From Larkinella rosea (GTDB lineage Bacteria > Bacteroidota > Bacteroidia > Cytophagales > Spirosomataceae): a stretch of DNA of 64,000 bases. The translations under genes and the position numbers were made by a program. A model generated the notes under the pieces. The model did no database searches. It was given only the letters and a program-made list of their open reading frames with translations, and was not told the origin of the DNA. Positions within the stretch are counted from its first letter, which is position 1; the number at the start of each line of letters is the position of its first letter. The DNA lies in NCBI RefSeq assembly GCF_003858635.1, contig NZ_RQJO01000015.1, positions 372,001 to 436,000 on the forward strand, written 5' to 3'. This document shows, one piece after another, positions 1-64,000 of the stretch.

Positions 1-903
1 CTCGCTACGGGCGATTATAAATACCATTTATTGCGCATATTACCCATTTTTCAACAGGGAAAACCGGCGCGCTGGGTTGGTACGTTTACGGACATCCATC
101 CGCAGAAATTAGCCGCCGAACTGCTGGAGCAAAAAGTTGAATTACGAACGAAAGAACTCCTGGTTAAAAACCTGGAACTGGAACGAAGCAACCATGAGCT
201 TCAGCAATTTACCTGGGTTGTTTCGCACGATTTAAAAGAACCGCTTCGGAAAATACAGATTTTGAATGACCTGATTAAAGAAAAGTATTTATCCGGAAAT
301 TCAGAAGCAATAAGCTACCTCGATCGGTCCATTAATTCATCGGCCAGGATGTCCGGTTTGATCAATGATTTGTTGTCGTATGCCCAGTTATCGACCCCGG
401 CTTTATTTCAGCCGACTAATTTGAGCCATTTGCTCAACGAAATTCTGGTTGATTTTGACGAAATTATTCATGCCAAAAAAGCCGTAGTTACGATCGACCA
501 ATTGCCGGTGATCGATACCGTACCCGGGCGCATCCGGCAGGTTTTTCAGAACCTGCTCAGCAATGCACTGAAGTTTTCTAAAAAAGATATCCCACCCGTT
601 ATTCGCATCACGTCTGAGCGTATTGCCGAAAAAAACGTGGATAGCGAACGGAATCCGGATGGCGGTTTTTATCGTATTGTGGTGAGTGACAACGGGATTG
701 GATTCGACGAAAAATTCATGGATCGTATTTTTGTCATCTTCCAGCGTTTAACCGACCGGGCGAGTTACGAAGGGACCGGCATTGGTCTGGCTATTGCCAA
801 GAAAAATATGGATAAACACAATGGAATTATTTCTGCCAGAAGTCAGGTCAATGAAGGTAGCCAATTTATATTGATTTTGCCGATTCACCAGATAAACGAA
901 TAA
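1..903 (+). CDS. Sensor histidine kinase, C-terminal part (5' end outside window)
   Basis: Partial gene: the frame is open from base 1 and the first visible residues read as the end of a PAS/PAC sensor fold (motif WVGTFTDIHPQ). A short coiled coil (visible residues about 40-65) leads to a HisKA domain with H box WVVSHDLKEPL (His76). A HATPase_c domain follows with N box NLLSNALKFS (Asn188), DNGIGFD and GTGIGLAI. There is no attached receiver, so phosphate would go to a separate protein. The visible part has no membrane segment. The next gene begins 27 bp downstream, and the five genes up to base 6351 look like one signalling operon. The input signal cannot be read from this fragment. Confidence 0.93.
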   Translation, partial: LATGDYKYHLLRILPIFQQGKPARWVGTFTDIHPQKLAAELLEQKVELRTKELLVKNLELERSNHELQQFTWVVSHDLKEPLRKIQILNDLIKEKYLSGNSEAISYLDRSINSSARMSGLINDLLSYAQLSTPALFQPTNLSHLLNEILVDFDEIIHAKKAVVTIDQLPVIDTVPGRIRQVFQNLLSNALKFSKKDIPPVIRITSERIAEKNVDSERNPDGGFYRIVVSDNGIGFDEKFMDRIFVIFQRLTDRASYEGTGIGLAIAKKNMDKHNGIISARSQVNEGSQFILILPIHQINE

Positions 904-930
904 AAAGACCGGGTTCATAAGCGCGAAGGT

Positions 931-3900
931 ATGCCGCAATCGACTAATAATTCCGTTATCCGACAATTACAGATTGTCTTTTCCTTTTCCATATTGTTGC
1001 TGTTGCTCAGTTTGGTGGCTTCTTTTTACAGCACCCAGAAACTGATCAGCAATTCTCAGTTAGTAAATCATACCAATCAGGTATTGATCGAAGCGGAGAA
1101 CATTATATCGTATGTCAAAGATGCAGAAACCGGCCAGCGTGGATTTATCATTACGCTCGATCCGCTTTTCCTACAGCCTTATAATGGGGCCTATGAAAAA
1201 GTACAGGCCAGTTATAATTCCGTCAGAAATATGACAGCTGATAATCGCATTCAGCAAAAGAGCCTTTCGGAAGCCAAGACATTATTTGATGCGAAGTTTG
1301 TCCAGATGCAACGCATTATCGACATGGCAAAACGAAATAAGTACTTTGTCAATGATACGATTTCGCGGCAGAGTGAAATGATACGGGGAAAGAAGATTAT
1401 GGACGATCTTCGATCCTTGATCAACCAAATTAAAATGGATGAAAATGCCTTACTGAACAGGCGGATTGAGCAGCAGCAAATTTACATTACGTATACGCCC
1501 TATCTGCTCGTTATAGCAGCATTTATATCGGTATTGATTACCGCCAGCGCTTATTTACGGATTAAAAAAGACCTCGACGATCGACTTGCCAAGCAAAAAT
1601 TAGCCGAAGAAAAATACCGCGAAACCGCTGCAAGAATTACCGTCATGGAGGACATAACGTCCGACATTGCCGAAGGAAATTACGCCATCCGAAGTGAAGA
1701 TAACAAAGACGATGAACTGGGTCGAATTGCCCGGGCATTGAACACGATGGCGACGTCGCTGGAAACCACTTTTACCGATTTAAATAATAAAAACTGGCTG
1801 CAAACCGGCACGGTTAACTTAAACGAAGCCATTCGGGGGGAGCGGGATCTGGAAAAACTCGCCGACAACCTGATTGAGACGTTAACCAGTTACATCAATG
1901 CGCCTTTGGGAACGGTTTACATTATCGATAGCGATTCGAGTTTTAAACTGGCGGGAAGTTATGCAGCAACCGACGCACCGACTACGGTTAAAATCGGCGA
2001 AGGACTGGTTGGCGAGGTTATTAAAAGCAGAAAGCCGCTTCTGGTTGATAACCTGCCCGCCAATTACCTGAACGTCAATTCGTCGTTAGGACATACTCCG
2101 CCCGTAGCCCTGATTATTGTGCCGCTGGTGTATGCCCGCACGTGCATTGGAGTCATTGAAATCGGTTTTTTGAAGAAACCCGAACCGCTGGAAATCGAGT
2201 TTCTGGAAGCCAACCTCGAAACCATTGCCATTGGCGTCAATGCTGCTTTGGATTACGTGAAACTTCAGAATTTCCTGGAAGAAACCCAGGCGCAATCGGA
2301 AGAGTTGCAGGCCCAGCACAACGAGCTGGAAAATGTGAATGCGGAGCTGGAAGCGCAGTCGCTGAAACTACAGGCGTCAGAGGAAGAGTTGCGGGTGCAG
2401 CAGGAAGAATTGCAGCAAACCAATTCGGAACTCGAAGAACGCAGCGTTTTGCTGGAAGAAAAGAACGAGGAAATTCAACGGAAAGCGGAAGAACTGGAAC
2501 TGACGACCCGGTATAAATCCGAATTTCTGGCTAATATGTCACACGAATTGCGGACGCCCCTCAATTCGATTCTGTTGCTGAGCCGGTTGCTGGCCGAAAA
2601 CAACGAAGAAAATCTGTCGGGCGATCAGATCGATTACGCCAAAGTGATTCAGTCGTCCGGGAACGGCTTGCTCGGGTTGATTGATGAAATTCTGGATCTT
2701 TCCAAGATTGAAGCCGGTCAGATGAAGCTGGAGTACCTGGACGTAGCACTTCCCGAAATAACCGATGAGGTTCAGTCTTTGTTTGCGCCACTGGCGAAAG
2801 ATAAAGGGCTGGATTTTAACGTAATTGTTGAGAAGGACGTGCCGGCAGTGATTGAAACCGATAAGATGCGGTTGGGACAAGTTTTGAAGAATTTGATTTC
2901 CAATGCATTGAAATTCACGTCGAAAGGGAGCGTAACATTGACCATAAAACGGCCCGAAAATGCGGATTCAATGCTCAGCTTTATCGTGAAAGATACCGGC
3001 ATTGGCATACCGCCGGAAAAACAGCAACTTATTTTTGAGGCTTTTCAGCAGGCCGACGGCTCAACCAAACGGAAGTATGGCGGCACCGGTTTAGGCTTGT
3101 CCATTAGCCGGGAATTGACAAAGCTGCTGGGTGGCGAAATTGTACTTTTTAGCAAAGTCAACGAAGGGAGCGAGTTTACGGTAACCATTCCCACGAGCAG
3201 TTTGCCCGCGGCTAATTTGCCGGGGAAAACCACTCAATATGTGAACCGGAGCCCCGAGCCCGCAGCTGTCACCGAGGTTACCGGACCGGATCAATACATC
3301 AGCACAACCATTCCGGAAAGTATTCCGGACGACCGGAATGCGATTACGGAGCGCGACAAAACGATCCTGATTATTGAAGACGACACCAATTTTGCCAAAT
3401 CGCTGCTGGATTATTCCCGGCAGAAAGGGTACAAAGGCATTGTTGCCGTTCGGGGTGATGAAGGGCTCAAACTGGCCGGAATCTATAAACCGCTCGGGAT
3501 TTTACTGGACATTCAATTACCAATCATGAGTGGATGGCAGGTGATGGACGCCCTAAAAGCCGATCCGCAAACCCGGCCTATTCCGGTACACATTATGTCG
3601 TCGCACAAATTAAAAAATGAAAGTTTGCTGAAAGGAGCGGTCGATTTCGTGGATAAACCGGTCGCATTCGAGCAGATGCAGGAAGTCTTTAAAAAGATTG
3701 AATACGTTTTGAATCGGACGAGTAAGAAAGTGCTGATTATTGAAGATAATCCCAAACACGCCAAAGCCCTGGCGTATTTTCTGGAGACGTTCAACATTCA
3801 TTCCGAACTGAAAAGCAACGTGCCGGAAGGGGTGAATGCATTGCAGAAAGAGGAAATCGATTGCGTTATTTTAGACATGGGTATTCCGGATCCCAAAGCC

Positions 3901-4536
3901 TACGAAATACTGGAAGAAGCCAAAAAAAATCCGGGTCTGGAAAACCTGCCGATTATCATTTTTACCGGCAAAAGTCTTTCGCTGGCCGAAGAATTAAAAA
4001 TTAAGAAATACGCCGATTCGATCATTATCAAAACCGCTCATTCCTACCAGCGTATGTTGGATGAAGTGTCGCTTTTCCTCCATTTGGTCGAAGACAACAA
4101 GAAAACCGGTACGACCAGCAATGATTTCAAAAAACTGGGCGCCTTGAGTCAGGTACTGGCGAATAAAACCGTGTTGGTTGCCGATGACGACGTTCGGAAT
4201 ATTTTCTCACTTTCGAAGGCCCTGGAAACGTATAAAATGAACGTCGTTACGGCCTTGGATGGGAAAGAAGCATATCAGAAACTTCAGGAAAATCCGAATA
4301 TCGATGTGGTTTTACTGGACATGATGATGCCGCAGATGGATGGCTACGAAACTGCTAAAAAAATCCGGGAAAATCACCAATGGAGGAATTTGCCGGTTAT
4401 TGCCGTTACCGCAAAAGCGATGACGGGCGACCGGGAAAAATGCATTCAGGCGGGCGCATCCGATTACATTACCAAGCCTGTTGACATTGATCAACTGATG
4501 TCTTTATTGCGGGTCTGGCTCTATGAACGTTCCTGA
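931..4536 (+). CDS. Hybrid histidine kinase: CHASE3-HAMP-GAF-HisKA-HATPase-three receivers
   Basis: A 1201-residue membrane-bound hybrid kinase. TM1 (about residues 14-33) and TM2 (about 184-206) bracket a CHASE3 sensor with the motif DAETGQRGF. A HAMP-like linker (about 225-290), a GAF domain (about 300-445) and a long Glu/Gln-rich coiled coil (about 445-530) follow. HisKA has the H box MSHELRTPL (His538), and HATPase_c has the N box NLISNALKF and GTGLGLSIS. Three receivers end the protein. The first has LLDIQLPIMSGW and the third DMMMPQMDGY. The middle one has LDMGIPDPKAY, lacks the usual M-P-x-M-D-G loop and is probably divergent. The third receiver closely resembles the stand-alone receiver encoded next. 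Expected to sense at the membrane and relay phosphate along the operon. Confidence 0.95.
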   Translation: MPQSTNNSVIRQLQIVFSFSILLLLLSLVASFYSTQKLISNSQLVNHTNQVLIEAENIISYVKDAETGQRGFIITLDPLFLQPYNGAYEKVQASYNSVRNMTADNRIQQKSLSEAKTLFDAKFVQMQRIIDMAKRNKYFVNDTISRQSEMIRGKKIMDDLRSLINQIKMDENALLNRRIEQQQIYITYTPYLLVIAAFISVLITASAYLRIKKDLDDRLAKQKLAEEKYRETAARITVMEDITSDIAEGNYAIRSEDNKDDELGRIARALNTMATSLETTFTDLNNKNWLQTGTVNLNEAIRGERDLEKLADNLIETLTSYINAPLGTVYIIDSDSSFKLAGSYAATDAPTTVKIGEGLVGEVIKSRKPLLVDNLPANYLNVNSSLGHTPPVALIIVPLVYARTCIGVIEIGFLKKPEPLEIEFLEANLETIAIGVNAALDYVKLQNFLEETQAQSEELQAQHNELENVNAELEAQSLKLQASEEELRVQQEELQQTNSELEERSVLLEEKNEEIQRKAEELELTTRYKSEFLANMSHELRTPLNSILLLSRLLAENNEENLSGDQIDYAKVIQSSGNGLLGLIDEILDLSKIEAGQMKLEYLDVALPEITDEVQSLFAPLAKDKGLDFNVIVEKDVPAVIETDKMRLGQVLKNLISNALKFTSKGSVTLTIKRPENADSMLSFIVKDTGIGIPPEKQQLIFEAFQQADGSTKRKYGGTGLGLSISRELTKLLGGEIVLFSKVNEGSEFTVTIPTSSLPAANLPGKTTQYVNRSPEPAAVTEVTGPDQYISTTIPESIPDDRNAITERDKTILIIEDDTNFAKSLLDYSRQKGYKGIVAVRGDEGLKLAGIYKPLGILLDIQLPIMSGWQVMDALKADPQTRPIPVHIMSSHKLKNESLLKGAVDFVDKPVAFEQMQEVFKKIEYVLNRTSKKVLIIEDNPKHAKALAYFLETFNIHSELKSNVPEGVNALQKEEIDCVILDMGIPDPKAYEILEEAKKNPGLENLPIIIFTGKSLSLAEELKIKKYADSIIIKTAHSYQRMLDEVSLFLHLVEDNKKTGTTSNDFKKLGALSQVLANKTVLVADDDVRNIFSLSKALETYKMNVVTALDGKEAYQKLQENPNIDVVLLDMMMPQMDGYETAKKIRENHQWRNLPVIAVTAKAMTGDREKCIQAGASDYITKPVDIDQLMSLLRVWLYERS

Positions 4537-4593
4537 TTTTTGCGTTTAATTCGTACATATAACCAATCTGATCAACGCAATTAAACCAGCACA

Positions 4594-4959
4594 ATGGGTA
4601 AAAAAAGAATTTTGATTATTGACGACGATGCCCGTAATATTTTTGCCCTGAGCGCTACCTTACGGGCGCGGTCGTTCGAATGTATTTCGTGCACGAGCGC
4701 GCGGGATGCGCTGGAGTTACTGAAAACCGATGAGGTGGTAGATGCCGTTCTGATCGACATGATGATGCCCGAAATGGACGGGTATGGGGCCATTCCGCAC
4801 ATAAAAAACATTACAAAGCGTGTTCATACGCCAATTTTTGCCGTGACGGCACAGGCGATGGTCGGCGACCGGGAAAAATGTTTGCAGGCCGGTGCGACGG
4901 ATTATATTTCAAAACCGGTCGATGTCGATCGTCTGTTGCAGTTGCTATCGCGTATTTAA
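4594..4959 (+). CDS. Single-domain response regulator (CheY-like)
   Basis: A 121-residue receiver with no output domain. It has the acidic pair in IIDDD (about residues 8-12), phosphoacceptor Asp55 in LIDMMMPEMDGY, the conserved Thr in AVTAQAM and Lys in ISKPVD. It shares unusually long stretches with receiver 3 of the upstream hybrid kinase (RNIF, DMMMP, GDREKC, QAGA, DYI, KPVD), so it probably arose by duplication of that domain or the reverse. It lies 57 bp after the hybrid kinase and 10 bp before the CheR gene. With no DNA-binding part it likely acts as a phosphorelay shuttle or through protein contacts. Family assignment is sure; the partner is inferred. Confidence 0.95.
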   Translation: MGKKRILIIDDDARNIFALSATLRARSFECISCTSARDALELLKTDEVVDAVLIDMMMPEMDGYGAIPHIKNITKRVHTPIFAVTAQAMVGDREKCLQAGATDYISKPVDVDRLLQLLSRI

Positions 4960-4969
4960 TGCATTGGTG

Positions 4970-5779
4970 ATGATAGAAGATACGGAGGTCGACCTGGTAT
5001 TAAACGACCTGTTTGAATTATACGGGTATGACTTCACCAATTACGCGAAAGCGTCGTTGAAGCGACGAATTAGCCGATTATTTATTCTGGATAAATTTCC
5101 AAGTTTTGCCGAGTTTCGGTACCGGCTTAAATCGGACGCAAACTACATCAAACGGGTCATTGAAGGGCTTACCGTAACCGTTACGGAAATGTACCGCGAC
5201 CCGCAATTTTACAAAGCTTTACGAACCGAAGTAATTCCGACGCTATCGGCCAAACCTTTCATTCGAATCTGGCATGCCGGATGTTCAACTGGCGAGGAAG
5301 TGTTTTCAATGGCGATCCTGCTGAAAGAAGCGGGGCTACTCCATAAATCCTTGCTGTATGCCACCGATTTAAATCCGGAAGTACTTGAAAAAGCGCGGAA
5401 AGGAATCTTTCCATTGCTGCAGATGAAACAATATTCAGAGAACTATATTGAATCGGGGGGAAAGAATGATTTTTCGGCGTATTATACCGCCCAATACGGA
5501 CAGGCTAAATTTGAAGAACTATTGGCCGAACGCATGATTTTTTCGACCCATAATTTAGTTTCTGATCGCTCTTTCAACGAGTTCGATCTTATTTTGTGCC
5601 GGAATGTCTTGATCTATTTCGATAAATATTTACAGGAACGAGTCCTGAATTTATTCGATGAAAGTATCGGTACACTCGGTTATCTGGCATTGGGCTCAAA
5701 AGAAACACTGAATTTCTCCTCCATTAAACCCGGGTATAAGCAATTAAATAAGGAAAAAATATGGCGGAAAATAAGCTGA
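4970..5779 (+). CDS. cheR: CheR-type protein-glutamate O-methyltransferase
   Basis: A SAM-dependent methyltransferase of the CheR family, 269 residues from ATG 4970. The frame is open further upstream, but an earlier start would overlap the receiver gene and add unrelated residues. The all-alpha N-domain is seen in YAKASLKRRISRLF. The SAM-binding Rossmann part shows IWHAGCSTGEEVFSMAI, LLYATDLNPEVLEKA and FDLILCRNVLIYF. CheR methylates receptor glutamates in chemotaxis, but there is no receptor (MCP), CheA or CheW in view. Here it sits with histidine kinases and CheB, an arrangement also seen in non-motile Bacteroidota. Its substrate may be one of the kinase coiled coils (inference). It overlaps cheB by 19 bp, so translation is probably coupled. 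Confidence 0.93.
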   Translation: MIEDTEVDLVLNDLFELYGYDFTNYAKASLKRRISRLFILDKFPSFAEFRYRLKSDANYIKRVIEGLTVTVTEMYRDPQFYKALRTEVIPTLSAKPFIRIWHAGCSTGEEVFSMAILLKEAGLLHKSLLYATDLNPEVLEKARKGIFPLLQMKQYSENYIESGGKNDFSAYYTAQYGQAKFEELLAERMIFSTHNLVSDRSFNEFDLILCRNVLIYFDKYLQERVLNLFDESIGTLGYLALGSKETLNFSSIKPGYKQLNKEKIWRKIS

Positions 5780-6351
5780 AAAATACTTGTAAAGCTGTCG
5801 TTATTGGCGGTTCTGCGGGTAGTATTGAAGTGTTGTTAAAACTACTTCCGGCTTTATCTTCGCCTTTGTCGTTTGCGGTAATTATTGTCCTGCACCGAAA
5901 AAATTCGACCGATTCATCGCTGGTTAATCTGCTGGCGCTTAAAACCAGCCTGCCGATTCGGGAGGTGGAAGACAAAGATGCGGCCAAACCGGGAGCAATT
6001 TACCTGGCCCCCGCCGATTACCATCTGTTAATCGAAAAAGAAGAAGTGTTTGCGCTGGACGATTCGGAAAAAATCAATTATAGCCGACCTTCCCTCGACG
6101 TTACCTTCGAATCGGCGGCCGATGTCTACGGTTCTTCCCTGGTCGGAATTCTGTTGTCGGGCGCGAATGCCGACGGAACGGCGGGATTGAATGCCGTCAA
6201 AAAAAACGGTGGAATTATTGTTGCCCAAAAACCGGAAACCGCTCAATCCAGTTTTATGCCCCAGCAAGCCATTTTAAATGCCCCGATTGACTTTATATTT
6301 GATGTCGATGAAATAGCGGTTTTTGTCAATTCGTTCAATACCAAAGCCTGA
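5761..6351 (+). CDS. cheB: CheB-type protein-glutamate methylesterase without receiver domain
   Basis: A 196-residue protein covering only the CheB methylesterase domain. The catalytic triad is visible as Ser18 in VIGGSAGS, His45 in IIVLHRKN and Asp138 in SGANADGTAG. The oxyanion and C-terminal regions (VAQKPETAQSSFMPQQAI) also match the family. Classical CheB carries an N-terminal receiver that inhibits the esterase until phosphorylated. That receiver is absent, so activity is either constitutive or controlled in trans, perhaps by the single receiver two genes upstream. Its ATG lies inside the end of cheR. It is the last gene of the rightward operon and ends 2 bp from a convergent lipoprotein gene. 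Confidence 0.94.
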   Translation: MAENKLKNTCKAVVIGGSAGSIEVLLKLLPALSSPLSFAVIIVLHRKNSTDSSLVNLLALKTSLPIREVEDKDAAKPGAIYLAPADYHLLIEKEEVFALDDSEKINYSRPSLDVTFESAADVYGSSLVGILLSGANADGTAGLNAVKKNGGIIVAQKPETAQSSFMPQQAILNAPIDFIFDVDEIAVFVNSFNTKA

Positions 6352-6353
6352 TG

Positions 6354-7130
6354 TTACTGTTCCTCCACATTTCCCGCTCCCAATTCCTGAAATAACGTCT
6401 GCCAGTATTGCGTCACCGCCGGATTGTTTTCTTTGACCGATGCATTGGGCGCAAACGGTAAAATCATCGAAATATCGGGGCTGCCAATGGTGTACTGCTT
6501 CAACTGACCGGCGTCGGCTTTGGCCCATTCCTCCGCCTGTGCGTTGTCTTTGGGGGGTGTTTTATGGAAATCCCGGCGCCCGGCGCGGTAGACACTTTCC
6601 ACCATGTCGCTCAGGTAATACACCTTCACCGTCGCACCGGTTTCGTTGGCTTTGGCAATTACCGGCAAACTGGCCCAGATATCGGTTTCCTTGCTCGACG
6701 ACGACGGATTGGGAGCTGCCAGTTGCTGCAACACGCGCTGACGGATGGCGGTTTTTTCGCGGCCCAGCGATAAATCGAAACTGGTTTGGGCGGCTTCGCG
6801 GTCGGTGGCGTTGGCGCTGCTGATGTCTTCCATTTCCGAGCGCGTCGTTACTGAGAGCGCGCGGGCCTTTGACGTATTTTCGTGGATGAAATAAACGTCC
6901 AGTTTATCGCCTTTGTTCTTGACATTCTGTTCGATAATCTCGTTGACCGCTCCCTGGTATTTCTGCGCAACAAATGCTTTGTTGGCATTGACGCTGACGG
7001 ATTTATCCAAAAAAATCAGCGTATAGATGGGCTCGGTTTTGGCCGTTTTCGGATCGCCTTCTTTTCCCGAATCAGACGAACAGGCCGCGAGAGTCAGGAG
7101 CAGAACGCAGCTAAAAACTATTTTTCTCAT
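6354..7130 (-). CDS. Lipoprotein with VWA-like MIDAS motif
   Basis: A 258-residue lipoprotein. The signal peptide ends in the lipobox LAAC (Cys17), followed by a Ser/Asp-rich tether, so the mature protein is membrane-anchored. Near residue 40, IFLDKSVSV fits the D-x-S-x-S metal-ion-dependent adhesion motif that opens von Willebrand A-like folds. A later strand (VKVYYLSDMVES) would fit the second metal-coordinating loop. No enzyme motif was seen. It stands alone on the minus strand, convergent with cheB, with 247 bp to the divergent amidohydrolase gene. I cannot name a specific function. A VWA-like binding role is inference from one motif and the predicted strand pattern. Confidence 0.8.
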   Translation of the reverse strand: MRKIVFSCVLLLTLAACSSDSGKEGDPKTAKTEPIYTLIFLDKSVSVNANKAFVAQKYQGAVNEIIEQNVKNKGDKLDVYFIHENTSKARALSVTTRSEMEDISSANATDREAAQTSFDLSLGREKTAIRQRVLQQLAAPNPSSSSKETDIWASLPVIAKANETGATVKVYYLSDMVESVYRAGRRDFHKTPPKDNAQAEEWAKADAGQLKQYTIGSPDISMILPFAPNASVKENNPAVTQYWQTLFQELGAGNVEEQ

Positions 7131-7377
7131 AGTTGCTTAATAATCATCAGATTTCCGGTTGCCGAAACGACGACAGCGGTATTTGTAAAACTTTCCCCAC
7201 AGTGAGTTGTTTGGCGCTGGCGTGTCGATCCGGAATAATTTGTATTTTCTCTTTCAATAATTATCCGAATCAGTGCTTTTATCGATCTCGATTTAAAACC
7301 GTATTCCGGAAAATCAAATGTACCAACAAACTCTGTATCTTGCTTAATATGCTGATCAACAAACCTTCTCTTACGGT

Positions 7378-9003
7378 ATGAACCTTGTTTTTACCCGGTT
7401 TAGTATCCTCGTTCTTGTCGTTATTTCGTTTGCGGTCCGGGTGTCGGCCCAGATCACGAACGCTCCCGCGCGCAACGAAGGCGACGGCCCGCACAAACGA
7501 CTTATTATCCGGGGCGTTACGCTCATCAACAGCACCGGAGCGCCCCCGATCGGGCCGGTAGACATTGTGGTGGAGAAAAACCGCATCGCCCAGATCCGGC
7601 AGGTCGGTCATCCCGGCGTTCCGATCGATGCCAAAAACCGCCCCCCACTGAATCCTGGTGACAAGGAACTGAACTGCGAAGGCATGTATCTGATGCCCGG
7701 TTTTGTTGATATGCACGGCCACATCGGTGGCAAAGCACAGGGAACGCCCTCGGAATACGTTTTTAAACTCTGGCTGGGTCACGGTATTACCACCATTCGC
7801 GACCCGTCGGCGGGCAACGGTCTGGATTGGGTGCTGGAACATCGGGGCAAAAGCGAACGCAACGAAATAACCGCTCCCCGCATTAAAGCGTATACCTCGT
7901 TCGGACAGGGCGCAAAAGAACCCATCACAACGCCGGAGCAGGCCCGGGCCTGGGTGCGCGAAAATGCGAAGAAGGGCGCCGACGGCATCAAGTTTTTCGG
8001 GGCCGAACCGGCGGTTTTTCGGGCGGCTCTGGACGAAAACAAAAAACTGGGCCTGCGTTCGGCCTGTCACCATGCTCAACTGGAAGTAGCCCGCATGAAC
8101 GCACTGGCGACGGCCAAAGCCGGGCTGACGTCGATGGAACACTGGTACGGTTTACCCGAAGCGCTGTTTGAAGACAAAACCATTCAGTCGTATCCGGCGG
8201 ATTATAATTACAACAACGAACAAAACCGTTTCGAGGAAGCCGGAAAACTCTGGCTGCAAGCCGCCAAACCGGGTACAGAAAAGTGGAATAAAGTGATGGA
8301 CGAGCTGATTGCGCTGGATTTTACGATCGATCCGACCTTCAATATTTACGAAGCCAACCGCGAGCTGATGCTGGCCCGCCGGTCGGAATGGCACGATGAA
8401 TACACGCTTCCGGCACTCTGGCGGTTTTACGGACCGAGCCGGATTTCGCACGGTTCCTACTGGCACAACTGGGGCACGGAACAGGAAGTGACCTGGAAGC
8501 GCAATTACCAGCTCTGGATGGCGTTTGTGAACGAATACAAAAACCGGGGTGGCCGCGTCACGACGGGTTCGGACTCAGGCTTTATTTACCAGTTATATGG
8601 TTTTGCCTACATCCGCGAGCTGGAACTGCTGCGCGAAGCCGGTTTTCACCCGCTGGAAGTGATCCGGGCGGCCACGCTGAAAGGCGCGGAAGCCCTCGGC
8701 ATGGCCGATCAGATTGGTTCAGTGGAAGTCGGGAAGTTCGCTGATTTTGTGATTACGGAAGAAAATCCGCTGGCGAATCTGAAAGTGTTGTACGGCACCG
8801 GCGCGATTCACTTGAACGAGAAGAACGAAGTGACGCGGGTAGGAGGGGTGAAGTACACCGTGAAAGACGGTATTGTCTACGATGCCAAACAACTCCTGGC
8901 CGACGTCCGGAAGATTGTCGTCGAGGCCAAACAGAAAGAAAACTTCGAAATCACCCAACCGGGCATGCCGCCCAAACCGGCCAAGCTTTCGGGGGGGAAT
9001 TAA
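7378..9003 (+). CDS. Secreted amidohydrolase-superfamily enzyme
   Basis: A 541-residue exported metal-dependent hydrolase. An N-terminal signal peptide (about residues 1-25, ending VSAQ) precedes a small beta domain and a TIM barrel. The entry metal motif is GFVDMHGHIGG (H-x-H). Later ligands are probably in SACHHAQ and SMEHWYG, and the catalytic Asp in TTGSDSGF. The C-terminal part (GKFADFVITEENPLANL) is the returning beta sandwich typical of cyclic amidohydrolases and imidazolonepropionase-like enzymes. Substrates of this branch include peptides and cyclic amides; the sequence does not settle which. It is single-gene and convergent with an M28 peptidase, separated by a large inverted repeat. 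Confidence 0.9.
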   Translation: MNLVFTRFSILVLVVISFAVRVSAQITNAPARNEGDGPHKRLIIRGVTLINSTGAPPIGPVDIVVEKNRIAQIRQVGHPGVPIDAKNRPPLNPGDKELNCEGMYLMPGFVDMHGHIGGKAQGTPSEYVFKLWLGHGITTIRDPSAGNGLDWVLEHRGKSERNEITAPRIKAYTSFGQGAKEPITTPEQARAWVRENAKKGADGIKFFGAEPAVFRAALDENKKLGLRSACHHAQLEVARMNALATAKAGLTSMEHWYGLPEALFEDKTIQSYPADYNYNNEQNRFEEAGKLWLQAAKPGTEKWNKVMDELIALDFTIDPTFNIYEANRELMLARRSEWHDEYTLPALWRFYGPSRISHGSYWHNWGTEQEVTWKRNYQLWMAFVNEYKNRGGRVTTGSDSGFIYQLYGFAYIRELELLREAGFHPLEVIRAATLKGAEALGMADQIGSVEVGKFADFVITEENPLANLKVLYGTGAIHLNEKNEVTRVGGVKYTVKDGIVYDAKQLLADVRKIVVEAKQKENFEITQPGMPPKPAKLSGGN

Positions 9004-9007
9004 AACC

Positions 9008-9188
9008 GTCTTGAACCGCCGGGCGGCCCCGCGGGATTTCACAGATTAAAGGATTAAGAGGATAGGCTACGCAATCTTTTAATCTCTATATATTCTGTTA
9101 ATCCCTTAATCTGCGTAATCCCACGGGGCCGCCCGGCGGTTCAAGACTGTTAATCCTTTAATCCGCGGAATCCCGGTTCAAGACGGTT
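9008..9188. repeat. Long inverted repeat with GC-rich 16-bp core and extra partial copy
   Basis: Two arms of about 50 bp (9008-9057 and 9098-9147) are inverted copies at roughly 90 percent identity. Each carries the core CGGGGCCGCCCGGCGG (9124-9139, and its complement at 9016-9031). A third, shorter copy of the right arm follows at 9149-9188 and lacks that core. It fills the space between two convergent genes and could act as a bidirectional terminator. The same core recurs at 31383-31398 with different flanks, so it is an interspersed repeat rather than a simple terminator. Confidence 0.85.
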
Positions 9189-9189
9189 A

Positions 9190-10785
9190 TTACGGTTTGT
9201 TACTATCCACGACCAGCTTGTTATCCCGGTTCGCAATTTCCCAGGCGGTGTAAAACACCAGACGGGCGGATTTTTCGGCCAGCTTGAAATTGATTTTCTC
9301 AACGTCGTCGCCGGGCCGGTGGTAGTCGGCGTGGAGGCCATTGAAGTAAAAAATGATGGGAATTTTATGCTTGGCGAAATTGTAGTGGTCGGAGCGGTAA
9401 TAAATTCGCTGCGGATCGCTGGGTTCGTTGTACTTGTAATCCAGTTCCAGCGCCGTGTATTTCCGGTTGGCGTCTTCGCTGATCTGGTGCAGTTCCGACG
9501 ATAGTTTATCGGAACCAATGACGTAAATGTAGTTGTCGGATTTCCCTTCGTGCAGGTCGTCGACGCGGCCCACCATGTCGATGTTCAGGTCGCAGACGGT
9601 TTTATCGAGTGGCAAAACCGGGCTCATGTCGGTGTAATATTGCGAGCCCAGCAAGCCTTTTTCTTCCCCCGAAACCGTCAGGAACAGCAGGCTCCGGCGT
9701 GGGCCGTGACCTTCGGCTTTGGCTTTGGCAAACGCCTGTGCAATTTCAATCACCGATACCGTTCCGGAGCCGTCGTCGTTGGCGCCGTTGTTCACCTGGC
9801 CATCCGGGTTGACGCCAATGTGGTCATAATGCGCCGAAACCACGATCACTTCGTCTTTTTTGTCGGTTCCTTCCAGAAAACCGGCTACGTTGCTGCTTTC
9901 GAGCAACACATCTTTCCGTTCGGCTTTCAGACTGATTTTTCCTTTCAGCGCGCCCGAATTTGCCTTGCCGGTTTTGCTGATTTTGGCAACCGCAGCCTGC
10001 CATTTGGCGGGAGTCGTATTGAGCAGTTCCGCGCCCATTTCCTGCGGAATCAGGAACGTACCGACGGCCCCGATTTTCTCCATTGCCGGTTTGAGACTCA
10101 GCCGGTTAAACCGCCCCATCAAGGCCGTACGTTCGGCTACCAACCGGCGGTAGGCTTCCGGCGATTCGGCCGAAACAATAAAGATTTGCTCGGCGCCCTT
10201 GTCTTTCGCAATCGTCACTTTTTTCCGCAGGTTTTCTTCGCTGCTCCATTCCGAAGGCTTGTCGGAGTTGGTAATCAGGTAGTTGCCATTGGCTTTTTTG
10301 GGTTCACCTTCCAGAATGACCACTGCTTTTCCCTGTACATTCACCTTCGCGTAGTCATTGTAAGTGTCGGTCATAATACCGTAGCCCACAAAAATGGTTT
10401 CGAACGATGCTTCCTGCATCACGCCAAACAACCCGTTGACAATGAAATCCTTCGGATAGGTGTATGTTTTGTCCCCGGCTTTGACGTAAAAATCACCCCA
10501 GGTCTTCTGGTACAGCGTGAACGGCTGGAAATACCCGGTTTTGCCGTCTTCGGTTTTGACAATGGGCTGTAGCTTTTCGGCAGCGAACTGTTTGGCGATG
10601 TAATCGGCGGCTTTTCGCTGGCCGGCTTTCCCGGTTTCACGACCTTCCATATCGTCCGCAGCCAGCACGCGCAGGTGCTTCTCGAGATCCGCTGCCTGAA
10701 TGGTATTGGCGTAATCGGTGGCGGTTTGGGCCGTGGCCAGCTGCGCAAGCAACAGAAAACCGGCACTACAAATCGAATATTTCAT
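9190..10785 (-). CDS. Secreted M28-family zinc aminopeptidase with PA-like insert
   Basis: A 531-residue exported metallopeptidase. A signal peptide (residues 1-19, ending ATAQ) is followed by the LRVLAADDMEGRETG segment typical of this branch. A protease-associated-like insert (about 110-260) comes next, then the M28 core. Zinc ligands and catalytic residues are visible in SAHYDHIG, NNGANDDGSGT, SGEEKGLLGS, NIDMVGR and HADYHRPGDD. It most likely trims amino acids or dipeptides from peptides in the periplasm or outside the cell. It is transcribed alone, with a candidate -7 element 66 bp before the ATG. Confidence 0.94.
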   Translation of the reverse strand: MKYSICSAGFLLLAQLATAQTATDYANTIQAADLEKHLRVLAADDMEGRETGKAGQRKAADYIAKQFAAEKLQPIVKTEDGKTGYFQPFTLYQKTWGDFYVKAGDKTYTYPKDFIVNGLFGVMQEASFETIFVGYGIMTDTYNDYAKVNVQGKAVVILEGEPKKANGNYLITNSDKPSEWSSEENLRKKVTIAKDKGAEQIFIVSAESPEAYRRLVAERTALMGRFNRLSLKPAMEKIGAVGTFLIPQEMGAELLNTTPAKWQAAVAKISKTGKANSGALKGKISLKAERKDVLLESSNVAGFLEGTDKKDEVIVVSAHYDHIGVNPDGQVNNGANDDGSGTVSVIEIAQAFAKAKAEGHGPRRSLLFLTVSGEEKGLLGSQYYTDMSPVLPLDKTVCDLNIDMVGRVDDLHEGKSDNYIYVIGSDKLSSELHQISEDANRKYTALELDYKYNEPSDPQRIYYRSDHYNFAKHKIPIIFYFNGLHADYHRPGDDVEKINFKLAEKSARLVFYTAWEIANRDNKLVVDSNKP

Positions 10786-10850
10786 TGAGTTGTTGTGAAG
10801 AAAATGACAAAGTAAAAAGCAGGAATCGAAAATATCCGTCCCTGCTTGTG

Positions 10851-10858
10851 CAAATATA
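10851..10858 (-). promoter_or_regulatory. Candidate -7 promoter element for the M28 peptidase
   Basis: Read on the minus strand this is TATATTTG, matching the Bacteroidota -7 consensus TAnnTTTG, 66 bp upstream of the peptidase ATG. No clear TTG lies at the expected -33 spacing, so this is a half-site match only. The rest of the 328-bp gap (10786-11113) shows no gene and no other element I trust. Confidence 0.35.
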
Positions 10859-11113
10859 AAACGAAAATGTGGGTTAATTCAGTACCCAAATCAGGGTTGT
10901 TGCACAATCGCCACCGGCTGGATTTTGGGCAATGCTTATAAGTTCTATTTCTGACTTTTGAAGTTTCATCCCGGTTTTTCAAACTCATCTCCGGTCTGCA
11001 ATCGCCATACATCAAAAGTATCCTAAAATGCAACATGCGTCTCAGCAGGGCGAGCCACTAAATCCCACCTTTGCCGGGATTTAACATTCTGTTCTATTCA
11101 ACAACATCTACTT

Positions 11114-11962
11114 ATGGAAAAAATAGTTATTACAGCCTCCGATGGCTATCAACTGAGTGCGCTTTATGCCGCTCCTTCCACTAAAAGCGTGGGCACTATT
11201 GTCATCAGCTCGGCTACCGGAGTTCGAAAAGAATTCTACCTGCATTTTGCGTTTTTTCTCGTTGGTCAGGGGTATACGGTTTTGCTGTATGATTACCGGG
11301 GAATCGGCGGATCGGCCCCGGACGACCTGCGTAAAATGGATGCGTATATGCACGAATGGGGAACCAAAGACATGAATGCGGTTCTTAATTACCTGGTGGA
11401 AGGAAAAGGCCTGACGGATATTATCTGGCTGGGGCACAGCGTTGGCGCCCAGTTGATCGGTTTTCTGGAAAAACCGCACCACATCAGAAAAGTCATTTCA
11501 ATCAATTCGGCGTTGGGATACTGGCGGTATTTTCCGTTTCCGATGAACTGGCTGATCTGGGGACTCTGGTATTTTATTGGCCCCTTAATGGTCAAACTGT
11601 ACGGCTATGGCGTGATGACGAAAATCGGCTGGGGCGAAAACCTCCCGCGTAATATGATGAAGGAATGGCGATCCTGGTGCCTAAACAAAACCTACTTTCG
11701 GGCGTCGTTAAAACAGGCGTTGCAAGCCGATCAGTTTTCGCAGTTTACCACACCGATCACATCCGTCTACATGAGCGACGATTTTATCGCCAATGACAAA
11801 ACCGTGCCGTTGATGTTAACATTTTTCCCGAATGCACCGCAGCGGATCCGAAAGCTGGCGGTCCGGGAATTCACGCAGGAAAAGGTGGGGCACACCGGCG
11901 TGTTTCGGAAGAAATTCCGGCACAACCTCTGGCCGGTGCTGATTGAGGAAATCAAAAAGTAA
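11114..11962 (+). CDS. Alpha/beta hydrolase of the COG4757-like type
   Basis: A 282-residue alpha/beta-hydrolase without a signal peptide. The nucleophile elbow is GHSVGAQ (Ser about residue 106). An oxyanion-side strand is YTVLLYDYRGIGGSAP. The catalytic Asp is probably in SVYMSDDFI and the His in EKVGHTGVF near the C-terminus. A hydrophobic, Trp/Tyr-rich cap (about residues 130-175) probably shapes an apolar substrate pocket. The substrate is unknown; predicted esterases or acyl hydrolases share this layout. It stands alone and is convergent with nadD, 20 bp away. Confidence 0.85.
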   Translation: MEKIVITASDGYQLSALYAAPSTKSVGTIVISSATGVRKEFYLHFAFFLVGQGYTVLLYDYRGIGGSAPDDLRKMDAYMHEWGTKDMNAVLNYLVEGKGLTDIIWLGHSVGAQLIGFLEKPHHIRKVISINSALGYWRYFPFPMNWLIWGLWYFIGPLMVKLYGYGVMTKIGWGENLPRNMMKEWRSWCLNKTYFRASLKQALQADQFSQFTTPITSVYMSDDFIANDKTVPLMLTFFPNAPQRIRKLAVREFTQEKVGHTGVFRKKFRHNLWPVLIEEIKK

Positions 11963-11982
11963 ACCGCGGGCGTTTGACGGGC

Positions 11983-12555
11983 TTACAGATAAAATTTCTT
12001 CCGCTCAATGATCTCCCCAACTACATCCGGCACGAGGTAGCGAATGGAGCGGTTATTTTTGAGACAATCGCGGATAAATGTCGCGGAAATATCCAGCAAA
12101 GGAGCCTCCACGAACCGGACGTTGGGGTGTTGCTCCAGCGGACTGGGTTCGCTTTTGGGTCGCGGATAGACGTAAAGCCCGAAATACTCCAGAATTTTTT
12201 CGTAGTTCTTCCAGTTGGGAAACTGTGCCAGATTGTCACCGCCAATGATAAGCCTGAACTGGTGCTGCGGGTATTTTTCCTGAAGGCGGGTGAGCGTATC
12301 GATCGTATAACTGGGGCGGGGCATCGAAAACTCGATGTCCGTCGCTTTCAGTTTTGAATTATCGGCAATGGCCCGTTCCACCAGATCGATCCGGTCGAAC
12401 TCGTGGAGCAGGCTTTTATTCTTTTTGAACGGGTTTTGCGGAGAAACCACAAACCAGACCTGCTCCAGATCGGTGGTGGTAGCCATCGTATTGGCAATAA
12501 TCAGATGACCAACGTGAACCGGGTTGAAGGAGCCAAAAAACAAGCCGATTTTCAT
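11983..12555 (-). CDS. nadD: Nicotinate-nucleotide adenylyltransferase
   Basis: NadD makes nicotinate adenine dinucleotide from nicotinate mononucleotide and ATP in NAD synthesis. The 190-residue length is normal. The nucleotidyltransferase motif GSFNPVHVGHL is at residues about 8-18, and the second motif ISATFIRDCL near residue 160 matches the ISSTxIR signature. The DNA end of the protein (VVGEIIERKKFYL) is also typical of the family. It is the last gene of a leftward operon (ECF sigma factor, anti-sigma factor, gmk, nadD), lying 30 bp after gmk. Confidence 0.96.
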   Translation of the reverse strand: MKIGLFFGSFNPVHVGHLIIANTMATTTDLEQVWFVVSPQNPFKKNKSLLHEFDRIDLVERAIADNSKLKATDIEFSMPRPSYTIDTLTRLQEKYPQHQFRLIIGGDNLAQFPNWKNYEKILEYFGLYVYPRPKSEPSPLEQHPNVRFVEAPLLDISATFIRDCLKNNRSIRYLVPDVVGEIIERKKFYL

Positions 12556-12585
12556 AAGCGCAACGGTTTCAGGCCAACTACCCGG

Positions 12586-13185
12586 TTATACGACGGTTGC
12601 CTTTGTCGGAATGATGTCCTTTTGTAGGAAATCGTCCGTCAGTTTCTGCGCTTTTTTCAGGGTGCTTTCCAGTTCGTCGTTGACCAGAATAACGTCGAAC
12701 TGGTCCTGAAAGCTCATTTCGAAGTGAACCTTGAATAAGCGTTTCGAGAGACTATCCTCGGTTTCGGTGCCACGATCGAGCAAACGACGTTGCAGGGTTT
12801 CTTCGTCCGGTACTTTCACAAAAACCGCCAGCGCTTTGTCGCCGTAGTATTTTTTAAGTTTCAAACCACCCTGTACATCCACGTCGAACAAGACGTGTTT
12901 GCCGCTGCGCCAGACGCGCTCGATCTCCGATTTCAGTGTTCCGTAGAACGCACCCACATACACCTCTTCCCACTCGACGAATTCGTCGTTGTCAATTTTT
13001 TCCTTAAAATCTTCGGGAGTCAGAAAGTAGTAGTCTTTGCCGTTTTGTTCAGCGCGGCCCCGGCGGTCGCGGGTGCAGGCGGAAATCGAAAAACCCAGAT
13101 TCGAATTGGTGGCGAGTAAATGCCTGACGATGGTGGTTTTACCTGAACCGGAGGGTGCCGAAAAAATGATCAGTTTGCCTTCCAA
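12586..13185 (-). CDS. gmk: Guanylate kinase
   Basis: Converts GMP and ATP to GDP and ADP. 199 residues with the P-loop [12 protein letters not shown] (residues about 7-18), the GMP-binding segment ([16 protein letters not shown]) and the lid ([17 protein letters not shown]). The start is a TTG at 13185; no ATG fits, and this TTG places the P-loop where the family expects it. The gene begins 6 bp after the stop codon of the anti-sigma factor, so it is probably co-transcribed and translationally linked with the stress-type regulators upstream. That ties nucleotide supply to an ECF sigma operon. Confidence 0.96.
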
Positions 13186-13191
13186 AACCGC

Positions 13192-13491
13192 TTATTTAGT
13201 GATTTCTGCCTGAATAGCGGCTGCAATCTTCTCGGGGCAGCACTTTTTTTCAACTTTGCCCTGAAGGGCTTCCTTGATACACTTTTCAAGGTTATACATA
13301 TCGATGCACGGTTGGCAAACTTCAATATGATCCTTGAAATACTGTTTTTCTTCATCGGTGGCTCCCCCGTCCAGAATCGACTGAATCCGTTTCAGGCATT
13401 TAGCCTGTTGATCGCAGCTTTCTTTCTTGGGGGTAGTCGCTTGCCTACCCTCCATACCAACCGTAGTCGATGAATGCAATGTGCCTGACAT
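13192..13491 (-). CDS. Zinc-binding anti-sigma factor (ZAS type)
   Basis: A 99-residue Cys-rich protein directly downstream of an ECF sigma gene. HIEVCQPC (about residues 55-62) fits the H-x3-C-x2-C core of zinc-associated anti-sigma factors, with further Cys near the start (SCDQQAKC) and end (KKCC). There is no membrane segment, so it is likely a cytosolic redox-sensitive type in which thiol oxidation would release the sigma factor. The gap to the sigma gene is 84 bp. Identity as an anti-sigma factor is inferred from motif and position; the sensing mode is inference from related RsrA-like proteins. Confidence 0.82.
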   Translation of the reverse strand: MSGTLHSSTTVGMEGRQATTPKKESCDQQAKCLKRIQSILDGGATDEEKQYFKDHIEVCQPCIDMYNLEKCIKEALQGKVEKKCCPEKIAAAIQAEITK

Positions 13492-13575
13492 TGGAAAAAT
13501 TTAATTTATTCCAGAAATTGTTATACAATATAGAAACTAATCTATTAACCAAGTATCTATCCCAAAAAGTTTCAG

Positions 13576-14190
13576 TTAGTCATCATTTTTGTTGTACCCC
13601 ATCGAAGCTGCGTATTCTTTCAGCTTGTCTTTCAGCAGATTCCGGGCGCGGTGTAACCGTGAGCGAACCGTTCCGATTGGAATGTCCAGAATCTTGGCCA
13701 TTTCCTCATACGTGAATCCTTCGATGTCACAGAGAATAATAACCGTTCGGAAATCGACCGGCAGCGAGTTGAGAGCCGAGGCCACCTCATCGCCAATCAT
13801 ATCCTGCACTGTTTCGAACCTCAGATCCGTGGTGTGCTCGGTTTCTGATGCTTCATCGGAATTGTAGGTTGTCTCTACATCCTGGTAATCAACTTTCGCC
13901 GGTTCCTTACTTTTCTTGCGGTAATCGTTGATGAAGCTGTTCTTCAGAATGCGGAACAACCACGCTTTCGCGTTAGTTCCCTGTTCGAATGATGAGATAA
14001 AGCGGAAAGCTTTTAAATAGGTATCCTGCACCAGATCGTTCGCGTCATCTTCGTCCATCGTCAGGCGAAAGGCAAAGTTGTACATGGAGTCGATGTGGGG
14101 CATGAACTCCTTGTTGAAGACCTGGTACTTTTGTTCGTCTGTATACCCTTGGAGTTGTGTATCTGACATAATTTCGGGCATCGTCGTCAT
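13576..14190 (-). CDS. ECF RNA polymerase sigma factor
   Basis: A 204-residue ECF (group IV) sigma factor. Region 2 spans about residues 30-100 (MYNFAFRLTMDEDDANDLVQ, then DTYLKAFRF and AWLFRILKN). Region 4 spans about 140-195, with the helix-turn-helix FTYEEMAKILDIPIGTVRSR. An acidic, Asp/Glu/Thr-rich linker separates them. It heads a leftward operon with its presumed zinc anti-sigma factor, gmk and nadD. An inverted repeat (AAATGG-ATG-CCATTT) lies just upstream on the same strand and could be an operator (weak). Confidence 0.94.
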   Translation of the reverse strand: MTTMPEIMSDTQLQGYTDEQKYQVFNKEFMPHIDSMYNFAFRLTMDEDDANDLVQDTYLKAFRFISSFEQGTNAKAWLFRILKNSFINDYRKKSKEPAKVDYQDVETTYNSDEASETEHTTDLRFETVQDMIGDEVASALNSLPVDFRTVIILCDIEGFTYEEMAKILDIPIGTVRSRLHRARNLLKDKLKEYAASMGYNKNDD

Positions 14191-14675
14191 AAAATTACAA
14201 ATGAAAATTAAATGGCATCCATTTTTTTCGCAGGTTCAATACATACGGATGTAGTATGAGTAGCGATGTTTCATAGAATCAGGGAGTTAAGCCCTTAAAA
14301 AGAATCGTTAATCGGATAATAAAAAAATCAACACCAATGTTTCAAGTCTACTGCAAAAATCAATCCTAGCCGGGTTCGATCCTACATATGGCAAGGAACA
14401 GGACAATTTGGCAGGACGCAAGCCGGGGGTGATGGATGGTTGGTTAAGGCGGATGGAAGGCCGGAAATGGAGAGTGAAACCTTAAATCGGCAAGCGGGCA
14501 GAACCGCTGATGTGAGCGGTTTTTAGCCAGGCAGAATCCCCCTCCAGCCCTCCCGTCAGCGCCTGCCCAACCAATTATTTTTTCGAAAAATTTTCAGATA
14601 TCTCCAGTTCGTACGGAAAATTTGGAGATTTCCAGAATTTAAAACCGTCTTTAGGTTCCGGACTGGTAGCCAGCC
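14191..14675. other. Gene-poor gap of about 485 bp
   Basis: No convincing gene. The left end holds the leader of the ECF sigma gene. At 14502-14524 AACCGCT and AGCGGTT form a stem with a 6-base loop followed by four T, resembling a rightward terminator, but there is no rightward gene before it. At about 14600-14635 a short inverted repeat (ATCTCCA/TGGAGAT) lies in AT-rich DNA. Together with the neighbouring remnants this looks like degraded sequence. Confidence 0.5.
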
Positions 14676-15056
14676 TCAGGTAGCGTGATTGATCAGAGAC
14701 AGAACAACCCGAAACTGACCGTTGGCTTCGTGAACCATCGGCCGGGGCTGGTTCAGCATCTGGTACGTGCTGAGAATATTGGTAATCCCGACGCCATTGG
14801 AAATGACGCGGGATGGTTTTCGCTGGAGGTTATTGGCCACCTGAACGCTGCCATCGGCCGTGGTCGTAATCTCGATGATCAGGGGTTGGTCGGGCAAAAT
14901 AATGTTGTGTTTGACGGCATTCTCGACCCGCAGTTTCGGGATGCCTTCGTAAACGCCCACGATCAGAACCGTTAACAAAACCGCACTCGACAGAATGCTG
15001 TCGCCGGACGGAAAAGCAAGATGCCCGTTTAACAACAGCGAACGGAGTATCCCCAC
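14676..15056 (-). pseudogene. Remnant of a LytS-type sensor histidine kinase with internal deletion
   Basis: The 126-codon frame joins two separate parts of a LytS-like (His_kinase plus HATPase) sensor. Residues about 20-38 (ILSSAVLLTVLIVGVYEG) match the last membrane helix of such kinases. The following residues go straight into the ATPase end (RVENAVKHN, VANNLQRK, NGVGITNILSTYQML). The phosphoacceptor His region and linker between them are missing. The upstream membrane part is also gone, its place taken by a sulfatase fragment on the other strand. Only a GTG could start the frame. It is unlikely to make a working kinase. Confidence 0.8.
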
Positions 15057-15067
15057 TAGGATAATGA

Positions 15068-15460
15068 GATCAGGCGAAAGAAGAACTGGCCGCCTACTAC
15101 GGCATGATTTCGGAGCTGGATGCGCAGGTCGGGCGGATTTTCTGGGCGCCCACAGTAGAAAGCCAAAGTCTGTATCCTTACATCAAAGGGACCAAAAAGC
15201 AGGGACGCGATGCCTACCGCGATTTGCCGCGGGCCGTGCGGACGGCTGATAATTGGAAGCTGATCAAATACAACGTGAAGCAGTGGGAAACCACCCAGTT
15301 GTTCGACCTCAACAAAGACCCGTACGAAACCCGCAACCTGGCCAACGACCCGGCTTTTCGTCAGAAAAAGCAACAGTCGGAAACGCGGCTGGTCAGCGAA
15401 ATGAAAACGTACCACGATTTTCTGAATTTTGGGAAACCCAATGGGGGTACACAACCCTGA
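15068..15460 (+). pseudogene. Remnant of a sulfatase with large internal deletion
   Basis: The frame begins abruptly after a stop at 15065 with KEELAAYYGMISELDAQVGR, which belongs to the middle of a family S1 sulfatase. It then jumps to the C-terminal part (ESQSLYPYIKGT, AVRTADNWKLIKYNV, TQLFDLNKDPYETRNLA). The N-terminal half with the formylglycine cysteine is absent. So is the segment that would carry the second set of metal ligands (usually a TSDNG-like motif). It lies 26 bp before an intact sulfatase and 12 bp from the kinase remnant on the other strand. Inactive by inspection. Confidence 0.85.
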
Positions 15461-15485
15461 CAAAACCATCACAATGACCTGACGT

Positions 15486-17348
15486 ATGCGAAGAAAACCG
15501 TCGAAAAACCGGATGCCGTTTGTACAGATGACCCTGTGTCTGATCGTTCTGGTATTCCCGGTTTTGGCAAAAGCCCCGAATACCACCGACCGGCCCAACA
15601 TTCTCTGGATCGTCAGCGAAGACAACAACACTTCGTTGATCGGTTGTTACGGAAATCCGTACGCGACGACGCCCAACATCGACCGGTTTGCGAAGGAAAG
15701 CATTCTGTACAAAAATGCGTTTTCGACGGCCCCGGTTTGCGCCCCTTCCCGTAACACGCTGATTACGGGCATGTATCCGCCCTCGCTCGGCACCGAGCAC
15801 ATGCGGAGCACGAATCCGGTGCCCTCATTCGTGAAGTTCTTTCCGGCGTATTTGCGGGAAGCGGGCTATTATACAACGAACAATGCCAAGAAGGACTACA
15901 ACACCGTCGATCAGGTCGATGCCTGGGACGAATCGAGTGCAAAGGCAACCTACAAAAACCGAAAGCCGGGGCAGCCTTTTTTCTCCGTATTCAACCTCAA
16001 TGTTTCGCACGAAAGTTCACTGCACGAGCCTGCCGCTTCGCTCCAACACGATCCGGAAAAAGCGCCGATTCCGCCGTATCACCCCAAAACCGCTGAGTTC
16101 AAGCACGACTGGGCGCAGTATTACGACAAAGTGGAGGAAATGGACCGGCAGTTTCATAAACTCCTGAACGAGTTGCAGGAAGCCGGTCTGGCCGACAACA
16201 CCATTGTTTTCTACTACGCCGACAACGGCGGGGTGCTGGGCCGCAGCAAGCGGTTTATGTACGAGTCGGGCCTGCACGTGCCGCTGGTGGTGCATTTGCC
16301 GAAAAAATACGCGCATCTCGCAAAGGCAAAACCCGGTTCGCAAACCGATCAGTTGGTGACGTTCGTGGATTTTGCCCCGACGATTCTGAGTCTGGTGGGG
16401 ATCAAAATTCCCGACTACATGCAGGGGCAGGCGTTTCTGGGAACCCAGCAAAAACCGGAGCGCGCGTATGCCTACGGTTTTCGGGGCAGGATGGACGAAG
16501 CCATCGACCTCTCGCGGTCGGTGCGGGACAAAAGATTCCGCTACATCCGGAATTACCTGCCGCACCGGATTTACGGCCAGCACCTCGACTACCTGTGGAG
16601 AGCGCCGTCAATTCCATCCTGGGAAGCCGAGTTCAAAGCCGGTCGGCTGAACGAGGTACAGGCCCGGTTCTGGCAAACCAAACCGGCGGAGGAGTTGTAC
16701 GACGTGATCGCCGATCCCGACAATGTTCATAACCTGGCGACCGATCCGAAATACGCCAGGGAATTGATCCGGCTGCGGAAAGCCAACGGACAATGGCTCC
16801 GGCAAAGCCAGGATGTGGGGTTTATTCCTGAAGCCCTGCTGACCCGGATTGCCGAAAAAACACCTTTGTACGATTACGCCCGAAGCGGCCGGTATAACCG
16901 GAACCGGGTCATCGAAACCGCCACGCTGGCGTCGTCGCGCAACCCGACCGACGGCCCGGAACTGACCCAACGCCTGACCGACTCCGATCCGGTGGTCCGG
17001 TATTGGGCGGCAACGGGCTGCACGGTTTTGAAACGGACGTCGGCCAAAACCGCCTTAACGCAACGCCTTCAGGACGACGAAGAAACCGTACAGGTGGCGG
17101 CTGCAGAAGCGCTGTACCAACTCGGCGAAACCGACGAAGCCGTGGCGGCTCTCAAAAAAGCGCTGGCGAGTTCCAGCCGTTCGGTTCGGCTTCAGGCCTT
17201 GAATGCGCTCTTAACACTCGGGCCGGCTGCGGCTCCGGCGCTGGAAGCGGCCCGGGCGTTGATCCCGAAAAATCCGTCGCCGAATGCGGTGAATGATGCG
17301 TATGATGTGCGGGCCGCTCAGAATCTGGTGGAAACGCTCGAAAAGTGA
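15486..17348 (+). CDS. Secreted sulfatase with C-terminal HEAT-like repeats (heparan N-sulfatase-like)
   Basis: A 620-residue family S1 sulfatase with an N-terminal signal sequence (about residues 1-29). The formylglycine site is in PVCAPSRNTLITG (C-x-P-S-R). Metal-binding parts are seen in ILWIVSEDN and in the YYADNGG segment near residue 240. The early part resembles sulfamidase (SGSH)-like enzymes, suggesting N- or O-sulfated sugar chains as substrate; that is inference. Unusually, residues about 480-610 form helical HEAT-like repeats (DSDPVVRYWAATG, DDEETVQVAAAEALYQLG, SSSRSVRLQALNALLTLG), probably for binding a partner or polymer. It is first of three tandem sulfatases and depends on a formylglycine-generating enzyme not seen here. 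Confidence 0.93.
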   Translation: MRRKPSKNRMPFVQMTLCLIVLVFPVLAKAPNTTDRPNILWIVSEDNNTSLIGCYGNPYATTPNIDRFAKESILYKNAFSTAPVCAPSRNTLITGMYPPSLGTEHMRSTNPVPSFVKFFPAYLREAGYYTTNNAKKDYNTVDQVDAWDESSAKATYKNRKPGQPFFSVFNLNVSHESSLHEPAASLQHDPEKAPIPPYHPKTAEFKHDWAQYYDKVEEMDRQFHKLLNELQEAGLADNTIVFYYADNGGVLGRSKRFMYESGLHVPLVVHLPKKYAHLAKAKPGSQTDQLVTFVDFAPTILSLVGIKIPDYMQGQAFLGTQQKPERAYAYGFRGRMDEAIDLSRSVRDKRFRYIRNYLPHRIYGQHLDYLWRAPSIPSWEAEFKAGRLNEVQARFWQTKPAEELYDVIADPDNVHNLATDPKYARELIRLRKANGQWLRQSQDVGFIPEALLTRIAEKTPLYDYARSGRYNRNRVIETATLASSRNPTDGPELTQRLTDSDPVVRYWAATGCTVLKRTSAKTALTQRLQDDEETVQVAAAEALYQLGETDEAVAALKKALASSSRSVRLQALNALLTLGPAAAPALEAARALIPKNPSPNAVNDAYDVRAAQNLVETLEK

Positions 17349-17438
17349 TTTGAGAAATCCGGAAAAAATCGTTCTTTACGACATAGTGGACGGGTAAACC
17401 GCCGGTTTGCCCGCCGAACCCCAAAACCCTTGATCGCC

Positions 17439-18833
17439 ATGCGTCTTACTCTTCTGACCGGACTTTTGCTTTCGCTGCTGGGCGGTAGCTTCGTGGGATT
17501 TGTTCAGCAACCGCCAGTCGCAACGAAGCCTAACGTGATTATCATCATGGCCGACGACCTCGACAGTCGGCAGTTGAGTTGTTACGGCGGCAAAAACCTG
17601 CAAACCCGGCACATCGATGCATTGGCGTCTGAAGGGCTGAAATTCAACCATATTTATGCCTCCGAAGCGATGTGCGTGCCTACGCGGGCGTCGTTGTTTA
17701 CGGGTTTGTACCCCGTGCGGCACGGATCATTTCAGAACCACAAACCGGTTTATAACAACCTGAAAAGCGTCGGCCATTACCTGGCGGATCTGGGCTACCG
17801 CGTCGGGCTGACGGGCAAAGACCACAGCACCAAACCGAAAACCGTGTTTCCGTTCGAGATCGTGACCGGTTTTGAACCCAATTGTGTGGCTGCGACGGAC
17901 GATTATTCGCTGGAAGGCGTAAAAGAGTACATCACGCGCGACAAAAAACCGTATTGTTTGTTCGTAATGAGCATCAATCCGCACACCCCCTGGACCGTCG
18001 GCGACACGACCGAATTCCATGCGGATAAAGTGATCCTGCCGCCATACTGCGTCGATACCAAACTGACGCGCCGACAGTTCGTGAAGTACCTCGCGGAAGT
18101 TCGGCGACTGGACAACCAGGTGGGCGACATCACGCGCTTGTTGAAAGAAACCGGGCAGGATAAAAACACGATCGTGATTTTTCTGGGTGAACAGGGTGCG
18201 CAGTTTCCGGGTGCCAAGTGGAATTTGTGGGATGCCGGTCAGAAAAGCTCGATGCTGGTCAAATGGCCCGGAACCGTCAAGCCCCGGACCGAGACCAACG
18301 CGCTGGTGCAGTACGAAGACATTACGCCGACGCTCATCGATCTGGCGGGTGGCAAACCGGTGGCCGGTCTGGACGGCAAAAGCTTCCTGCCGGTTTTGCG
18401 CGGACAAAGCCAGCAGGCGCGGGATGTTGCATACGGCATTCACAACAACATTCCCGAAGGCAATCCGTACCCGATCCGCAGCATCCGCGACACGCGTTAC
18501 AAGCTGATTCTGAACCTGACGCCAAACGACGACTATTACAACCGCTTCATGATGAACGCCGAAAAGCGGGACGGTAACTCGGTCTGGTTTTCCTGGACCG
18601 ATCGGGCTGCCAATGATCCGAAGGCGAAGCAAATCACGGAGCGGTTTGTGAAACGGCCCGCCGTCGAATTTTACGATACGCAAACCGACCCTTCGGAGTT
18701 TCACAATCTGGCGAACGATCCCGCCCAGCAAAACCGCATTCAGCAACTCCGGCAGAAACTGGAAGCCTGGATGAAACAGCAGGGCGACACCGGAGCCGCG
18801 CTGGACATCACTTATGCCAAAAAACCGGAATAA
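17439..18833 (+). CDS. Secreted sulfatase (iduronate-2-sulfatase/sulfamidase-like)
   Basis: A family S1 sulfatase of 464 residues. I chose the ATG at 17439 over an upstream TTG because it gives a clean signal peptide (MRLTLLTGLLLSLLGG). The active-site cassette is AMCVPTRASLFTG (C-x-P-x-R), with an early metal motif IIIMADDLDS. A later metal site is unusual: where related enzymes show SDNG or GDHG, this one has FLGEQGAQFPGAKW, so the ligand Asp appears replaced by Glu. The C-terminal subdomain has the typical ending VEFYDTQTDPSEFHNLA. It lies 90 bp after the first sulfatase and 3 bp before the third, so these probably share a transcript. Confidence 0.92.
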   Translation: MRLTLLTGLLLSLLGGSFVGFVQQPPVATKPNVIIIMADDLDSRQLSCYGGKNLQTRHIDALASEGLKFNHIYASEAMCVPTRASLFTGLYPVRHGSFQNHKPVYNNLKSVGHYLADLGYRVGLTGKDHSTKPKTVFPFEIVTGFEPNCVAATDDYSLEGVKEYITRDKKPYCLFVMSINPHTPWTVGDTTEFHADKVILPPYCVDTKLTRRQFVKYLAEVRRLDNQVGDITRLLKETGQDKNTIVIFLGEQGAQFPGAKWNLWDAGQKSSMLVKWPGTVKPRTETNALVQYEDITPTLIDLAGGKPVAGLDGKSFLPVLRGQSQQARDVAYGIHNNIPEGNPYPIRSIRDTRYKLILNLTPNDDYYNRFMMNAEKRDGNSVWFSWTDRAANDPKAKQITERFVKRPAVEFYDTQTDPSEFHNLANDPAQQNRIQQLRQKLEAWMKQQGDTGAALDITYAKKPE

Positions 18834-18836
18834 CTC

Positions 18837-20237
18837 ATGCAAAACCGCCGTCATCTTTTCGCATTCGTCGGGGCTTTTCTGTTGGCTGTAGGTACGGTTT
18901 TGGGGCAGTCAGCACCGGCTAAACCGAACATCGTTTTCATCATGGCCGACGATCTGGGCTACACGGATCTGGGCTGTTACGGTAATCCGTACATCCGAAC
19001 GCCCCACATCGACAAGCTGGCCAAAACCGGTCTGCGGTTTACCGAAGCCTATTCGGCCTGCCCGGTTTGCTCACCCTCGCGGGCGGCCATTATGACCGGC
19101 AAGCACCCGGCCCGGCTGCACCTGACCAACTTCATTGCCGGGGATCGCAAAGACCCCAAATCACCCCTGTTGCCCGCCCCGTGGACCAAATACCTGCCGT
19201 CGTCGGAAACGACGCTGGCGGAAGTAATGCAGAAGAACGGCTATGCGACGGGCATGGTCGGGAAGTGGCACCTGGGCACGGCCGACTCCACCAGCCCGGC
19301 GGCTCAAGGGTTTGCGTACGACCGCATGATCGCCAAAAACGGGCTCGATTACTACAACTACAGCATTACCTCGAAAGGCAAAACCGTCTTCGAAGACAAG
19401 GGCACGAAGTACCTGACCGACCAGTTGACGGACTACGCGGTGGAGTTTATCGATCAGCACCAGAGCCAGCCGTTTTTTCTTTACCTGACATATTCGGCCC
19501 CGCACGTGATGCTCGTTCCGCGGGCCGACAAGCTGAAGTATTATTTTGATCATTACGGAAAGTCGGGTGGAAAATACGACCCCAATTATGCTGCGATGAT
19601 CGAGAGCATGGACGATGGCGTCGGGCGTGTCATCGACCAGTTGGCAAAACTAAACCTGCTCGACAACACGATTGTGGTTTTCACCTCCGACAACGGCGGT
19701 TTGGGCCTGCCGGAACTGGGCCAACGCCCGACGACGCTGGAACCGCTGCGGGCCTGGAAGGGGCATGTCTACGAAGGCGGTATTCGCGTGCCGCTGATCT
19801 TTTCGTGGAAAGGCCGCATTTCTGCCCAAACCGAGACGAAAAATTACATCACCGGAACCGATTTCCTGCCGACGTTTGTGGACCTGCTGGGAATTTCGGG
19901 CCAACCCGCCAGTCCGGACGGGAGGAGTTTCGCCCGGGTGTTGAAATCGCCCGAACAGGCCGTCGACCGGGGACCGATTTTCTGGCATTATCCACATTTC
20001 AGCAACCAGGAAGGTCGGCCCGCGGCTGCCGTGCGCTCGGGCGATTTCAAGCTGGTGGAACTCTACGAAACCGGAAAGCTCGAATTGTATAACCTGAAAC
20101 AGGATATTTCCGAGCAAAAAGACCTCGCGGCTGCCTTGCCGGATAAAACGAAGGAACTGGCCGCTTTGCTCAGGAACTGGCGGTCGGAGGTAAAGGCCAA
20201 CATGCCCCAGGCCAATCCGGATTTTAAAAAACCGTAA
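18837..20237 (+). CDS. Secreted arylsulfatase-type sulfatase
   Basis: A 466-residue family S1 sulfatase with a signal peptide (about residues 1-23, ending LGQS). The formylglycine cassette CSPSRAAIMTG and the metal sites IFIMADDLGY and FTSDNGG are complete. The MVGKWHLG motif carries the usual active-site Lys and His. It is the most canonical of the three. Its ATG follows the previous stop by 3 bp, indicating translational coupling. A hairpin at 20255-20288 closes the operon. The substrate is unknown; a polysaccharide sulfate ester is expected from the family. Confidence 0.94.
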   Translation: MQNRRHLFAFVGAFLLAVGTVLGQSAPAKPNIVFIMADDLGYTDLGCYGNPYIRTPHIDKLAKTGLRFTEAYSACPVCSPSRAAIMTGKHPARLHLTNFIAGDRKDPKSPLLPAPWTKYLPSSETTLAEVMQKNGYATGMVGKWHLGTADSTSPAAQGFAYDRMIAKNGLDYYNYSITSKGKTVFEDKGTKYLTDQLTDYAVEFIDQHQSQPFFLYLTYSAPHVMLVPRADKLKYYFDHYGKSGGKYDPNYAAMIESMDDGVGRVIDQLAKLNLLDNTIVVFTSDNGGLGLPELGQRPTTLEPLRAWKGHVYEGGIRVPLIFSWKGRISAQTETKNYITGTDFLPTFVDLLGISGQPASPDGRSFARVLKSPEQAVDRGPIFWHYPHFSNQEGRPAAAVRSGDFKLVELYETGKLELYNLKQDISEQKDLAAALPDKTKELAALLRNWRSEVKANMPQANPDFKKP

Positions 20238-20254
20238 AGCCGCCTAAAACCACT

Positions 20255-20288
20255 CTTTCCAGGTCTGTGCAGATACAGACCTGGAAAG
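20255..20288. terminator. Hairpin between convergent genes
   Basis: Perfect 14-bp arms (CTTTCCAGGTCTGT and its complement) with a 6-base loop, 17 bp after the third sulfatase stop and 10 bp from the stop of the convergent minus-strand gene. No long T-run follows on either strand, so termination strength is uncertain, but position and symmetry fit a bidirectional terminator. Confidence 0.7.
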
Positions 20289-20298
20289 AAAATAAGCC

Positions 20299-20784
20299 TT
20301 ATTTTCCCCGGTAAACGAATGGTCTATTCATGTAAGCCAGATTCGCGGCAACGTTGGCTTCATTCCGTTCAATGACTTCAGGCGATTGATTCATCACGCC
20401 TATAAACTCGCTAATGGAAGCCTGTGAAAGTACACCCTTGAATTGAAGAATTTGAATAATGGCTAAGATTTCGAGCTCACGCGTACCGGATATTCTTACA
20501 AGGTTTCGTCGCTCACGAAGAACCAGGATGTCTTTCCAATCGCTGGTACTCAGCATAAATTCACAGAATACGCCATTTTTATGCCATTCTTCCCTTTCAA
20601 ATCCGCCAAGTCGCTCCTCCTCCTGAACCTTTCGGTGAAGGAACATCGCGTGGGCTAATTCCTCCGTGGCATCCGCGCCATTTTCTTCATTTTCAGCGCG
20701 CGTGGTAATCCACAATTGCCCACCCAGGGGATCTTCTTCGTCGTCAACGAAAACGATGGCATAATCAATTAATCGTAAGGCCAT
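20299..20784 (-). CDS. Hypothetical cytosolic protein
   Basis: I do not recognise this 161-residue protein. It has no signal peptide or membrane segment and is acidic in its first half, with a DDEED patch and several Glu-rich helices. The first 40 residues look like beta strands (LIDYAIVFVDDE, QLWITTRAE). The rest is mostly helical, with a segment ELEILAIIQILQFKGVLSQA that could be a small winged or coiled element. It is a single gene, 40 bp upstream of the acylase-like gene on the same strand. Confidence 0.7.
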   Translation of the reverse strand: MALRLIDYAIVFVDDEEDPLGGQLWITTRAENEENGADATEELAHAMFLHRKVQEEERLGGFEREEWHKNGVFCEFMLSTSDWKDILVLRERRNLVRISGTRELEILAIIQILQFKGVLSQASISEFIGVMNQSPEVIERNEANVAANLAYMNRPFVYRGK

Positions 20785-20823
20785 TCAAAAATCCGTTTAA
20801 ATCCCTGATACGTTCCTCAAAAA

Positions 20824-22410
20824 TTACTCCGCCTTCCCCGCAAATCCTTTTCCCATCAACACCTGCCCCGGGCGTTTACCGGTGTGTTTGCCGTTTTCAA
20901 CGACCGGAACCCCGTTGACGAGCACGTACGAAAAACCGGTCGAATACGCGTGTGGTACGTCGTAGGTGGATTGGTCGGATACGGTTTTTTCGTCGAAAAT
21001 CACGAGGTCGGCGGCAAAACCGGGTTTGAGAATACCGCGATCGTCGAGCTTAAACCGCTGGGCGGGCAACGACGACATCCGCCGGACGGCTTCCTCCACC
21101 GGGATCACTTTTTTGTCCCGAACGTAAACGCCCAGCACCCGGGCATTCGTGCCGTAGCCGCGCGGGTGCGGCATGCCCGACTGAAACCGTGCCACGCCCG
21201 CGTCCGATGCAATCATCGTGTTGGGGTAGCGCATGATCGTCGCCACGTCCTCCTCCGACATCGTGTGATACACCATCTGAATGCGTTTCATAGCGGTTTT
21301 GTCCATCAGTTCCAGCACCAGATCGGCTTCGGTTTCGGCATTGTTTTTTCGACCCAGTTTCTGATTGATTTTGGTGATGCTTAAGCCGTTAAATGTTGTG
21401 TCGGCCGGGTAATACGCCACCACGGCGTAGTCGAAATTTTTGCGGTCGTTTTTCTTCAAACCGTCCACCATTTCCTTCCGGATTTTAGTGCGCGTGGCCG
21501 GATCACGAAAGCGAACAACCGTGGCCGAATCGCCGTCGGCCAGTGCCCAGGAGGGCACAATGCTGGCGAGTGAGGTGCTCGAAGCGGTATACGGATATTG
21601 ATCGACGGTAACATCGTAGCCTGCGCGCCGGGCGGCTTCCACCATTGCCACGGTTTCCGTGCTGGAACCCCAGATCGGTTTGCTGGCGACTTTAAAGTGC
21701 GATATCTCGACCGGAATCCCGGCTTCGCGGCCAATCTGAATCGCTTCTTCGATCGCTTTTTTGACATCCTGTCCTTCGTTGCGCATGTGCGAGGCATAAA
21801 CGCCCCCGTAGCGCGACGCCATTTTGGCCAGATTGACGATTTCGGGCGTGCGGGCGTAGGTGCCGGGCGTGTAAATCAAACCGGTCGAAATGCCGACGGC
21901 GCCGTCTTTCATGGCCTGTTCGACAAGGGCTTCCATCTCGGTTTGCTCTTTAGCGGTCGGTTCGCGGAACGCCATTTTCATCACTTTCATGCGCACGGTA
22001 TTGTGCCCGATCATCGACGCCAGATTGGGCGAAAAACCAGTAATGCGAAGCGAATCGTAGAAAAGCCGCAGGTTGGTAGCCGAAGCTCCGCAGTTGCCGG
22101 TGACGAGCGTCGTAACGCCGTCGTAGATAAAATTCTCGGCACCGGGGCGTTCCTGCAAACTGCCTTCCACGTGGGTATGGACGTCGATAAAACCGGGGGC
22201 CACGATCTGGTTTCTGGCGTCGATCACGGTTTTGCCGTCCGTCGCCGGAATCTGGCCAATCCGGGCCACTTTGCCGTTCTGGATGGCGACGTCGGCGTAG
22301 TACCACGGGTTTCCGGTTCCATCGACGACGCGACCGTTTTTGATGACCAGATCAAACGATTGACCGTACGTTAAAGAGCTGATGAAGAGTAAGTAGAGCA
22401 GGTGTTTCAT
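20824..22410 (-). CDS. Secreted N-acyl-D-amino-acid deacylase-like amidohydrolase
   Basis: An exported amidohydrolase of the D-aminoacylase/dihydroorotase-like group, 528 residues. The frame extends further upstream, but that part overlaps the CbrC-like gene; the ATG at 22410 gives a proper signal peptide (MKHLLYLLFISSLTYGQ). Features: IKNGRVVDGTGNPW beta domain, metal site GFIDVHTHVEG, GNCGAS, metal and substrate residues in ASHMRNEG and EISHFK, IASDAG with the catalytic Asp, and a C-terminal beta sandwich (GILKPGFAADLVIFD). It would release D-amino acids from N-acyl derivatives, as in recycling of D-residues from peptides. The substrate is inference. It starts 4 bp after the CbrC-like gene. 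Confidence 0.92.
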   Translation of the reverse strand: MKHLLYLLFISSLTYGQSFDLVIKNGRVVDGTGNPWYYADVAIQNGKVARIGQIPATDGKTVIDARNQIVAPGFIDVHTHVEGSLQERPGAENFIYDGVTTLVTGNCGASATNLRLFYDSLRITGFSPNLASMIGHNTVRMKVMKMAFREPTAKEQTEMEALVEQAMKDGAVGISTGLIYTPGTYARTPEIVNLAKMASRYGGVYASHMRNEGQDVKKAIEEAIQIGREAGIPVEISHFKVASKPIWGSSTETVAMVEAARRAGYDVTVDQYPYTASSTSLASIVPSWALADGDSATVVRFRDPATRTKIRKEMVDGLKKNDRKNFDYAVVAYYPADTTFNGLSITKINQKLGRKNNAETEADLVLELMDKTAMKRIQMVYHTMSEEDVATIMRYPNTMIASDAGVARFQSGMPHPRGYGTNARVLGVYVRDKKVIPVEEAVRRMSSLPAQRFKLDDRGILKPGFAADLVIFDEKTVSDQSTYDVPHAYSTGFSYVLVNGVPVVENGKHTGKRPGQVLMGKGFAGKAE

Positions 22411-22414
22411 GGAT

Positions 22415-23023
22415 TTACTCAGTGTCCCAGATGGTGACGATTTGATCGGAATGAAGACTTTTGAAAACGTAAAAAAGCGTGCTGTAATCGCTGCTGGCTT
22501 TGTAATCGTTGACGGTTTTTCGCGGCATATCCTGCCACCATTCATCAGCGTCGGTGTCGTCGGCCTGCGCGTAATAAATGGATTTTTCAAACAAAGATTT
22601 CGCGTCAATATCACCGGCCAGTTGCGTATAAAAAGGCCTGGAACCGTAGCCAATAAACCGCCCGTAATCACCGTCGACGCTAGGCCATTCCCAGTCCTGC
22701 CAGGTCACGAGTGGTGGCGTGGTTTTTTCCAGTTCGAGCGTTTTCTGGTCGGCCAGATCGTCAACCTCGGCTTTGGTCAGCGATGGATGTCGCTCCCGTA
22801 ACTGCCGTTTCAATTCGGTTACATCGCCCTGACAGGTGTAACAATCCAGTTCATACAGCCGTCCGGTCGCCAGGCATTCCGGGCAAATCGACGCAATTTC
22901 GTCCTCGCCCAAAAACGCTCCCGCATCGAAACACAATTTCGGCTGATCGCACAAATCGCAGTGGGTTTCTTTGTCCCGTAATCCAATAAAAATCTCCGGT
23001 TTATCGAAGTATTTGAAGATCAT
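22415..23023 (-). CDS. CbrC-like protein (UPF0167 family)
   Basis: A 202-residue cytosolic protein with Cys pairs CDLCDQPKLC and ICPECLATG in its first 55 residues and another pair CYTCQG near residue 57. It probably has a zinc-binding N-domain. The start MIFKYFDKP and the spacing of Cys pairs match the CbrC/UPF0167 family, known in E. coli from colicin E2 tolerance but without a defined biochemical role. The C-terminal half is acidic and Trp-rich. The gene lies just before the acylase-like gene with a 4-bp gap, yet the two have no obvious shared job. Confidence 0.75.
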   Translation of the reverse strand: MIFKYFDKPEIFIGLRDKETHCDLCDQPKLCFDAGAFLGEDEIASICPECLATGRLYELDCYTCQGDVTELKRQLRERHPSLTKAEVDDLADQKTLELEKTTPPLVTWQDWEWPSVDGDYGRFIGYGSRPFYTQLAGDIDAKSLFEKSIYYAQADDTDADEWWQDMPRKTVNDYKASSDYSTLFYVFKSLHSDQIVTIWDTE

Positions 23024-23163
23024 TGGCAGTGAATTTGGGCAAGGCAGTTTTTATTTTTGGAACAGGAAGTAACGCTTCTGGAAAAATTCCAATCAAATCT
23101 TTGGCCATTACCAGCCCAATGGCTTCTGGTTGGCAACCACTAACTTAACGAACAAATCCCGGA

Positions 23164-23188
23164 TTTGCCAATCAAACCGGTTGGCAAA
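23164..23188. promoter_or_regulatory. Inverted repeat upstream of the CbrC-like gene
   Basis: TTTGCCAA and its exact complement TTGGCAAA are separated by 9 bp, in the 203-bp gap between two minus-strand genes. Additional TTGGCAA-like words lie at about 23124-23130. The arrangement resembles a repressor operator. No T-run follows, so a terminator is less likely. Weak evidence. Confidence 0.3.
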
Positions 23189-23226
23189 GGATTGCTTTTG
23201 GAAGGAAAGAGTTTAAAAACGCAGGA

Positions 23227-23673
23227 TTAGCGTTGCTGCCGAAACCGCATCGTTTCGTACGTCATTTCGATCGGGTCCGCGGATTGTAAAACGCGCGGAT
23301 CGGTGATCTGGATTCGATTACTTGCGAGATAATGATATGCCTTGCCTGCTTCCAACGTAGTGTTGCCCGCCTTGACAACAATGGATTTTTCGATAACTCC
23401 TACTGGCAGCGAAATCTCGTAACTTTTGACTGGAGCTTTGCCCGACGGATTTATGGCATGACGCCTGATTAATGTCGAAAAACGCGGTAACTGTAAAATC
23501 GGCTCGTAAGAAACTGAAACCAGTTGCGGCTGAAACTTTTGTCTGGAAAACCGGGCCACCCGTTGAGCAGATAACGAATCTGAGGCTGAGACGGGAGCGG
23601 AGACGCCGAACGGGAAGGCTGACGCTGACCCGATTACGCCCACCAAAAGAATCAGTGCGAAGACGATTTTCAT
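23227..23673 (-). CDS. Hypothetical exported protein
   Basis: 148 residues from the ATG at 23673. An earlier in-frame start would place 13 polar residues before the signal peptide. The signal sequence is MKIVFALILLVGVIGSASA. The mature part is short and beta-rich (VKSYEISLPVGV, SIVVKAGNTTLEAGKAYHYLASNRIQ), with no Cys and no enzyme motif. The late segment resembles the beta-sandwich stalk segments that sit in secreted Bacteroidota proteins (GNTTLEAGKAY). Function unknown. Confidence 0.65.
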   Translation of the reverse strand: MKIVFALILLVGVIGSASAFPFGVSAPVSASDSLSAQRVARFSRQKFQPQLVSVSYEPILQLPRFSTLIRRHAINPSGKAPVKSYEISLPVGVIEKSIVVKAGNTTLEAGKAYHYLASNRIQITDPRVLQSADPIEMTYETMRFRQQR

Positions 23674-23913
23674 ACGAAGGCCAAAAGAGTGGAATGCGGT
23701 TCTGAAAGACAACGCGTTTTGTTTGATTTTCTTGCTCCGGGATAAACCGGAAAATCAGAAATAACCGGTTGACAATAACCAGATGCAACGAAGCGGGTTT
23801 ATAGCGTAGACAGCCAGAGGAAAGACAAAGTAAAATCTCGTTGATCTTTAGTCGATTAAGTGATTCTCTTTCTTCTTTGGTCCACGTATCAGCATAAAAC
23901 CGTTTGTGGAATC

Positions 23914-24183
23914 ATGCAGGGAGTTATTTCCAAATTGATCAGTATCGTCACCCCGCTGACGTTGATGGCTTTGATGGGCGTTCTGATGGTCGTCAATGGC
24001 ATTGCCCACATGAAACAGGAAAATAATGTCCTGAATTTTTTCTTCGGCATTCCCCTGGCACTGGGCGCATTCGGAGTTCATATGCTGATTCGCCACCTGA
24101 CCCATCACAAGACGGCCTACGTCTGGGCCATCGAATTTATTCTGGTTGGGCTTTTTTGGTACGCTTTTATGTATGTCTGGTGA
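23914..24183 (+). CDS. Small multi-pass membrane protein, unknown function
   Basis: 89 residues from ATG 23914; an upstream in-frame GTG at 23860 would add 18 residues. Three hydrophobic segments are visible: about residues 6-30 (ISIVTPLTLMALMGVLMVVNG), 40-58 (NFFFGIPLALGAFGVHMLI) and 66-86 (AYVWAIEFILVGLFWYAFMYVW). His-rich loop HLTHHKT lies between the second and third. It is likely an inner membrane protein. It is 36 bp upstream of a small exported protein on the same strand. Confidence 0.65.
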   Translation: MQGVISKLISIVTPLTLMALMGVLMVVNGIAHMKQENNVLNFFFGIPLALGAFGVHMLIRHLTHHKTAYVWAIEFILVGLFWYAFMYVW

Positions 24184-24219
24184 ACCCGTTCAAAAGTTAT
24201 TCACCCGTTCTGAAATTTT

Positions 24220-24609
24220 ATGCACAAGCGATTGATTTTCATGGCATTACTGTTTGCGGTTTCGAGCCTTTTGGGTTTTCAGCAAACCGATGGCTGGATG
24301 GGAAAATGGTCGGGGGAGCACCCGGAAGGCGTCACCTACACCATTCAGGTCAATGACAAATACCGGGGAATGAATCTCTGTGAAATCCACGCCGAAGGCA
24401 TTCAGACCTTTTATACCCTGGAGTGCTGGGCCACGGGCGACGCCAATACGCTGAAAGTCTATTACCGTTCCACCAAAGAGGGCGCGTTTTACGCCGGAAA
24501 CCGGGTCAAATTGAACGATCTATTCGTGGTTTTACGGCGCGAAAAAGGCAAAGTCAGTTGGCAGTGGCAGCAGATTTTTGATGGGAAGATTGCGGTGAGG
24601 AAAATGTGA
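24220..24609 (+). CDS. Small exported hypothetical protein
   Basis: 129 residues with a signal peptide (about residues 1-20, ending LLGFQ). The mature part has many aromatic residues and beta strands (WMGKWSGEHPEGVTYTIQV, LKVYYRSTKEGAFY), suggesting a lipocalin-like or small beta-barrel fold. Two Cys (NLCEIH and LECWAT) could form a disulfide in the periplasm. The family is not recognised with certainty. A stem-loop begins within its stop codon and may terminate the transcript. Confidence 0.7.
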   Translation: MHKRLIFMALLFAVSSLLGFQQTDGWMGKWSGEHPEGVTYTIQVNDKYRGMNLCEIHAEGIQTFYTLECWATGDANTLKVYYRSTKEGAFYAGNRVKLNDLFVVLRREKGKVSWQWQQIFDGKIAVRKM

Positions 24610-24662
24610 TACCTCTACTACTTACGAAACAATGCTTTTATTCTTGTCAGTAGTAGCGGTAT
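24609..24662. terminator. Stem-loop after the small exported protein gene
   Basis: Arms 24609-24622 and 24649-24662 match at 13 of 14 positions around a 26-base AT-rich loop. The left arm overlaps the TGA stop. No T-run follows. It may be a weak terminator, or may mark the left border of the AT-rich region that starts here. Confidence 0.45.
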
Positions 24663-24802
24663 TCACCGCGTTTGACTTGATATAGATGAAGCTAATACCT
24701 GGACTACTATTTGTATTTTCCTCTTATCATTAAGTCAGCGACATTTTCGGTACAAAGAGTGGCCTACTTCATGACTCAAAAATACGTCTTTTTGTTTCTG
24801 GA

Positions 24803-25534
24803 TTAGTTTTGGGTACTTTTTAGTTTTCGTCTTAATTGAATAAGTCTGAATTTTATGTTGTCATAAATTAAGCCTATAACTAAGATGGTTGCAGCAAAAA
24901 TTAGCGAGTGAAGTCTAAACTTTGAATATAGAATTCCGCCAATGATACCACCAATAAAAAAGAAGCTAATAATGGTCAGCCGAAGTTTTATTGACGATAT
25001 AAGTTTGTGCTTCTGTTCTTTTTCCTTGTAAAAGAATAATTGTGAAAATTCAATTCCTAAATCTGTGAAAAGACCTGTTAAATGAGTTGTCCTGACGCTT
25101 GCATTTGAGATGGTTGTAACCAATGAATTTTGTAAGCCCATAGCAAAAAGCAAACTAAATGTGATTGCGTTTGGACTTCCAATTACTAAATATTCTCCCC
25201 AGAATCCGATACTAAATAGGATTAAACATTCCATGGAAGCAGGAAATACGTAAATATAATGGTCGTCTTTCCGTGAAATGATTTCAATGAGTAAGCTGGA
25301 AATGAAAGAGCCTAAAAAAAAGAAAAATATGTAAAGGAAATACACAAATCCTTGCCAAAAATTGAGTTTAAAAACTTCTTCTACAAAAAAAGCGAAATGG
25401 CCTGTTACGTTAGTTGTCAACCGCTGAACGGCAAAAAAACCGGCAACGTTGACAATACCTGCAACAAGAGATAATAAAGAAGCAATTTTTAAATTATGAC
25501 TTAATGTTCGTGTCTTACCCTGGTGTCTAAACAT
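24803..25534 (-). CDS. DUF1275/YoaK-family membrane protein
   Basis: 243 residues from ATG 25534, which has a purine-rich GGAAAAA upstream; a TTG at 25564 would add ten polar residues. The start (GKTRTLSHNLKIASLLSLVAG) and the motif NVAGFFAVQRLTTNVTGH are typical of DUF1275. Membrane helices lie at about 18-38, 55-80, 92-115, 120-140, 180-200 and 203-220. The transport or signalling role of this family is unsettled. Base composition is much richer in A/T than neighbours and codon choice differs, so recent transfer is likely. The ending is basic (RLIQLRRKLKS), consistent with a cytosolic tail. Confidence 0.88.
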   Translation of the reverse strand: MFRHQGKTRTLSHNLKIASLLSLVAGIVNVAGFFAVQRLTTNVTGHFAFFVEEVFKLNFWQGFVYFLYIFFFFLGSFISSLLIEIISRKDDHYIYVFPASMECLILFSIGFWGEYLVIGSPNAITFSLLFAMGLQNSLVTTISNASVRTTHLTGLFTDLGIEFSQLFFYKEKEQKHKLISSIKLRLTIISFFFIGGIIGGILYSKFRLHSLIFAATILVIGLIYDNIKFRLIQLRRKLKSTQN

Positions 25535-25709
25535 GGTATATTTTTCCGTCGTTTTTATCGCCAATTATCAATATAATTGACATCAAAGTTGTCTAGGTTG
25601 AAATAAATATTTAAATATGGATTAATTATTAAATAGTCGTATATTTTCTTAGTAATGTATAAGAATTACTTATTTAGTCCGTTTGATACCATTTCCTTAA
25701 TTGAGTAAA

Positions 25710-25913
25710 TTATTCTTTTTTCAGAGTAATAATACGATCTATTAAGTTCAAAGATACTTTTATTTCTTGGCTCATAAATCTCATTGTTGTATGAGTTAAA
25801 GCGTTATAAAATCCTGATAAATCTGAAAGTTGCCAGAATGCTTTATGGCCGTATATTTTCATACTACTCTTTCTAGTATGTTCATTGTTGATTTCTTTTA
25901 GCATTTTGACCAA
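25710..25913 (-). CDS. Small hypothetical protein in AT-rich island
   Basis: A 67-residue frame with a plain ATG, in the AT-rich stretch between the DUF1275 gene and uvrA. It is basic and mostly helical (MVKMLKEINNEHTRKSS, then LSDLSGFYNALTHTT), with no signal peptide and no family I recognise. It could be a real small gene of the transferred segment or a chance frame. AT-rich DNA makes chance frames short, which slightly favours a real gene. Confidence 0.4.
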   Translation of the reverse strand: MVKMLKEINNEHTRKSSMKIYGHKAFWQLSDLSGFYNALTHTTMRFMSQEIKVSLNLIDRIITLKKE

Positions 25914-26089
25914 TCTTTAAATGTAAAAAAATGTCGATTAAAAGTGTTTACTTGCATTGTTATCGAAATAAATAATGCTTATGGTTCTGATTTTAGCCGC
26001 CTTTTTTCTCTGGTTTGTGGCACATACACCAAATACAACAATAGCCGGACAAAAAGCCCGGCTATCAATGCTGATCGTATAAAAACCGC

Positions 26090-29000
26090 TTATACCTTCC
26101 CCCTCAGAAAATCCGCCGTATAATTCTCGCCTTCCGGCAATTGCACCAGTTCTTCCGGCGTTCCGGCGAAGGTGACATAACCGCCCGTATCCCCGCCTTC
26201 GGGGCCGAGGTCGATGAGGTAATCGGCGGATTTGATGATTTCGGTGTTGTGCTCGATGATGATCACACTGTCGCCCTGATCGACCAGCGCATTGATGGCT
26301 TTCAGCAGCTTGCGGATGTCGTGGAAGTGCAAACCGGTGGTCGGTTCGTCAAAAATGAACAGCGTGCCGCCTTTGTTCGGATTGCCTTTTCCGAGAAACG
26401 ACGCCAGTTTCACCCGCTGAGCTTCCCCACCCGACAATGTATTCGACGACTGCCCGAGCGTGATGTAACCCAAACCGACATCCTGCAACGGCATCAGTTT
26501 ATCGACCATCTTGGGTTCGGCTTTCCGGAAGTAGTCAATGGCTTCATCGACGGTCATTTCCAGAATATCGGCCACGTTTTTGTCGTTCAGCGTCACCTCC
26601 AGAATTTCCTGCTTAAACCGCTTGCCGTTACAGCCTTCGCATTTCAGGTAAATATCGGCCATGAACTGCATCTCGATCTTCACTTCGCCTTCGCCCTGGC
26701 ACACCTCGCAGCGACCGCCGTCGACGTTGAACGAAAAGTGCGACGGTTTATACCCGCGCGACTTCGCCACGGGCTGATCCGCCATCACCGACCGCAGGTA
26801 ATCGTAGGCTTTGATGTACGTCACCGGATTGGAGCGCGACGATTTCCCGATCGGATTCTGGTCGATCATTTCAATCGACGTAACGCGGTCCGTGCTGCCG
26901 CCGAGGCTGTCGTGCTTGCCCGCTTCTTCGGAACCGTCGCCTTTCAGGCGGGTCAAGGCCGGGTACAACACCTTGCGAATCAGCGTTGATTTACCCGAAC
27001 CGCTCACGCCCGTCACCACCGTCAGCGTATTCAGCGGAAACCGCACATCCAGATCTTTCAGGTTATTTTCCCGCGCACCGTTCACTTCCAGCCAGTGCGT
27101 CCCCTTCCGCCGGAACTTCGGCACCGGTACGGTTTCCTGACCCGTCAGAAAAGCGATGGTGTGGGAATGGAGAAAAGGAAGAGTGGAGGAAGGGAGAAGA
27201 GGATTTTCGGTTTTCCCCTTTTCCTTTCCTCCCTTTTTTCCTTCCTCCTCAATTTCCTCCCACGTCCCCTGAAACACCAGGTGGCCACCGTTGACGCCCG
27301 CGTCGGGCCCGATGTCGATGAGCTGATCGGCCGCCCGCATCACTTCTTCTTCGTGTTCGACCACGATGACGGTATTGCCCAGATCGCGCAGCGTTTCCAG
27401 CACGCTCACCAGCTGTTTCGTGTCGCGCGGATGCAGCCCGATGCTGGGTTCATCCAGAATATACATCGAACCCACCAGCGCGCTACCGAGCGAGGTTGCC
27501 AGTTTAATGCGTTGATATTCACCACCCGACAACGAATTGGTCAGGCGGTTTAAGCTCAAATACCGCAAGCCGACGCGCTCCATGTAATCCAGCCGGTTGC
27601 GGATTTCGGTTAGCAGTCGTTTGCCCACTTCCTGCTGGTGCGCGGGCAATTCCAGGTCCCGGAAAAAGCCGGCCGCTTCGCCAATCGGCATCAGAACAAT
27701 ATCGGTAATGGATTTTCCGCCGGCAATTTTCACGTAAGCCGCATCCTTCCGCAACCGCGAACCCCGGCATTCGGGGCAGGTGGTTTTGCCGCGATAGCGC
27801 GACAACATCACCCGGTATTGAACCTTAAAGGTCTGACTTTCCACAAAATCGAAGAACGCGTTCAGGCCCTTGAAATATTTATTGCCGGTCCAGAGCACTT
27901 CTTTCTGTTCCGGGGTCAGGTCTTTGTACGGGCGGTGAATCGGGAAATCGAACCGGATGCCGTTTTTGAGCAGCGGTTTCAGAAATTCCTCGTTCATTTT
28001 CTCACTCCGCCAGGGCGCGATGGCCCCTTCGAAAACCGAGAGATTTTTGTCGGGAATAACCAGATCGGGATCGATGCCCAGCACTTTGCCAAAACCGTCG
28101 CACCGGCGGCAGGCGCCGTATGGGTTGTTGAACGTGAAGAGGTTAACCGTCGGTTCTTCGAACGTAATCCCATCTAACTCAAACTTATCCGAGAAAACGC
28201 GCGATTCCTTGCCGACGACATCGACCCGGCAAACGCCTTCCCCCTCGTTGAAAGCCGTCTGAATCGAATCCGAAAACCGGTATTGGTTGTCTTCTTCGGG
28301 TTGCCCGTCGGCATCGAACTGAACCGTACTCCGGTCGATCAGAATTTCGAGGGAAGGAGGAAGGGAAGAAAGGAGGAAAAGAGAAAGGGAGGAGGAAGCA
28401 ATTGGGTTTTCCCCCTTCTTCCCTTCCTCCTTTAATTCCTTTCCTCCTCCCTCCAGAATTTCTTCGATAAACAGCACCTCGCCGTTGGCCACAATCCGGG
28501 TATAGCCTTTTTGAAGCAGCACTTTCAGCTCATCGGCCAGTGTGCGGTCGGTCCGGATGTGCAGCGGAGCCATGATCAGCACGCGCTGACCCGCTTCGTA
28601 ACTGTACAGGTAATTGACGACATCGGTCACCGTATCTTTGCGCACTTCGCGGCCCGAAACGGGCGAATACGTGACGCCGACGCGGGCAAAAAGCAGTTTC
28701 AGGTAATCATAAATTTCGGTGGTGGTTCCAACCGTTGAGCGGGGATTGCGGGTCGTTACCTTCTGTTCGATGGCAATGGCCGGCGATACGCCCTTGATGT
28801 AGTCGACTTCCGGTTTTTCCATCCGGCCCAGAAACTGCCGGGCGTAACTGCTCAGACTTTCGACGTACATGCGCTGACCTTCGGCAAACAAGGTATCGAA
28901 TGCCAGCGACGATTTGCCCGAGCCGGAAAGGCCGGTAATCACCACCAGTTTATTACGGGGAATGGCAACATCGATACTTTTCAGATTATGAACCCGCGCG

Positions 29001-29092
29001 CCCTTGATGATGATGTATTCTTTCGGATCAAGGTGTTCAACGTCGGGTTGCTGAAAGGAGCCGTCGGGCGGCAGACTAACTGATAAATTCAT
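26090..29092 (-). CDS. uvrA: Excinuclease ABC subunit A with two low-complexity insertions
   Basis: UvrA is the damage-recognition ATPase of nucleotide excision repair. All hallmarks are present: first Walker [12 protein letters not shown], UvrB-binding domain, zinc-finger segments ([16 protein letters not shown]), LSGGE signature, second Walker [11 protein letters not shown], zinc module [10 protein letters not shown] with CEGCNGKR, and second signature [13 protein letters not shown]. At 1000 residues it is about 50 longer than usual because of two Lys/Glu/Ser/Leu-rich insertions. The first is at residues about 212-249, in the UvrB-binding region. The second is at about 610-644, at the end of the first ATPase half. 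Both keep the frame. The protein is probably still functional, as both sites look like exposed loops. Confidence 0.97.
27161..27263. repeat. Purine/pyrimidine inverted repeat inside uvrA (second insertion)
   Basis: A purine-rich arm (about 27161-27205) faces a pyrimidine-rich arm (about 27210-27263) built of GGAGGAAGG-like words and their complements. It encodes the segment rich in Glu, Lys and Gly followed by Leu, Pro and Ser at UvrA residues about 610-644. It resembles the insertion at 28348-28461 in composition and symmetry, but no flanking direct repeat is evident. Confidence 0.75.
28339..28461. repeat. Palindromic insertion inside uvrA flanked by 9-bp direct repeats
   Basis: A hairpin-forming insert with perfect 15-bp arms (28355-28369 and 28415-28429, GGAGGAAGGGAAGAA and complement). 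It is flanked by identical CAGAATTTC words at 28339-28347 and 28453-28461. One repeat plus insert is 114 bp, or 38 codons, so the frame is kept and precise removal would rejoin the UvrA sequence as FIEEILIDRS. Confidence 0.85.
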
Positions 29093-29219
29093 TCTATAAA
29101 TTTAGCAAAACTCTATCTTTGGACTAACGGTTTTTTTGAAAGGATGGTTTCGTTTTTTGGGAGATGATCCGGTGGGAGGGAACCGGAACCGGTTTAATCG
29201 GGTAGATAACAGAAATGGA

Positions 29220-29849
29220 ATGAATGATTTTGTGGAAGAAGATATTCTGAAACTCCTGCTGGCCATGCTGCTGGGCGGTTTGATCGGTGCCGAGCGCGAA
29301 TACCGCAGTAAATCGGCGGGGTTGCGAACCACGATTCTGATCTGCGTCGGCTCGGCGCTGTTTACGATCGTTTCGCAGCGATTCGGCTCCGGCGACCGGA
29401 TTGCGGCCAACATCGTCAACGGCATCGGTTTTCTGGGTGCGGGGATCATTTACCGGCAGGAAACGAGCGTCAAAGGGCTGACCACTGCCGCCACGATCTG
29501 GGCCGTGGCGGCCATCGGAATGGCCGTTGGGGGCGGTTTTTACGACGTTGCGGTGGGCGGTTTTTCCATTATTGGCGCGACGTTGCTGGTGTTGCCCTGG
29601 CTGGCGGCCCGCATTGTCCATACAAATCAGGCGCGGCAATACCGGATTGTGACTACCTTTAAAAATCAAACATTGAAACAGTACGAAAAGCAGTTTGAAG
29701 CGTGCGGTTTACGTTATCAATTGCAGAGCCAGCAACGCATTGGGAATGACATGATTGGCAACTGGCGGGTCAACGGATCGGAGAAAGCGCACGAGCGCTG
29801 CATCAGTCAGTTGCTGAATGATCCGGAGGTGAAAGAGTTTGCCTTTTGA
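29220..29849 (+). CDS. MgtC/SapB family inner membrane protein
   Basis: 209 residues from the ATG at 29220; an upstream frame extension adds a non-family tail. The MgtC core is clear: LLLAMLLGGLIGAEREY, SAGLRTTILICVGSALFTI, NGIGFLGAGII, VKGLTTAATIWAVAAIGMAVGGG. Four to five membrane helices span residues about 8-140, followed by a soluble C-terminal domain. MgtC-type proteins influence magnesium homeostasis and F-ATPase activity in pathogens; the role here is unknown. It is divergent from uvrA, with 127 bp between the starts, and 74 bp ahead of a small outer membrane protein. Confidence 0.93.
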   Translation: MNDFVEEDILKLLLAMLLGGLIGAEREYRSKSAGLRTTILICVGSALFTIVSQRFGSGDRIAANIVNGIGFLGAGIIYRQETSVKGLTTAATIWAVAAIGMAVGGGFYDVAVGGFSIIGATLLVLPWLAARIVHTNQARQYRIVTTFKNQTLKQYEKQFEACGLRYQLQSQQRIGNDMIGNWRVNGSEKAHERCISQLLNDPEVKEFAF

Positions 29850-29923
29850 GGGAACTACTTACTAAAAACAACTATTTTTTCGTTTACATACTGAGTATTC
29901 ATTTTTGTTCATTAATCAACTCT

Positions 29924-30559
29924 ATGAACTTCATACAGAAAGGCTTATTGGCAATTATGCTCATAAGCAGCAGTGTTGCCTTCGGGCAAATTACCGAAGA
30001 TCCGGAAGATCGGCGCAGTGATGGTAGAGATCCGTTGAAAACCAAAACCCCCGAAGGCGATCCGTTGCCGTTTGCACAGCGGCTGCGCTTTGGCGGAGGC
30101 ATCAGCAACGTTTCCATTGGCAATCCGTTCAGCATTGGTGTTTCGCCCGTCATTGCCTACCAGGCGTCGGAGCGGGCTATCCTGGGCGTTGGCGTGAATT
30201 ACGTGTATTACCGGGCTAAATATTATTACCAGGGTGGAGCCACCGAAATCTACCACGCCAACCAATACGGCGGCCGGGCATTCGGAATGTACGAAATCAT
30301 TCCGAACGTGGTCAAAAATCTCTACGTTCATGGTGAATTTGAAAACACGAATGTGGGCTATAACGTCAGCCAGAGTCTTTCGACGCTGCGCCGTTGGGTA
30401 AGTGCCGGACTCGTTGGTCTGACGTATTCGCAGCCGATCAGTCGGCGGTTTGGCGTCAATTTAACGGCGCTATACAACCTGAGTTACAACGCCAATCCGA
30501 CATTCTCCTCGTTCGTTTACGGCGGCAGTCCGTGGGTGATCCGGGTGTCGTTCTTTTGA
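29924..30559 (+). CDS. Predicted outer membrane beta-barrel protein
   Basis: 211 residues from ATG 29924; an earlier TTG at 29846 would overlap the MgtC gene. The signal peptide is about residues 1-22 (LLAIMLISSSVAFGQ). The mature part has alternating aromatic and Gly strands (LRFGGGISNVSIGNPF, AILGVGVNYVYYRAKYYY, SAGLVGLTYSQPI) and ends in Phe (VIRVSFF), the usual mark of barrel assembly. An Asp/Arg-rich linker (EDPEDRRSDGRDP) precedes the barrel. It is a short barrel of about 8 strands with unknown function. Confidence 0.8.
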   Translation: MNFIQKGLLAIMLISSSVAFGQITEDPEDRRSDGRDPLKTKTPEGDPLPFAQRLRFGGGISNVSIGNPFSIGVSPVIAYQASERAILGVGVNYVYYRAKYYYQGGATEIYHANQYGGRAFGMYEIIPNVVKNLYVHGEFENTNVGYNVSQSLSTLRRWVSAGLVGLTYSQPISRRFGVNLTALYNLSYNANPTFSSFVYGGSPWVIRVSFF

Positions 30560-30569
30560 TTGAGAATAA

Positions 30570-30635
30570 AGAGCAAAGAATAGAGAAGAAGGACAATAAC
30601 AGGAATGTATTTTCTTTCTTCTCTATTCTCTCTTC
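30570..30635. terminator. Purine/pyrimidine stem-loop after the barrel gene
   Basis: AGAATAGAGAAGAA (30577-30590) pairs with its complement at 30616-30629, within wider purine-rich and pyrimidine-rich arms. It lies in the 164-bp gap before the sigma factor gene. It resembles the uvrA inserts in composition and may serve as a terminator. Confidence 0.55.
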
Positions 30636-30723
30636 TTTTCTCTCCATTTTTAGCACTAATGCCATCCAGATTATAAAAATTTCTACTTAATTCGGGTAGA
30701 TTTTCCAAAACCGGATTAAGACC

Positions 30724-31326
30724 TTGCTTACCGAACGGCAACCCGACCACTTTCTCTGGACCGCCCTCAAACAAGGCGACCGGCGGGCATTTGCCGAACT
30801 CTACGAGCGGTATTACCGTACGCTCTACAATTACGGGCACAAACTCCTGCCCGACGCGGTTTTGGTTGAAGATGCCATCCAGGATTTGTTTGTCGATCTC
30901 TGGCGGATTCAGCAAAATCTTTCCGACGCCGAATCGGTCAAATTCTACCTGTTTCGTTCCCTGCGCCGAAAAATCCACCGGTTGGCCACAAAAGAAAACC
31001 GGTTTCTGTCCGTCGACAATTCATCGATCCAGTTGCCGGGGGATACCACACCGGAATTTCAGCTAACCGATCAGGAACACGAACAGCAATTGACCCAGCA
31101 ACTGGCGCAGGCCCTCAAGCAACTCCCCGAACGTCAACTGGAAGTGGTCACGCTGCGGTTTTACGAAAACTTCAAAATCAGCGAAATTGCAGCCATTATG
31201 GGCATTACCGACAAGTCGGTCCGGAATACCCTTCACAAAGCCATGACCCACCTCCGCGAAAACGCCCGCTACCTCGCCCCGTTTCTTGGATTGTTGTGGC
31301 TTCTTTTACGTACCCACGGACTTTAG
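30724..31326 (+). CDS. ECF sigma factor of the FecI/Bacteroidota type
   Basis: A 200-residue ECF sigma factor, apparently starting at TTG 30724 because no ATG is close. Region 2: FAELYERYYRTLYNYG, DAIQDLFVDLWRIQ, FYLFRSLRRKIHRL. Region 4: ALKQLPERQLEVVTLRF, then FKISEIAAIMGITDKSVRNTLHKA. The hydrophobic C-terminal tail (FLGLLWLLL) is common in Bacteroidota sigma factors linked to SusC loci. The last codons and the TAG stop lie inside an interspersed palindrome (31309-31410). FecR, SusC and SusD genes follow, so it likely switches on that uptake locus when the receptor is occupied. Confidence 0.93.
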   Translation: MLTERQPDHFLWTALKQGDRRAFAELYERYYRTLYNYGHKLLPDAVLVEDAIQDLFVDLWRIQQNLSDAESVKFYLFRSLRRKIHRLATKENRFLSVDNSSIQLPGDTTPEFQLTDQEHEQQLTQQLAQALKQLPERQLEVVTLRFYENFKISEIAAIMGITDKSVRNTLHKAMTHLRENARYLAPFLGLLWLLLRTHGL

Positions 31327-31410
31327 TCTGTGTGATCCTCAATAATTAAAGGATTTGATTTTGCCAGATCACACGGACTAAACGGGGCCGCCCGGCGGTC
31401 CGTGGGTACG
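31309..31410. repeat. Inverted repeat overlapping the sigma factor stop codon
   Basis: The left arm (31309-31337) and right arm (31367-31410) are complementary except that the right arm holds an extra 16-bp core CGGGGCCGCCCGGCGG at 31383-31398, identical to the core at 9124-9139. The left arm encodes the last residues and stop of the sigma factor. The arm sequence CCACGGACTTTAGTCTGTG resembles REP-like palindromes common in Bacteroidota genomes (from memory). No associated transposase is in the window. Confidence 0.85.
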
Positions 31411-31511
31411 TTCGTACGAAAAAAATCGAAAACCGGAGGGGACATTTCCCGACTTAGCGGCTCTTGGTAAATAAGAGTTGGAATAGTTATCTATTTTATG
31501 GGTCGGATACC

Positions 31512-32654
31512 ATGAATCACTACGCGGAGTTTACAGCCGAAGAGTTTGCCGAAGATGATTTCTTCCGCCGATGGGTGCAATCGCCCGACGCGGGAACGGA
31601 GATTTTCTGGCAGGAATTTCTGGTTCAGCACCCCGAAAAACACACGGTGATGGTAACCGCCCGTTCCCTGTTGCGTGCCATCGAACAGGTGCAGGTCATG
31701 CCCACCGAAGCCCAGGGCGAGCGGATGTGGGCCGCTATCGAGCAACGAACCACCGGTTTGCCGGGTCAAGTGGATGCGTCGGAACTGGAAACCGAAAACC
31801 GCTGGATGTGGCCAAAACTCGAACGCCCGAACTGGTGGCAACTCGCGGCTGCGGTGATTCTGTTGGCAGGAATTGGCTGGTGGTTTTCCCTGAAATCAAA
31901 ACTATCTGACCAACCGGAGACGTATTCGGGTCTGGTTTCTCAATCCAGGATTGATCTGGTCGAGAAAATAAATAATACGTCAAAACCGCTGACGGTCCGG
32001 TTTGAAGAAGGCAGTTCGGTGGTGTTACAACCCGACAGCCGGGTGAGTTATCCGGCGACGTTTGCGGCTGAAAAACGGGACGTTTTTCTGTCGGGCGAAG
32101 GCTTTTTTGAAGTATCCAAAAACCCGGAAAGACCGTTTATGGTGTATGCCAATGGCCTGGTTACCAAAGTGATCGGAACCAGTTTCATGGTGCGGGCGCT
32201 GGAAAAAGCCAACCGGGTTACGGTGATCGTACGAACCGGAAAAGTGGCGGTTTTCCCGATCAAATCGCTCGATCAAAAAACGTCGGCAAGTGGACAACCA
32301 GCGGGCGCGCTACTACTGACGCCCAACCAACAGGCGTTTTTTGAACCCACCAGCGACCGGCTGACCCGCCAGCTGGTGGAAACGCCCGCGCTTATCAAAG
32401 TCCCCGAACACAATCAGAATTTTATTTTTGAAGACACGCCGGTGGCTGAGGTATTCAAAACGCTGGAAACGTCGTATGGGGTAACGATTGCCTACGATGC
32501 GAAGACCCTGCAAAGCTGCAACCTGACGGCTCCACTGGGTGATGAACCGCTTTTCCGCAAACTCGACATCATCTGCCAGACCATCGGAGCTACTTACGAA
32601 GTCCTGGATGCCAAAATTGTGGTCACCGGCAAAGGCTGCCAGCCAACGGAGTAA
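31512..32654 (+). CDS. FecR-family anti-sigma/sigma regulator
   Basis: 380 residues from ATG 31512; an upstream TTG at 31464 is in frame but less likely. The cytosolic N-domain (about 1-115) would bind the sigma factor. One membrane helix (NWWQLAAAVILLAGIGWWF, about 110-130) follows. The periplasmic FecR domain has RFEEGSSVVLQPDSRVSYPA, VFLSGEGFFEVSKN, PFMVYANG and VIGTSFMVRAL. The C-terminal DUF4974-like part (VAEVFKTLETSYGVTIAYD) would contact the STN domain of the SusC downstream. It lies 185 bp after the sigma gene, the gap being filled by a palindromic repeat. This is the classical trans-envelope relay: receptor, FecR, sigma factor. Confidence 0.94.
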   Translation: MNHYAEFTAEEFAEDDFFRRWVQSPDAGTEIFWQEFLVQHPEKHTVMVTARSLLRAIEQVQVMPTEAQGERMWAAIEQRTTGLPGQVDASELETENRWMWPKLERPNWWQLAAAVILLAGIGWWFSLKSKLSDQPETYSGLVSQSRIDLVEKINNTSKPLTVRFEEGSSVVLQPDSRVSYPATFAAEKRDVFLSGEGFFEVSKNPERPFMVYANGLVTKVIGTSFMVRALEKANRVTVIVRTGKVAVFPIKSLDQKTSASGQPAGALLLTPNQQAFFEPTSDRLTRQLVETPALIKVPEHNQNFIFEDTPVAEVFKTLETSYGVTIAYDAKTLQSCNLTAPLGDEPLFRKLDIICQTIGATYEVLDAKIVVTGKGCQPTE

Positions 32655-32788
32655 ATCTTACGTTCATGAGTCGGTAAGCTGTTGTAAATAAAAGAATTAT
32701 GATAAAATAACTCATAGCTAAACTCCTAAATCCCGGACTGAATGACGAAAAACCAACCTGCCTGTTAAAAAAATCGCCGAACCGAAAA

Positions 32789-32811
32789 CCGTACTGTTGC
32801 GACCAGTACGG
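32789..32811 (+). promoter_or_regulatory. Stem-loop in the leader of the SusC gene
   Basis: CCGTACTG and CAGTACGG form an 8-bp stem with a 7-base loop about 130 bp before the SusC ATG, in a 284-bp gap. No T-run follows. The long gap implies that SusC has its own promoter or a structured leader. The remainder of the gap (32655-32938) contains nothing else I can support. Confidence 0.4.
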
Positions 32812-32938
32812 ATTCATCGATCCGGCGAATCAGTGCCCTCCCTTGCCTGACCGGTATTGCGACTACCCTGAAAAACGGGGACGGGGATTGTTTTTGCCTC
32901 CACTTCTGAAATTGTCGAACAAAAACACTGCTAAAAGT

Positions 32939-35900
32939 ATGAAAAAACTGCGGGATTATTCCCCAACCTTTTGCCTGATTATGAAGATTACTTGCGTACA
33001 GTTGGTGCTGGCCGTAGTCTTTGCGGGCCTGACCCTGGCCCGAAACGGAATGGCGCAGGAGTTGCTCAATCGGACAATCTCTGTCCAACTGGAAAACAGG
33101 GACTTACGGACGGTTTTGAACCGACTGGAGAAAGCCGCCAACGTCAAATTTACGTACGTTCCGCAACTGATTTCCGCTCAAAATAAAGTCTCGCTCCGGG
33201 CCGAAAACGACCGGCTGGAAGTGGTGCTGACGCGCTTGCTGAAACCGCTGAACATTACCTATCAGGTTTCGGGAAATTACATTGTGCTCAAAAAAGAACC
33301 GACCAGTGCGGTTTTGCCCGACGAGCAGCCGATGGAAGCCCCGGATTTGCTGGCTGAGCTAACCGTTGCTGGAACCGTAACCGACGAAAAAGGCGAAGGA
33401 TTGCCGGGCGTTAGCGTGTTGCTTAAAGGGACGCAGCGCGGAACAGCCACCGACAGCAAAGGCGCGTTTCGGCTGGCAGTACCCGATAATTCGGCGGTTT
33501 TGGTCTTCAGTTTTGTCGGGTACCAGAGTCAGGAAATTGCCGTTGGTTCGCAATCGACGCTGACGGTTCGGCTGGAAGCAGACGAAAAATCACTGAACGA
33601 AGTCGTGGTGGTTGGCTACGGAACGGTGAAGCGCTCCGACCTGACCGGTTCGGTAGCGAAAGTGGGGGAAGAGAGCATTAAAGCCACGCCCATCGTCGCG
33701 CTGGACCGCGCCATGCAGGGCCGGGCTGCGGGGGTTTTGGTGACTACCAATTCGGCAAAACCGGGTGGTGGAACCACGATCCGGATTCGGGGAACGGGCT
33801 CGGTCAATGCCGGAAATGACCCGCTGTATGTTATCGACGGTTTTCCGACGGGAAACCTTAACTCGATCAATCCGAACGATATCGAGTCCCTCGAAATCCT
33901 GAAGGATGCCTCGGCGACGGCCATTTACGGATCGCGCGGGTCGAACGGGGTGGTCATGATTACGACCAAACGCGGCAAGGAAGGGCAGTCGGGCATTGCG
34001 TTTGAGAGTTATTACGGGGTTCAGTCGGTCCGGCGGAAAATACCGATGCTCAATGCCCGCGAATACGCCGAATTTGTCAACGAAGCCCGCGTCAATGGCG
34101 GTGCAAAACCATATTTCGACGGCTCAACGGCCAGCCAGCCGCTGCCTGAAACGCTGGGCGAAGGCACCAACTGGCAGGATGAAGTGTTCCGGTCGGCACC
34201 GATTCAGAGTTACCAACTGAGCTTTACCGGAGGAGAAACCAAAACCCGCTACGCCATTTCGGGAAGTTATTACGACCAGCAGGGCATCATTCTGAATTCC
34301 TATTTCAAACGATTTACGTTGCGCGCCAACCTGGATCGCGAAGTGAAAAAGTGGTTGAAAATCGGTTTGTCGATGCAGGGCGCGCATACCCGTTCGAACA
34401 GTTCGCGGACGGAAACCGACGGCGGAGCTGCCGGGGGTGTGACCAATGCCGCCATCAATTACGCGCCGGTTTTTCCGATTCTGAATGCCAATGGAACGTA
34501 TTACCGGGATCAGAGTTCGCTCAACGGCAGCCTGGTGGATAACCCCGTCGGCCTTGCCAATGAGGTGACCGACCGGTATAATACCATCCGGTTACTAAGC
34601 AATGTCTTTGCCGACATTAAATTGTGGGAAGGGCTGACGTTTCGCACCAGCTGGGGCGCCGATCTGTTCAACTCCAAGTCAAATTATTACGCCACGCGGC
34701 TGATTGCGCTGGGGGCCAGTACCAACGGCAGTGCGTCGATTACGGATGCGCAAAGCCTGGGCTGGTTGAACGAGAACACCCTGACTTACGCGCGTACACT
34801 GGCCGAAAAACACAACCTGACCGCCTTGCTGGGCTACACGACGCAGGGCTACCACAACGAAAGCGTAACGGCCAGCGCCATCAATTTCAACGACGATTTT
34901 GCGCTCTACAACAACCTGAGCGGGGGCGCGACCCTTCAAACACCGGCTTCGGGCGCGGCTGACTGGGCACTGATTTCGTACCTGGCGCGGGTAAATTATG
35001 GCTACGACAGCCGGTTTTTGCTGACACTCACGGCCCGGCGCGATGGTTCGTCGCGGTTTGGCCCGAACAACAAATACGGTTTTTTTCCGTCGGGGGCGCT
35101 GGCCTGGCGGGTGATCAACGAGAAATTCATGCAGGATCGGAAGTGGGTTTCGGATCTCAAATTGCGGGTCAGCTACGGCTTAACCGGAAATCAGGAAATC
35201 GGCGATTACCGGTATTTGTCGAATATTAATGTCAGCACGGCGGCTTTGGGAGGTGCCACCACGATCCTGCGGACGGGCGGAATTCCGGGCATCATCAGCA
35301 ACCTCGATTTGCGCTGGGAAAAGAACGCCCAGCTGGATGCCGGGGTCGATCTGGCGCTGTTTAACAACCGCGTACAACTGACCGCCGATTATTACATCAA
35401 AACGACCTCGGATTTGCTGTTTTCGGTCAATGTGCCGCAAACAACGGGCTACAGCACCTCGCTGCGGAACATCGGCAAAGTGGAAAACCGGGGGCTCGAA
35501 CTGGCTCTTTCGACGATCAACATCGACCGGGGCGGTTTTCGCTGGAACACCGAATTCAACATTGCGTTCAACAAAAATAAGATTCTGGCGCTCGACGGAC
35601 GCCCCGAGTTTACTTCGGGCGACGGCAGCGGACACCTCCAGGTTTCGAATACGGTTTTGATGAAAGTGGGCGAACCACTGGGCAATTTTTACGGTCGCGT
35701 GGTGGAAGGGATTTTCCAGAATCAGGCCGAAATCGACGGTTCTGCCCAGAAAACCGCTAAGCCGGGTGATCTGAAATACCGCGATATTAACGGCGACGGC
35801 GTGATCAACGACAACGACCGCACGGTGATCGGCAACGGCTATCCGACGTTTTTCGGCGGCATCAATAACACGCTGAGTTTCCGGGGATTTGACCTGAACA

Positions 35901-36337
35901 TCTTCCTGCAAGGCAGTTCGGGCAACGAAATCATGAACTACGGGCGGTTTGATCAATACAGTCTGAACGGCAACAGCAATCAGGCGAAGGAAGTCCTGAA
36001 CCGCTGGACGCCCACCAATCCGAGCAACGACATTCCGCGCGCCAACTCCACGGGCGGACAACGGATTCTTTCGACATTCCACATCGAAGATGGCTCGTAC
36101 CTGCGGGTCAAAAACCTGTCGCTGGGCTACAATCTGCCTGTCGCTTTGCTCAAACGCATGACCTTTCAGAGTGCCAAAGTGTATGTTTCGGCTCAGAACC
36201 TGATCACCTTCACGAACTACAAAGGCTACGACCCTGAAGTCAGCCGGTTTGGCTCTACGTCCATCAGCCAGGGCATGGATTACGGCGGTTATCCGGCTGC
36301 GAAAACCGTATTGGTAGGCTTAAATCTCAAGTTTTGA
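32939..36337 (+). CDS. SusC-type TonB-dependent receptor with STN signalling domain
   Basis: 1132 residues from ATG 32939. After a signal peptide (ending RNGMAQ) comes an STN domain (about residues 38-105, ISVQLENRDLRTVLNRLEKAA), which in FecA-type receptors talks to FecR. A carboxypeptidase-like beta domain (GTVTDEKGEGLPGVSVLLKG, SFVGYQSQEI) follows. The plug starts at LNEVVVVGYGTVKRSDLTGSVAKV and holds DPLYVIDGF and ATAIYGSRGSNGVVMITTKRG. The barrel ends VGLNLKF. It imports a nutrient too large for porins, using TonB energy. The ligand is unknown; the downstream sialidase-like and FAD proteins hint at a sugar derivative. Confidence 0.96.
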   Translation: MKKLRDYSPTFCLIMKITCVQLVLAVVFAGLTLARNGMAQELLNRTISVQLENRDLRTVLNRLEKAANVKFTYVPQLISAQNKVSLRAENDRLEVVLTRLLKPLNITYQVSGNYIVLKKEPTSAVLPDEQPMEAPDLLAELTVAGTVTDEKGEGLPGVSVLLKGTQRGTATDSKGAFRLAVPDNSAVLVFSFVGYQSQEIAVGSQSTLTVRLEADEKSLNEVVVVGYGTVKRSDLTGSVAKVGEESIKATPIVALDRAMQGRAAGVLVTTNSAKPGGGTTIRIRGTGSVNAGNDPLYVIDGFPTGNLNSINPNDIESLEILKDASATAIYGSRGSNGVVMITTKRGKEGQSGIAFESYYGVQSVRRKIPMLNAREYAEFVNEARVNGGAKPYFDGSTASQPLPETLGEGTNWQDEVFRSAPIQSYQLSFTGGETKTRYAISGSYYDQQGIILNSYFKRFTLRANLDREVKKWLKIGLSMQGAHTRSNSSRTETDGGAAGGVTNAAINYAPVFPILNANGTYYRDQSSLNGSLVDNPVGLANEVTDRYNTIRLLSNVFADIKLWEGLTFRTSWGADLFNSKSNYYATRLIALGASTNGSASITDAQSLGWLNENTLTYARTLAEKHNLTALLGYTTQGYHNESVTASAINFNDDFALYNNLSGGATLQTPASGAADWALISYLARVNYGYDSRFLLTLTARRDGSSRFGPNNKYGFFPSGALAWRVINEKFMQDRKWVSDLKLRVSYGLTGNQEIGDYRYLSNINVSTAALGGATTILRTGGIPGIISNLDLRWEKNAQLDAGVDLALFNNRVQLTADYYIKTTSDLLFSVNVPQTTGYSTSLRNIGKVENRGLELALSTINIDRGGFRWNTEFNIAFNKNKILALDGRPEFTSGDGSGHLQVSNTVLMKVGEPLGNFYGRVVEGIFQNQAEIDGSAQKTAKPGDLKYRDINGDGVINDNDRTVIGNGYPTFFGGINNTLSFRGFDLNIFLQGSSGNEIMNYGRFDQYSLNGNSNQAKEVLNRWTPTNPSNDIPRANSTGGQRILSTFHIEDGSYLRVKNLSLGYNLPVALLKRMTFQSAKVYVSAQNLITFTNYKGYDPEVSRFGSTSISQGMDYGGYPAAKTVLVGLNLKF

Positions 36338-36348
36338 ACCGAAACCCC

Positions 36349-37827
36349 ATGAAATCCGTGAAAATTACCCTCCTATTTTCTTTCGTGCTGGCGATTGGTT
36401 TATCGTCCTGCTCCCCTGATCTGGATCTGGCGCCACTGGGGTCGCAATCCGTCAGTACGTATTACAAAACCGCAGCCGATGCCGATGCGGCCACCATTGC
36501 GATGTACGGCCAACTGCGGAATATGTACCGCGACGAAAATCTGGTGACGCCCAACGTCGTAGCGGCTGATGACGGCATTCCGTTCCTGACCGGGAATGCC
36601 GACCGCGTGGCGCTGTGGCGCTACGGAACCGTTCCGACCAACACGTTCGTGGGCAACATCTGGAGCAATGCCTATACGGCCATTCAACGGTCGAACATCG
36701 TGATCGAACGCGTTCCGGCCATTCAAATGGACGAAACCACGAAAAAAGGCTACGTCGGCGAAGCCCGGTTTTTGCGCGCCCTGCAGTATTTTACGCTGGT
36801 TCAGTTTTTCGGTGGCGTGCCGCTCGTGACGAAGGAAACCACGTCGCTGGAGAATGTCGAAGTGCCGCGGGCGTCGGTCGATGAAGTCTTTAAACTCATT
36901 GAAAGCGATCTGAAGGAAGCCGAGACGGTTTTGCCAAAAGCGTACACAGGAAGCAATATTGGCCGGGCAACGGCGGGCGCGGCCAAGGGCTTGCTTGCCA
37001 AAGTGTATCTGGTCTGGGCGGGCAAAAATGCCAGTTCGCCGTACTGGGCGCTGGCGGCTGCCAAAGCCAAAGAGGTGATCGATCTTGGAACCTACGATTT
37101 GTGGGCCAATTACGCCGATGTGTTCGAACTGAAAAACCGGGGCGGCAAAGAGTCACTTTTCGAGGTGATGTACATTACCGATCTGGCGGGCAACAACTTC
37201 ACAACCGGTTATGCGCCCCGGGGTGCCCCCATCGTACCGAACGGCGGTAGCGGTATTTTCCGGGTCAGCAAGAACTTGTTTGACAGCTATCCGGCCGCAG
37301 ACAAACGAAAACCGGTCACGTTTCTGACTGCTTACGTCAATCCGACCACCAAAGCCAATGTGCCCCTTTCGGTCGATGACGCGGACCCCGCCAAAGCGGT
37401 ATCCTTCTGGAAACTCGTTGATTTGACGTCGACCGTCGGCGGAAATGGCGGCAAAAGTTTCTCGATTCTGCGGTTTTCGGATGTATTACTGATTTATGCC
37501 GAAGCCCTCAGTGAAGCCAGCAACGGGCCGAACGCGGAGGCTTATACGGCGATCAACCGGGTTCGAAACCGGGCGGGGCTCGAACCGCTGAGCGGGTTGA
37601 CGCGTCAGCAGTTCAAAGATGCGGTGTTGCTCGAACGGCGGCTGGAGTTCTGTTTCGAAGGAAATCGCTGGTTCGATCTGGCGCGGACGGGCAAACTGGT
37701 CGATGCCGTCAAAGCCGAAACCTCGTTTGGCCGCGCCCCAACCATTCAGGCATTCCACACCTTGCTGCCGATTCCGCAGCGGGAAATCGACGCCAATCCG
37801 GCATTGAAACAGAATGAAGGGTATTGA
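36349..37827 (+). CDS. SusD/RagB-family nutrient-binding lipoprotein
   Basis: 492 residues from ATG 36349. The lipobox LSSC (Cys about 21) anchors it in the outer membrane. Typical SusD features: the N-terminal helical region with SVSTYYKTAADADAATIAMYGQL, TPR-like motifs (YVGEARFLRALQYFTLVQFFGGVPLV), IESDLKEAETVLPK, and the C-terminal LLERRLEFCFEGNRWFDLARTGKL with the ending LPIPQREIDANPALKQNEGY. It forms the lid of the SusC transporter just upstream; their genes are 11 bp apart. A nested palindrome follows at 37853-38000. Confidence 0.96.
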   Translation: MKSVKITLLFSFVLAIGLSSCSPDLDLAPLGSQSVSTYYKTAADADAATIAMYGQLRNMYRDENLVTPNVVAADDGIPFLTGNADRVALWRYGTVPTNTFVGNIWSNAYTAIQRSNIVIERVPAIQMDETTKKGYVGEARFLRALQYFTLVQFFGGVPLVTKETTSLENVEVPRASVDEVFKLIESDLKEAETVLPKAYTGSNIGRATAGAAKGLLAKVYLVWAGKNASSPYWALAAAKAKEVIDLGTYDLWANYADVFELKNRGGKESLFEVMYITDLAGNNFTTGYAPRGAPIVPNGGSGIFRVSKNLFDSYPAADKRKPVTFLTAYVNPTTKANVPLSVDDADPAKAVSFWKLVDLTSTVGGNGGKSFSILRFSDVLLIYAEALSEASNGPNAEAYTAINRVRNRAGLEPLSGLTRQQFKDAVLLERRLEFCFEGNRWFDLARTGKLVDAVKAETSFGRAPTIQAFHTLLPIPQREIDANPALKQNEGY

Positions 37828-37852
37828 ACCATAAGGCAAATCATCAGGAAGT

Positions 37853-38000
37853 ACCAGCCCACGGTTTCAACCGTGGGGTCGCCGGAATATTGGGCAATAT
37901 ATGAAAACCGTTTTAACGGTTTCGTGAATTCAAAACCGTTAAAACGGTTAAAAAAATGCCGTTTTGTCTCGTTTTCCCACGGTTGAAACCGTGGGCTGGT
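37853..38000. repeat. Nested palindromes after SusD
   Basis: Outer arms 37853-37877 and 37976-38000 are perfectly complementary over 25 bp. Each arm is itself a palindrome (CCCACGGTTTCAACCGTGGG type). Inside lie two further palindromes (about 37905-37922 and 37932-37949) made of AAACCGTT-like words. The element fills most of the 220-bp gap between SusD and the FAD oxidoreductase, which could attenuate transcription into the next gene. Confidence 0.85.
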
Positions 38001-38047
38001 AAAAAAACAACTAACTCCATTGATTCTATTTTGATAACCATACGGAA

Positions 38048-39688
38048 ATGAACCGATACAAAATCATTTACTGCTGGATATTTCTGCTCTCACCGGTTTT
38101 CCTCTTTGCCCAAAAATCCTACGACGTCGTGGTCTACGGCGCGACACCGGCGGGCATCACGGCGGCTATTCAGGTGGCTAAAATGGGCAAAACCGTGGCC
38201 CTGCTCGAACCGTCGAAACACCTTGGCGGCATCATGACGTCCGGATTGGGCGGAACGGACGTCGACAATCATCAGGAATATCAGAACAGCCCGGGCGTTG
38301 GCGGGCTGGCGCTGGAGTTTTACCGGCGGATTGCGGCTGCGTACGGCACCACGGCCGAATTTGAAGCGATGCTGAAAAACCGCACCAAGAAAACGATGCT
38401 CTGGAGGTTTGAGCCACACGTGGGCGAAGAGGTCGTGAAAAAGTGGGTTTCCGAACATGCCATTGCGGTTTTCTACGATTCCCGACTGAGCGAACGGAAA
38501 AATGCCGTATCGAAAACCGGCGCGCAGATTCAGCAGATTCAACTGGAAAACGGGCATATTTACCGCGCCAGGGTGTTTATCGACGCAACACTGGAAGGCG
38601 ATTTGCTGCACGCGGCCGGGGTCAAAACCGCCATTGGGCGGGAAGCCAATGCGGTCTACAACGAAACGAAAAACGGAATTCGGGCCGTTACCGAACACGC
38701 GCAGTTTCTGGTGAAAGTCGATCCGTACAAAACGCCCGGCGACCCCCAAAGTGGTGTCCTTCCGACCGTCCAGGACGAACCGCTGGGCACACCCGGCGCG
38801 GGCGATAACCGCTTGCAGGCGTATTGCTTTCGAATGTGCCTGACCAAAAATCCCGAAAACCGGATTCCGTTTCGCCAGCCCGCCGGGTACGACCGCAGCC
38901 AGTATGAACTTTATCTGCGGTACGAAAAAGCCGGGGGGAAACTGTACGCACCAAAGGCCGACATCCCGAATGGCAAAACGGATCTGGGGGCCTGGCACGA
39001 TCTGTCGCACAACCTGTATGGCCTGAACGTCGCGTATCCGGGCGGGGATTACCAGACCCGGCAGCGTGTTTTCAATCAGCACAAAACCTTTACGCAGGGG
39101 TTGTTTTATTTTCTTGCCAATGACCCGGAAGTAAGCGAACGAACCCGAAAGCTCTGGAGCGAATGGGGCTTGTGCAAAGACGAATTTACGGACAACGACG
39201 GCTGGCCCCGGGAGTTTTACGTCCGCGATGCCCGCCGGATGGTGTCGGATTACGTGATTACGGAACATCACGTGCGTCGGAACAACCCCACGCCGGTGGC
39301 TGACCCGGTAGCCGTGGCGTTCTGGCCGCCCGATCTCCACAGCGTTCGCCGAATCGTGAAAGACGGTTTTGCGTCCAACGAAGGCTCGGTTTTTGGTGAG
39401 ATCGACTGGCGGCCGTTCGGGATTTCGTACCGGGCTTTGGTGCCGAAAACCGCCGAATGTACGAATCTGCTGACGGCATCCTGTCCGTCGTCGAGTCACC
39501 TGGCCTACGGAGCCATCCGGATCGAATTCACATTCATGGCGATGGGGCAGGCTTGCGGAACGGCGGCTGTGCTGGCCATCAATGCAAAACAAACGGTACA
39601 GAAAGTGCCGTACAAGGCCTTGCAGGAACGCTTATTGGCTGATCATCAGCTCATCGATGCGGAGAAAACCGAACCGGCGGCTAAGTAA
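38048..39688 (+). CDS. Secreted FAD-dependent oxidoreductase
   Basis: 546 residues with a signal peptide (about 1-21, ending LFAQ). The FAD-binding Rossmann fold begins directly after it: SYDVVVYGATPAGITAAIQVAK, with the second glycine-rich element LGGIMTSGLGGTDV. The family is the FAD-dependent oxidoreductase group PF12831, large and poorly characterised and often encoded in polysaccharide loci. A late motif, GQACGTAAVLAI, matches the last FAD contact. Export of a FAD enzyme suggests folding in the cytosol before transport, or loading outside; no twin-arginine motif is seen. The substrate is unknown. Distance to the next gene is 28 bp, so co-transcription is likely. Confidence 0.9.
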   Translation: MNRYKIIYCWIFLLSPVFLFAQKSYDVVVYGATPAGITAAIQVAKMGKTVALLEPSKHLGGIMTSGLGGTDVDNHQEYQNSPGVGGLALEFYRRIAAAYGTTAEFEAMLKNRTKKTMLWRFEPHVGEEVVKKWVSEHAIAVFYDSRLSERKNAVSKTGAQIQQIQLENGHIYRARVFIDATLEGDLLHAAGVKTAIGREANAVYNETKNGIRAVTEHAQFLVKVDPYKTPGDPQSGVLPTVQDEPLGTPGAGDNRLQAYCFRMCLTKNPENRIPFRQPAGYDRSQYELYLRYEKAGGKLYAPKADIPNGKTDLGAWHDLSHNLYGLNVAYPGGDYQTRQRVFNQHKTFTQGLFYFLANDPEVSERTRKLWSEWGLCKDEFTDNDGWPREFYVRDARRMVSDYVITEHHVRRNNPTPVADPVAVAFWPPDLHSVRRIVKDGFASNEGSVFGEIDWRPFGISYRALVPKTAECTNLLTASCPSSSHLAYGAIRIEFTFMAMGQACGTAAVLAINAKQTVQKVPYKALQERLLADHQLIDAEKTEPAAK

Positions 39689-39716
39689 AAAACCGTTCTT
39701 CCGGTCTTTCTCCGGC

Positions 39717-40925
39717 ATGACCGCGAACCCCATCAAAACCTTCCTTTTCTATAGCCTTCTTTTCCTTTCGTCGCTTGGGAACGGAGTCGGGCAAACGCCC
39801 GATTTCTCCCAAGTGCCGGGGAATATCGTCGCCCACAGCCCGGCTTCGTCCGGTTTGTACATTGGTTCGCCGAGCTTGTGCATCCTGCCCAACGGCGATT
39901 ATTTAGCCTCGCACGACTTATTCGGACCCCAATCCAACGAGTTTGTCAAACCGAATTCCCGCATCTACCGCTCGACCGACAAGGGCAAAACCTGGACGCA
40001 GATCGCGGAAATCAACGGCCAGTTCTGGTCGAAACTTTACGTGCATCGCAACGGTTTGTATTTTTTCGGAACCGACAAACACCACGGCAACACGATCATC
40101 CGGCAGTCGACCGACAACGGCGTGACCTGGACCAACCCGACCGACGGCGAAAACGGGTTGCTCCTGGCGGGCGAATACCACTGCGCACCGGTGCCGTTTC
40201 TCGAACACAACGGGCGACTCTGGCGGGCGATGGAAGATGCGATGGGGCCGATCAAGCAGTGGGGCAAACGATACGGCGCGTTCATGCTGTCGATGCCACT
40301 GGATGCCGATCCGATGAAAGCCGCCAGCTGGACGAGCAGCAATGTGTTACGGCACGATTCGACGTACCTGAACAACGGTTTTGGCGGCTGGATCGAGGGC
40401 AATGCGGTGTTGAGCCCCGAGGGAGAGATGCTGGACATTCTGCGCGTGGACCACAAGAAATCGCTGGACGAAAAAGCCGCATTTGTGCGCATCAGTCCGG
40501 ATGGCAAAACCGCTGCGTTCGATGTCAATACCGGTTTTGTGCCGTTCCCCGGTGGCAGCAAGAAATTCACGATTCGGTATGATCCCAAATCCAAACTGTA
40601 CTGGACGCTGACGAATTACATTCCGCAGGAATTCAAGCAGGCCAATGCCGGAAAAAATCCGGCCAGTTTGCGGAATACGCAGGCCCTTTGCAGTTCCAGC
40701 GATCTGAAAATCTGGAATTTGCGGCAAGTGGTGTTGCAACATCCCGACGTGGTCAAACACGGTTTTCAGTACGTCGACTGGTTGTTCGACGGCAATGATA
40801 TCATCCTGCTGTCGCGCACGGCCTACGATGACGGATTGGGCGGAGCGCACAACAACCACGACGCCAACTTCCTGACGTTTCACCGCATCAAGAAATTCCG
40901 GAAAAAACCGGTGGGCGGTTTATAA
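39717..40925 (+). CDS. Secreted sialidase-superfamily (BNR/Asp-box) protein
   Basis: 402 residues from ATG 39717; the frame runs further up but overlaps the oxidoreductase. A signal peptide (about 1-25, ending GVGQT) is followed by a predicted six-bladed propeller. Asp-box motifs are visible in RSTDKGKTWTQ and QSTDNGVTWTN. The Arg triad that binds sialic acid is not identifiable with confidence, so it may be a glycan-binding or other exo-hydrolase member rather than a true sialidase. It closes the FecI/FecR/SusC/SusD locus and overlaps the convergent lipoprotein gene by 6 bp. Confidence 0.85.
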   Translation: MTANPIKTFLFYSLLFLSSLGNGVGQTPDFSQVPGNIVAHSPASSGLYIGSPSLCILPNGDYLASHDLFGPQSNEFVKPNSRIYRSTDKGKTWTQIAEINGQFWSKLYVHRNGLYFFGTDKHHGNTIIRQSTDNGVTWTNPTDGENGLLLAGEYHCAPVPFLEHNGRLWRAMEDAMGPIKQWGKRYGAFMLSMPLDADPMKAASWTSSNVLRHDSTYLNNGFGGWIEGNAVLSPEGEMLDILRVDHKKSLDEKAAFVRISPDGKTAAFDVNTGFVPFPGGSKKFTIRYDPKSKLYWTLTNYIPQEFKQANAGKNPASLRNTQALCSSSDLKIWNLRQVVLQHPDVVKHGFQYVDWLFDGNDIILLSRTAYDDGLGGAHNNHDANFLTFHRIKKFRKKPVGGL

Positions 40926-41378
40926 ACGGGCCAGATCGTTCAGGGCTTTTTTGCGGCTGCTGAAAATCTTGCTGTCGAGCGTTTTGCTGTAATAGGTTTC
41001 GATTACGGTGGTGACCGTCGGATGGTTCCCCGCCATGACATTTCGGGTTGTTTGTTGCTCGTAGGTAATGACGTCGCCGACGGTAACAACCTCATATTCT
41101 GTTTTTCCGTACAGGCGGAAAATCTTCCCTTTTTTGTTGCTGTAACCCCAGACTTCCTTTCGCGGTATGATTTCAAACCGCCCGTCGGGGTAACGGATCC
41201 GCACATTCCGGGCGTTCAGAAAAACCGTTCCGACGGATTTAATGGGCGGTGTGGGTTCGGCGCGGTACAGATCGCTGCTCTGGCGCAGCAGCTGGTTGGG
41301 TTCCATGTTCAAGCCTTTGCGCGTGTTTGGCGAGCAGGCAGCCACAATCAGGGTGAGAATAAAGACGATCCGACGCAT
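40920..41378 (-). CDS. Hypothetical lipoprotein
   Basis: A 152-residue lipoprotein: signal sequence with lipobox VAAC (Cys about 15). The mature part has strands with basic residues (VRIRYPDGRFEIIPRKEVWGYSNKKG, FRLYGKTEYEVVTVGDVITYEQ), suggesting a small beta domain. No catalytic motif. It ends inside the last codons of the sialidase-like gene on the opposite strand. Function unknown. Confidence 0.72.
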   Translation of the reverse strand: MRRIVFILTLIVAACSPNTRKGLNMEPNQLLRQSSDLYRAEPTPPIKSVGTVFLNARNVRIRYPDGRFEIIPRKEVWGYSNKKGKIFRLYGKTEYEVVTVGDVITYEQQTTRNVMAGNHPTVTTVIETYYSKTLDSKIFSSRKKALNDLARL

Positions 41379-41500
41379 GTAAAAGGCGGTTTTACGTTTC
41401 GATCAACTTCTATAAAGATACGAACATACTTTTTGCCCGTAAACTGCTGAGCGGTTTTTTGGTTTAGTAGAGACTTAATCTTTCAACGGGCTTACACAGT

Positions 41501-42304
41501 ATGAAAAACATAGACATCCTTGCCGACGGTTTGCGGTTTCCGGAAGGACCGGCGTTTACTTCCGATGGAACGCTCTGGTGCGTGGAGCAGGAGGGAGCCA
41601 GTTTATTCTGGCTGAAACCGGACGGAACGACGGGCCGGATTCAGGTCGGGATTGGCAGCCGCCCGAATGGGCTTTACATCGATGATCGGGATCGGCTTTG
41701 GTTCTGCGATTCCGGTATGCACGCCATTCGGTGCATCAATTACCCCGATCAGGAGCCCGAAACCCTTGTCGATCACATCCATGATGAACCGCTCGACTGG
41801 CCCAACGACCTGACCTTCGATTCGGAAGGGAATCTGCTGTTTACCTGCCCCGGTTCGCCCGATGAAGATGAACCCGGTTTTGTCGGCGTGTGCACCGCTG
41901 TGGGCGAGGTGAAGAAAATCTCCGAAAAGCTGTTTTACCCCAATGGCATCACCTTTTTGCCGAATGAGAAGACTTTGTTAATTGCCGAAACTCACCGCAA
42001 ACGCATCTGGGCCGGGCGCTGGGATGCCGTCGGGTTGAACTGGATCAATCCGACGGTTTGGGCCGAAACCGGATCGGGCGGTTTTGGTCCGGATGGGCTA
42101 ACGCTGGGGCCGGATAATCTGCTTTACGCAGCTATTTACGGCGGCAGTTGCCTGCACGTTTACAAACCGACCGGTGTTTTATCCCACTCCATCAAGCTTC
42201 CTGGTGAAAATCCCACGCACTGCGCCTTCGATCCCACCGGGCGACTCGGGCTGGTCGTAACGGAAGCGCAAAAAGGACAGTTGTTGCGGGTCAATGAACA
42301 ATGA
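41501..42304 (+). CDS. SMP-30/gluconolactonase-family protein
   Basis: A 267-residue cytosolic six-bladed propeller of the SMP-30/gluconolactonase/LRE family. Metal-ligand segments are recognisable: LRFPEGPAF (Glu), GSRPNGLYIDDRDRLW, LDWPNDLTFDSEG (Asn/Asp) and GFGPDGLTLGPDNLLY (Asp). It would hydrolyse a sugar lactone such as gluconolactone, or a related ester. It has its own 122-bp upstream gap. It is not clearly linked to the sigma factor operon that follows 99 bp later. Confidence 0.9.
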   Translation: MKNIDILADGLRFPEGPAFTSDGTLWCVEQEGASLFWLKPDGTTGRIQVGIGSRPNGLYIDDRDRLWFCDSGMHAIRCINYPDQEPETLVDHIHDEPLDWPNDLTFDSEGNLLFTCPGSPDEDEPGFVGVCTAVGEVKKISEKLFYPNGITFLPNEKTLLIAETHRKRIWAGRWDAVGLNWINPTVWAETGSGGFGPDGLTLGPDNLLYAAIYGGSCLHVYKPTGVLSHSIKLPGENPTHCAFDPTGRLGLVVTEAQKGQLLRVNEQ

Positions 42305-42372
42305 ACGCTAAAATCATTGTTCATTTATTTCTCCCTTCCTTTCCAACCTTTCTTCTTCTTTTCTGCACTTTA

Positions 42373-42388
42373 GGTTGAACGTTCAACC
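42373..42388. promoter_or_regulatory. Perfect 16-bp palindrome before the ECF sigma gene
   Basis: GGTTGAACGTTCAACC is a perfect 16-bp palindrome, 15 bp before the start of the ECF sigma gene at 42404. Its position fits an operator for autoregulation, or a stem that influences translation of the TTG-started gene. A pyrimidine-rich stretch precedes it (about 42329-42366). Confidence 0.45.
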
Positions 42389-42403
42389 CATACCGCAACC
42401 CGC

Positions 42404-42967
42404 TTGACTTTTACGCCTGATACCACGGAAACGGAACTCGTTGACTTCTGTCTGCGACGGGATCGGCCCGTGGAGCAGCGGATGGCGCAACGGCTGTTGT
42501 TCGAGCGGTACAAACGGGCGATGTTTTCGGTGGCGCTGCGCATTCTGAACGACTATGACCACGCCAACGATGCGTTGCAGGACGCCTTTGTGGAGGTTTT
42601 CCGCCATCTGGATTCGTTCCGGTTTCAGTCGACGCTGGGGGCCTGGATCAAGACGATCGTGGTCCGGCAGGCATTGCGGAAACAGCGATTGGAGTGGCGG
42701 TTTGAAACCATCAATGAACAGCTTCACGATCAGCCCGTTGAGGTGCCGGACACGATTACCGGAGCGGTTTTGGATGCGGCCATTCGGTCGTTGCCCGACG
42801 GGGCGCGGGCGGTTTTTGTGCTGGCTGAAATTGAAGGATACAAGCACCACGAGATTGCCGTCATGCTGAACATTTCGGAAGGAACGTCCAAATCGCAGGT
42901 CAGTTACGCCCGGAAATTATTGCGAAAGAAATTGGCTGAACTCGGATTACACGGATTAGGGGATTAA
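42404..42967 (+). CDS. ECF sigma factor with repeat-derived C-terminus
   Basis: A 187-residue ECF sigma factor that appears to start at a TTG. Region 2: AQRLLFERYKRAMFSVALRI, then DHANDALQDAFVEVFRHLDSF. Region 4: IRSLPDGARAVFVLAEIEGY, then KHHEIAVMLNISEGTSKSQV. The last residues (GLHGLGD) and the stop are encoded by DNA resembling the interspersed repeat at 9035-9064. The following gene, a membrane anti-sigma factor, begins 8 bp later. Together with the DUF4097-like and outer membrane genes up to 47723 this looks like one regulated unit. Confidence 0.93.
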   Translation: MTFTPDTTETELVDFCLRRDRPVEQRMAQRLLFERYKRAMFSVALRILNDYDHANDALQDAFVEVFRHLDSFRFQSTLGAWIKTIVVRQALRKQRLEWRFETINEQLHDQPVEVPDTITGAVLDAAIRSLPDGARAVFVLAEIEGYKHHEIAVMLNISEGTSKSQVSYARKLLRKKLAELGLHGLGD

Positions 42968-42974
42968 CAGGACA
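42945..42974. repeat. Interspersed repeat fragment at the sigma gene end
   Basis: GGATTACACGGATTAGGGGA and the next ten bases match 9035-9064 at about 24 of 30 positions. The copy supplies the final codons and stop of the sigma factor and ends one base before the anti-sigma ATG. Confidence 0.65.
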
Positions 42975-42975
42975 A

Positions 42976-43575
42976 ATGGATTTTTCGAAAGCGATACAAC
43001 AATTGCCCGAACACGAACCCCGGCCCGATCTGTGGGATCGGGTCGAGGCCGATTTGCGGGCGGATGCGGTGATCGACCGAACTTTGGACGAACTGCCGGT
43101 TTTTGAACCTCAGGCCGATGCCTGGGAGCAGATTGCCGGGCGTTTGGAAAAACCGCTCGTCCGGGCGTGGTGGTCACCGGTATTTACATGGACAGCCGCA
43201 GCCGCCATTGCCACGTTGATCGTGGGTTTGTGGCTGATTTTGCAACCGGTTTCGGATGAAAAAGTAACCATTGCCTACGCGACCGAAACGGTCGAAAGCG
43301 AATTGGGAACGATGCCGGAGTCGTTGGTTTCGTCCGCCGATCAGAAAGTGGAAACCTTTATCAACGAGCAATGTGCGCAACAAACCGTCGTCTGTCAGAA
43401 ACCGGAGGTAAAGGAATTAAAGCAGCAATTGCACGAACTGAGCAGCCGCAAAGAAGCCGTCGAGCAGGAATTGCTGGTGTTTGGCAACGATCCGGCACTG
43501 GTACAGGCGCAGATCAAACTTGAAAACGAACGGGCGGAGGTGACCAAAGAACTCGTCCGGATTTTAACGATATGA
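42976..43575 (+). CDS. Single-pass membrane anti-sigma factor
   Basis: A 199-residue protein directly after an ECF sigma gene. The cytosolic N-domain holds two copies of a short motif (LPEHEPRPDLWDRVEADL and LPVFEPQADAWEQIAGRLE, residues about 9-62) that would clamp the sigma factor. A membrane helix follows (FTWTAAAAIATLIVGLWLIL, about 75-95). The periplasmic part is a coiled coil (VKELKQQLHELSSRKEAVEQEL) with two Cys (EQCAQQTVVCQK) that could form a disulfide. The ATG of the next gene overlaps its stop by 4 bp, so the genes are coupled. Anti-sigma role is inferred from position and layout. Confidence 0.85.
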   Translation: MDFSKAIQQLPEHEPRPDLWDRVEADLRADAVIDRTLDELPVFEPQADAWEQIAGRLEKPLVRAWWSPVFTWTAAAAIATLIVGLWLILQPVSDEKVTIAYATETVESELGTMPESLVSSADQKVETFINEQCAQQTVVCQKPEVKELKQQLHELSSRKEAVEQELLVFGNDPALVQAQIKLENERAEVTKELVRILTI

Positions 43576-44474
43576 AAACGCTGATTTTTCTACTGACGTT
43601 CGTGACCCTCTCCGCTGCTGCCCAGACCCGGCTGCAGGTGGTGACGAAAACCGTGGAAAAAGAGCTGGCCTACAGCGTCGGCCAGCGCGTGAACCTGACG
43701 GCCCAGAAAGCCGATATTACGATCAAAGGCTGGAGTAAACCGACGGTTCTGGTGCGGCTGAAACTGATTGCCAAACACCCCGAGCGCGAGGTGGCCGAAC
43801 GGGAACTGGGATACCTGAACTACGACATTCAAACCCGCAACAATACCATCGACCTGTCCAACCGCTTCACGATTCCGCAGCGGGCGGGTGCCATCAAGGG
43901 CAACCTGAAAGCGGTTTATGAAATCTGGGTGCCGATGCGCTGCCCGGTTTCGCTTCAGAATACATTCGGGGATGTCACCCTCAGCGATCTGGCCGGTGAC
44001 ACGAGTTTGAAGGTGGAATTTGGCAAACTAGCCATCGCGAACCTGAGCGGAAAAACAACGATAGTATCCGACTACGGCGACATCGACGCCAGCGAATTAA
44101 GCGGTTTTTTTACGATCAAAGCCGAAAAAGCCGAAATCACGCTCCGCGAACTGAGCGGCAGCGGAACCATCCAGAGCCGCTACGGCAAGCTGTCCATCCA
44201 GCCCGACGCCAGCCTGACCAGCCTAACCGTTCAGGCCGCCCGCACCGAAATTTTTCTGTATCCCAAACGGATGGATGATTTTCAGTATGAGGTGGAGACG
44301 AGCTATTCGACGGTTCAGGTGCCGGAAAATTACGCCGATTATTTGGGGCAATTCATGAACAAACGACGGTTTGATTACCAGCCATCCGGGCATAAACCAA
44401 TGATTTCGATCACCAATTCCTACAGCCCGGTCGTGATTCAACTGCTGGCGAGTGGCATGACGCTGGCAAAATAG
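43572..44474 (+). CDS. Exported DUF4097-like beta-solenoid protein
   Basis: 300 residues with a signal peptide (about 1-18, ending SAAAQ). The mature part resembles the DUF4097 fold: repeating short strands such as LQNTFGDVTLSDLAGDTSL, KLAIANLSGKTTIVSDYGD and AEITLRELSGSGTIQ, which would wind into a beta helix. It is probably periplasmic or on the outer leaflet. In Bacteroidota such proteins often follow ECF sigma/anti-sigma pairs; the function is not known. It overlaps the anti-sigma gene by 4 bp and is 9 bp ahead of an outer membrane protein. Confidence 0.85.
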   Translation: MKTLIFLLTFVTLSAAAQTRLQVVTKTVEKELAYSVGQRVNLTAQKADITIKGWSKPTVLVRLKLIAKHPEREVAERELGYLNYDIQTRNNTIDLSNRFTIPQRAGAIKGNLKAVYEIWVPMRCPVSLQNTFGDVTLSDLAGDTSLKVEFGKLAIANLSGKTTIVSDYGDIDASELSGFFTIKAEKAEITLRELSGSGTIQSRYGKLSIQPDASLTSLTVQAARTEIFLYPKRMDDFQYEVETSYSTVQVPENYADYLGQFMNKRRFDYQPSGHKPMISITNSYSPVVIQLLASGMTLAK

Positions 44475-44483
44475 AAAGACAGT

Positions 44484-45773
44484 ATGAAGCACCATAAACT
44501 ACTTGGAATGCTGCTGATTGCGATCAGTTTTAGCAGCTATGGACAATTTACGGCTGGATTGAAAGGAACACTGATCACGAGCATCAAGTCGCCCCGTTTT
44601 TTTGCAAAAGTGAACGGGTATGAAGTGTTCGAATCAAACAGCGGAGATGGGAAAGGCAGTGCCTGGGGGCCTTTTGTTCGCTATGACTTTCCCCGCTGGT
44701 ACGCGCAAATCGAAGCCAGTAAAGGGCAATACAGCCCGCCGGGCCTGACCGCATCGTCGCCGACCTATTCGTCCGGGACCTACATGAGGTTTAAACGGCA
44801 GGATGCCCGGTTGATTATTGGTTATAAACCACTGCCGTGGCTCCGGGTCAATGCGGGGGTGGTCGGTGTTCGCAATCGGTACCAATATCCGCTCTCCAAC
44901 GATTCTTACATCAAATACCTGCAAGAACAAATCCTGCAGTATCCGGATCGGATTGATAGTTATAAAGATAATCTTGAAGTAGCCCGAATCCTGGCGGCTG
45001 TTCAAACGAGTTATCAACTGTCCCTCACGGAAGGGCAGGTGGGAGTTGGAGCAGACGTCGGTGGTTTTACCTTCGATCTAACCTACAATCGCAGTCTGAG
45101 TCCTATTGTCGACGGGATTTATTACCAGGGAAAACCGTATACAATTGGGCAACACTACAGTTTTTGGTCGATCAGTGCGGGATACCGGCTTCTCCCGTTG
45201 AAGACGTTTTTGCTTCAGCCCCGCAAAAACAGACGAACCTACGAACGGATCAAAAAGACAATTCCGTATTACCGCAACGAAGTCAGTGCCGGCTTGGGCA
45301 TCACCAGTGATGATTTCGGTGGAGCCTGGATCTACGAAAACAGGTATACCCGCTACGTTCACCGCCGGTTTGGACTCACGGCGATTGCGGGACTGGTTCG
45401 CTCATTCGAAGATTACAGCCAATTTCTGCCTCAGGCACAAGTGGGTTATCAGCTTTCAACCCTTATTCGGGGTTTACCGCTCTACACCCGACGTCATCAT
45501 CTCGGACTCTCGGCTGGTCGGGTTTTCACCTTTGTTTCGGGTTTCAAACCATCGTATGGCAGTGGATATAATCGCAATGGTCAGCTCTATCTGCAAACCA
45601 TTAATGTCACTTCCAACAACCGATTTGAGAAACAGGGCCGGGGTGTGCAGTTTCAGGTCGATTACGAGTTTTTGCCAACGGATCACCTGGCCGCCGGTAC
45701 GTGGTTCCGATTCCAGAAGAGTGAGGTATTGAGGTATGCCGCAATGGGTTTTCAAATAGGATACCGTTTTTGA
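44484..45773 (+). CDS. Exported protein with two outer-membrane-barrel-like modules
   Basis: 429 residues with a signal peptide (about 1-21, ending SSYGQ). Residues about 22-240 look like a PorT-type outer membrane barrel (GLKGTLITSI, WYAQIEASKGQYS, DARLIIGYKPLPWLRVNAG, ISAGYRLLPL). A basic linker (PRKNRRTYERIKK) follows. Residues about 265-429 form a second strand-rich module (EVSAGLGITSDDFGGAW, RFGLTAIAGLV, AAMGFQIGYRF) ending in Phe. The neighbouring gene shows a similar pair in reverse order. Function unknown; likely an outer membrane structure controlled by the sigma factor upstream. Confidence 0.78.
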   Translation: MKHHKLLGMLLIAISFSSYGQFTAGLKGTLITSIKSPRFFAKVNGYEVFESNSGDGKGSAWGPFVRYDFPRWYAQIEASKGQYSPPGLTASSPTYSSGTYMRFKRQDARLIIGYKPLPWLRVNAGVVGVRNRYQYPLSNDSYIKYLQEQILQYPDRIDSYKDNLEVARILAAVQTSYQLSLTEGQVGVGADVGGFTFDLTYNRSLSPIVDGIYYQGKPYTIGQHYSFWSISAGYRLLPLKTFLLQPRKNRRTYERIKKTIPYYRNEVSAGLGITSDDFGGAWIYENRYTRYVHRRFGLTAIAGLVRSFEDYSQFLPQAQVGYQLSTLIRGLPLYTRRHHLGLSAGRVFTFVSGFKPSYGSGYNRNGQLYLQTINVTSNNRFEKQGRGVQFQVDYEFLPTDHLAAGTWFRFQKSEVLRYAAMGFQIGYRF

Positions 45774-45779
45774 TCTGTC

Positions 45780-46949
45780 ATGACTATGAATCGCATTGGC
45801 TCTGTTTTATCAATGGTGCTGCTAATCGTAACCGGCCAACAGGCGGTTTTTGCACAAAAGACGGCATCATACCGCTGGGAAATATCGGCGGGAGGAAATA
45901 CCTTGCAATCATCCGAAGTGTCGTCAACTGGCTGGCTCATTCGGCAGCAGGTGACCTATTTCCCGCTTAAACACATCGGTATTTCGGCGGGAGCGGGTTG
46001 GGGAAAGATGGAAAATCTGACGCCCCTGACGACCATCACGGATCAAAAGGAACTGCTGAAACTGTTTTACCGGCAATACAATACAACGGAATTGAATGCC
46101 GTGTGGGCACCGATCCGGGGGCGTCGGCATACGCTGCGTTTGACGGCGGGGCTGGCGATGTGGCGGCTGCGTGCGATGAACGTGGATAGCGTGATTTCCA
46201 GCAGTCCGCGTTGGCAGCAGGCCGAAATTGTGCCTGACTTTGTCGATTCCCGGCGGCTGATTCCTCAGATCGGGTTGGGCTATCAGGTGAATATAACCCC
46301 CCGCTGGTTGTTGGGCGTCGATGCCCGGGCGTATCGGGTCGGAGCCAGAAAAACCGCTACGACACTGGGGCTGACGGCGGCTTACCGGTTTCATCTCAAT
46401 GCGGATTCGCTGGGACTTACCAAACTGAATTGGCAGGATCTGAAAATCGGTGTTCGGCTGGGCGCTACCTACAGTGCCGGAAATGGCCAGTCGAACTACG
46501 GTTCCTACCGAGCCCGCATGATTGCTGGGCTTTGGGCCGAGCTCCCGATCTCGCTGACGTGGTCGGCACGGGGCGAAATCAGCTACGCCCAGCGGGGGTA
46601 CCGGATTCGGGAATATAAACGAGGGAACATGCGGCTTTTGCCCGCCGTTTCCAGCCAGAGTTTTCTGGATTGGACCATTCTGTTCTCGCACGAAATCGCC
46701 TACCGCTGGCGGCTATTGATGGGACCTCAACTCGCGATCTTCCTGAATGGCCGGGAAGAACTGGATGGCAAACCGGCCCCGGTTCGCCCCCGCCATTTCA
46801 GTGGCGTTGTTTTCGGGACATCGGTTCAACTCTCCGATCGGCTGCAGATCGACGGGCGTTACCAACGCGATATTCTTTCTTTTTCGACGAATCAGGGTGG
46901 TGGTCTGCACGGCTTTCAGCTTGGCATGAGCTATTCACTGAACTACTAA
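45780..46949 (+). CDS. Exported protein with two outer-membrane-barrel-like modules, reverse order
   Basis: 389 residues with a signal peptide (about 1-25, ending VFAQK); a second ATG at 45786 is possible. Residues about 28-215 resemble the second module of the preceding protein (WEISAGGNTLQSSEVSSTGW, HIGISAGAGWGKME, IPQIGLGYQVNITPRW). Residues about 220-389 have the PorT-like pattern (KIGVRLGATYSAGNG, IAGLWAELPISLTWSARGEI, SYAQRGYRIREY, FQLGMSYSLNY). The start is 6 bp after the previous stop, so the genes are co-transcribed. No enzyme motif; an outer membrane location is inferred from strand pattern and the Tyr-rich end. Confidence 0.78.
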   Translation: MTMNRIGSVLSMVLLIVTGQQAVFAQKTASYRWEISAGGNTLQSSEVSSTGWLIRQQVTYFPLKHIGISAGAGWGKMENLTPLTTITDQKELLKLFYRQYNTTELNAVWAPIRGRRHTLRLTAGLAMWRLRAMNVDSVISSSPRWQQAEIVPDFVDSRRLIPQIGLGYQVNITPRWLLGVDARAYRVGARKTATTLGLTAAYRFHLNADSLGLTKLNWQDLKIGVRLGATYSAGNGQSNYGSYRARMIAGLWAELPISLTWSARGEISYAQRGYRIREYKRGNMRLLPAVSSQSFLDWTILFSHEIAYRWRLLMGPQLAIFLNGREELDGKPAPVRPRHFSGVVFGTSVQLSDRLQIDGRYQRDILSFSTNQGGGLHGFQLGMSYSLNY

Positions 46950-46958
46950 ACCAACATC

Positions 46959-47723
46959 ATGAAAACTATATCCACTACCATTCTCTTCTTCCTAACCGGT
47001 TTTTTGTCCATTCACGCTCAGCAAACTACTTATTCACAGGAAGATAGTACCGTTACAATCAGCGAATTAAAGCGGGTTTATCGGTACATTACGCGGGCCA
47101 ATGTGGAAGAGAAAACGCTGTTGAAGATCGGTATTCGGCCCAATTCGCTTTCGCCTTTTTCCGAAGATGATAGAAACTCTCATTTTGGCCTTAATTTAGA
47201 AATGGTAGTGGAGCATAAAATACATCCGTCGGTTTCCATCTTGGTCGGAATAGATTATGTTCCTCTCTATAACTCAATAAAAGGATATACATCCTCTCCT
47301 CAAGCGGGTTCAAAACGAACCTTGCGATTTATCAGCCACGACGTAAAAGCCCGATTTGGTACTCGTTACTACTATGCAATGTCTAGGCGTATCCGAGACG
47401 GAAAGACGGCTAATAATTTTTCAGGAAATTATGTCGGATTAAACGTTAGTCGCCCGGTGCTTTATCAATTTACTCGTTACGATTACGATTCTCAAACAGG
47501 AGAACCTACCGCATCCAAACACAAAACTCCTCTGTTCAGATTAGATCAGCCATCCTTGGAACTCAACTGGGGCTTACAACGACGGCTCTGGCGATTGGGG
47601 TATATTGATGTGAGTGCTGGCCCCAGAATTACTTTTATCGGCGAAAGTTCTTTACCGGTGAATAACGAAAAATACACTACGTTCTCTTTTCAATTCAATG
47701 CTTTGATTGGTTTGGGCTGGTAA
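46959..47723 (+). CDS. Exported beta-rich protein, probable outer membrane barrel
   Basis: 254 residues with a signal peptide (about 1-20, ending SIHAQ). The mature part has strands such as LLKIGIRPNSLSPF, HFGLNLEMVVEHKIHPSVSI, LVGIDYVPLYNSI and ISHDVKARFGTRYYYAMS, ending FNALIGLGW. It is probably a single barrel. It is 9 bp after the two-module protein and is the last gene before a strong terminator. The DNA is more AT-rich than its neighbours, which may mean a different origin. No function can be assigned. Confidence 0.75.
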   Translation: MKTISTTILFFLTGFLSIHAQQTTYSQEDSTVTISELKRVYRYITRANVEEKTLLKIGIRPNSLSPFSEDDRNSHFGLNLEMVVEHKIHPSVSILVGIDYVPLYNSIKGYTSSPQAGSKRTLRFISHDVKARFGTRYYYAMSRRIRDGKTANNFSGNYVGLNVSRPVLYQFTRYDYDSQTGEPTASKHKTPLFRLDQPSLELNWGLQRRLWRLGYIDVSAGPRITFIGESSLPVNNEKYTTFSFQFNALIGLGW

Positions 47724-47733
47724 TCGAGTGATT

Positions 47734-47775
47734 TTAATTCCGACCGGTTTTCAATTTGAAAACCGGTCGGAATTA
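47734..47775. terminator. Bidirectional terminator, perfect 42-bp palindrome
   Basis: A 21-bp arm (47734-47754, with CCGACCGGTTTTCAA) is followed without a spacer by its exact complement (47755-47775) and then TCTTTTTT. It lies between the convergent ends of the outer membrane gene (47723) and SusD-like gene (47788). The arms contain the frequent AAAACCGG word in both orientations. Confidence 0.93.
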
Positions 47776-47787
47776 ATCTTTTTTGCA

Positions 47788-49089
47788 TCAAATCGCCGGA
47801 TCGGCCGGAGTACTTGGGTTTGTTAAGCGTTCCTGATCGGGATACGGGTAAAAATTCCGGTTTCGTTCGGTCAGGTTGGTCGGCGGGGCGGGGCGGCCAA
47901 ACCGGCGGCTGTCTTCGAGCCGCAGGCCGGTCAGGAACAGTTCGGTTCCGCGCTGCTTGTAAATCTCCGTTAATAACGCTTCGGATGTAACCGCTCCGGC
48001 GTAAGCCGCCAGGCCGGGGTAAACGCCAAATGGATCACCGGTTTTTTGCGTCCGAACGGCGTTGATGTCGTTCACGGCGGCATTCAGATCGCCGTTGCTG
48101 CGCACCAGCGCTTCCGCCCGAATCAACCGCACTTCGTCGGGCATATACACCGGAATGGGCCGGTCGATGGCGTCGAAAAATCCTTTGAGCGTTTTCAGAG
48201 CTTCGCCGTTAACGGTTTTATCCGGCGTGGTCAGGTAAAACGCCAGCCGACCGTCGCCCGCTTCGAGCAGGGTGGCGGGTAAGCCCAGATTAGCGCGGGG
48301 CGCGTAATTCGCCGAAATCTGAATCTGCTGATAAATCGGATTCGGGCTTTGCGTGTTGTACACAAACTGCGAGCGGGCCGTCAGGTTCACCGCATTGGCA
48401 GCCGCGAGAGCCGCCGGGTAATTGCCAGCCGCCAGATTATACCGCGCCCGGTAGGCCTGAATGGTGTTGACCAGATCGAAATCCGGGCCCGTCACCTGAC
48501 TGGTAAACGTCGCCGAGGGCGCATTGGTGGCCACAAGGGAAGCAGCTTCGTCCAATAACCGGATGGCTTCGGTCAGGGCGGCTTTGCGGTCGGAGAACGT
48601 CACCGAACCGGTTTTGCTGGTTTGCAGCGGCAGTTGTTCAAACGCCGTGGCGAGTCCGCCGAGCGCCATCGCCTTGAACAGATTGGCGTGGGCGACAATG
48701 CCGCTCCGCAAAGCGGGTTCGTTGGCTAAAACCGTTGGCGCATTGGCAATGATATCCTCCGCCATGCCCATCACCCGCAGCATCCGCAGCCAGAGACCCA
48801 GCACATTCCCGTTGAACGTCGGCAGGCCCGTACCGCCCGCTTCCAGTTCCAGAATGTTCGTAAAGGTCGTAATGCCCTTGATTTCGCGCGTGGTGGTGCC
48901 GGGGGCCAGCAGCAGCGATTCGAGTGCGGAGGTCGAATAAAACTGCCGCATCCCGATGCTGAGCGTAATCATGCCGTCGCGGGTGCTGAGAACCTGCGCA
49001 TCGGTGGGGCCGTTAGGGTTGGTGATATCGAGCTGACAACCCGCCAGCAGCAGAAAAGTGAGGAAAATTAAAAATCGTGTTGGCTTCAT
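47788..49089 (-). CDS. SusD/RagB-like lipoprotein
   Basis: 433 residues with lipobox LLAGC (Cys18). SusD-type elements: CQLDITNPNGPTDAQVLSTRDG at the mature start, helical hairpins (LRSGIVAHANLFKAMALGGLATAFEQLPL), AALTEAIRLLDEAASLV, and the C-terminal EVRLIRAEALVR and RGTELFLTGLRLEDSRRFGRP. It is shorter than the first SusD of this window and belongs to a different subgroup. It follows the second SusC gene (61-bp gap). No sigma/FecR pair is beside it, so regulation differs from the first pair. Confidence 0.93.
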   Translation of the reverse strand: MKPTRFLIFLTFLLLAGCQLDITNPNGPTDAQVLSTRDGMITLSIGMRQFYSTSALESLLLAPGTTTREIKGITTFTNILELEAGGTGLPTFNGNVLGLWLRMLRVMGMAEDIIANAPTVLANEPALRSGIVAHANLFKAMALGGLATAFEQLPLQTSKTGSVTFSDRKAALTEAIRLLDEAASLVATNAPSATFTSQVTGPDFDLVNTIQAYRARYNLAAGNYPAALAAANAVNLTARSQFVYNTQSPNPIYQQIQISANYAPRANLGLPATLLEAGDGRLAFYLTTPDKTVNGEALKTLKGFFDAIDRPIPVYMPDEVRLIRAEALVRSNGDLNAAVNDINAVRTQKTGDPFGVYPGLAAYAGAVTSEALLTEIYKQRGTELFLTGLRLEDSRRFGRPAPPTNLTERNRNFYPYPDQERLTNPSTPADPAI

Positions 49090-49150
49090 AGGGATGAATG
49101 GAAAGAACAGGAGTTGGTCGAAACCGCTCCCGGTTTACCCGATAAAATCG

Positions 49151-52100
49151 TTAAAACGTTGCGTTGATGCCCGCGGTCAATGTGCGCGGAATGGGAACCT
49201 CCACAAAATCGAAGCCCCGGACGGCGTTGGATTGACCAGCCGCGTTCGTTTCCGGATCATACCCGCTGTAGTTGTCGATCGACAACAGGTTCCGACCGGC
49301 TACGCTAAACCGCACGTTGCGGAAACCCCAGAACTTCGGCGTTACCGTGTAGGCCACCGAAAGCTCCCGGAGTTTGGCGAACGAACCGTCTTCGATCCAG
49401 TTCTCGAAAATGCTGAACAGGGCCGCACTCGTGCCTTTCGGAACTTCCCCGCGCAGTTCGGGTTCGTAGCCTTTCAAGCCGCCGTACAGGTCACGGTCGC
49501 CGACGCGCTTGGTGAAGTTAAAGACGTCGAAATTCCGCATGGCGTCCCACTGCATCCGGAACGACCAGCGCGATCCTACCGACACTTCGTTGATCAGCGA
49601 GTAAATCGCGGTCGGGTTGGGGTTGCCAATGACCTTGCTCAAAATCGTGCCGCTCGGCTGGCCATCTGCGCCCCGTTGAACGGTGTACGTACCGTTGGCA
49701 CCCTGAACGCCACGTTCGCGCTGGGGCAAACCGCCGGGTGTCAGCAACAGACTTCCGTCGGGATTGCGGGCAAAAAACGTGGCGTAAAACGCGCCCAGCG
49801 AATACCCGTTGACGGCGGCTACCTGACCAAAACCGCCCGCGAAAGGCAATACGCCGTTACCTTCGACCCCGTTCGTAATGTTCTTGTTGCGCGTATAGGT
49901 CGCGGTGATGTTCCAGCGTACCTTTTTCGTCTCCACCGGAATCGCCCGAACCAGCGCTTCAAAACCCCGGTTGGTCATGGTTCCGATGTTGACAAACCGA
50001 TTGTTGTAGCCGCTGCTGGGCGACAGTGTGCGGTTTAGAATCAAATCCTTCACCTCCTTGTGGTAATAGGTGAACTCGACGCCGATGCGGTTTTTGACCA
50101 GGCTGAAATCCGTGCCGATTTCGAGTTCGGTTTGCCGTTCGGGTTTCACACTGAAGTTCCCTAACTGTGCGGGGGCTGCATAGCCCACCAGACCACCCAC
50201 CGATACCGGCGAATAATTGGTAAACCGGTCGTAGGGACCGATGGCCGTCAGGTTACCCGCCTGGCCCCAGGCGGCCCGGATTTTAAAATCCGGTAAGACG
50301 TTCGCCAGCGACGACTCTTTCCAGAACGGCTCTTCCGACACCACGTACGAGCCGCTGAGTTTGGGATAGAACTGCCAGCGGTTGTCGACACCGTAGACCG
50401 AAGCGGCATCGACCCGACCGGCGGCTGTCACGAAAAACCGGTTGAACAGCCCGAAGGTTTGCTGCGCAAAGACGCCGAAGAAACTCCGTTCGGTCCGGGT
50501 TTCAGCCGCCACAATATTGGCTCCGTTGTTGATGGTCTGGCCGAAAACGCCCAACTGCTGGGCCGTAATGCCCGTTCCAAAACTGCGGTCGTATTGCACC
50601 GTCGCCCCGATGCCGGTCGTGGATTTCAGCCAGTCGGTCGGGCTGGCCTGGTAGCGAATGTTGAGGTCGTTGTTCAACTGTAAAACCGACGCTTCGCTTT
50701 TGCGCGAATAACCGGCGTTGTACGACGGTGTCGTGTTGTTGGGCGGAATGTAGCCCGTGGCGAGTTGGGAATAAGTGTCCAGGCCGAACGTGAAGTCGAT
50801 GCCCAGACCGGGCAGGGGCGTCAGATTTAGCTGGGCGTCGCCAATGTACCGGCTGGTGCGCTGGCGAAAGTCGAAGCGGGCAATGGCTTCCAGCGGGTTG
50901 GTGCGCCGAACCACCGCAACCGGAGCGGTCGATGGGTAAATGCCCGTGGCCGGATCGGGTTGCGGATTGATGAAGTTGTTGCTGAAAATAAAACCGGTCA
51001 GGGCGCCGTAGGCTTCGTTGATCCCGCCGTTCGGAATTTCGTGGCTGCTGCTGTAGGTATACGCTGAACCGATGCTTAGCGTCGCCCATTTGGTCAGCGT
51101 CTGCTGAATCCGCATCCGGCTGGACGCCCGGCTGAAATCCGCTCCGCGAACAATGCCCTGATTGGCGAACAGCGAACCGGAGAAAAAATACTGGGTATTG
51201 GCCGTTCCGCCCGCTACCGACAGGTATTGCTCGTGGCCGGTGGCGGTTCTGAAAATATCTTTCTGAAGATCGTAACGCGTAACCGGGGTCTGCGTGTTAT
51301 CCGTCACGGTCGCGTTGGTAAAATTGGTCGGTTGTTCGTTGTAGGGCAGCGTTTTGCGAATATCGCTCAACCGAAACTGGGTGGAAAAGGTAATCGTCGG
51401 GCGACCTTCCTGACCCCGCTTGGTGAAAATCTGCACCACGCCGTTGTTGGCCCGCGATCCGTAAATGGCCGCAGCGGCTGCGCCTTTGATGATTTCGATG
51501 CGCTCGATGTCGTTCGGGTTGATGTCGACCAGGCGGTTTTGCGAATAGCCCCCCAAATCGATCAACTCCCGCGAGTCGTTGTTGACGATGACGCCATCGA
51601 CAATGTACAGCGGATCGGACGAGCCGACGATGGTGCTGGGCCCGCGCAGCCGGACGCTGATCCCCCCGGCAGGGTTGCCGGAGTTCTGGGTGATTTGGGC
51701 ACCGGAAACTTTCCCCGCCAGTGCCTGATCGATCGACGTAGCGGCTGAAAGTTGCAGATCCTTGGCCTGGACTGTCGCAATGGTATTGCCAAGCTGTTTC
51801 CGGCTGGTGGCACCGGAGGTTCCGGTGACGACCACTTCGTCGAGGCCCAGTGCGTCATCCGCTAACGTGCTGTTGGTTGACACGGTAGTAGCCTGCGACA
51901 ACGTAACGCTCTGCCGCTGGGTTTGATAACCGATGGAACTGAACTGGAGCGTGTAGGTGCCGGGGGCCAGACTAGCCGTAAAGCGATAGGCACCGGTCTG
52001 GTCGGAAATGCCACCTGAGGTGGTGCCAACGATACCGACCGACGCGCCGGGCATGGGCTTGCCATCGGATTTCGTCGTCACCTTCCCCTGAAACGTGTAC

Positions 52101-52198
52101 GTTGTACTTTGGGCCTGAATTTCCCAACCAACCAACAGAAAAAGAACCCGTAGTAGCCAGTGAAAGCTACTTCTCACCTGTAATCGTTTTGATTTCAT
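49151..52198 (-). CDS. SusC-type TonB-dependent receptor without STN domain
   Basis: 1015 residues. The signal peptide (ending WEIQAQ) is followed by a carboxypeptidase-like beta domain (FQGKVTTKSDGKPMPGASVGIVG, SSIGYQTQRQSV). The plug starts at LDEVVVTGTSGATSRKQLG and contains SDPLYIVDGVIVNN, IERIEIIKGAAAAAIYGSRA and VVQIFTKRG. A beta barrel ends TLTAGINATF. There is no STN domain, so it is unlikely to signal through FecR. It pairs with the SusD-like lipoprotein downstream. The ligand is not evident. It heads a two-gene leftward operon with a 215-bp gap to the divergent ABA4-like gene. Confidence 0.95.
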   Translation of the reverse strand: MKSKRLQVRSSFHWLLRVLFLLVGWEIQAQSTTYTFQGKVTTKSDGKPMPGASVGIVGTTSGGISDQTGAYRFTASLAPGTYTLQFSSIGYQTQRQSVTLSQATTVSTNSTLADDALGLDEVVVTGTSGATSRKQLGNTIATVQAKDLQLSAATSIDQALAGKVSGAQITQNSGNPAGGISVRLRGPSTIVGSSDPLYIVDGVIVNNDSRELIDLGGYSQNRLVDINPNDIERIEIIKGAAAAAIYGSRANNGVVQIFTKRGQEGRPTITFSTQFRLSDIRKTLPYNEQPTNFTNATVTDNTQTPVTRYDLQKDIFRTATGHEQYLSVAGGTANTQYFFSGSLFANQGIVRGADFSRASSRMRIQQTLTKWATLSIGSAYTYSSSHEIPNGGINEAYGALTGFIFSNNFINPQPDPATGIYPSTAPVAVVRRTNPLEAIARFDFRQRTSRYIGDAQLNLTPLPGLGIDFTFGLDTYSQLATGYIPPNNTTPSYNAGYSRKSEASVLQLNNDLNIRYQASPTDWLKSTTGIGATVQYDRSFGTGITAQQLGVFGQTINNGANIVAAETRTERSFFGVFAQQTFGLFNRFFVTAAGRVDAASVYGVDNRWQFYPKLSGSYVVSEEPFWKESSLANVLPDFKIRAAWGQAGNLTAIGPYDRFTNYSPVSVGGLVGYAAPAQLGNFSVKPERQTELEIGTDFSLVKNRIGVEFTYYHKEVKDLILNRTLSPSSGYNNRFVNIGTMTNRGFEALVRAIPVETKKVRWNITATYTRNKNITNGVEGNGVLPFAGGFGQVAAVNGYSLGAFYATFFARNPDGSLLLTPGGLPQRERGVQGANGTYTVQRGADGQPSGTILSKVIGNPNPTAIYSLINEVSVGSRWSFRMQWDAMRNFDVFNFTKRVGDRDLYGGLKGYEPELRGEVPKGTSAALFSIFENWIEDGSFAKLRELSVAYTVTPKFWGFRNVRFSVAGRNLLSIDNYSGYDPETNAAGQSNAVRGFDFVEVPIPRTLTAGINATF

Positions 52199-52413
52199 AG
52201 AATGTTGATAAAAAACCTGTAAATAACACGAAGATCGATTGTCCGTCTAGTAAGTAACTGATTTTTTGGGAAAGAAAAAACCCGTTTTTGACGAGCGGAA
52301 GGAGCTTCAATGCCCGAAAAGTGCGGACACTTTCCGGAACAGCGCAACGATTGGGGTAGTTTTTCCTGACTGTCAATTACTTTCTGTAATTTGTCGGACT
52401 CAACTCTAAAGCC

Positions 52414-52839
52414 ATGAACACAGAAACCGTTTTCCAAATCGTCAATACCCTTGTTCTGCCCCAATGGCTGCTGATGATTGTCGCTCCCCGCTGGAAACCG
52501 ACCGAATTCCTGGCTAAATCGCTCCTGATTCCGGCGCTGCTGGCGGTTTTTTACATTTATTACCTTTTTTTCGGAAATAGTGCCCTCGATTTGCAATCGT
52601 TCAGCACGCTGGCGGGTGTAAAAACGTTATTCAGCCAGGACACCGGGCTGCTGGCTGGCTGGATTCACTACCTGGCGTTCGATTTGACGGTGGGAAGCTG
52701 GATGCTGCGCCATGGCCAGCGCCGGAAAGTGGCGCACGGCTGGCTGATTCCGTGTCTGATTTTGTGTTTCCTGCTGGGGCCGGTTGGATTGCTGCTGTAT
52801 CTCGGCGTTCGATCGGCGAAGTCGCAGAAAATTTATTGA
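52414..52839 (+). CDS. ABA4-like (DUF4281) membrane protein
   Basis: A 141-residue protein with four membrane helices: about 6-25 (FQIVNTLVLPQWLLMIVAP), 32-55 (AKSLLIPALLAVFYIYYLFF), 82-100 (GWIHYLAFDLTVGSWMLRHG) and 110-133 (WLIPCLILCFLLGPVGLLLY). The motif GWIHYLAFDLTVG with the GP(V/T)G end is typical of the ABA4-like family, which in plants is involved in neoxanthin formation. The bacterial role is unknown, perhaps carotenoid-related. Confidence 0.88.
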   Translation: MNTETVFQIVNTLVLPQWLLMIVAPRWKPTEFLAKSLLIPALLAVFYIYYLFFGNSALDLQSFSTLAGVKTLFSQDTGLLAGWIHYLAFDLTVGSWMLRHGQRRKVAHGWLIPCLILCFLLGPVGLLLYLGVRSAKSQKIY

Positions 52840-52857
52840 TACCTTACTTTTGTGCCG

Positions 52858-53712
52858 ATGAAAACGCTTTCTTTTTTACTGGTTCTCGTTTCGACCACGA
52901 CGTTTTCGCAGTCATTGCTGTGGAAAGTGTCGGGCAACGGGCTGAAAAAACCGTCCTATCTGTTTGGTACTTACCATATTCTGAAAGATAGCTATCTCAA
53001 CCAGAACCCCAAAATCAAATCGGCGTATGAGGGCGCAGAAGGCGTGGTGGTCGAAACCGAAATCGACTCGTCGGCCATGCTGTCGATGGCGATGCGGGGA
53101 TTGATGCTCGACAATAGCCTCAACAAACTGCTTTCGGAAGCGGATTATAAACTGGTGGCCGACGAATTTAAAAAGGGAACGGGGTACGATCTGGGGCTTT
53201 TCAACCAGATGAAACCCATCGTTACGGCCACGATGCTCAGCCTGGCGTACGTCCAGAAAGAATCCGATACGCTCAGCACCTTCACCGGTTTGCCAATCGA
53301 TCTGTATTTTGCCAGCGATGGTCGGAAACGCAAAAAAAACGTCAGTGCGCTCGAAACAATGGGAGAACAAATGTCATTTCTATTCGATCACGACCCGGTG
53401 GAAAAACAGGCGCAGCAACTGGTAGAAATGGTAAAGGGAAAAGACGATATGCACGACATGGGCAAATCGGTTACCGAACTGTACCTGAAGCAGGATTTAC
53501 AGGGTATGTGGAAACTGAACGAAAAAAGTGGTAGCACGTTTGGCGATATGACTTACCTCGTCGATGAACGCAACCAGCGCTGGATGAAGCGGTTGCCGGG
53601 GCTCATGGCCGTCCGCCCCACCTTTGTGGCCGTGGGCGCGCTGCATTTGCCGGGCCCCAACGGCCTGATTGCCTTGCTGAAAAAGGAAGGTTATACCGTC
53701 GAACCGCAGTAA
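52858..53712 (+). CDS. TraB/GumN-family exported protein
   Basis: 284 residues from ATG 52858; a GTG six bases earlier is also possible. A signal peptide (about 1-18, ending TTFSQ) precedes the TraB/GumN (Tiki-like) domain. Key segments are KPSYLFGTYHILKD with the metal-binding GTxH-like motif, VVVETEIDSSAM and the C-terminal FVAVGALHLPGPNGLIALLKKEGYTV. Animal Tiki members are metalloproteases; bacterial members are largely untested. It lies 18 bp after the ABA4-like gene and ends 0 bp from the convergent unknown gene. Confidence 0.9.
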   Translation: MKTLSFLLVLVSTTTFSQSLLWKVSGNGLKKPSYLFGTYHILKDSYLNQNPKIKSAYEGAEGVVVETEIDSSAMLSMAMRGLMLDNSLNKLLSEADYKLVADEFKKGTGYDLGLFNQMKPIVTATMLSLAYVQKESDTLSTFTGLPIDLYFASDGRKRKKNVSALETMGEQMSFLFDHDPVEKQAQQLVEMVKGKDDMHDMGKSVTELYLKQDLQGMWKLNEKSGSTFGDMTYLVDERNQRWMKRLPGLMAVRPTFVAVGALHLPGPNGLIALLKKEGYTVEPQ

Positions 53713-54915
53713 TCAGGCAAACCGCCGTTTCAGAATATCGATCAGCATCGCCACTTCGTCGCTGCTCATGTCCCACAAATACTGGGCGGCATAGCGGTAC
53801 GAAACCAGGTCGCGGGCCTGATCGTAGCTCGTCGCGCGGTTCAGTTCCTCAATCGCTTCATTGTACGAAGCCGCATTGCCATTGAACAACTGGTTGATAA
53901 ACATGAACTTCTGATTCAGCGAAATACTTTTGCTGATGCTTTCGATCGGTGCGCGGTAAAACGTTTCGCCCACGGTGACCGGCCCGTTTGATTCCTCATT
54001 AACGACCGGATTAACTTCCAGCGTCGAAATGTCGCTGAGGTGCGCCGTTGCCTGACTGGGTTGCATCGACGGCGCAACGGGCTCTTCGGCGGAACCGGTA
54101 TCGGATAAAAAATGGGTTTTAACCGTGAAATCCGGATCGGGCGGGGTTCCGTTGACGGTTGTGCCCGACCCATTGACGGGCGGTGGCGACAGCGGAGCCG
54201 CCGGAATGACGGTATTTTCAACTTCGGTATCAAAAAATGATTTAGTGGCCGCCGGAAGCGGTTGCGCAGGCAACGAATCGTACGACGACTTGCGCAGTAA
54301 CATACCCGGATCGAGCAATACTTTTTCCGAAAACAACGGGATGTATTTCTCCGGTTTTTCCAGTTCCCGGCCCCGCTGCATCAAAATCTCATCGAGCCAA
54401 TTCAGGGCCTGATTGACGTAAACGACACTTTTTCCCTTCATGCGCTCTTCCAGAGCTGCCGGAACAAACTTGTTGATCTGCGTATACCGGGTCAGCAAAT
54501 GGGCTGCGTCGGCCGTGAGCGAGAAGTCGGGCTGGTTCCGCAGGGCTTCGTCGAAATAATGGCGTGGGTCGAACAGCAGAATCAGCGTTCGGCGGGTGGC
54601 GTCGGCCAGCAAAGGTTCCAGATTTTCGCGACGCACCGAAATATGTTGCGATACGGTATTCATAAAAACCTGCATCGCCTGCCGGACATCCGGGTGTTCA
54701 AAATCAAAAAAAGGACTGCGAAACCGCTCCGCGTCGCTCCGCCATTTGTCGGATAAACTACTGATCACAAATAAATTGACCTGACTGACGGGACTAAGCT
54801 TTAAGAGTTCCTGACCGCTGATAACCGTGTGGTGGGCAAAAAAATCACCCGCCACTTTTCGGGCGTATGATTTGCAATATTCAGTAAGGGAGGAGGCATT
54901 GAACTTGTTCGACAT
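53713..54915 (-). CDS. Hypothetical cytosolic protein, Cytophagales-type
   Basis: 400 residues from the ATG at 54915; the frame extends 93 bp further but the added residues look non-coding. Residues 1-215 are helical with no membrane segment (LTEYCKSYARKVAGDFFAHH, ISVRRENLEPLLADATRR). A Pro/Ser/Thr-rich spacer follows (about 215-310, AAPLSPPPVNGSGTTVNGTP). A compact helical C-domain ends the protein (about 320-400, FMFINQLFNGNAASYNEAIEEL, SYDQARDLVSYRYAAQYLWD). I do not recognise a family. The two-domain layout suggests an adaptor or regulatory protein. It abuts the TraB/GumN gene end to end. Confidence 0.75.
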   Translation of the reverse strand: MSNKFNASSLTEYCKSYARKVAGDFFAHHTVISGQELLKLSPVSQVNLFVISSLSDKWRSDAERFRSPFFDFEHPDVRQAMQVFMNTVSQHISVRRENLEPLLADATRRTLILLFDPRHYFDEALRNQPDFSLTADAAHLLTRYTQINKFVPAALEERMKGKSVVYVNQALNWLDEILMQRGRELEKPEKYIPLFSEKVLLDPGMLLRKSSYDSLPAQPLPAATKSFFDTEVENTVIPAAPLSPPPVNGSGTTVNGTPPDPDFTVKTHFLSDTGSAEEPVAPSMQPSQATAHLSDISTLEVNPVVNEESNGPVTVGETFYRAPIESISKSISLNQKFMFINQLFNGNAASYNEAIEELNRATSYDQARDLVSYRYAAQYLWDMSSDEVAMLIDILKRRFA

Positions 54916-55123
54916 ATCAAAATATCTTTGCTTTGTAAAGATATGGTTTTCGCTTAGAATATTCCGTTCAGACATGGGTGAAATTCTCGTTGGAGCCGTT
55001 TTTGCCACAACAAGAAGAGTGCCAGATTATTGAAAAACAGAACGATTGAAGGGTCGAATGCAAGCGACACTTATCCATTCGCCCTTACGGTTGTTCAATC
55101 ATTCTATTCAACGTCAGGAAAGT

Positions 55124-55753
55124 ATGTTTATTGAACCGAACCGCCGACGTGAACCGCCCCACCTGCGCACGGGTTGGATTGAAGTAATTTGCGGTTCCAT
55201 GTTTTCCGGAAAAACGGAGGAACTCATTCGTCGGATCAACCGGGCCGTTATCGCCCGACTCAAGGTCGTCATTTTCAAGCCGTTGATCGATACGCGGTAC
55301 CACGAAGAAAACATCGTTTCGCACAACGCCAACGCGGTTCGTTCGCAGCCCGTTCAGACGGCTCACGACATGCTGACCCTGGCCGGAGACAGCGAAGTGG
55401 TGGGCATCGACGAAGCCCAGTTTTTCGACGACAAAGAACTGATCGAAGTCTGCAACCAATTGGCAAACGAGGGCAAACGGGTTATTCTGGCCGGTCTGGA
55501 CATGGATTTCGAGGGAAAACCGTTCGGCTGCATGCCGCAGTTGATGGCCATTGCGGAATACGTTACGAAAGTCCACGCCATCTGCGTCGTTTGTGGCGAC
55601 ATTGCCAGCTATTCCTACCGCCTGAATAAATCCAAAGAGAAAGTCCTCCTCGGCGAAACCGATAGCTACGAAGCCCGCTGCCGCCGGTGTTATAATCTGG
55701 GTAATCAGGTGGTTAGCAAAGAATGGGTGTATGAGGATACGAGTAATGAATAA
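55124..55753 (+). CDS. tdk: Thymidine kinase
   Basis: 209 residues from ATG 55124; the frame extends 78 bp upstream but those residues do not belong to the family. The type II thymidine kinase is complete: P-loop [15 protein letters not shown], the [12 protein letters not shown]alker B-like motif, and the zinc-binding Cys pairs CVVC and CRRC. It salvages thymidine to dTMP. The last residues (SNE) and the stop codon fall inside a long AT-rich inverted repeat that continues into the start of the next gene. Confidence 0.96.
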
Positions 55754-55930
55754 TTAAAAATGAACAATGAATATCAAGTACTAAATAGTGAATATCCTAT
55801 AGCGAAGGGGGGAATGGTGGTGAAAGCGGTGCATTGCCCGGCGCATTCATCCGTTATCCGTTATTCGTTATTCACTATTCGCTATTTAGCCCTTTTTATT
55901 CATTGTTCATTCTTCATTGTTCATTTCGCA
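55746..55930. repeat. AT-rich inverted repeat spanning tdk end and porZ start
   Basis: Left arm (about 55746-55806) and right arm (about 55865-55923) are imperfect inverted copies built of ATGAACAATGAA-like words. The 55-60-bp loop contains GAAGGGGGGAATGG, a strong ribosome-binding match with ATG 55814. The right arm encodes the hydrophobic signal segment of PorZ. Confidence 0.82.
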
Positions 55931-58072
55931 AAAGCGCAACCCGGCGTCTGGCATTCCCATCCCAGTTTTCTTTCCACGCAAACCGTTGCGGCTGTTCAAA
56001 ACAAGATTTACTGCGCATCGGAGAACGGTTTTTTCTACTACGATCCAACGGCGAATGAAGCCACGCGGCTGAGTCACGACGACGGTTTCAGCGAATCCGG
56101 CATCAGCCAGCTTTTTTATCTTTCCGACCAGAAACGGTTGCTGATTGGTTACCGATCAGGCACCATTGATTTACTATCTGTAACCGATTCCGGCGAACCG
56201 GGAAACATAACGACGATCACCCTTATACGCGACGCTACGCAGATTCAGGGGAGCAAGCGAATCAACCACCTGACCCGCACCGGGAACGATGCCTACCTGG
56301 CCTGCGATTTCGGCATTGTGGTGCTCGATGTGGCCCGGGGCGAAGTCCGGGATACGTACCGCAATCTGGGACCCAACGGTACACCGGTGACGGTTTTTTC
56401 TACCGCACTGGCCAACGACTCCATCTACGCATCCACCTCGCGCGGGCTGCTGGCGGCCCGGTTTGCGCCGACGGTCAACCTGGCGTTCTTTGGCAACTGG
56501 AAAACCGTATCGCTGCCGCCCGGAACGTCCGTGCAGTCGGTGGTCGGCGTAGCAAACCGCTTGTACGCGGCCATTCCGGGGCAAGGGGTTGCCGAGCGGC
56601 AGGGCGGGCGTTGGGCCGTGGTCAAATCCCTGCCCACTATCACCGGTTTACTGGCAACGGCAACGGAATGGATTGCCACCGCCCTCGATCAACTCCAGCG
56701 GGCGTCGGGCGTTTTGCTGCAGAATGCGGTTTTGGGTGAGCCCAAAGAAATCACCGAAGCGGTCGGAAGTTTCTGGGTGGCCGATTCGCTGTCTGGTTTG
56801 CTGCGAATTACCGGAACAGTTGTGCAGGCCGTCAGTCCCGATGGCCCGGCTTCGGATGTGTTTCAGCGGTTGGCGGTCGGTCAATCGGGCCAGGTGCTGG
56901 CGTTGCCGGGCGGTTTTACCGACGACCTCAAACCGTTGCGTCGCCGGCGCGGTTTTGACCAGTTTCGGAATGGCCGCTGGCAGAATTTTTTGGCGTCATC
57001 CCTGCCGACCGATTTCGTTACGGCGGCTTACAATCCCACCGACCAGCGGACGTATCTGGGGAGTTTCGGGGGCGGGTTGTGGTCATTCGATAATCAGAAT
57101 TTGCCGGAAGTCGTCAATCGGACGGTTGCTACCATCAGCAGCCTGGCCGTTGATCCAAATGGCGAAATCTGGCTGGCAACGCCCTCGCTGGCGTTAGGCC
57201 AGGCAACGGTTCAGGTTCGGCGAAAAACCGGCCCATTTCAGTCATTTGCGCCCAGCCGGGGTGATATTCACCAATTGATTATCGACGACAGCGGTTTTTT
57301 GTGGATGCGGTTAAGCGCCTACAATGGTGGTGGGATGCAGGTTTTCGACCCCAAAACCAACCGAACGCGGCTTCTGTACAACCAGTCGGGTGAAGGCGAT
57401 TTGCCGGACCGAAACGTACGCTCGCTGGTGAAAGACCGCGATGGGCTGATCTGGGTCGGCACCGACAATGGCATGGCGGTTTTTGATAATCCGTCGGCGG
57501 TTTTTACCGGATCGGTCAACGCCTATCGGCCCGTCTTCGATCGTCGGCGGTTGTTGAGTGGCGAGTCGGTGACAGCGCTGGTCGTCGACGGCGGAAACCG
57601 AAAATGGATCGGGACTATGAACGGACTGTATCTGTTCAACGAAGATGGGACGGTTTTGATCAACACGTTTACCGCCGACAACAGCCCGCTGCCGTCGTCG
57701 CAGATTACGGACATTGCGATTGAACCGACGACTGGCGAAGTCTTCATTGCCACGCCCAATGGGCTGGTTTCGTACGGCGGAACGGCGAGCGAACCGGCCC
57801 CGGTTTTTGCCGGAATTACGGTTTTTCCGAACCCGGTTCGGCCGGATTTCGGCGGTTTGGTCAGCATTCGGGGACTGGTCGAAAATACGGTTGTCAAAAT
57901 CATGGACGCGGGTGGCCAGTTGGTCTTCGAAACCCGTTCGCAGGGCGGAACTGCCACCTGGAACCTGCGCGATTACCGGGGTCGGGCCGCCGAAACCGGC
58001 GTTTACTTCGTATTTGCTGTGGCGCCCGATGGGCGGGAAGGCGTGGCCGGGAAATTAGCCGTCGTACGTTGA
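55814..58072 (+). CDS. porZ: PorZ-like type IX secretion system protein
   Basis: About 752 residues from ATG 55814, chosen because GAAGGGGGGA precedes it; an ATG at 55760 is also in frame. The predicted signal peptide (LFIHCSFFIVHFAKAQ) leads into the mature start PGVWHSHPSFLSTQTV. Two propeller domains follow with two-component-regulator-type blades (FFYYDPTANEATRLSHDDGFSES, DRNVRSLVKDRDGLIWVGTDNG, ITDIAIEPTTGEVFIATPNG). A type IX C-terminal domain (GITVFPNPVRPDFGGLV and GVYFVFAVAPDGREG) ends the protein. This matches PorZ, the surface protein that delivers anionic LPS in type IX secretion. It follows tdk and precedes udk. Confidence 0.85.
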   Translation: MVVKAVHCPAHSSVIRYSLFTIRYLALFIHCSFFIVHFAKAQPGVWHSHPSFLSTQTVAAVQNKIYCASENGFFYYDPTANEATRLSHDDGFSESGISQLFYLSDQKRLLIGYRSGTIDLLSVTDSGEPGNITTITLIRDATQIQGSKRINHLTRTGNDAYLACDFGIVVLDVARGEVRDTYRNLGPNGTPVTVFSTALANDSIYASTSRGLLAARFAPTVNLAFFGNWKTVSLPPGTSVQSVVGVANRLYAAIPGQGVAERQGGRWAVVKSLPTITGLLATATEWIATALDQLQRASGVLLQNAVLGEPKEITEAVGSFWVADSLSGLLRITGTVVQAVSPDGPASDVFQRLAVGQSGQVLALPGGFTDDLKPLRRRRGFDQFRNGRWQNFLASSLPTDFVTAAYNPTDQRTYLGSFGGGLWSFDNQNLPEVVNRTVATISSLAVDPNGEIWLATPSLALGQATVQVRRKTGPFQSFAPSRGDIHQLIIDDSGFLWMRLSAYNGGGMQVFDPKTNRTRLLYNQSGEGDLPDRNVRSLVKDRDGLIWVGTDNGMAVFDNPSAVFTGSVNAYRPVFDRRRLLSGESVTALVVDGGNRKWIGTMNGLYLFNEDGTVLINTFTADNSPLPSSQITDIAIEPTTGEVFIATPNGLVSYGGTASEPAPVFAGITVFPNPVRPDFGGLVSIRGLVENTVVKIMDAGGQLVFETRSQGGTATWNLRDYRGRAAETGVYFVFAVAPDGREGVAGKLAVVR

Positions 58073-58097
58073 TTGTGGGGGCAAAGTTTTATTTTTG
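58069..58097 (+). promoter_or_regulatory. Bacteroidota-type promoter for udk, close to its start codon
   Basis: TTG at 58069-58071 and TATTTTTG at 58090-58097 match the -33 (TTG) and -7 (TAnnTTTG) elements with 18 bp between. The udk ATG begins only 4 bp after the -7 element, so transcription probably starts at or near the start codon. Confidence 0.65.
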
Positions 58098-58101
58098 TAT
58101 C

Positions 58102-58731
58102 ATGAAACCATACATCGTCGGAATTACGGGCGGGAGTGCCTCCGGAAAAACCTCGTTTTTGAAAGGATTGATTTCTGCTTTTTCGGAGGATGAAATCTGT
58201 CTGATTTCGCAGGATATGTATTATAAACCGCTCGATCAGATTCCCCGCGACGACATTGGTGTTCACAATTTCGATTTGCCCCAGACCATTGATCACCTGC
58301 GGTTTGCCGATCACATCCGGCAACTGCACAAAGGCGAAACCATTGAAATGAAGGAATACACCTTCAATAACCCCCATGTGGTGCCTAAGATGCTGACCTT
58401 CAAGCCAACGCCCATCATGGTTGTGGAAGGAATATTTGCCTTTCATTTTGAAGAAGTGGCCAGGCAACTTGATTTGAAGATTTTCATCGACGCTAAAAAC
58501 AAGATTAAATACGAACGCCGGATGGTGCGCGATCAGGCCGAACGGGCGCTTTCGCCGGAAATGATCAAACACCAGTGGGATTACCACGTCAAGCCAACCT
58601 ACCAGGAATTCATCAAACCCCACAAAGCCATCGCGGATATTGTCATTCCCAATAACGTCCATTACCAGAAAGGTCTGGAAGTGGTGGTTGGGTATTTGAA
58701 AGGGAAAGTCGCTAATTTGGCGGCAACATAA
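58102..58731 (+). CDS. udk: Uridine kinase
   Basis: 209 residues from ATG 58102. The P-loop VGITGGSASGKTSF is at residues 6-19. Other motifs match the uridine-cytidine kinase family: LISQDMYYKPLDQIPRDD, YTFNNPHVV, and the lid region with YERRMVRDQAERALSPEM. It phosphorylates uridine (and cytidine) in pyrimidine salvage. It is 29 bp after porZ but appears to have its own promoter, with a leader of near-zero length. Together with tdk two genes upstream it gives the region a nucleoside salvage character. Confidence 0.94.
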   Translation: MKPYIVGITGGSASGKTSFLKGLISAFSEDEICLISQDMYYKPLDQIPRDDIGVHNFDLPQTIDHLRFADHIRQLHKGETIEMKEYTFNNPHVVPKMLTFKPTPIMVVEGIFAFHFEEVARQLDLKIFIDAKNKIKYERRMVRDQAERALSPEMIKHQWDYHVKPTYQEFIKPHKAIADIVIPNNVHYQKGLEVVVGYLKGKVANLAAT

Positions 58732-58776
58732 CCAAAACCGGGTGCCGGGTTCGGCATCCTTTCATTCCTGAATCGT

Positions 58777-59706
58777 ATGAATTTTACGCTCAAATTGCTC
58801 TCGGCGACTCTGTTGCTGGCAACCTCCGTTATGGCTCAAAAACCGGAAACCGTCGAACTCTGGCCCAAAAATCAAATTCCCAATGCGATTCCGAACGAGG
58901 CCGTTCAGGAGAAATCGGAGCTGGGGAAAGACGGTATTTTGCGAATCAGCGACGTCAAAGTGCCGACGATAGCGGTTTTTCTGCCGCCCAAAGATAAAGC
59001 GACCGGAGCCGCGATTATGGTGATTCCGGGTGGTGGTTACAGCTTGCTGGCCTACGGCCACGAAGGCGAAGAAATGGCGCAGTGGTTCAACGAGCGCGGT
59101 ATTGCGGCTTTTGTGCTGAAACACCGCCTGCCCGACGACCGGACGCAGACCAACCGCCACGAAGTTCCGCTGGCCGATGCCATGCAGGGCATGAAGCTGA
59201 TTCGGCAAAATGCGGCCAAATGGAACATAAACGCTGATCGGCTGGGCGTAATCGGTTTTTCGGCGGGCGGTCACCTCGCTTCCACCTTGTCGACGCATTA
59301 CCACCGGGGCGCTGCCGCCAGCGAAGAAGCGAAGCCGAATTTTGCGATTCTGATGTATCCGGTGGTGACGTTTGGCGCGAAAGCACACGTTGGCTCGCGG
59401 GAAAAACTGATTGGCAAAAATGCCAGTCCGGAGCAGATTGCGTACTATTCCAACGAGTTACAGGTGGATGCCAAAACCCCACCGACGTTTCTGGTGCACG
59501 CGCAGGACGACAAGGGTGTGCCGGTGGAAAACAGCATTGACTATTACCTGGCGCTAACCAAAGCCAACGTCCCGGCCGAAATGCACATTTATCCGAAAGG
59601 TGGCCACGGCTATGCACTCCGCGTGAAAGGCAAAGGCTCCATTGAAAACTGGCCTGCCGCGTGTGAAGGCTGGCTGAAATCGATGGGATTATTGGAGAAG
59701 AAGTAA
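58777..59706 (+). CDS. Secreted alpha/beta hydrolase (acetyl-xylan-esterase/BD-FAE-like)
   Basis: 309 residues with a signal peptide (about 1-20, ending SVMAQK). Conserved elements: MVIPGGGYSLLAYGHEGEEMAQWFNERGI with the HGGG-like oxyanion segment (here PGGGY), the nucleophile GFSAGGHLAS (Ser about 170), an Asp in LVHAQDDKGVP and the His in YPKGGHGYALR. It belongs to the BD-FAE/Axe-type esterases acting on acetylated or feruloylated polysaccharides; the true substrate is unknown. A long inverted repeat follows. Confidence 0.9.
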   Translation: MNFTLKLLSATLLLATSVMAQKPETVELWPKNQIPNAIPNEAVQEKSELGKDGILRISDVKVPTIAVFLPPKDKATGAAIMVIPGGGYSLLAYGHEGEEMAQWFNERGIAAFVLKHRLPDDRTQTNRHEVPLADAMQGMKLIRQNAAKWNINADRLGVIGFSAGGHLASTLSTHYHRGAAASEEAKPNFAILMYPVVTFGAKAHVGSREKLIGKNASPEQIAYYSNELQVDAKTPPTFLVHAQDDKGVPVENSIDYYLALTKANVPAEMHIYPKGGHGYALRVKGKGSIENWPAACEGWLKSMGLLEKK

Positions 59707-59712
59707 AAAAGA

Positions 59713-59804
59713 GTTATTTCGCGGAGTTGAGCGGAGAAAAAGGAGGTAAGCAGAGTCTTTTCTTCGCTTAACTCCTTTTTCTCCGCTCAACTCCGCGAAA
59801 TAAC
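59713..59804. repeat. Inverted repeat with 39-bp arms after the esterase gene
   Basis: Arms 59713-59751 and 59766-59804 match at 38 of 39 positions around a 14-bp loop. The arm is built of CGCGGAGTTGAGCGGAGAAA-like sequence. It fills the gap between convergent genes and can form a very stable hairpin, serving as a terminator for both. The arm length is well beyond an ordinary terminator. Confidence 0.9.
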
Positions 59805-59817
59805 TTATCGCTTACTC

Positions 59818-60972
59818 TTAAACTCTCAAAAACACCTTCTTCGTATACAGGATATACAGAAACGCCCACTTCACGGCCAATAGCCCGACGATGGCGCCAA
59901 CCGCCCGGACGGGTTCGGCGAAGAAACTGAGAATGCCTTCAAAAAAGAATTTAGCTGCGTATTCGAAGTCGATGAACTCCCCGGCAATGTAAATCAGGAT
60001 GGAATTCATACCGATGACGGTGAAGAAAAACGCCCATCCGCTTACGTTTTTGACGTCGATAATCCAGTAAAACAACGCCAGCATCAGCACGCTCCAGCCA
60101 CCGGCTACCAACACGAATGAACTGGTCCACAGGTTTTTATTGATCGGAAAAACCAGTCCCCAACTATAGCCCAGTACCAGACAGGAAAGACCGCCGAGTA
60201 CAAGCCACAGCGTTTTCTGGCCGCGGTTGGCCGTCCGACCTTCGCTCTTAAGCAACTGGCCGGAGAAAATGCCGAGCAGCGCCGTTCCGATCGCGGGAAG
60301 AGTGGAGAACAATCCTTCCGGATCATGTACTTTCAGGTACAGCCGACCCGGCATAATGGAGCGGTCGATGTAACCCGCCAGACTGCAATCGATCGTTAAT
60401 AGCCCGGCTCCGCAACCCGGCACCGGAATCAATTTCATCATCGCCCAATAGGCCAGCAACAACCCGGCAAACCAGGCATATTGGACTTTCGGATTCGGGA
60501 AATACAGGTAGATTAACTGCCCGCACATACCCGCCAGACCAATTCGGCCTAGTACGCTCCCAAACCGCGTTTCGCTGAGGGTTTTGACGAGAATACCGTT
60601 GTTGTAAATGATGCCGAGCAGCACGAGAATCAAGCCGCGTGTGATCATTTTACGGGCCAATTCCCCTTTCGGAACGCCCCGTTCCAGCCGGCTGCCGACA
60701 GCGAAGGGCGTGGAGACGCCCGCCATGAACAGAAACAGCGGAAAAATGCAGTCGTAAGGCCGAAAACCGTTCCACTCGACGTGGGTGAACTGTTGGGCCA
60801 TAAAAGCGGCCCAGGCCCAGCCCGTCGTTTTGGCCAGCACGTAAAAAATCTCTTCTCCACCGGCAATCCAGAACATGTCGAAACCCCGCAGGGCATCCAG
60901 TGATTTCAGACGCCGGACGGGTGCCGGTTGGGCCAGTGCAGGTTCTGAAGCAGCCGTAGAAGTTTGTTGCAT
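59818..60972 (-). CDS. HGSNAT-like membrane acyltransferase (DUF5009 type)
   Basis: A 384-residue polytopic membrane protein with about ten helices. The N-terminal motif RLKSLDALRGFDMFWIAGGEE is the signature of DUF5009/heparan-alpha-glucosaminide N-acetyltransferase-like proteins, followed by YDCIFPLFLFMAGVSTPFAVGSRL. In animals HGSNAT transfers acetyl groups to terminal glucosamine of heparan sulfate across the lysosomal membrane. Bacterial relatives are common near polysaccharide genes but little studied. The first 20 residues are Ala/Pro-rich and cytosolic. Confidence 0.88.
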   Translation of the reverse strand: MQQTSTAASEPALAQPAPVRRLKSLDALRGFDMFWIAGGEEIFYVLAKTTGWAWAAFMAQQFTHVEWNGFRPYDCIFPLFLFMAGVSTPFAVGSRLERGVPKGELARKMITRGLILVLLGIIYNNGILVKTLSETRFGSVLGRIGLAGMCGQLIYLYFPNPKVQYAWFAGLLLAYWAMMKLIPVPGCGAGLLTIDCSLAGYIDRSIMPGRLYLKVHDPEGLFSTLPAIGTALLGIFSGQLLKSEGRTANRGQKTLWLVLGGLSCLVLGYSWGLVFPINKNLWTSSFVLVAGGWSVLMLALFYWIIDVKNVSGWAFFFTVIGMNSILIYIAGEFIDFEYAAKFFFEGILSFFAEPVRAVGAIVGLLAVKWAFLYILYTKKVFLRV

Positions 60973-61053
60973 AGCAGTTTGAATAAGAAAACCGTTGGTA
61001 ATACTGTTTTGGGCCGATAACGGACTATCAGGTTAGTAGAGCAGTTCGCCGAT

Positions 61054-61959
61054 TTATTTGTCATTTAAGATCAATGGAACATTGCCCCGACTGCCCAGAA
61101 CAATGATTTTCGCATTGGGTGAAGCGGCCAGTTCGCGCTGCACCTTGATCTGCTCATACTGCAACTGTTTATCAGACAGACCCGTTGCCAGAATTTTCTG
61201 ATAGTCGGCAATTCCCTGGGCTTCCACGCGTTTCCGCTCGGCCTCCTGTCGTTCTTTTTGCAACACAAACTGCATTTTCTGCGCGTCCTGCTCGGCATTG
61301 ATTTTCGATTCGATGGTCGCTTTAACCGACGCGGGCAGGTTGATGTTCCGAATCAGCAACTGCTCCAGCATCAGCCCGCGTTTGGTCAGATCGGATTCGA
61401 TGGTTTTGTAAATGCGGTTTTGAAATTCATCCCGTTTGGTGGAATAAAGCGCCACCGCATCGTAATAAACCGCATTGTCGCGGATGCGGGTGCGGGTGAT
61501 AGGACGTACCACTTTGTTGGAATAGTCGGCCCCGATGCTGCGGTAAATTTTGGGGGCTTCGGTCGGATTGACGCGGAATAAAACCGTCAGGTCAATGACG
61601 ACTTCCAGTCCGTCGGCGGTCAGCACCCGGATGGCGTCGTCGCCCAGTTGCCCGCTCTCGTCGTGCGCACCGGACATGGTGTAATTCTGGGTCTTAACGT
61701 CGAACTCGGTAACCGTCACCAGCGGATTGACGAAATTCAGACCACTTTCCAGCACACGATCCTGCACACTGCCGAATAAGCTCTGAACACCCACCGTTCC
61801 GGCGTCGATCTGGCGCACCGACGACAAGAGAAAACCGATGATAACGAGAATCGTTCCGACAACCTTGAGCGGCCGCGAAAACCGGGCGACGGCCAGCGAA
61901 GGCGTATTAACGGCAAAACCGACGATGAGGGCCAGTATGCCCAAAATGAAGAAAAACAT
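61054..61959 (-). CDS. SPFH/prohibitin-family membrane protein
   Basis: 301 residues with one or two N-terminal membrane segments (about 1-20 and 31-48, LKVVGTILVIIGFLLSSV). The SPFH domain follows (VGVQSLFGSVQDRVLESGLNFVNP, then VLTADGLEVVIDLTVLFRV, YRSIGADYSNKVVRPI). A Glu/Lys/Gln-rich coiled coil lies at about 215-270. Prohibitins form large ring assemblies in membranes and modulate proteases such as FtsH, but no such gene is in view. It lies 169 bp downstream of nuoM on the same strand. Confidence 0.92.
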   Translation of the reverse strand: MFFFILGILALIVGFAVNTPSLAVARFSRPLKVVGTILVIIGFLLSSVRQIDAGTVGVQSLFGSVQDRVLESGLNFVNPLVTVTEFDVKTQNYTMSGAHDESGQLGDDAIRVLTADGLEVVIDLTVLFRVNPTEAPKIYRSIGADYSNKVVRPITRTRIRDNAVYYDAVALYSTKRDEFQNRIYKTIESDLTKRGLMLEQLLIRNINLPASVKATIESKINAEQDAQKMQFVLQKERQEAERKRVEAQGIADYQKILATGLSDKQLQYEQIKVQRELAASPNAKIIVLGSRGNVPLILNDK

Positions 61960-62020
61960 TTTTCCGTGGTGAGTTTAGTACAGTCATAGTAATGATACAA
62001 ACTTTTATCCACAGAAACTT

Positions 62021-62126
62021 TGATAGGAACACAGATTTGACGGATTGAACGGATTTTCACGGATAACTCAGTTTTAATCCGTTGCATCCGTCCAATCGCA
62101 TCGGCGACCCGGCCGCGTTCCTATCA
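62021..62126. repeat. Interspersed inverted repeat between nuoM and the SPFH gene
   Basis: Outer TGATAGGAAC (62021-62030) matches GTTCCTATCA (62117-62126) exactly. Inside, GACGGATTGAACGGAT and ATCCGTTGCATCCGTC match at 14 of 16 positions. The right arm contains CCCGGCCGCG, reminiscent of the GC-rich core seen at 9 and 31 kb. It ends 3 bp from the nuoM stop, so it is the nuo operon terminator in effect. Confidence 0.8.
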
Positions 62127-62128
62127 TT

Positions 62129-63790
62129 TTATTCCACACTAAACCGCTGAATCCATTCTGCGACGGTGGAGTTGGTGAGGTTGAAAAGCAGATTGGGAAA
62201 CAAACCGAGCAGTAGGGCCAAAGCCGCCAGCGGAATCAGCATGAGCCGTTCGCGGGTGTCGAGGTCGGTAAGTTGTCCGGCGGTTTCGGTGCGCGACCAG
62301 AGGGGCCCGAAAAACATACGCTGGAGCGTCCAGAGGAAATACGCAGCCGCCAGAATGATGCCCAGCGTGGCCAGAGCCGTCATCCAGCCGGGTAGCCAGA
62401 GCGACTGAAAACTGCCCATCAGCGTAAACAATTCGCCCACAAAACCGGAAAAACCGGGCAATCCCAGCGAGGCAAAAAACGCAATGGCGGTCAGGGCGGT
62501 GTAGCTCGGCATGGCGCTGGCCAGCCCCCGGTAATTGTCGATGCGCCGGTCGTGGGTGCGGTCGTAGATGACGCCGGTCAGCAAAAACAGCATCGCCGAC
62601 AACACGCCGTGGCTCGCCATTTGATAAACGGCCCCGTTGACACCTTCCGACGTCAGTGACGCAATCCCCAACAGAACAAAACCCATGTGCGATACCGAAG
62701 AATAAGCGATCATTTTCTTGAGATCACTCTGCGCCAGGGCATTAAACCCGCCGTAGACAATCGAGATCACACCCAGACCGGCCAGCAGCAGGGCGTATTC
62801 GGCAGCCCCGTCGGGGAACAAGCCCCAGCCGATTCGCAGAAAACCGTAGCCGCCAATTTTGAGCAAGACGCCCGCCAGCACCACCGAAACCGGCGTTGGA
62901 GCTTCCACGTGAGCATCGGGAAGCCAGGTATGGAACGGCACGACCGGCAATTTGATGGCAAATCCGAGGAAAACACACAGAAACGCCAGCATCCGCGTCG
63001 GAATGCCGAACACAATACGTTCGCCGGTTGGACCCAGAAAGGAGTTGGGCAAATAATTGCTACCGTGGGCCATGTAGCGCAGATCGAACGTATGCACCAG
63101 TTGCTGCGACTGAATTTTGTAATCGGCGAGCAGAAACTGAACCTGTCGGATGATGGTGTCGGTGGCTTCTGACCGGTCGCCGATTAGCCCAATATTAATT
63201 GCCGTTTCAACCGGGTCCATGACTGATAAATACAGACTGATCATCACCAGCAGAATCAAAACCGAACCCGCCAGTGTGTAGAGAAAAAACTTGATGGAGG
63301 CATATTCCCGGCGCGGACCGCCCCATAGACCGATGAGAAAATACATCGGCAGCAGCATGAATTCGAAGAAGAGGAAGAACAGGAAAAAGTCGAGCGCAAT
63401 GAAACAGCCAATGATGGTGGCCGTCAGAAGCAGATACAGAGCGTGGTAGGCTTTTAACCGCTTGTCGATGGTCCAGGACGAGATCGCGCCGACGAGCATG
63501 ACTACGCCCGAGAGCAAAACCATCGGCAGGCTGATGCCGTCGATGCCGACCAGATAATCGATGGAAACCACGCCGAGCGACCCCAGTGGCAGGGTAATCC
63601 AGTCGACGCGTTCGAGAAGTTGGTAGTCGGCCAAAGCCGGATCGAAAGCGAGGTAAATGGCTCCGCAGACCAGCAACTCAAGGCTGCAAACCGCCAGCGT
63701 AATCCACTTATAAACGTTTTTCTGACTGTCTGGTAAAAGAACGACCAACAGCGAACCGAGCAAAGGAATAAAGATGAGTAATGACAGCAT
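62129..63790 (-). CDS. nuoM: NADH-quinone oxidoreductase subunit M
   Basis: NuoM is one of the antiporter-like proton-pumping subunits of respiratory complex I. The 553-residue protein has about 14 membrane helices. Recognisable segments are IDYLVGIDGISLPMVLLSG, FFEFMLLPMYFLIGLWGG, and the half-closed helix region with HTWLPDAHVEAPTPVSVVLAG (Lys and His of the proton path lie here). It starts with an ATG at 63790, 36 bp after the stop of the preceding nuoL. The order L-M is the classical nuo arrangement; nuoN would be expected downstream but the SPFH gene occurs instead, so the operon is interrupted or nuoN lies elsewhere. Confidence 0.97.
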   Translation of the reverse strand: MLSLLIFIPLLGSLLVVLLPDSQKNVYKWITLAVCSLELLVCGAIYLAFDPALADYQLLERVDWITLPLGSLGVVSIDYLVGIDGISLPMVLLSGVVMLVGAISSWTIDKRLKAYHALYLLLTATIIGCFIALDFFLFFLFFEFMLLPMYFLIGLWGGPRREYASIKFFLYTLAGSVLILLVMISLYLSVMDPVETAINIGLIGDRSEATDTIIRQVQFLLADYKIQSQQLVHTFDLRYMAHGSNYLPNSFLGPTGERIVFGIPTRMLAFLCVFLGFAIKLPVVPFHTWLPDAHVEAPTPVSVVLAGVLLKIGGYGFLRIGWGLFPDGAAEYALLLAGLGVISIVYGGFNALAQSDLKKMIAYSSVSHMGFVLLGIASLTSEGVNGAVYQMASHGVLSAMLFLLTGVIYDRTHDRRIDNYRGLASAMPSYTALTAIAFFASLGLPGFSGFVGELFTLMGSFQSLWLPGWMTALATLGIILAAAYFLWTLQRMFFGPLWSRTETAGQLTDLDTRERLMLIPLAALALLLGLFPNLLFNLTNSTVAEWIQRFSVE

Positions 63791-63826
63791 AGCAGGGTGT
63801 CGGCAACAGCAATGGGCTGGTGTGGA

Positions 63827-64000
63827 CTAAATCAAAAACCAAAGAATGACTAACAAACCGACCACCGCACTGGCAATGTACGATTGAACCCGGCCATTTT
63901 GCACCGAACGCGTCAGATTACCCAGTCGGTGGGCGAGCCACGACGCGCCGTTGACCAGGCCATCGACAATGGCGCGATCGACCCAGCTGATCATGTGCGC
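63827..64000 (-). CDS. nuoL: NADH-quinone oxidoreductase subunit L, C-terminal end
   Basis: The last 58 codons of a minus-strand gene that enters from the right border. The residues read DRAIVDGLVNGASWLAHRLG then GRVQSYIASAVVGLLVILWF before a TAG stop, which is the C-terminal amphipathic helix and last membrane helix of NuoL. NuoL is the distal proton-pumping subunit of complex I. It lies immediately upstream of nuoM, as expected. The start is outside the window. Confidence 0.88.
   Translation of the reverse strand, partial: AHMISWVDRAIVDGLVNGASWLAHRLGNLTRSVQNGRVQSYIASAVVGLLVILWFLI

What the first reader, a model, noticed from the sequence alone, without database searches (positions are those of the whole stretch)
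1..64000. Heptamer AAAACCG/CGGTTTT is extremely frequent in both orientations
Reading by eye I counted about 20 copies in 38041-41460 (11 AAAACCG, 9 CGGTTTT), about 9 in 7378-9005 and about 10 in 47788-52198. Uniform base composition would give about 0.4, 0.2 and 0.5. The word occurs in all three reading frames (Lys-Thr, Asn-Arg, Gly-Phe and Val-Phe contexts) and on both strands, so codon preference does not explain it easily. Copies also pair within terminator stems (47734-47775, 37905-37949), as uptake sequences do in Haemophilus and Neisseria. Density is lower in the kinase operon (1-4500), the outer membrane locus (44.5-47.7 kb) and the AT-rich island. It could be a Chi-like, uptake or protein-binding word; which one is open.
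Basis: partly seen in the sequence, partly recalled or inferred. Interest (0 to 1): 0.75.

Follow-up and report, generated by a model that had tools for sequence, protein, structure and literature searches.

The report
Larkinella's genome-wide DNA recognition word
A seven-letter DNA word is scattered some 20,000 times through this bacterium's genome and is kept there by evolution, as a genus-specific signature that some unidentified DNA-reading machinery probably recognises.

Summary
AAAACCG/CGGTTTT occurs 185 times in the window and 19,544 times in the 8.17 Mb genome; its reversed control occurs 2,984 times. All 9 genomes of the genus, Larkinella (Bacteroidota), are enriched, and none of 16 genomes from sister genera. 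Genes in all six frames and intergenic DNA carry it; synonymous shuffling cannot explain it. Between two species it has a 7-bp conservation footprint. At fourfold sites losses are 0.22 and gains 2.7 times neutral, as a per-copy fixation bias of S about 2.5 predicts: the highest of 2,970 heptamers. The sparse intergenic data fit this less well. Copies show no clear dependence on neighbours and no leading-strand bias. Pontibacter, another genus, has its own words in three dialects, each kept in its own clade (few events). No full-length type IV pilus ATPase was found, and none of three methyltransferase families stood out.

The parts
1..64000 (.). 185 copies of AAAACCG (98) / CGGTTTT (87) on the + strand, 2.9 per kb, dispersed over the window
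   Evidence: per-2-kb counts
   Evidence: Pfam PF12831; ORFs
7378..9005 (.). 8 copies (4.9 per kb) over an amidohydrolase gene
   Evidence: Pfam PF01979
47788..52198 (.). 10 copies (2.3 per kb) over ORFs 47788-49089 and 49151-52198 (the latter with a TonB-dependent receptor plug domain)
   Evidence: Pfam PF07715
47735..47775 (.). perfect 20-bp inverted repeat (arms 47735-47754 and 47756-47775) between convergent ORFs, one CGGTTTT and one AAAACCG in the arms; terminator-like local case
   Evidence: ORFs; pair counts over larger pieces
37905..37949 (.). stretch downstream of ORF 36334-37827 with one AAAACCG and related AACGGTTT / AAACGGTT stem sequence
   Evidence: ORFs
23024..26080 (.). AT-rich stretch (GC 0.40) with low word density (3 copies, 0.98 per kb); possibly acquired DNA (inference)

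Best explanation
AAAACCG is the Larkinella dialect of a clade-specific DNA recognition word. Shown: the word, on either strand, is over-represented in genes and between genes alike, and at fourfold-degenerate sites it is favoured at fixation by about S = 2.5 per copy. There losses are suppressed at all six positions with data, and gains are promoted at the five where gains could be judged. Inferred: something reads the word as a unit. I think the most likely reader acts in homologous recombination, either as a Chi-type site of the AddAB-like helicase-nuclease found in every genome examined, or as another step that makes DNA carrying the word more likely to be retained or incorporated.
For: Fixation bias: at 21,553 fourfold sites 42 discordant pairs against 189.3 neutral losses and 15.5 neutral gains. 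The equilibrium ratio gives S = 2.50 (95% 2.23-2.80) and predicts 42 events: observed/predicted 1.00 (0.77-1.25). Per position, predicted flux 6.3, 6.6, 6.4, 0.9, 12.0, 7.8; observed 9, 8, 7, 0, 11, 7. Highest S of 2,970 heptamers with enough data; 99th percentile 1.06. Footprint: divergence 0.050 in the 7 bp and 0.122 in the flanks, ratio 0.41 against 0.60-0.91 for eight other words. Clade specificity: 9 of 9 genomes of the genus, 0 of 16 genomes of sister genera. Dialects: G001 prefers AATACCG and AAAGCCG. Pontibacter has AAGTATA, AGGTATAG or AACTATAG in 11 of 13 genomes; AGGTATA is kept in its own clade (losses 6/63.9) and not in AAGTATA species (4/4.8), and AAGTATA in its own species (5/16.9) and not in the other clade (5/2.1). 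Low density in two AT-rich 20-kb stretches (12 and 14 copies, mean 48). PDDEXK_1 protein of 959-1,075 aa in 31 of 31 genomes searched, 30 distinct; AddB is its best family in the two that were scanned.
Against: Intergenic sites: 4 discordant against 24.2 losses and 4.2 gains; fixation bias predicts about 9, a mutational cold spot about 4. For the core AAACCG 10 seen, 15.5 predicted. Over all aligned sites, coding constraint uncorrected, gains are only 1.20 times neutral. No leading-strand bias (1,154 against 1,259 in G000; 211 against 193 in G001), whereas 75% of E. coli Chi sites are on the leading strand (PMC5959072, passages). No repulsion between copies from 30 bp to 6.4 kb, although one site per fragment should suffice for uptake or Chi. 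Discordant sites do not sit in unusually diverged DNA (0.136 against 0.133), so no sign that gains were imported from diverged donors. Sister-genus genomes with the same AddB-like protein have no abundant AAAACCG. AddB-like proteins of G000 and G001 are 82% identical despite the dialect shift (inconclusive). They score far below the curated AddB cut-offs and match no solved structure by sequence.
Confidence: 0.4

Rival explanations
1. Direct, additive selection for dense binding sites of an abundant sequence-specific double-strand DNA-binding protein (nucleoid-associated, or marking the chromosome as self). Each copy adds a little occupancy, so positions over the core genome are about equally good.
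For: S is similar whatever the distance to the next copy (1.97-2.64 in three classes, with 4 to 26 events each) and pair correlation is 0.97-1.07 beyond 30 bp (three low-density stretches left out). No leading-strand bias. Variants AATACCG and AAAGCCG are also enriched, like a binding-site matrix. Coding and intergenic densities alike (2.44 and 2.18 per kb).
Against: About 20,000 sites should freeze the protein's specificity, yet dialects differ within two genera and two Pontibacter genomes have only a weak word. No candidate protein was identified here.
Confidence: 0.27
2. A DNA uptake signal of the Haemophilus/Neisseria kind, read by a type IV pilus component during natural transformation.
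For: Non-palindromic, both orientations, clade-specific dialects, as with the eight Neisseriaceae dialects (PMC3630211, passages). ComEC-type competence protein in 39 of 39 genomes searched, 38 distinct, one with an in-frame stop.
Against: No full-length type IV pilus assembly ATPase: in 15 genomes only short matches (at most 119 of 370 positions, best E 8e-6; 3 of 15 genomes pass the family cut-off that way). Inverted pairs 9 and 8 against about 6 each. About 2.4 copies per kb without repulsion, whereas DUS spacing matches conversion-fragment size (PMC2397512, passages). ComEC is equally present in genera without the word.
Confidence: 0.13
3. A mutation or repair bias that creates or protects the word without any fitness or recombination effect, as modelled for cyanobacterial HIP1 with methylation-dependent mismatch repair.
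For: HIP1 also reaches high density (about one per 1,000 nt) and is tied to orphan methyltransferases (PMC4390886, abstract and passages). The intergenic counts fit a cold spot (4 seen, 4.2 expected). A biased repair process could lower losses and raise gains together, and such a mixture is not excluded.
Against: At fourfold sites a pure gain bias predicts about 189 discordant events and a pure cold spot about 15.5; 42 were seen. Transitions and transversions at several positions are involved. The word is not a palindrome. PF01555 has no match in word-rich G004 and G006, PF00145 none in 5 of 9 Larkinella genomes; PF02384 matches are in all 22 searched, orthology not tested. Other methyltransferase families were not tested.
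Confidence: 0.15
4. A by-product of codon choice, amino-acid content or base composition.
For: Some proteome tilt: Asn-Arg is the most over-represented of 322 dipeptides in the sampled genes.
Against: Six frames and intergenic DNA. 3.75 times a within-gene synonymous shuffle and 2.25 times a junction-preserving shuffle. Most single-letter neighbours near dinucleotide expectation. Sister genera not enriched.
Confidence: 0.02

Closest known systems
DNA uptake sequences (DUS of Neisseriaceae, USS of Pasteurellaceae)
   Same: Short non-palindromic word, both orientations, thousands of copies, itself conserved, clade-specific dialects (PMC3630211 and PMC2397512, passages read).
   Different: 7-bp core rather than 9-10; about 2.4 copies per kb; no full-length type IV pilus ATPase; no clear hairpin pairing; no sign that gains came from diverged donors.
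Chi sites (RecBCD/AddAB recombination hotspots)
   Same: Short asymmetric word, over-represented, species-specific; an AddB-like protein is present.
   Different: No leading-strand bias; about 20 times base-composition expectation against about 6.7 times for E. coli Chi (1,008 against 151, PMC1939737, passages); no biochemical test; sister-genus genomes with the same protein lack the abundant word.
HIP1 (GCGATCGC) of cyanobacteria
   Same: Very high density; replaced by other words in some lineages (PMC4390886, abstract and passages).
   Different: Not palindromic; no methyltransferase stood out in three families tested; the fourfold gain/loss balance fits fixation bias.
KOPS (FtsK-orienting sequences)
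   Same: Short asymmetric over-represented word (recalled).
   Different: KOPS are strongly oriented from origin to terminus (recalled); this word is not.

Membership tests
DNA uptake sequence (DUS/USS) | highly over-represented non-palindromic word in both orientations over the genome | tested here: met
DNA uptake sequence (DUS/USS) | type IV pilus machinery carrying the receptor | tested here: not met
   PF00437: only short matches (at most 119 of 370 positions) in 14 of 15 genomes and none in the other; 3 pass the family cut-off. Other pilus genes not searched
DNA uptake sequence (DUS/USS) | frequent inverted pairs in terminators | tested here: not met
   intergenic pairs within 40 bp: 9 and 8 against about 6 each; one clear case in the window
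DNA uptake sequence (DUS/USS) | word increases DNA uptake or transformation | not testable with these tools
   needs transformation assays
Chi site | RecBCD or AddAB-type enzyme present | tested here: met
   PDDEXK_1 protein of 959-1,075 aa in 31 of 31 genomes searched; the two scanned have AddB as best family, far below the curated cut-offs; AddA not searched
Chi site | orientation bias towards the leading strand (E. coli; not reported for Pseudomonas, PMC5959072 passages) | tested here: not met
   1,154 against 1,259; 211 against 193
Chi site | word attenuates the nuclease and loads RecA | not testable with these tools
   needs biochemistry
HIP-type methylation-linked word | palindrome | tested here: not met
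   AAAACCG is asymmetric
HIP-type methylation-linked word | cognate orphan methyltransferase conserved with the word | tested here: inconclusive
   PF01555 and PF00145 patchy; PF02384 in all genomes searched, orthology not tested; PF07669, PF02086 and others not searched
KOPS | strong replichore orientation | tested here: not met

The most novel reading that the evidence does not exclude
Cytophagales bacteria carry a so far undescribed, type-IV-pilus-independent, sequence-specific self-recognition system.
Probability: 0.3. Interest if true: 0.88.

Novelty: new variant of a known kind. Interest (0 to 1): 0.72.

Why it matters
It adds two Bacteroidota genera to the lineages with genome-wide clade-specific words, and it separates fixation bias from mutational bias for such a word with a prediction that has no free parameter. 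My literature searches (open-licence PMC only, listings capped; one search was on a wrong genus) listed no paper that I recognised as describing either word.

Tried and rejected
Codon, amino-acid or composition effect: rejected. Replication-oriented word: no leading-strand bias; the small tilt is the other way (1,154 against 1,259). Terminator or hairpin element: no clear excess of pairs. Presence of competence: ComEC in all genomes searched, so uninformative; AddB-like likewise. Methyltransferases: PF01555 and PF00145 patchy, PF02384 in all searched but orthology untested. Import of gains from diverged donors: no signal. I first guessed the planctomycete Gimesia from genome size and G+C and spent one literature search on it; gene content and DnaA relatives showed Larkinella. 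A plasmid search with one gene gave a single short hit of no use.

Results that cut against a simple story: raw conservation is not unique to the word (TCCAGAA, unrelated, is shared in 0.752 against 0.759). Without correction for coding, TCCAGAA and CCAGATC have loss ratios nearly as low (0.30, 0.36 against 0.26) and gains of the word are only 1.20 times neutral, so I rely on the fourfold test. There some other words also have low losses (AATCCGG 0.34, CCAGATC 0.36), but without a comparable gain (1.16, 1.14). The first letter of the word is the least constrained (loss ratio 0.59). In the weak-word Pontibacter pair, AAGTATA still shows less divergence than its flanks (0.057 against 0.133, 15 sightings). 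Lys-Thr is no higher than in sister genera (1.41 against 1.40); Asn-Arg is (1.38 against 1.09), but overlapping antisense ORFs were not removed.

Rows dropped: one search read 1 of 60 loci because files hold several records; its figures are not used, one search replaces it. Alignment blocks under 400 bp or 78% identity were dropped (27 kept, 159,798 columns). L025 was left out of the skew count; L017, L021 and L086 (low density) were left out of the pair correlation. Searches are smaller versions. Genome sets each contain one genome under two handles.
Full report
WHAT WAS CLAIMED AND WHETHER IT HOLDS. The window holds 98 AAAACCG and 87 CGGTTTT, the most frequent heptamer pair. Expectations are 26.7 from dinucleotides, 60.2 from tetranucleotides, 118 from pentanucleotides and 171 from hexanucleotides. 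The last is not independent, since the hexamers AAACCG and AAAACC inside the word carry the same excess. The window is a piece of an 8.17 Mb genome. There the word occurs 9,738 + 9,806 times and its reversed control 1,501 + 1,483 times. In 60 sampled stretches plus the window (1,132,525 bases) it occurs 2,695 times against 434 (M1), 917 (M3) and 1,660 (M4). Changing one letter mostly brings the count to about the dinucleotide expectation. The clear exceptions are the first position (2.5 to 3 times), AATACCG, ATAACCG and AAAGCCG; a few others are 1.4 to 1.7 times. T is avoided before the word and A after it.

WHOSE WORD IT IS. Proteins of the window include SusC/SusD-type ones, which points to Bacteroidota. 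The best DnaA relatives are Larkinella terrae (99%), L. punicea (95%) and L. arboricola (94%). Identical match coordinates show that G004 is L. terrae KCTC 52001, G005 is L. arboricola and G007 is L. punicea. All 9 genomes of the genus are enriched (word to reversed-word ratio 3.3 to 6.5). In 16 genomes of other genera of the family the ratio is at most 1.33, and in 14 genomes of other families of the order at most 1.62.

NOT CODONS. Copies lie in all three frames in both senses (527, 214, 299 and 190, 500, 499) and are about as dense in genes (2.44 per kb) as between them (2.18 per kb). The coding copies are 3.75 times a within-gene synonymous shuffle and 2.25 times a shuffle that also keeps codon-junction context. 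Gene calls are from my own simple caller.

MAINTAINED, AND HOW. I aligned 159,798 columns (27 blocks, 87% identity) of G000 with G004. The word is shared in 76% of cases against 44% for an average heptamer, first of 217 words, though closely followed by the overlapping AAACCGG and by the unrelated TCCAGAA (0.756, 0.752). Divergence is 0.050 inside the seven bases and 0.122 outside, ratio 0.41, against 0.60 to 0.91 for eight other words. Over all sites, losses are 0.26 and gains 1.20 times neutral, but coding constraint is mixed in and two unrelated words also have low losses. The test that removes most coding constraint is at fourfold-degenerate sites (21,553). A trinucleotide-matched neutral expectation gives 189.3 losses and 15.5 gains; 42 discordant pairs were seen. 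The pairs are not polarised, so gains and losses are the same events seen from two sides and the informative quantity is their total. A mutational source alone predicts about 189, a mutational cold spot alone about 15.5, and a fixation bias with S = ln(189.3/15.5) = 2.5 predicts 42. Bootstrap over 183 segments gives S 2.23-2.80 and observed/predicted 0.77-1.25. Position by position (six of seven had data) the prediction is 6.3, 6.6, 6.4, 0.9, 12.0, 7.8 and the observation 9, 8, 7, 0, 11, 7, with transitions and transversions both involved. Over 2,970 of 8,181 heptamers with enough data AAAACCG has the highest S (2.40 in that run; 99th percentile 1.06); the best word not sharing its core has 1.44. 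Intergenic sites (9,991) are less clear: 4 discordant against 24.2 losses and 4.2 gains, where fixation bias would predict about 9 and a cold spot about 4; for AAACCG 10 against 15.5 predicted. Mixed mutational biases are therefore not excluded.

WHAT THE COPIES DO NOT DO. They show no leading-strand preference: by GC-skew sign, 1,154 leading against 1,259 lagging in 50 stretches of G000, and 211 against 193 in 20 stretches of the single-contig genome G001 (the link of positive skew to the leading strand is recalled). They do not repel or attract one another between 30 bp and 6.4 kb (pair correlation 0.97-1.07, three low-density stretches left out), and S is similar at all distances to the nearest other copy; observed gains are, if anything, higher near other copies (3.64, 2.14, 1.48 times; 26, 12 and 4 events). 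Intergenic inverted pairs within 40 bp are 9 and 8 against about 6 each. Two overlapping copies forming AAAACCGGTTTT are frequent (16 against a naive 2). Discordant sites are not in unusually diverged DNA (0.136 against 0.133).

DIALECTS. In G001 the most enriched forms of A???CCG are AATACCG (4.5 times M1), AAAGCCG (3.5) and AAAACCG (2.9); in G000 the order is AAAACCG (6.2), AATACCG (3.8), ATAACCG (2.6), AAAGCCG (2.5). Among 80 DnaA loci of 5.8-21.5 kb, Pontibacter stands out with its own words: AAGTATA in six genomes, AGGTATAG in four, AACTATAG in P. populi. Whole-genome counts of ARSTATAR in these 11 of 13 Pontibacter genomes are 6,878-14,391 against 811-1,298 for the reversed pattern. The other two (P. 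diazotrophicus, P. pamirensis) have 3,263 and 3,356 against about 1,700. The 23 other genomes counted are at most about 1.3 times their control. In alignments of the DnaA loci, AGGTATA is kept in its own clade (6 losses against 63.9) and not in AAGTATA species (4 against 4.8); AAGTATA is kept in its own species (5 against 16.9) and not in the other clade (5 against 2.1). In the weak-word pair losses are too few to judge (1 against 2.2; 0 against 1.3), and AAGTATA there still shows a footprint (0.057 against 0.133, 15 sightings). These are small numbers. Adhaeribacter rhizoryzae may carry another, palindromic word, AATATT (not followed).

WHICH MACHINERY. The known partners were looked for. A ComEC-type protein is in 39 of 39 genomes searched (38 distinct; one with an in-frame stop) and a PDDEXK_1 protein of AddB size in 31 of 31 (30 distinct), so neither separates genomes with and without a word. 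Only the G000 and G001 proteins were scanned further; AddB is their best family, far below the curated cut-off. In 15 genomes type IV pilus ATPases are seen only as short matches (at most 119 of 370 positions), although 3 of the 15 pass the family cut-off that way; this speaks against uptake words of the known kind. PF01555 has no match in G004 and G006, PF00145 none in 5 of 9 Larkinella genomes, and PF02384 has matches in all 22 genomes searched (21 distinct), whose orthology I did not test. Other methyltransferase families were not searched.

JUDGEMENT. That the word is favoured at fixation is well supported at fourfold sites. What reads it is inference. I put a recombination-linked reader first because a drive-like bias explains absence from sister genera, change of dialect within genera and spread over the core genome. 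The missing strand bias, missing repulsion and absence of imported divergence count against the simplest versions of it. A dense double-strand DNA-binding protein is the main rival.

LITERATURE. Passages were read in PMC4390886 (with abstract), PMC1939737, PMC3630211, PMC2397512 and PMC5959072; for other papers only search listings were seen. Searches listed no paper that I recognised as describing either word; the library is open-licence PMC only and the listings are capped.

Noticed in passing
L198, L199, L202, L205, L211, L212, L214, L215, L219, L225, L233: Pontibacter genomes carry their own abundant words in three dialects (AAGTATA, AGGTATAG, AACTATAG); two relatives (L206, L208) have only a weak one.
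   Followed up: partly
L220: Adhaeribacter rhizoryzae: the palindrome AATATT occurs 80 times in 12.5 kb against 21 expected (M2); possibly a HIP-like word.
   Followed up: no
L089-L108 (G001): A Larkinella relative prefers AATACCG and AAAGCCG, with T most frequent after AAAACCG: a shifted dialect within the genus.
   Followed up: partly
G000 sample: AAAACCGGTTTT (two overlapping copies) occurs 16 times against a naive expectation of about 2, and same-orientation copies 14-16 bp apart are in mild excess (13, 9, 9 against about 4 each).
   Followed up: no
G000 gene sample: Asn-Arg, Lys-Pro, Arg-Phe and Lys-Thr are among the 12 most over-represented of 322 dipeptides, perhaps a mark of the word on the proteome; against sister genera Asn-Arg, Lys-Pro and Arg-Phe are higher but Lys-Thr is not (rough control).
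   Followed up: partly
G000 contigs C1, C4, C7 (L008, L011, L014), starts of C10 and C14 (L017, L021), and L086: Stretches with low word density: five AT-rich ones, and L086 with GC 0.544 and 21 copies per 20 kb; probably acquired DNA (inference). The word could serve as a foreign-DNA clock.
   Followed up: no
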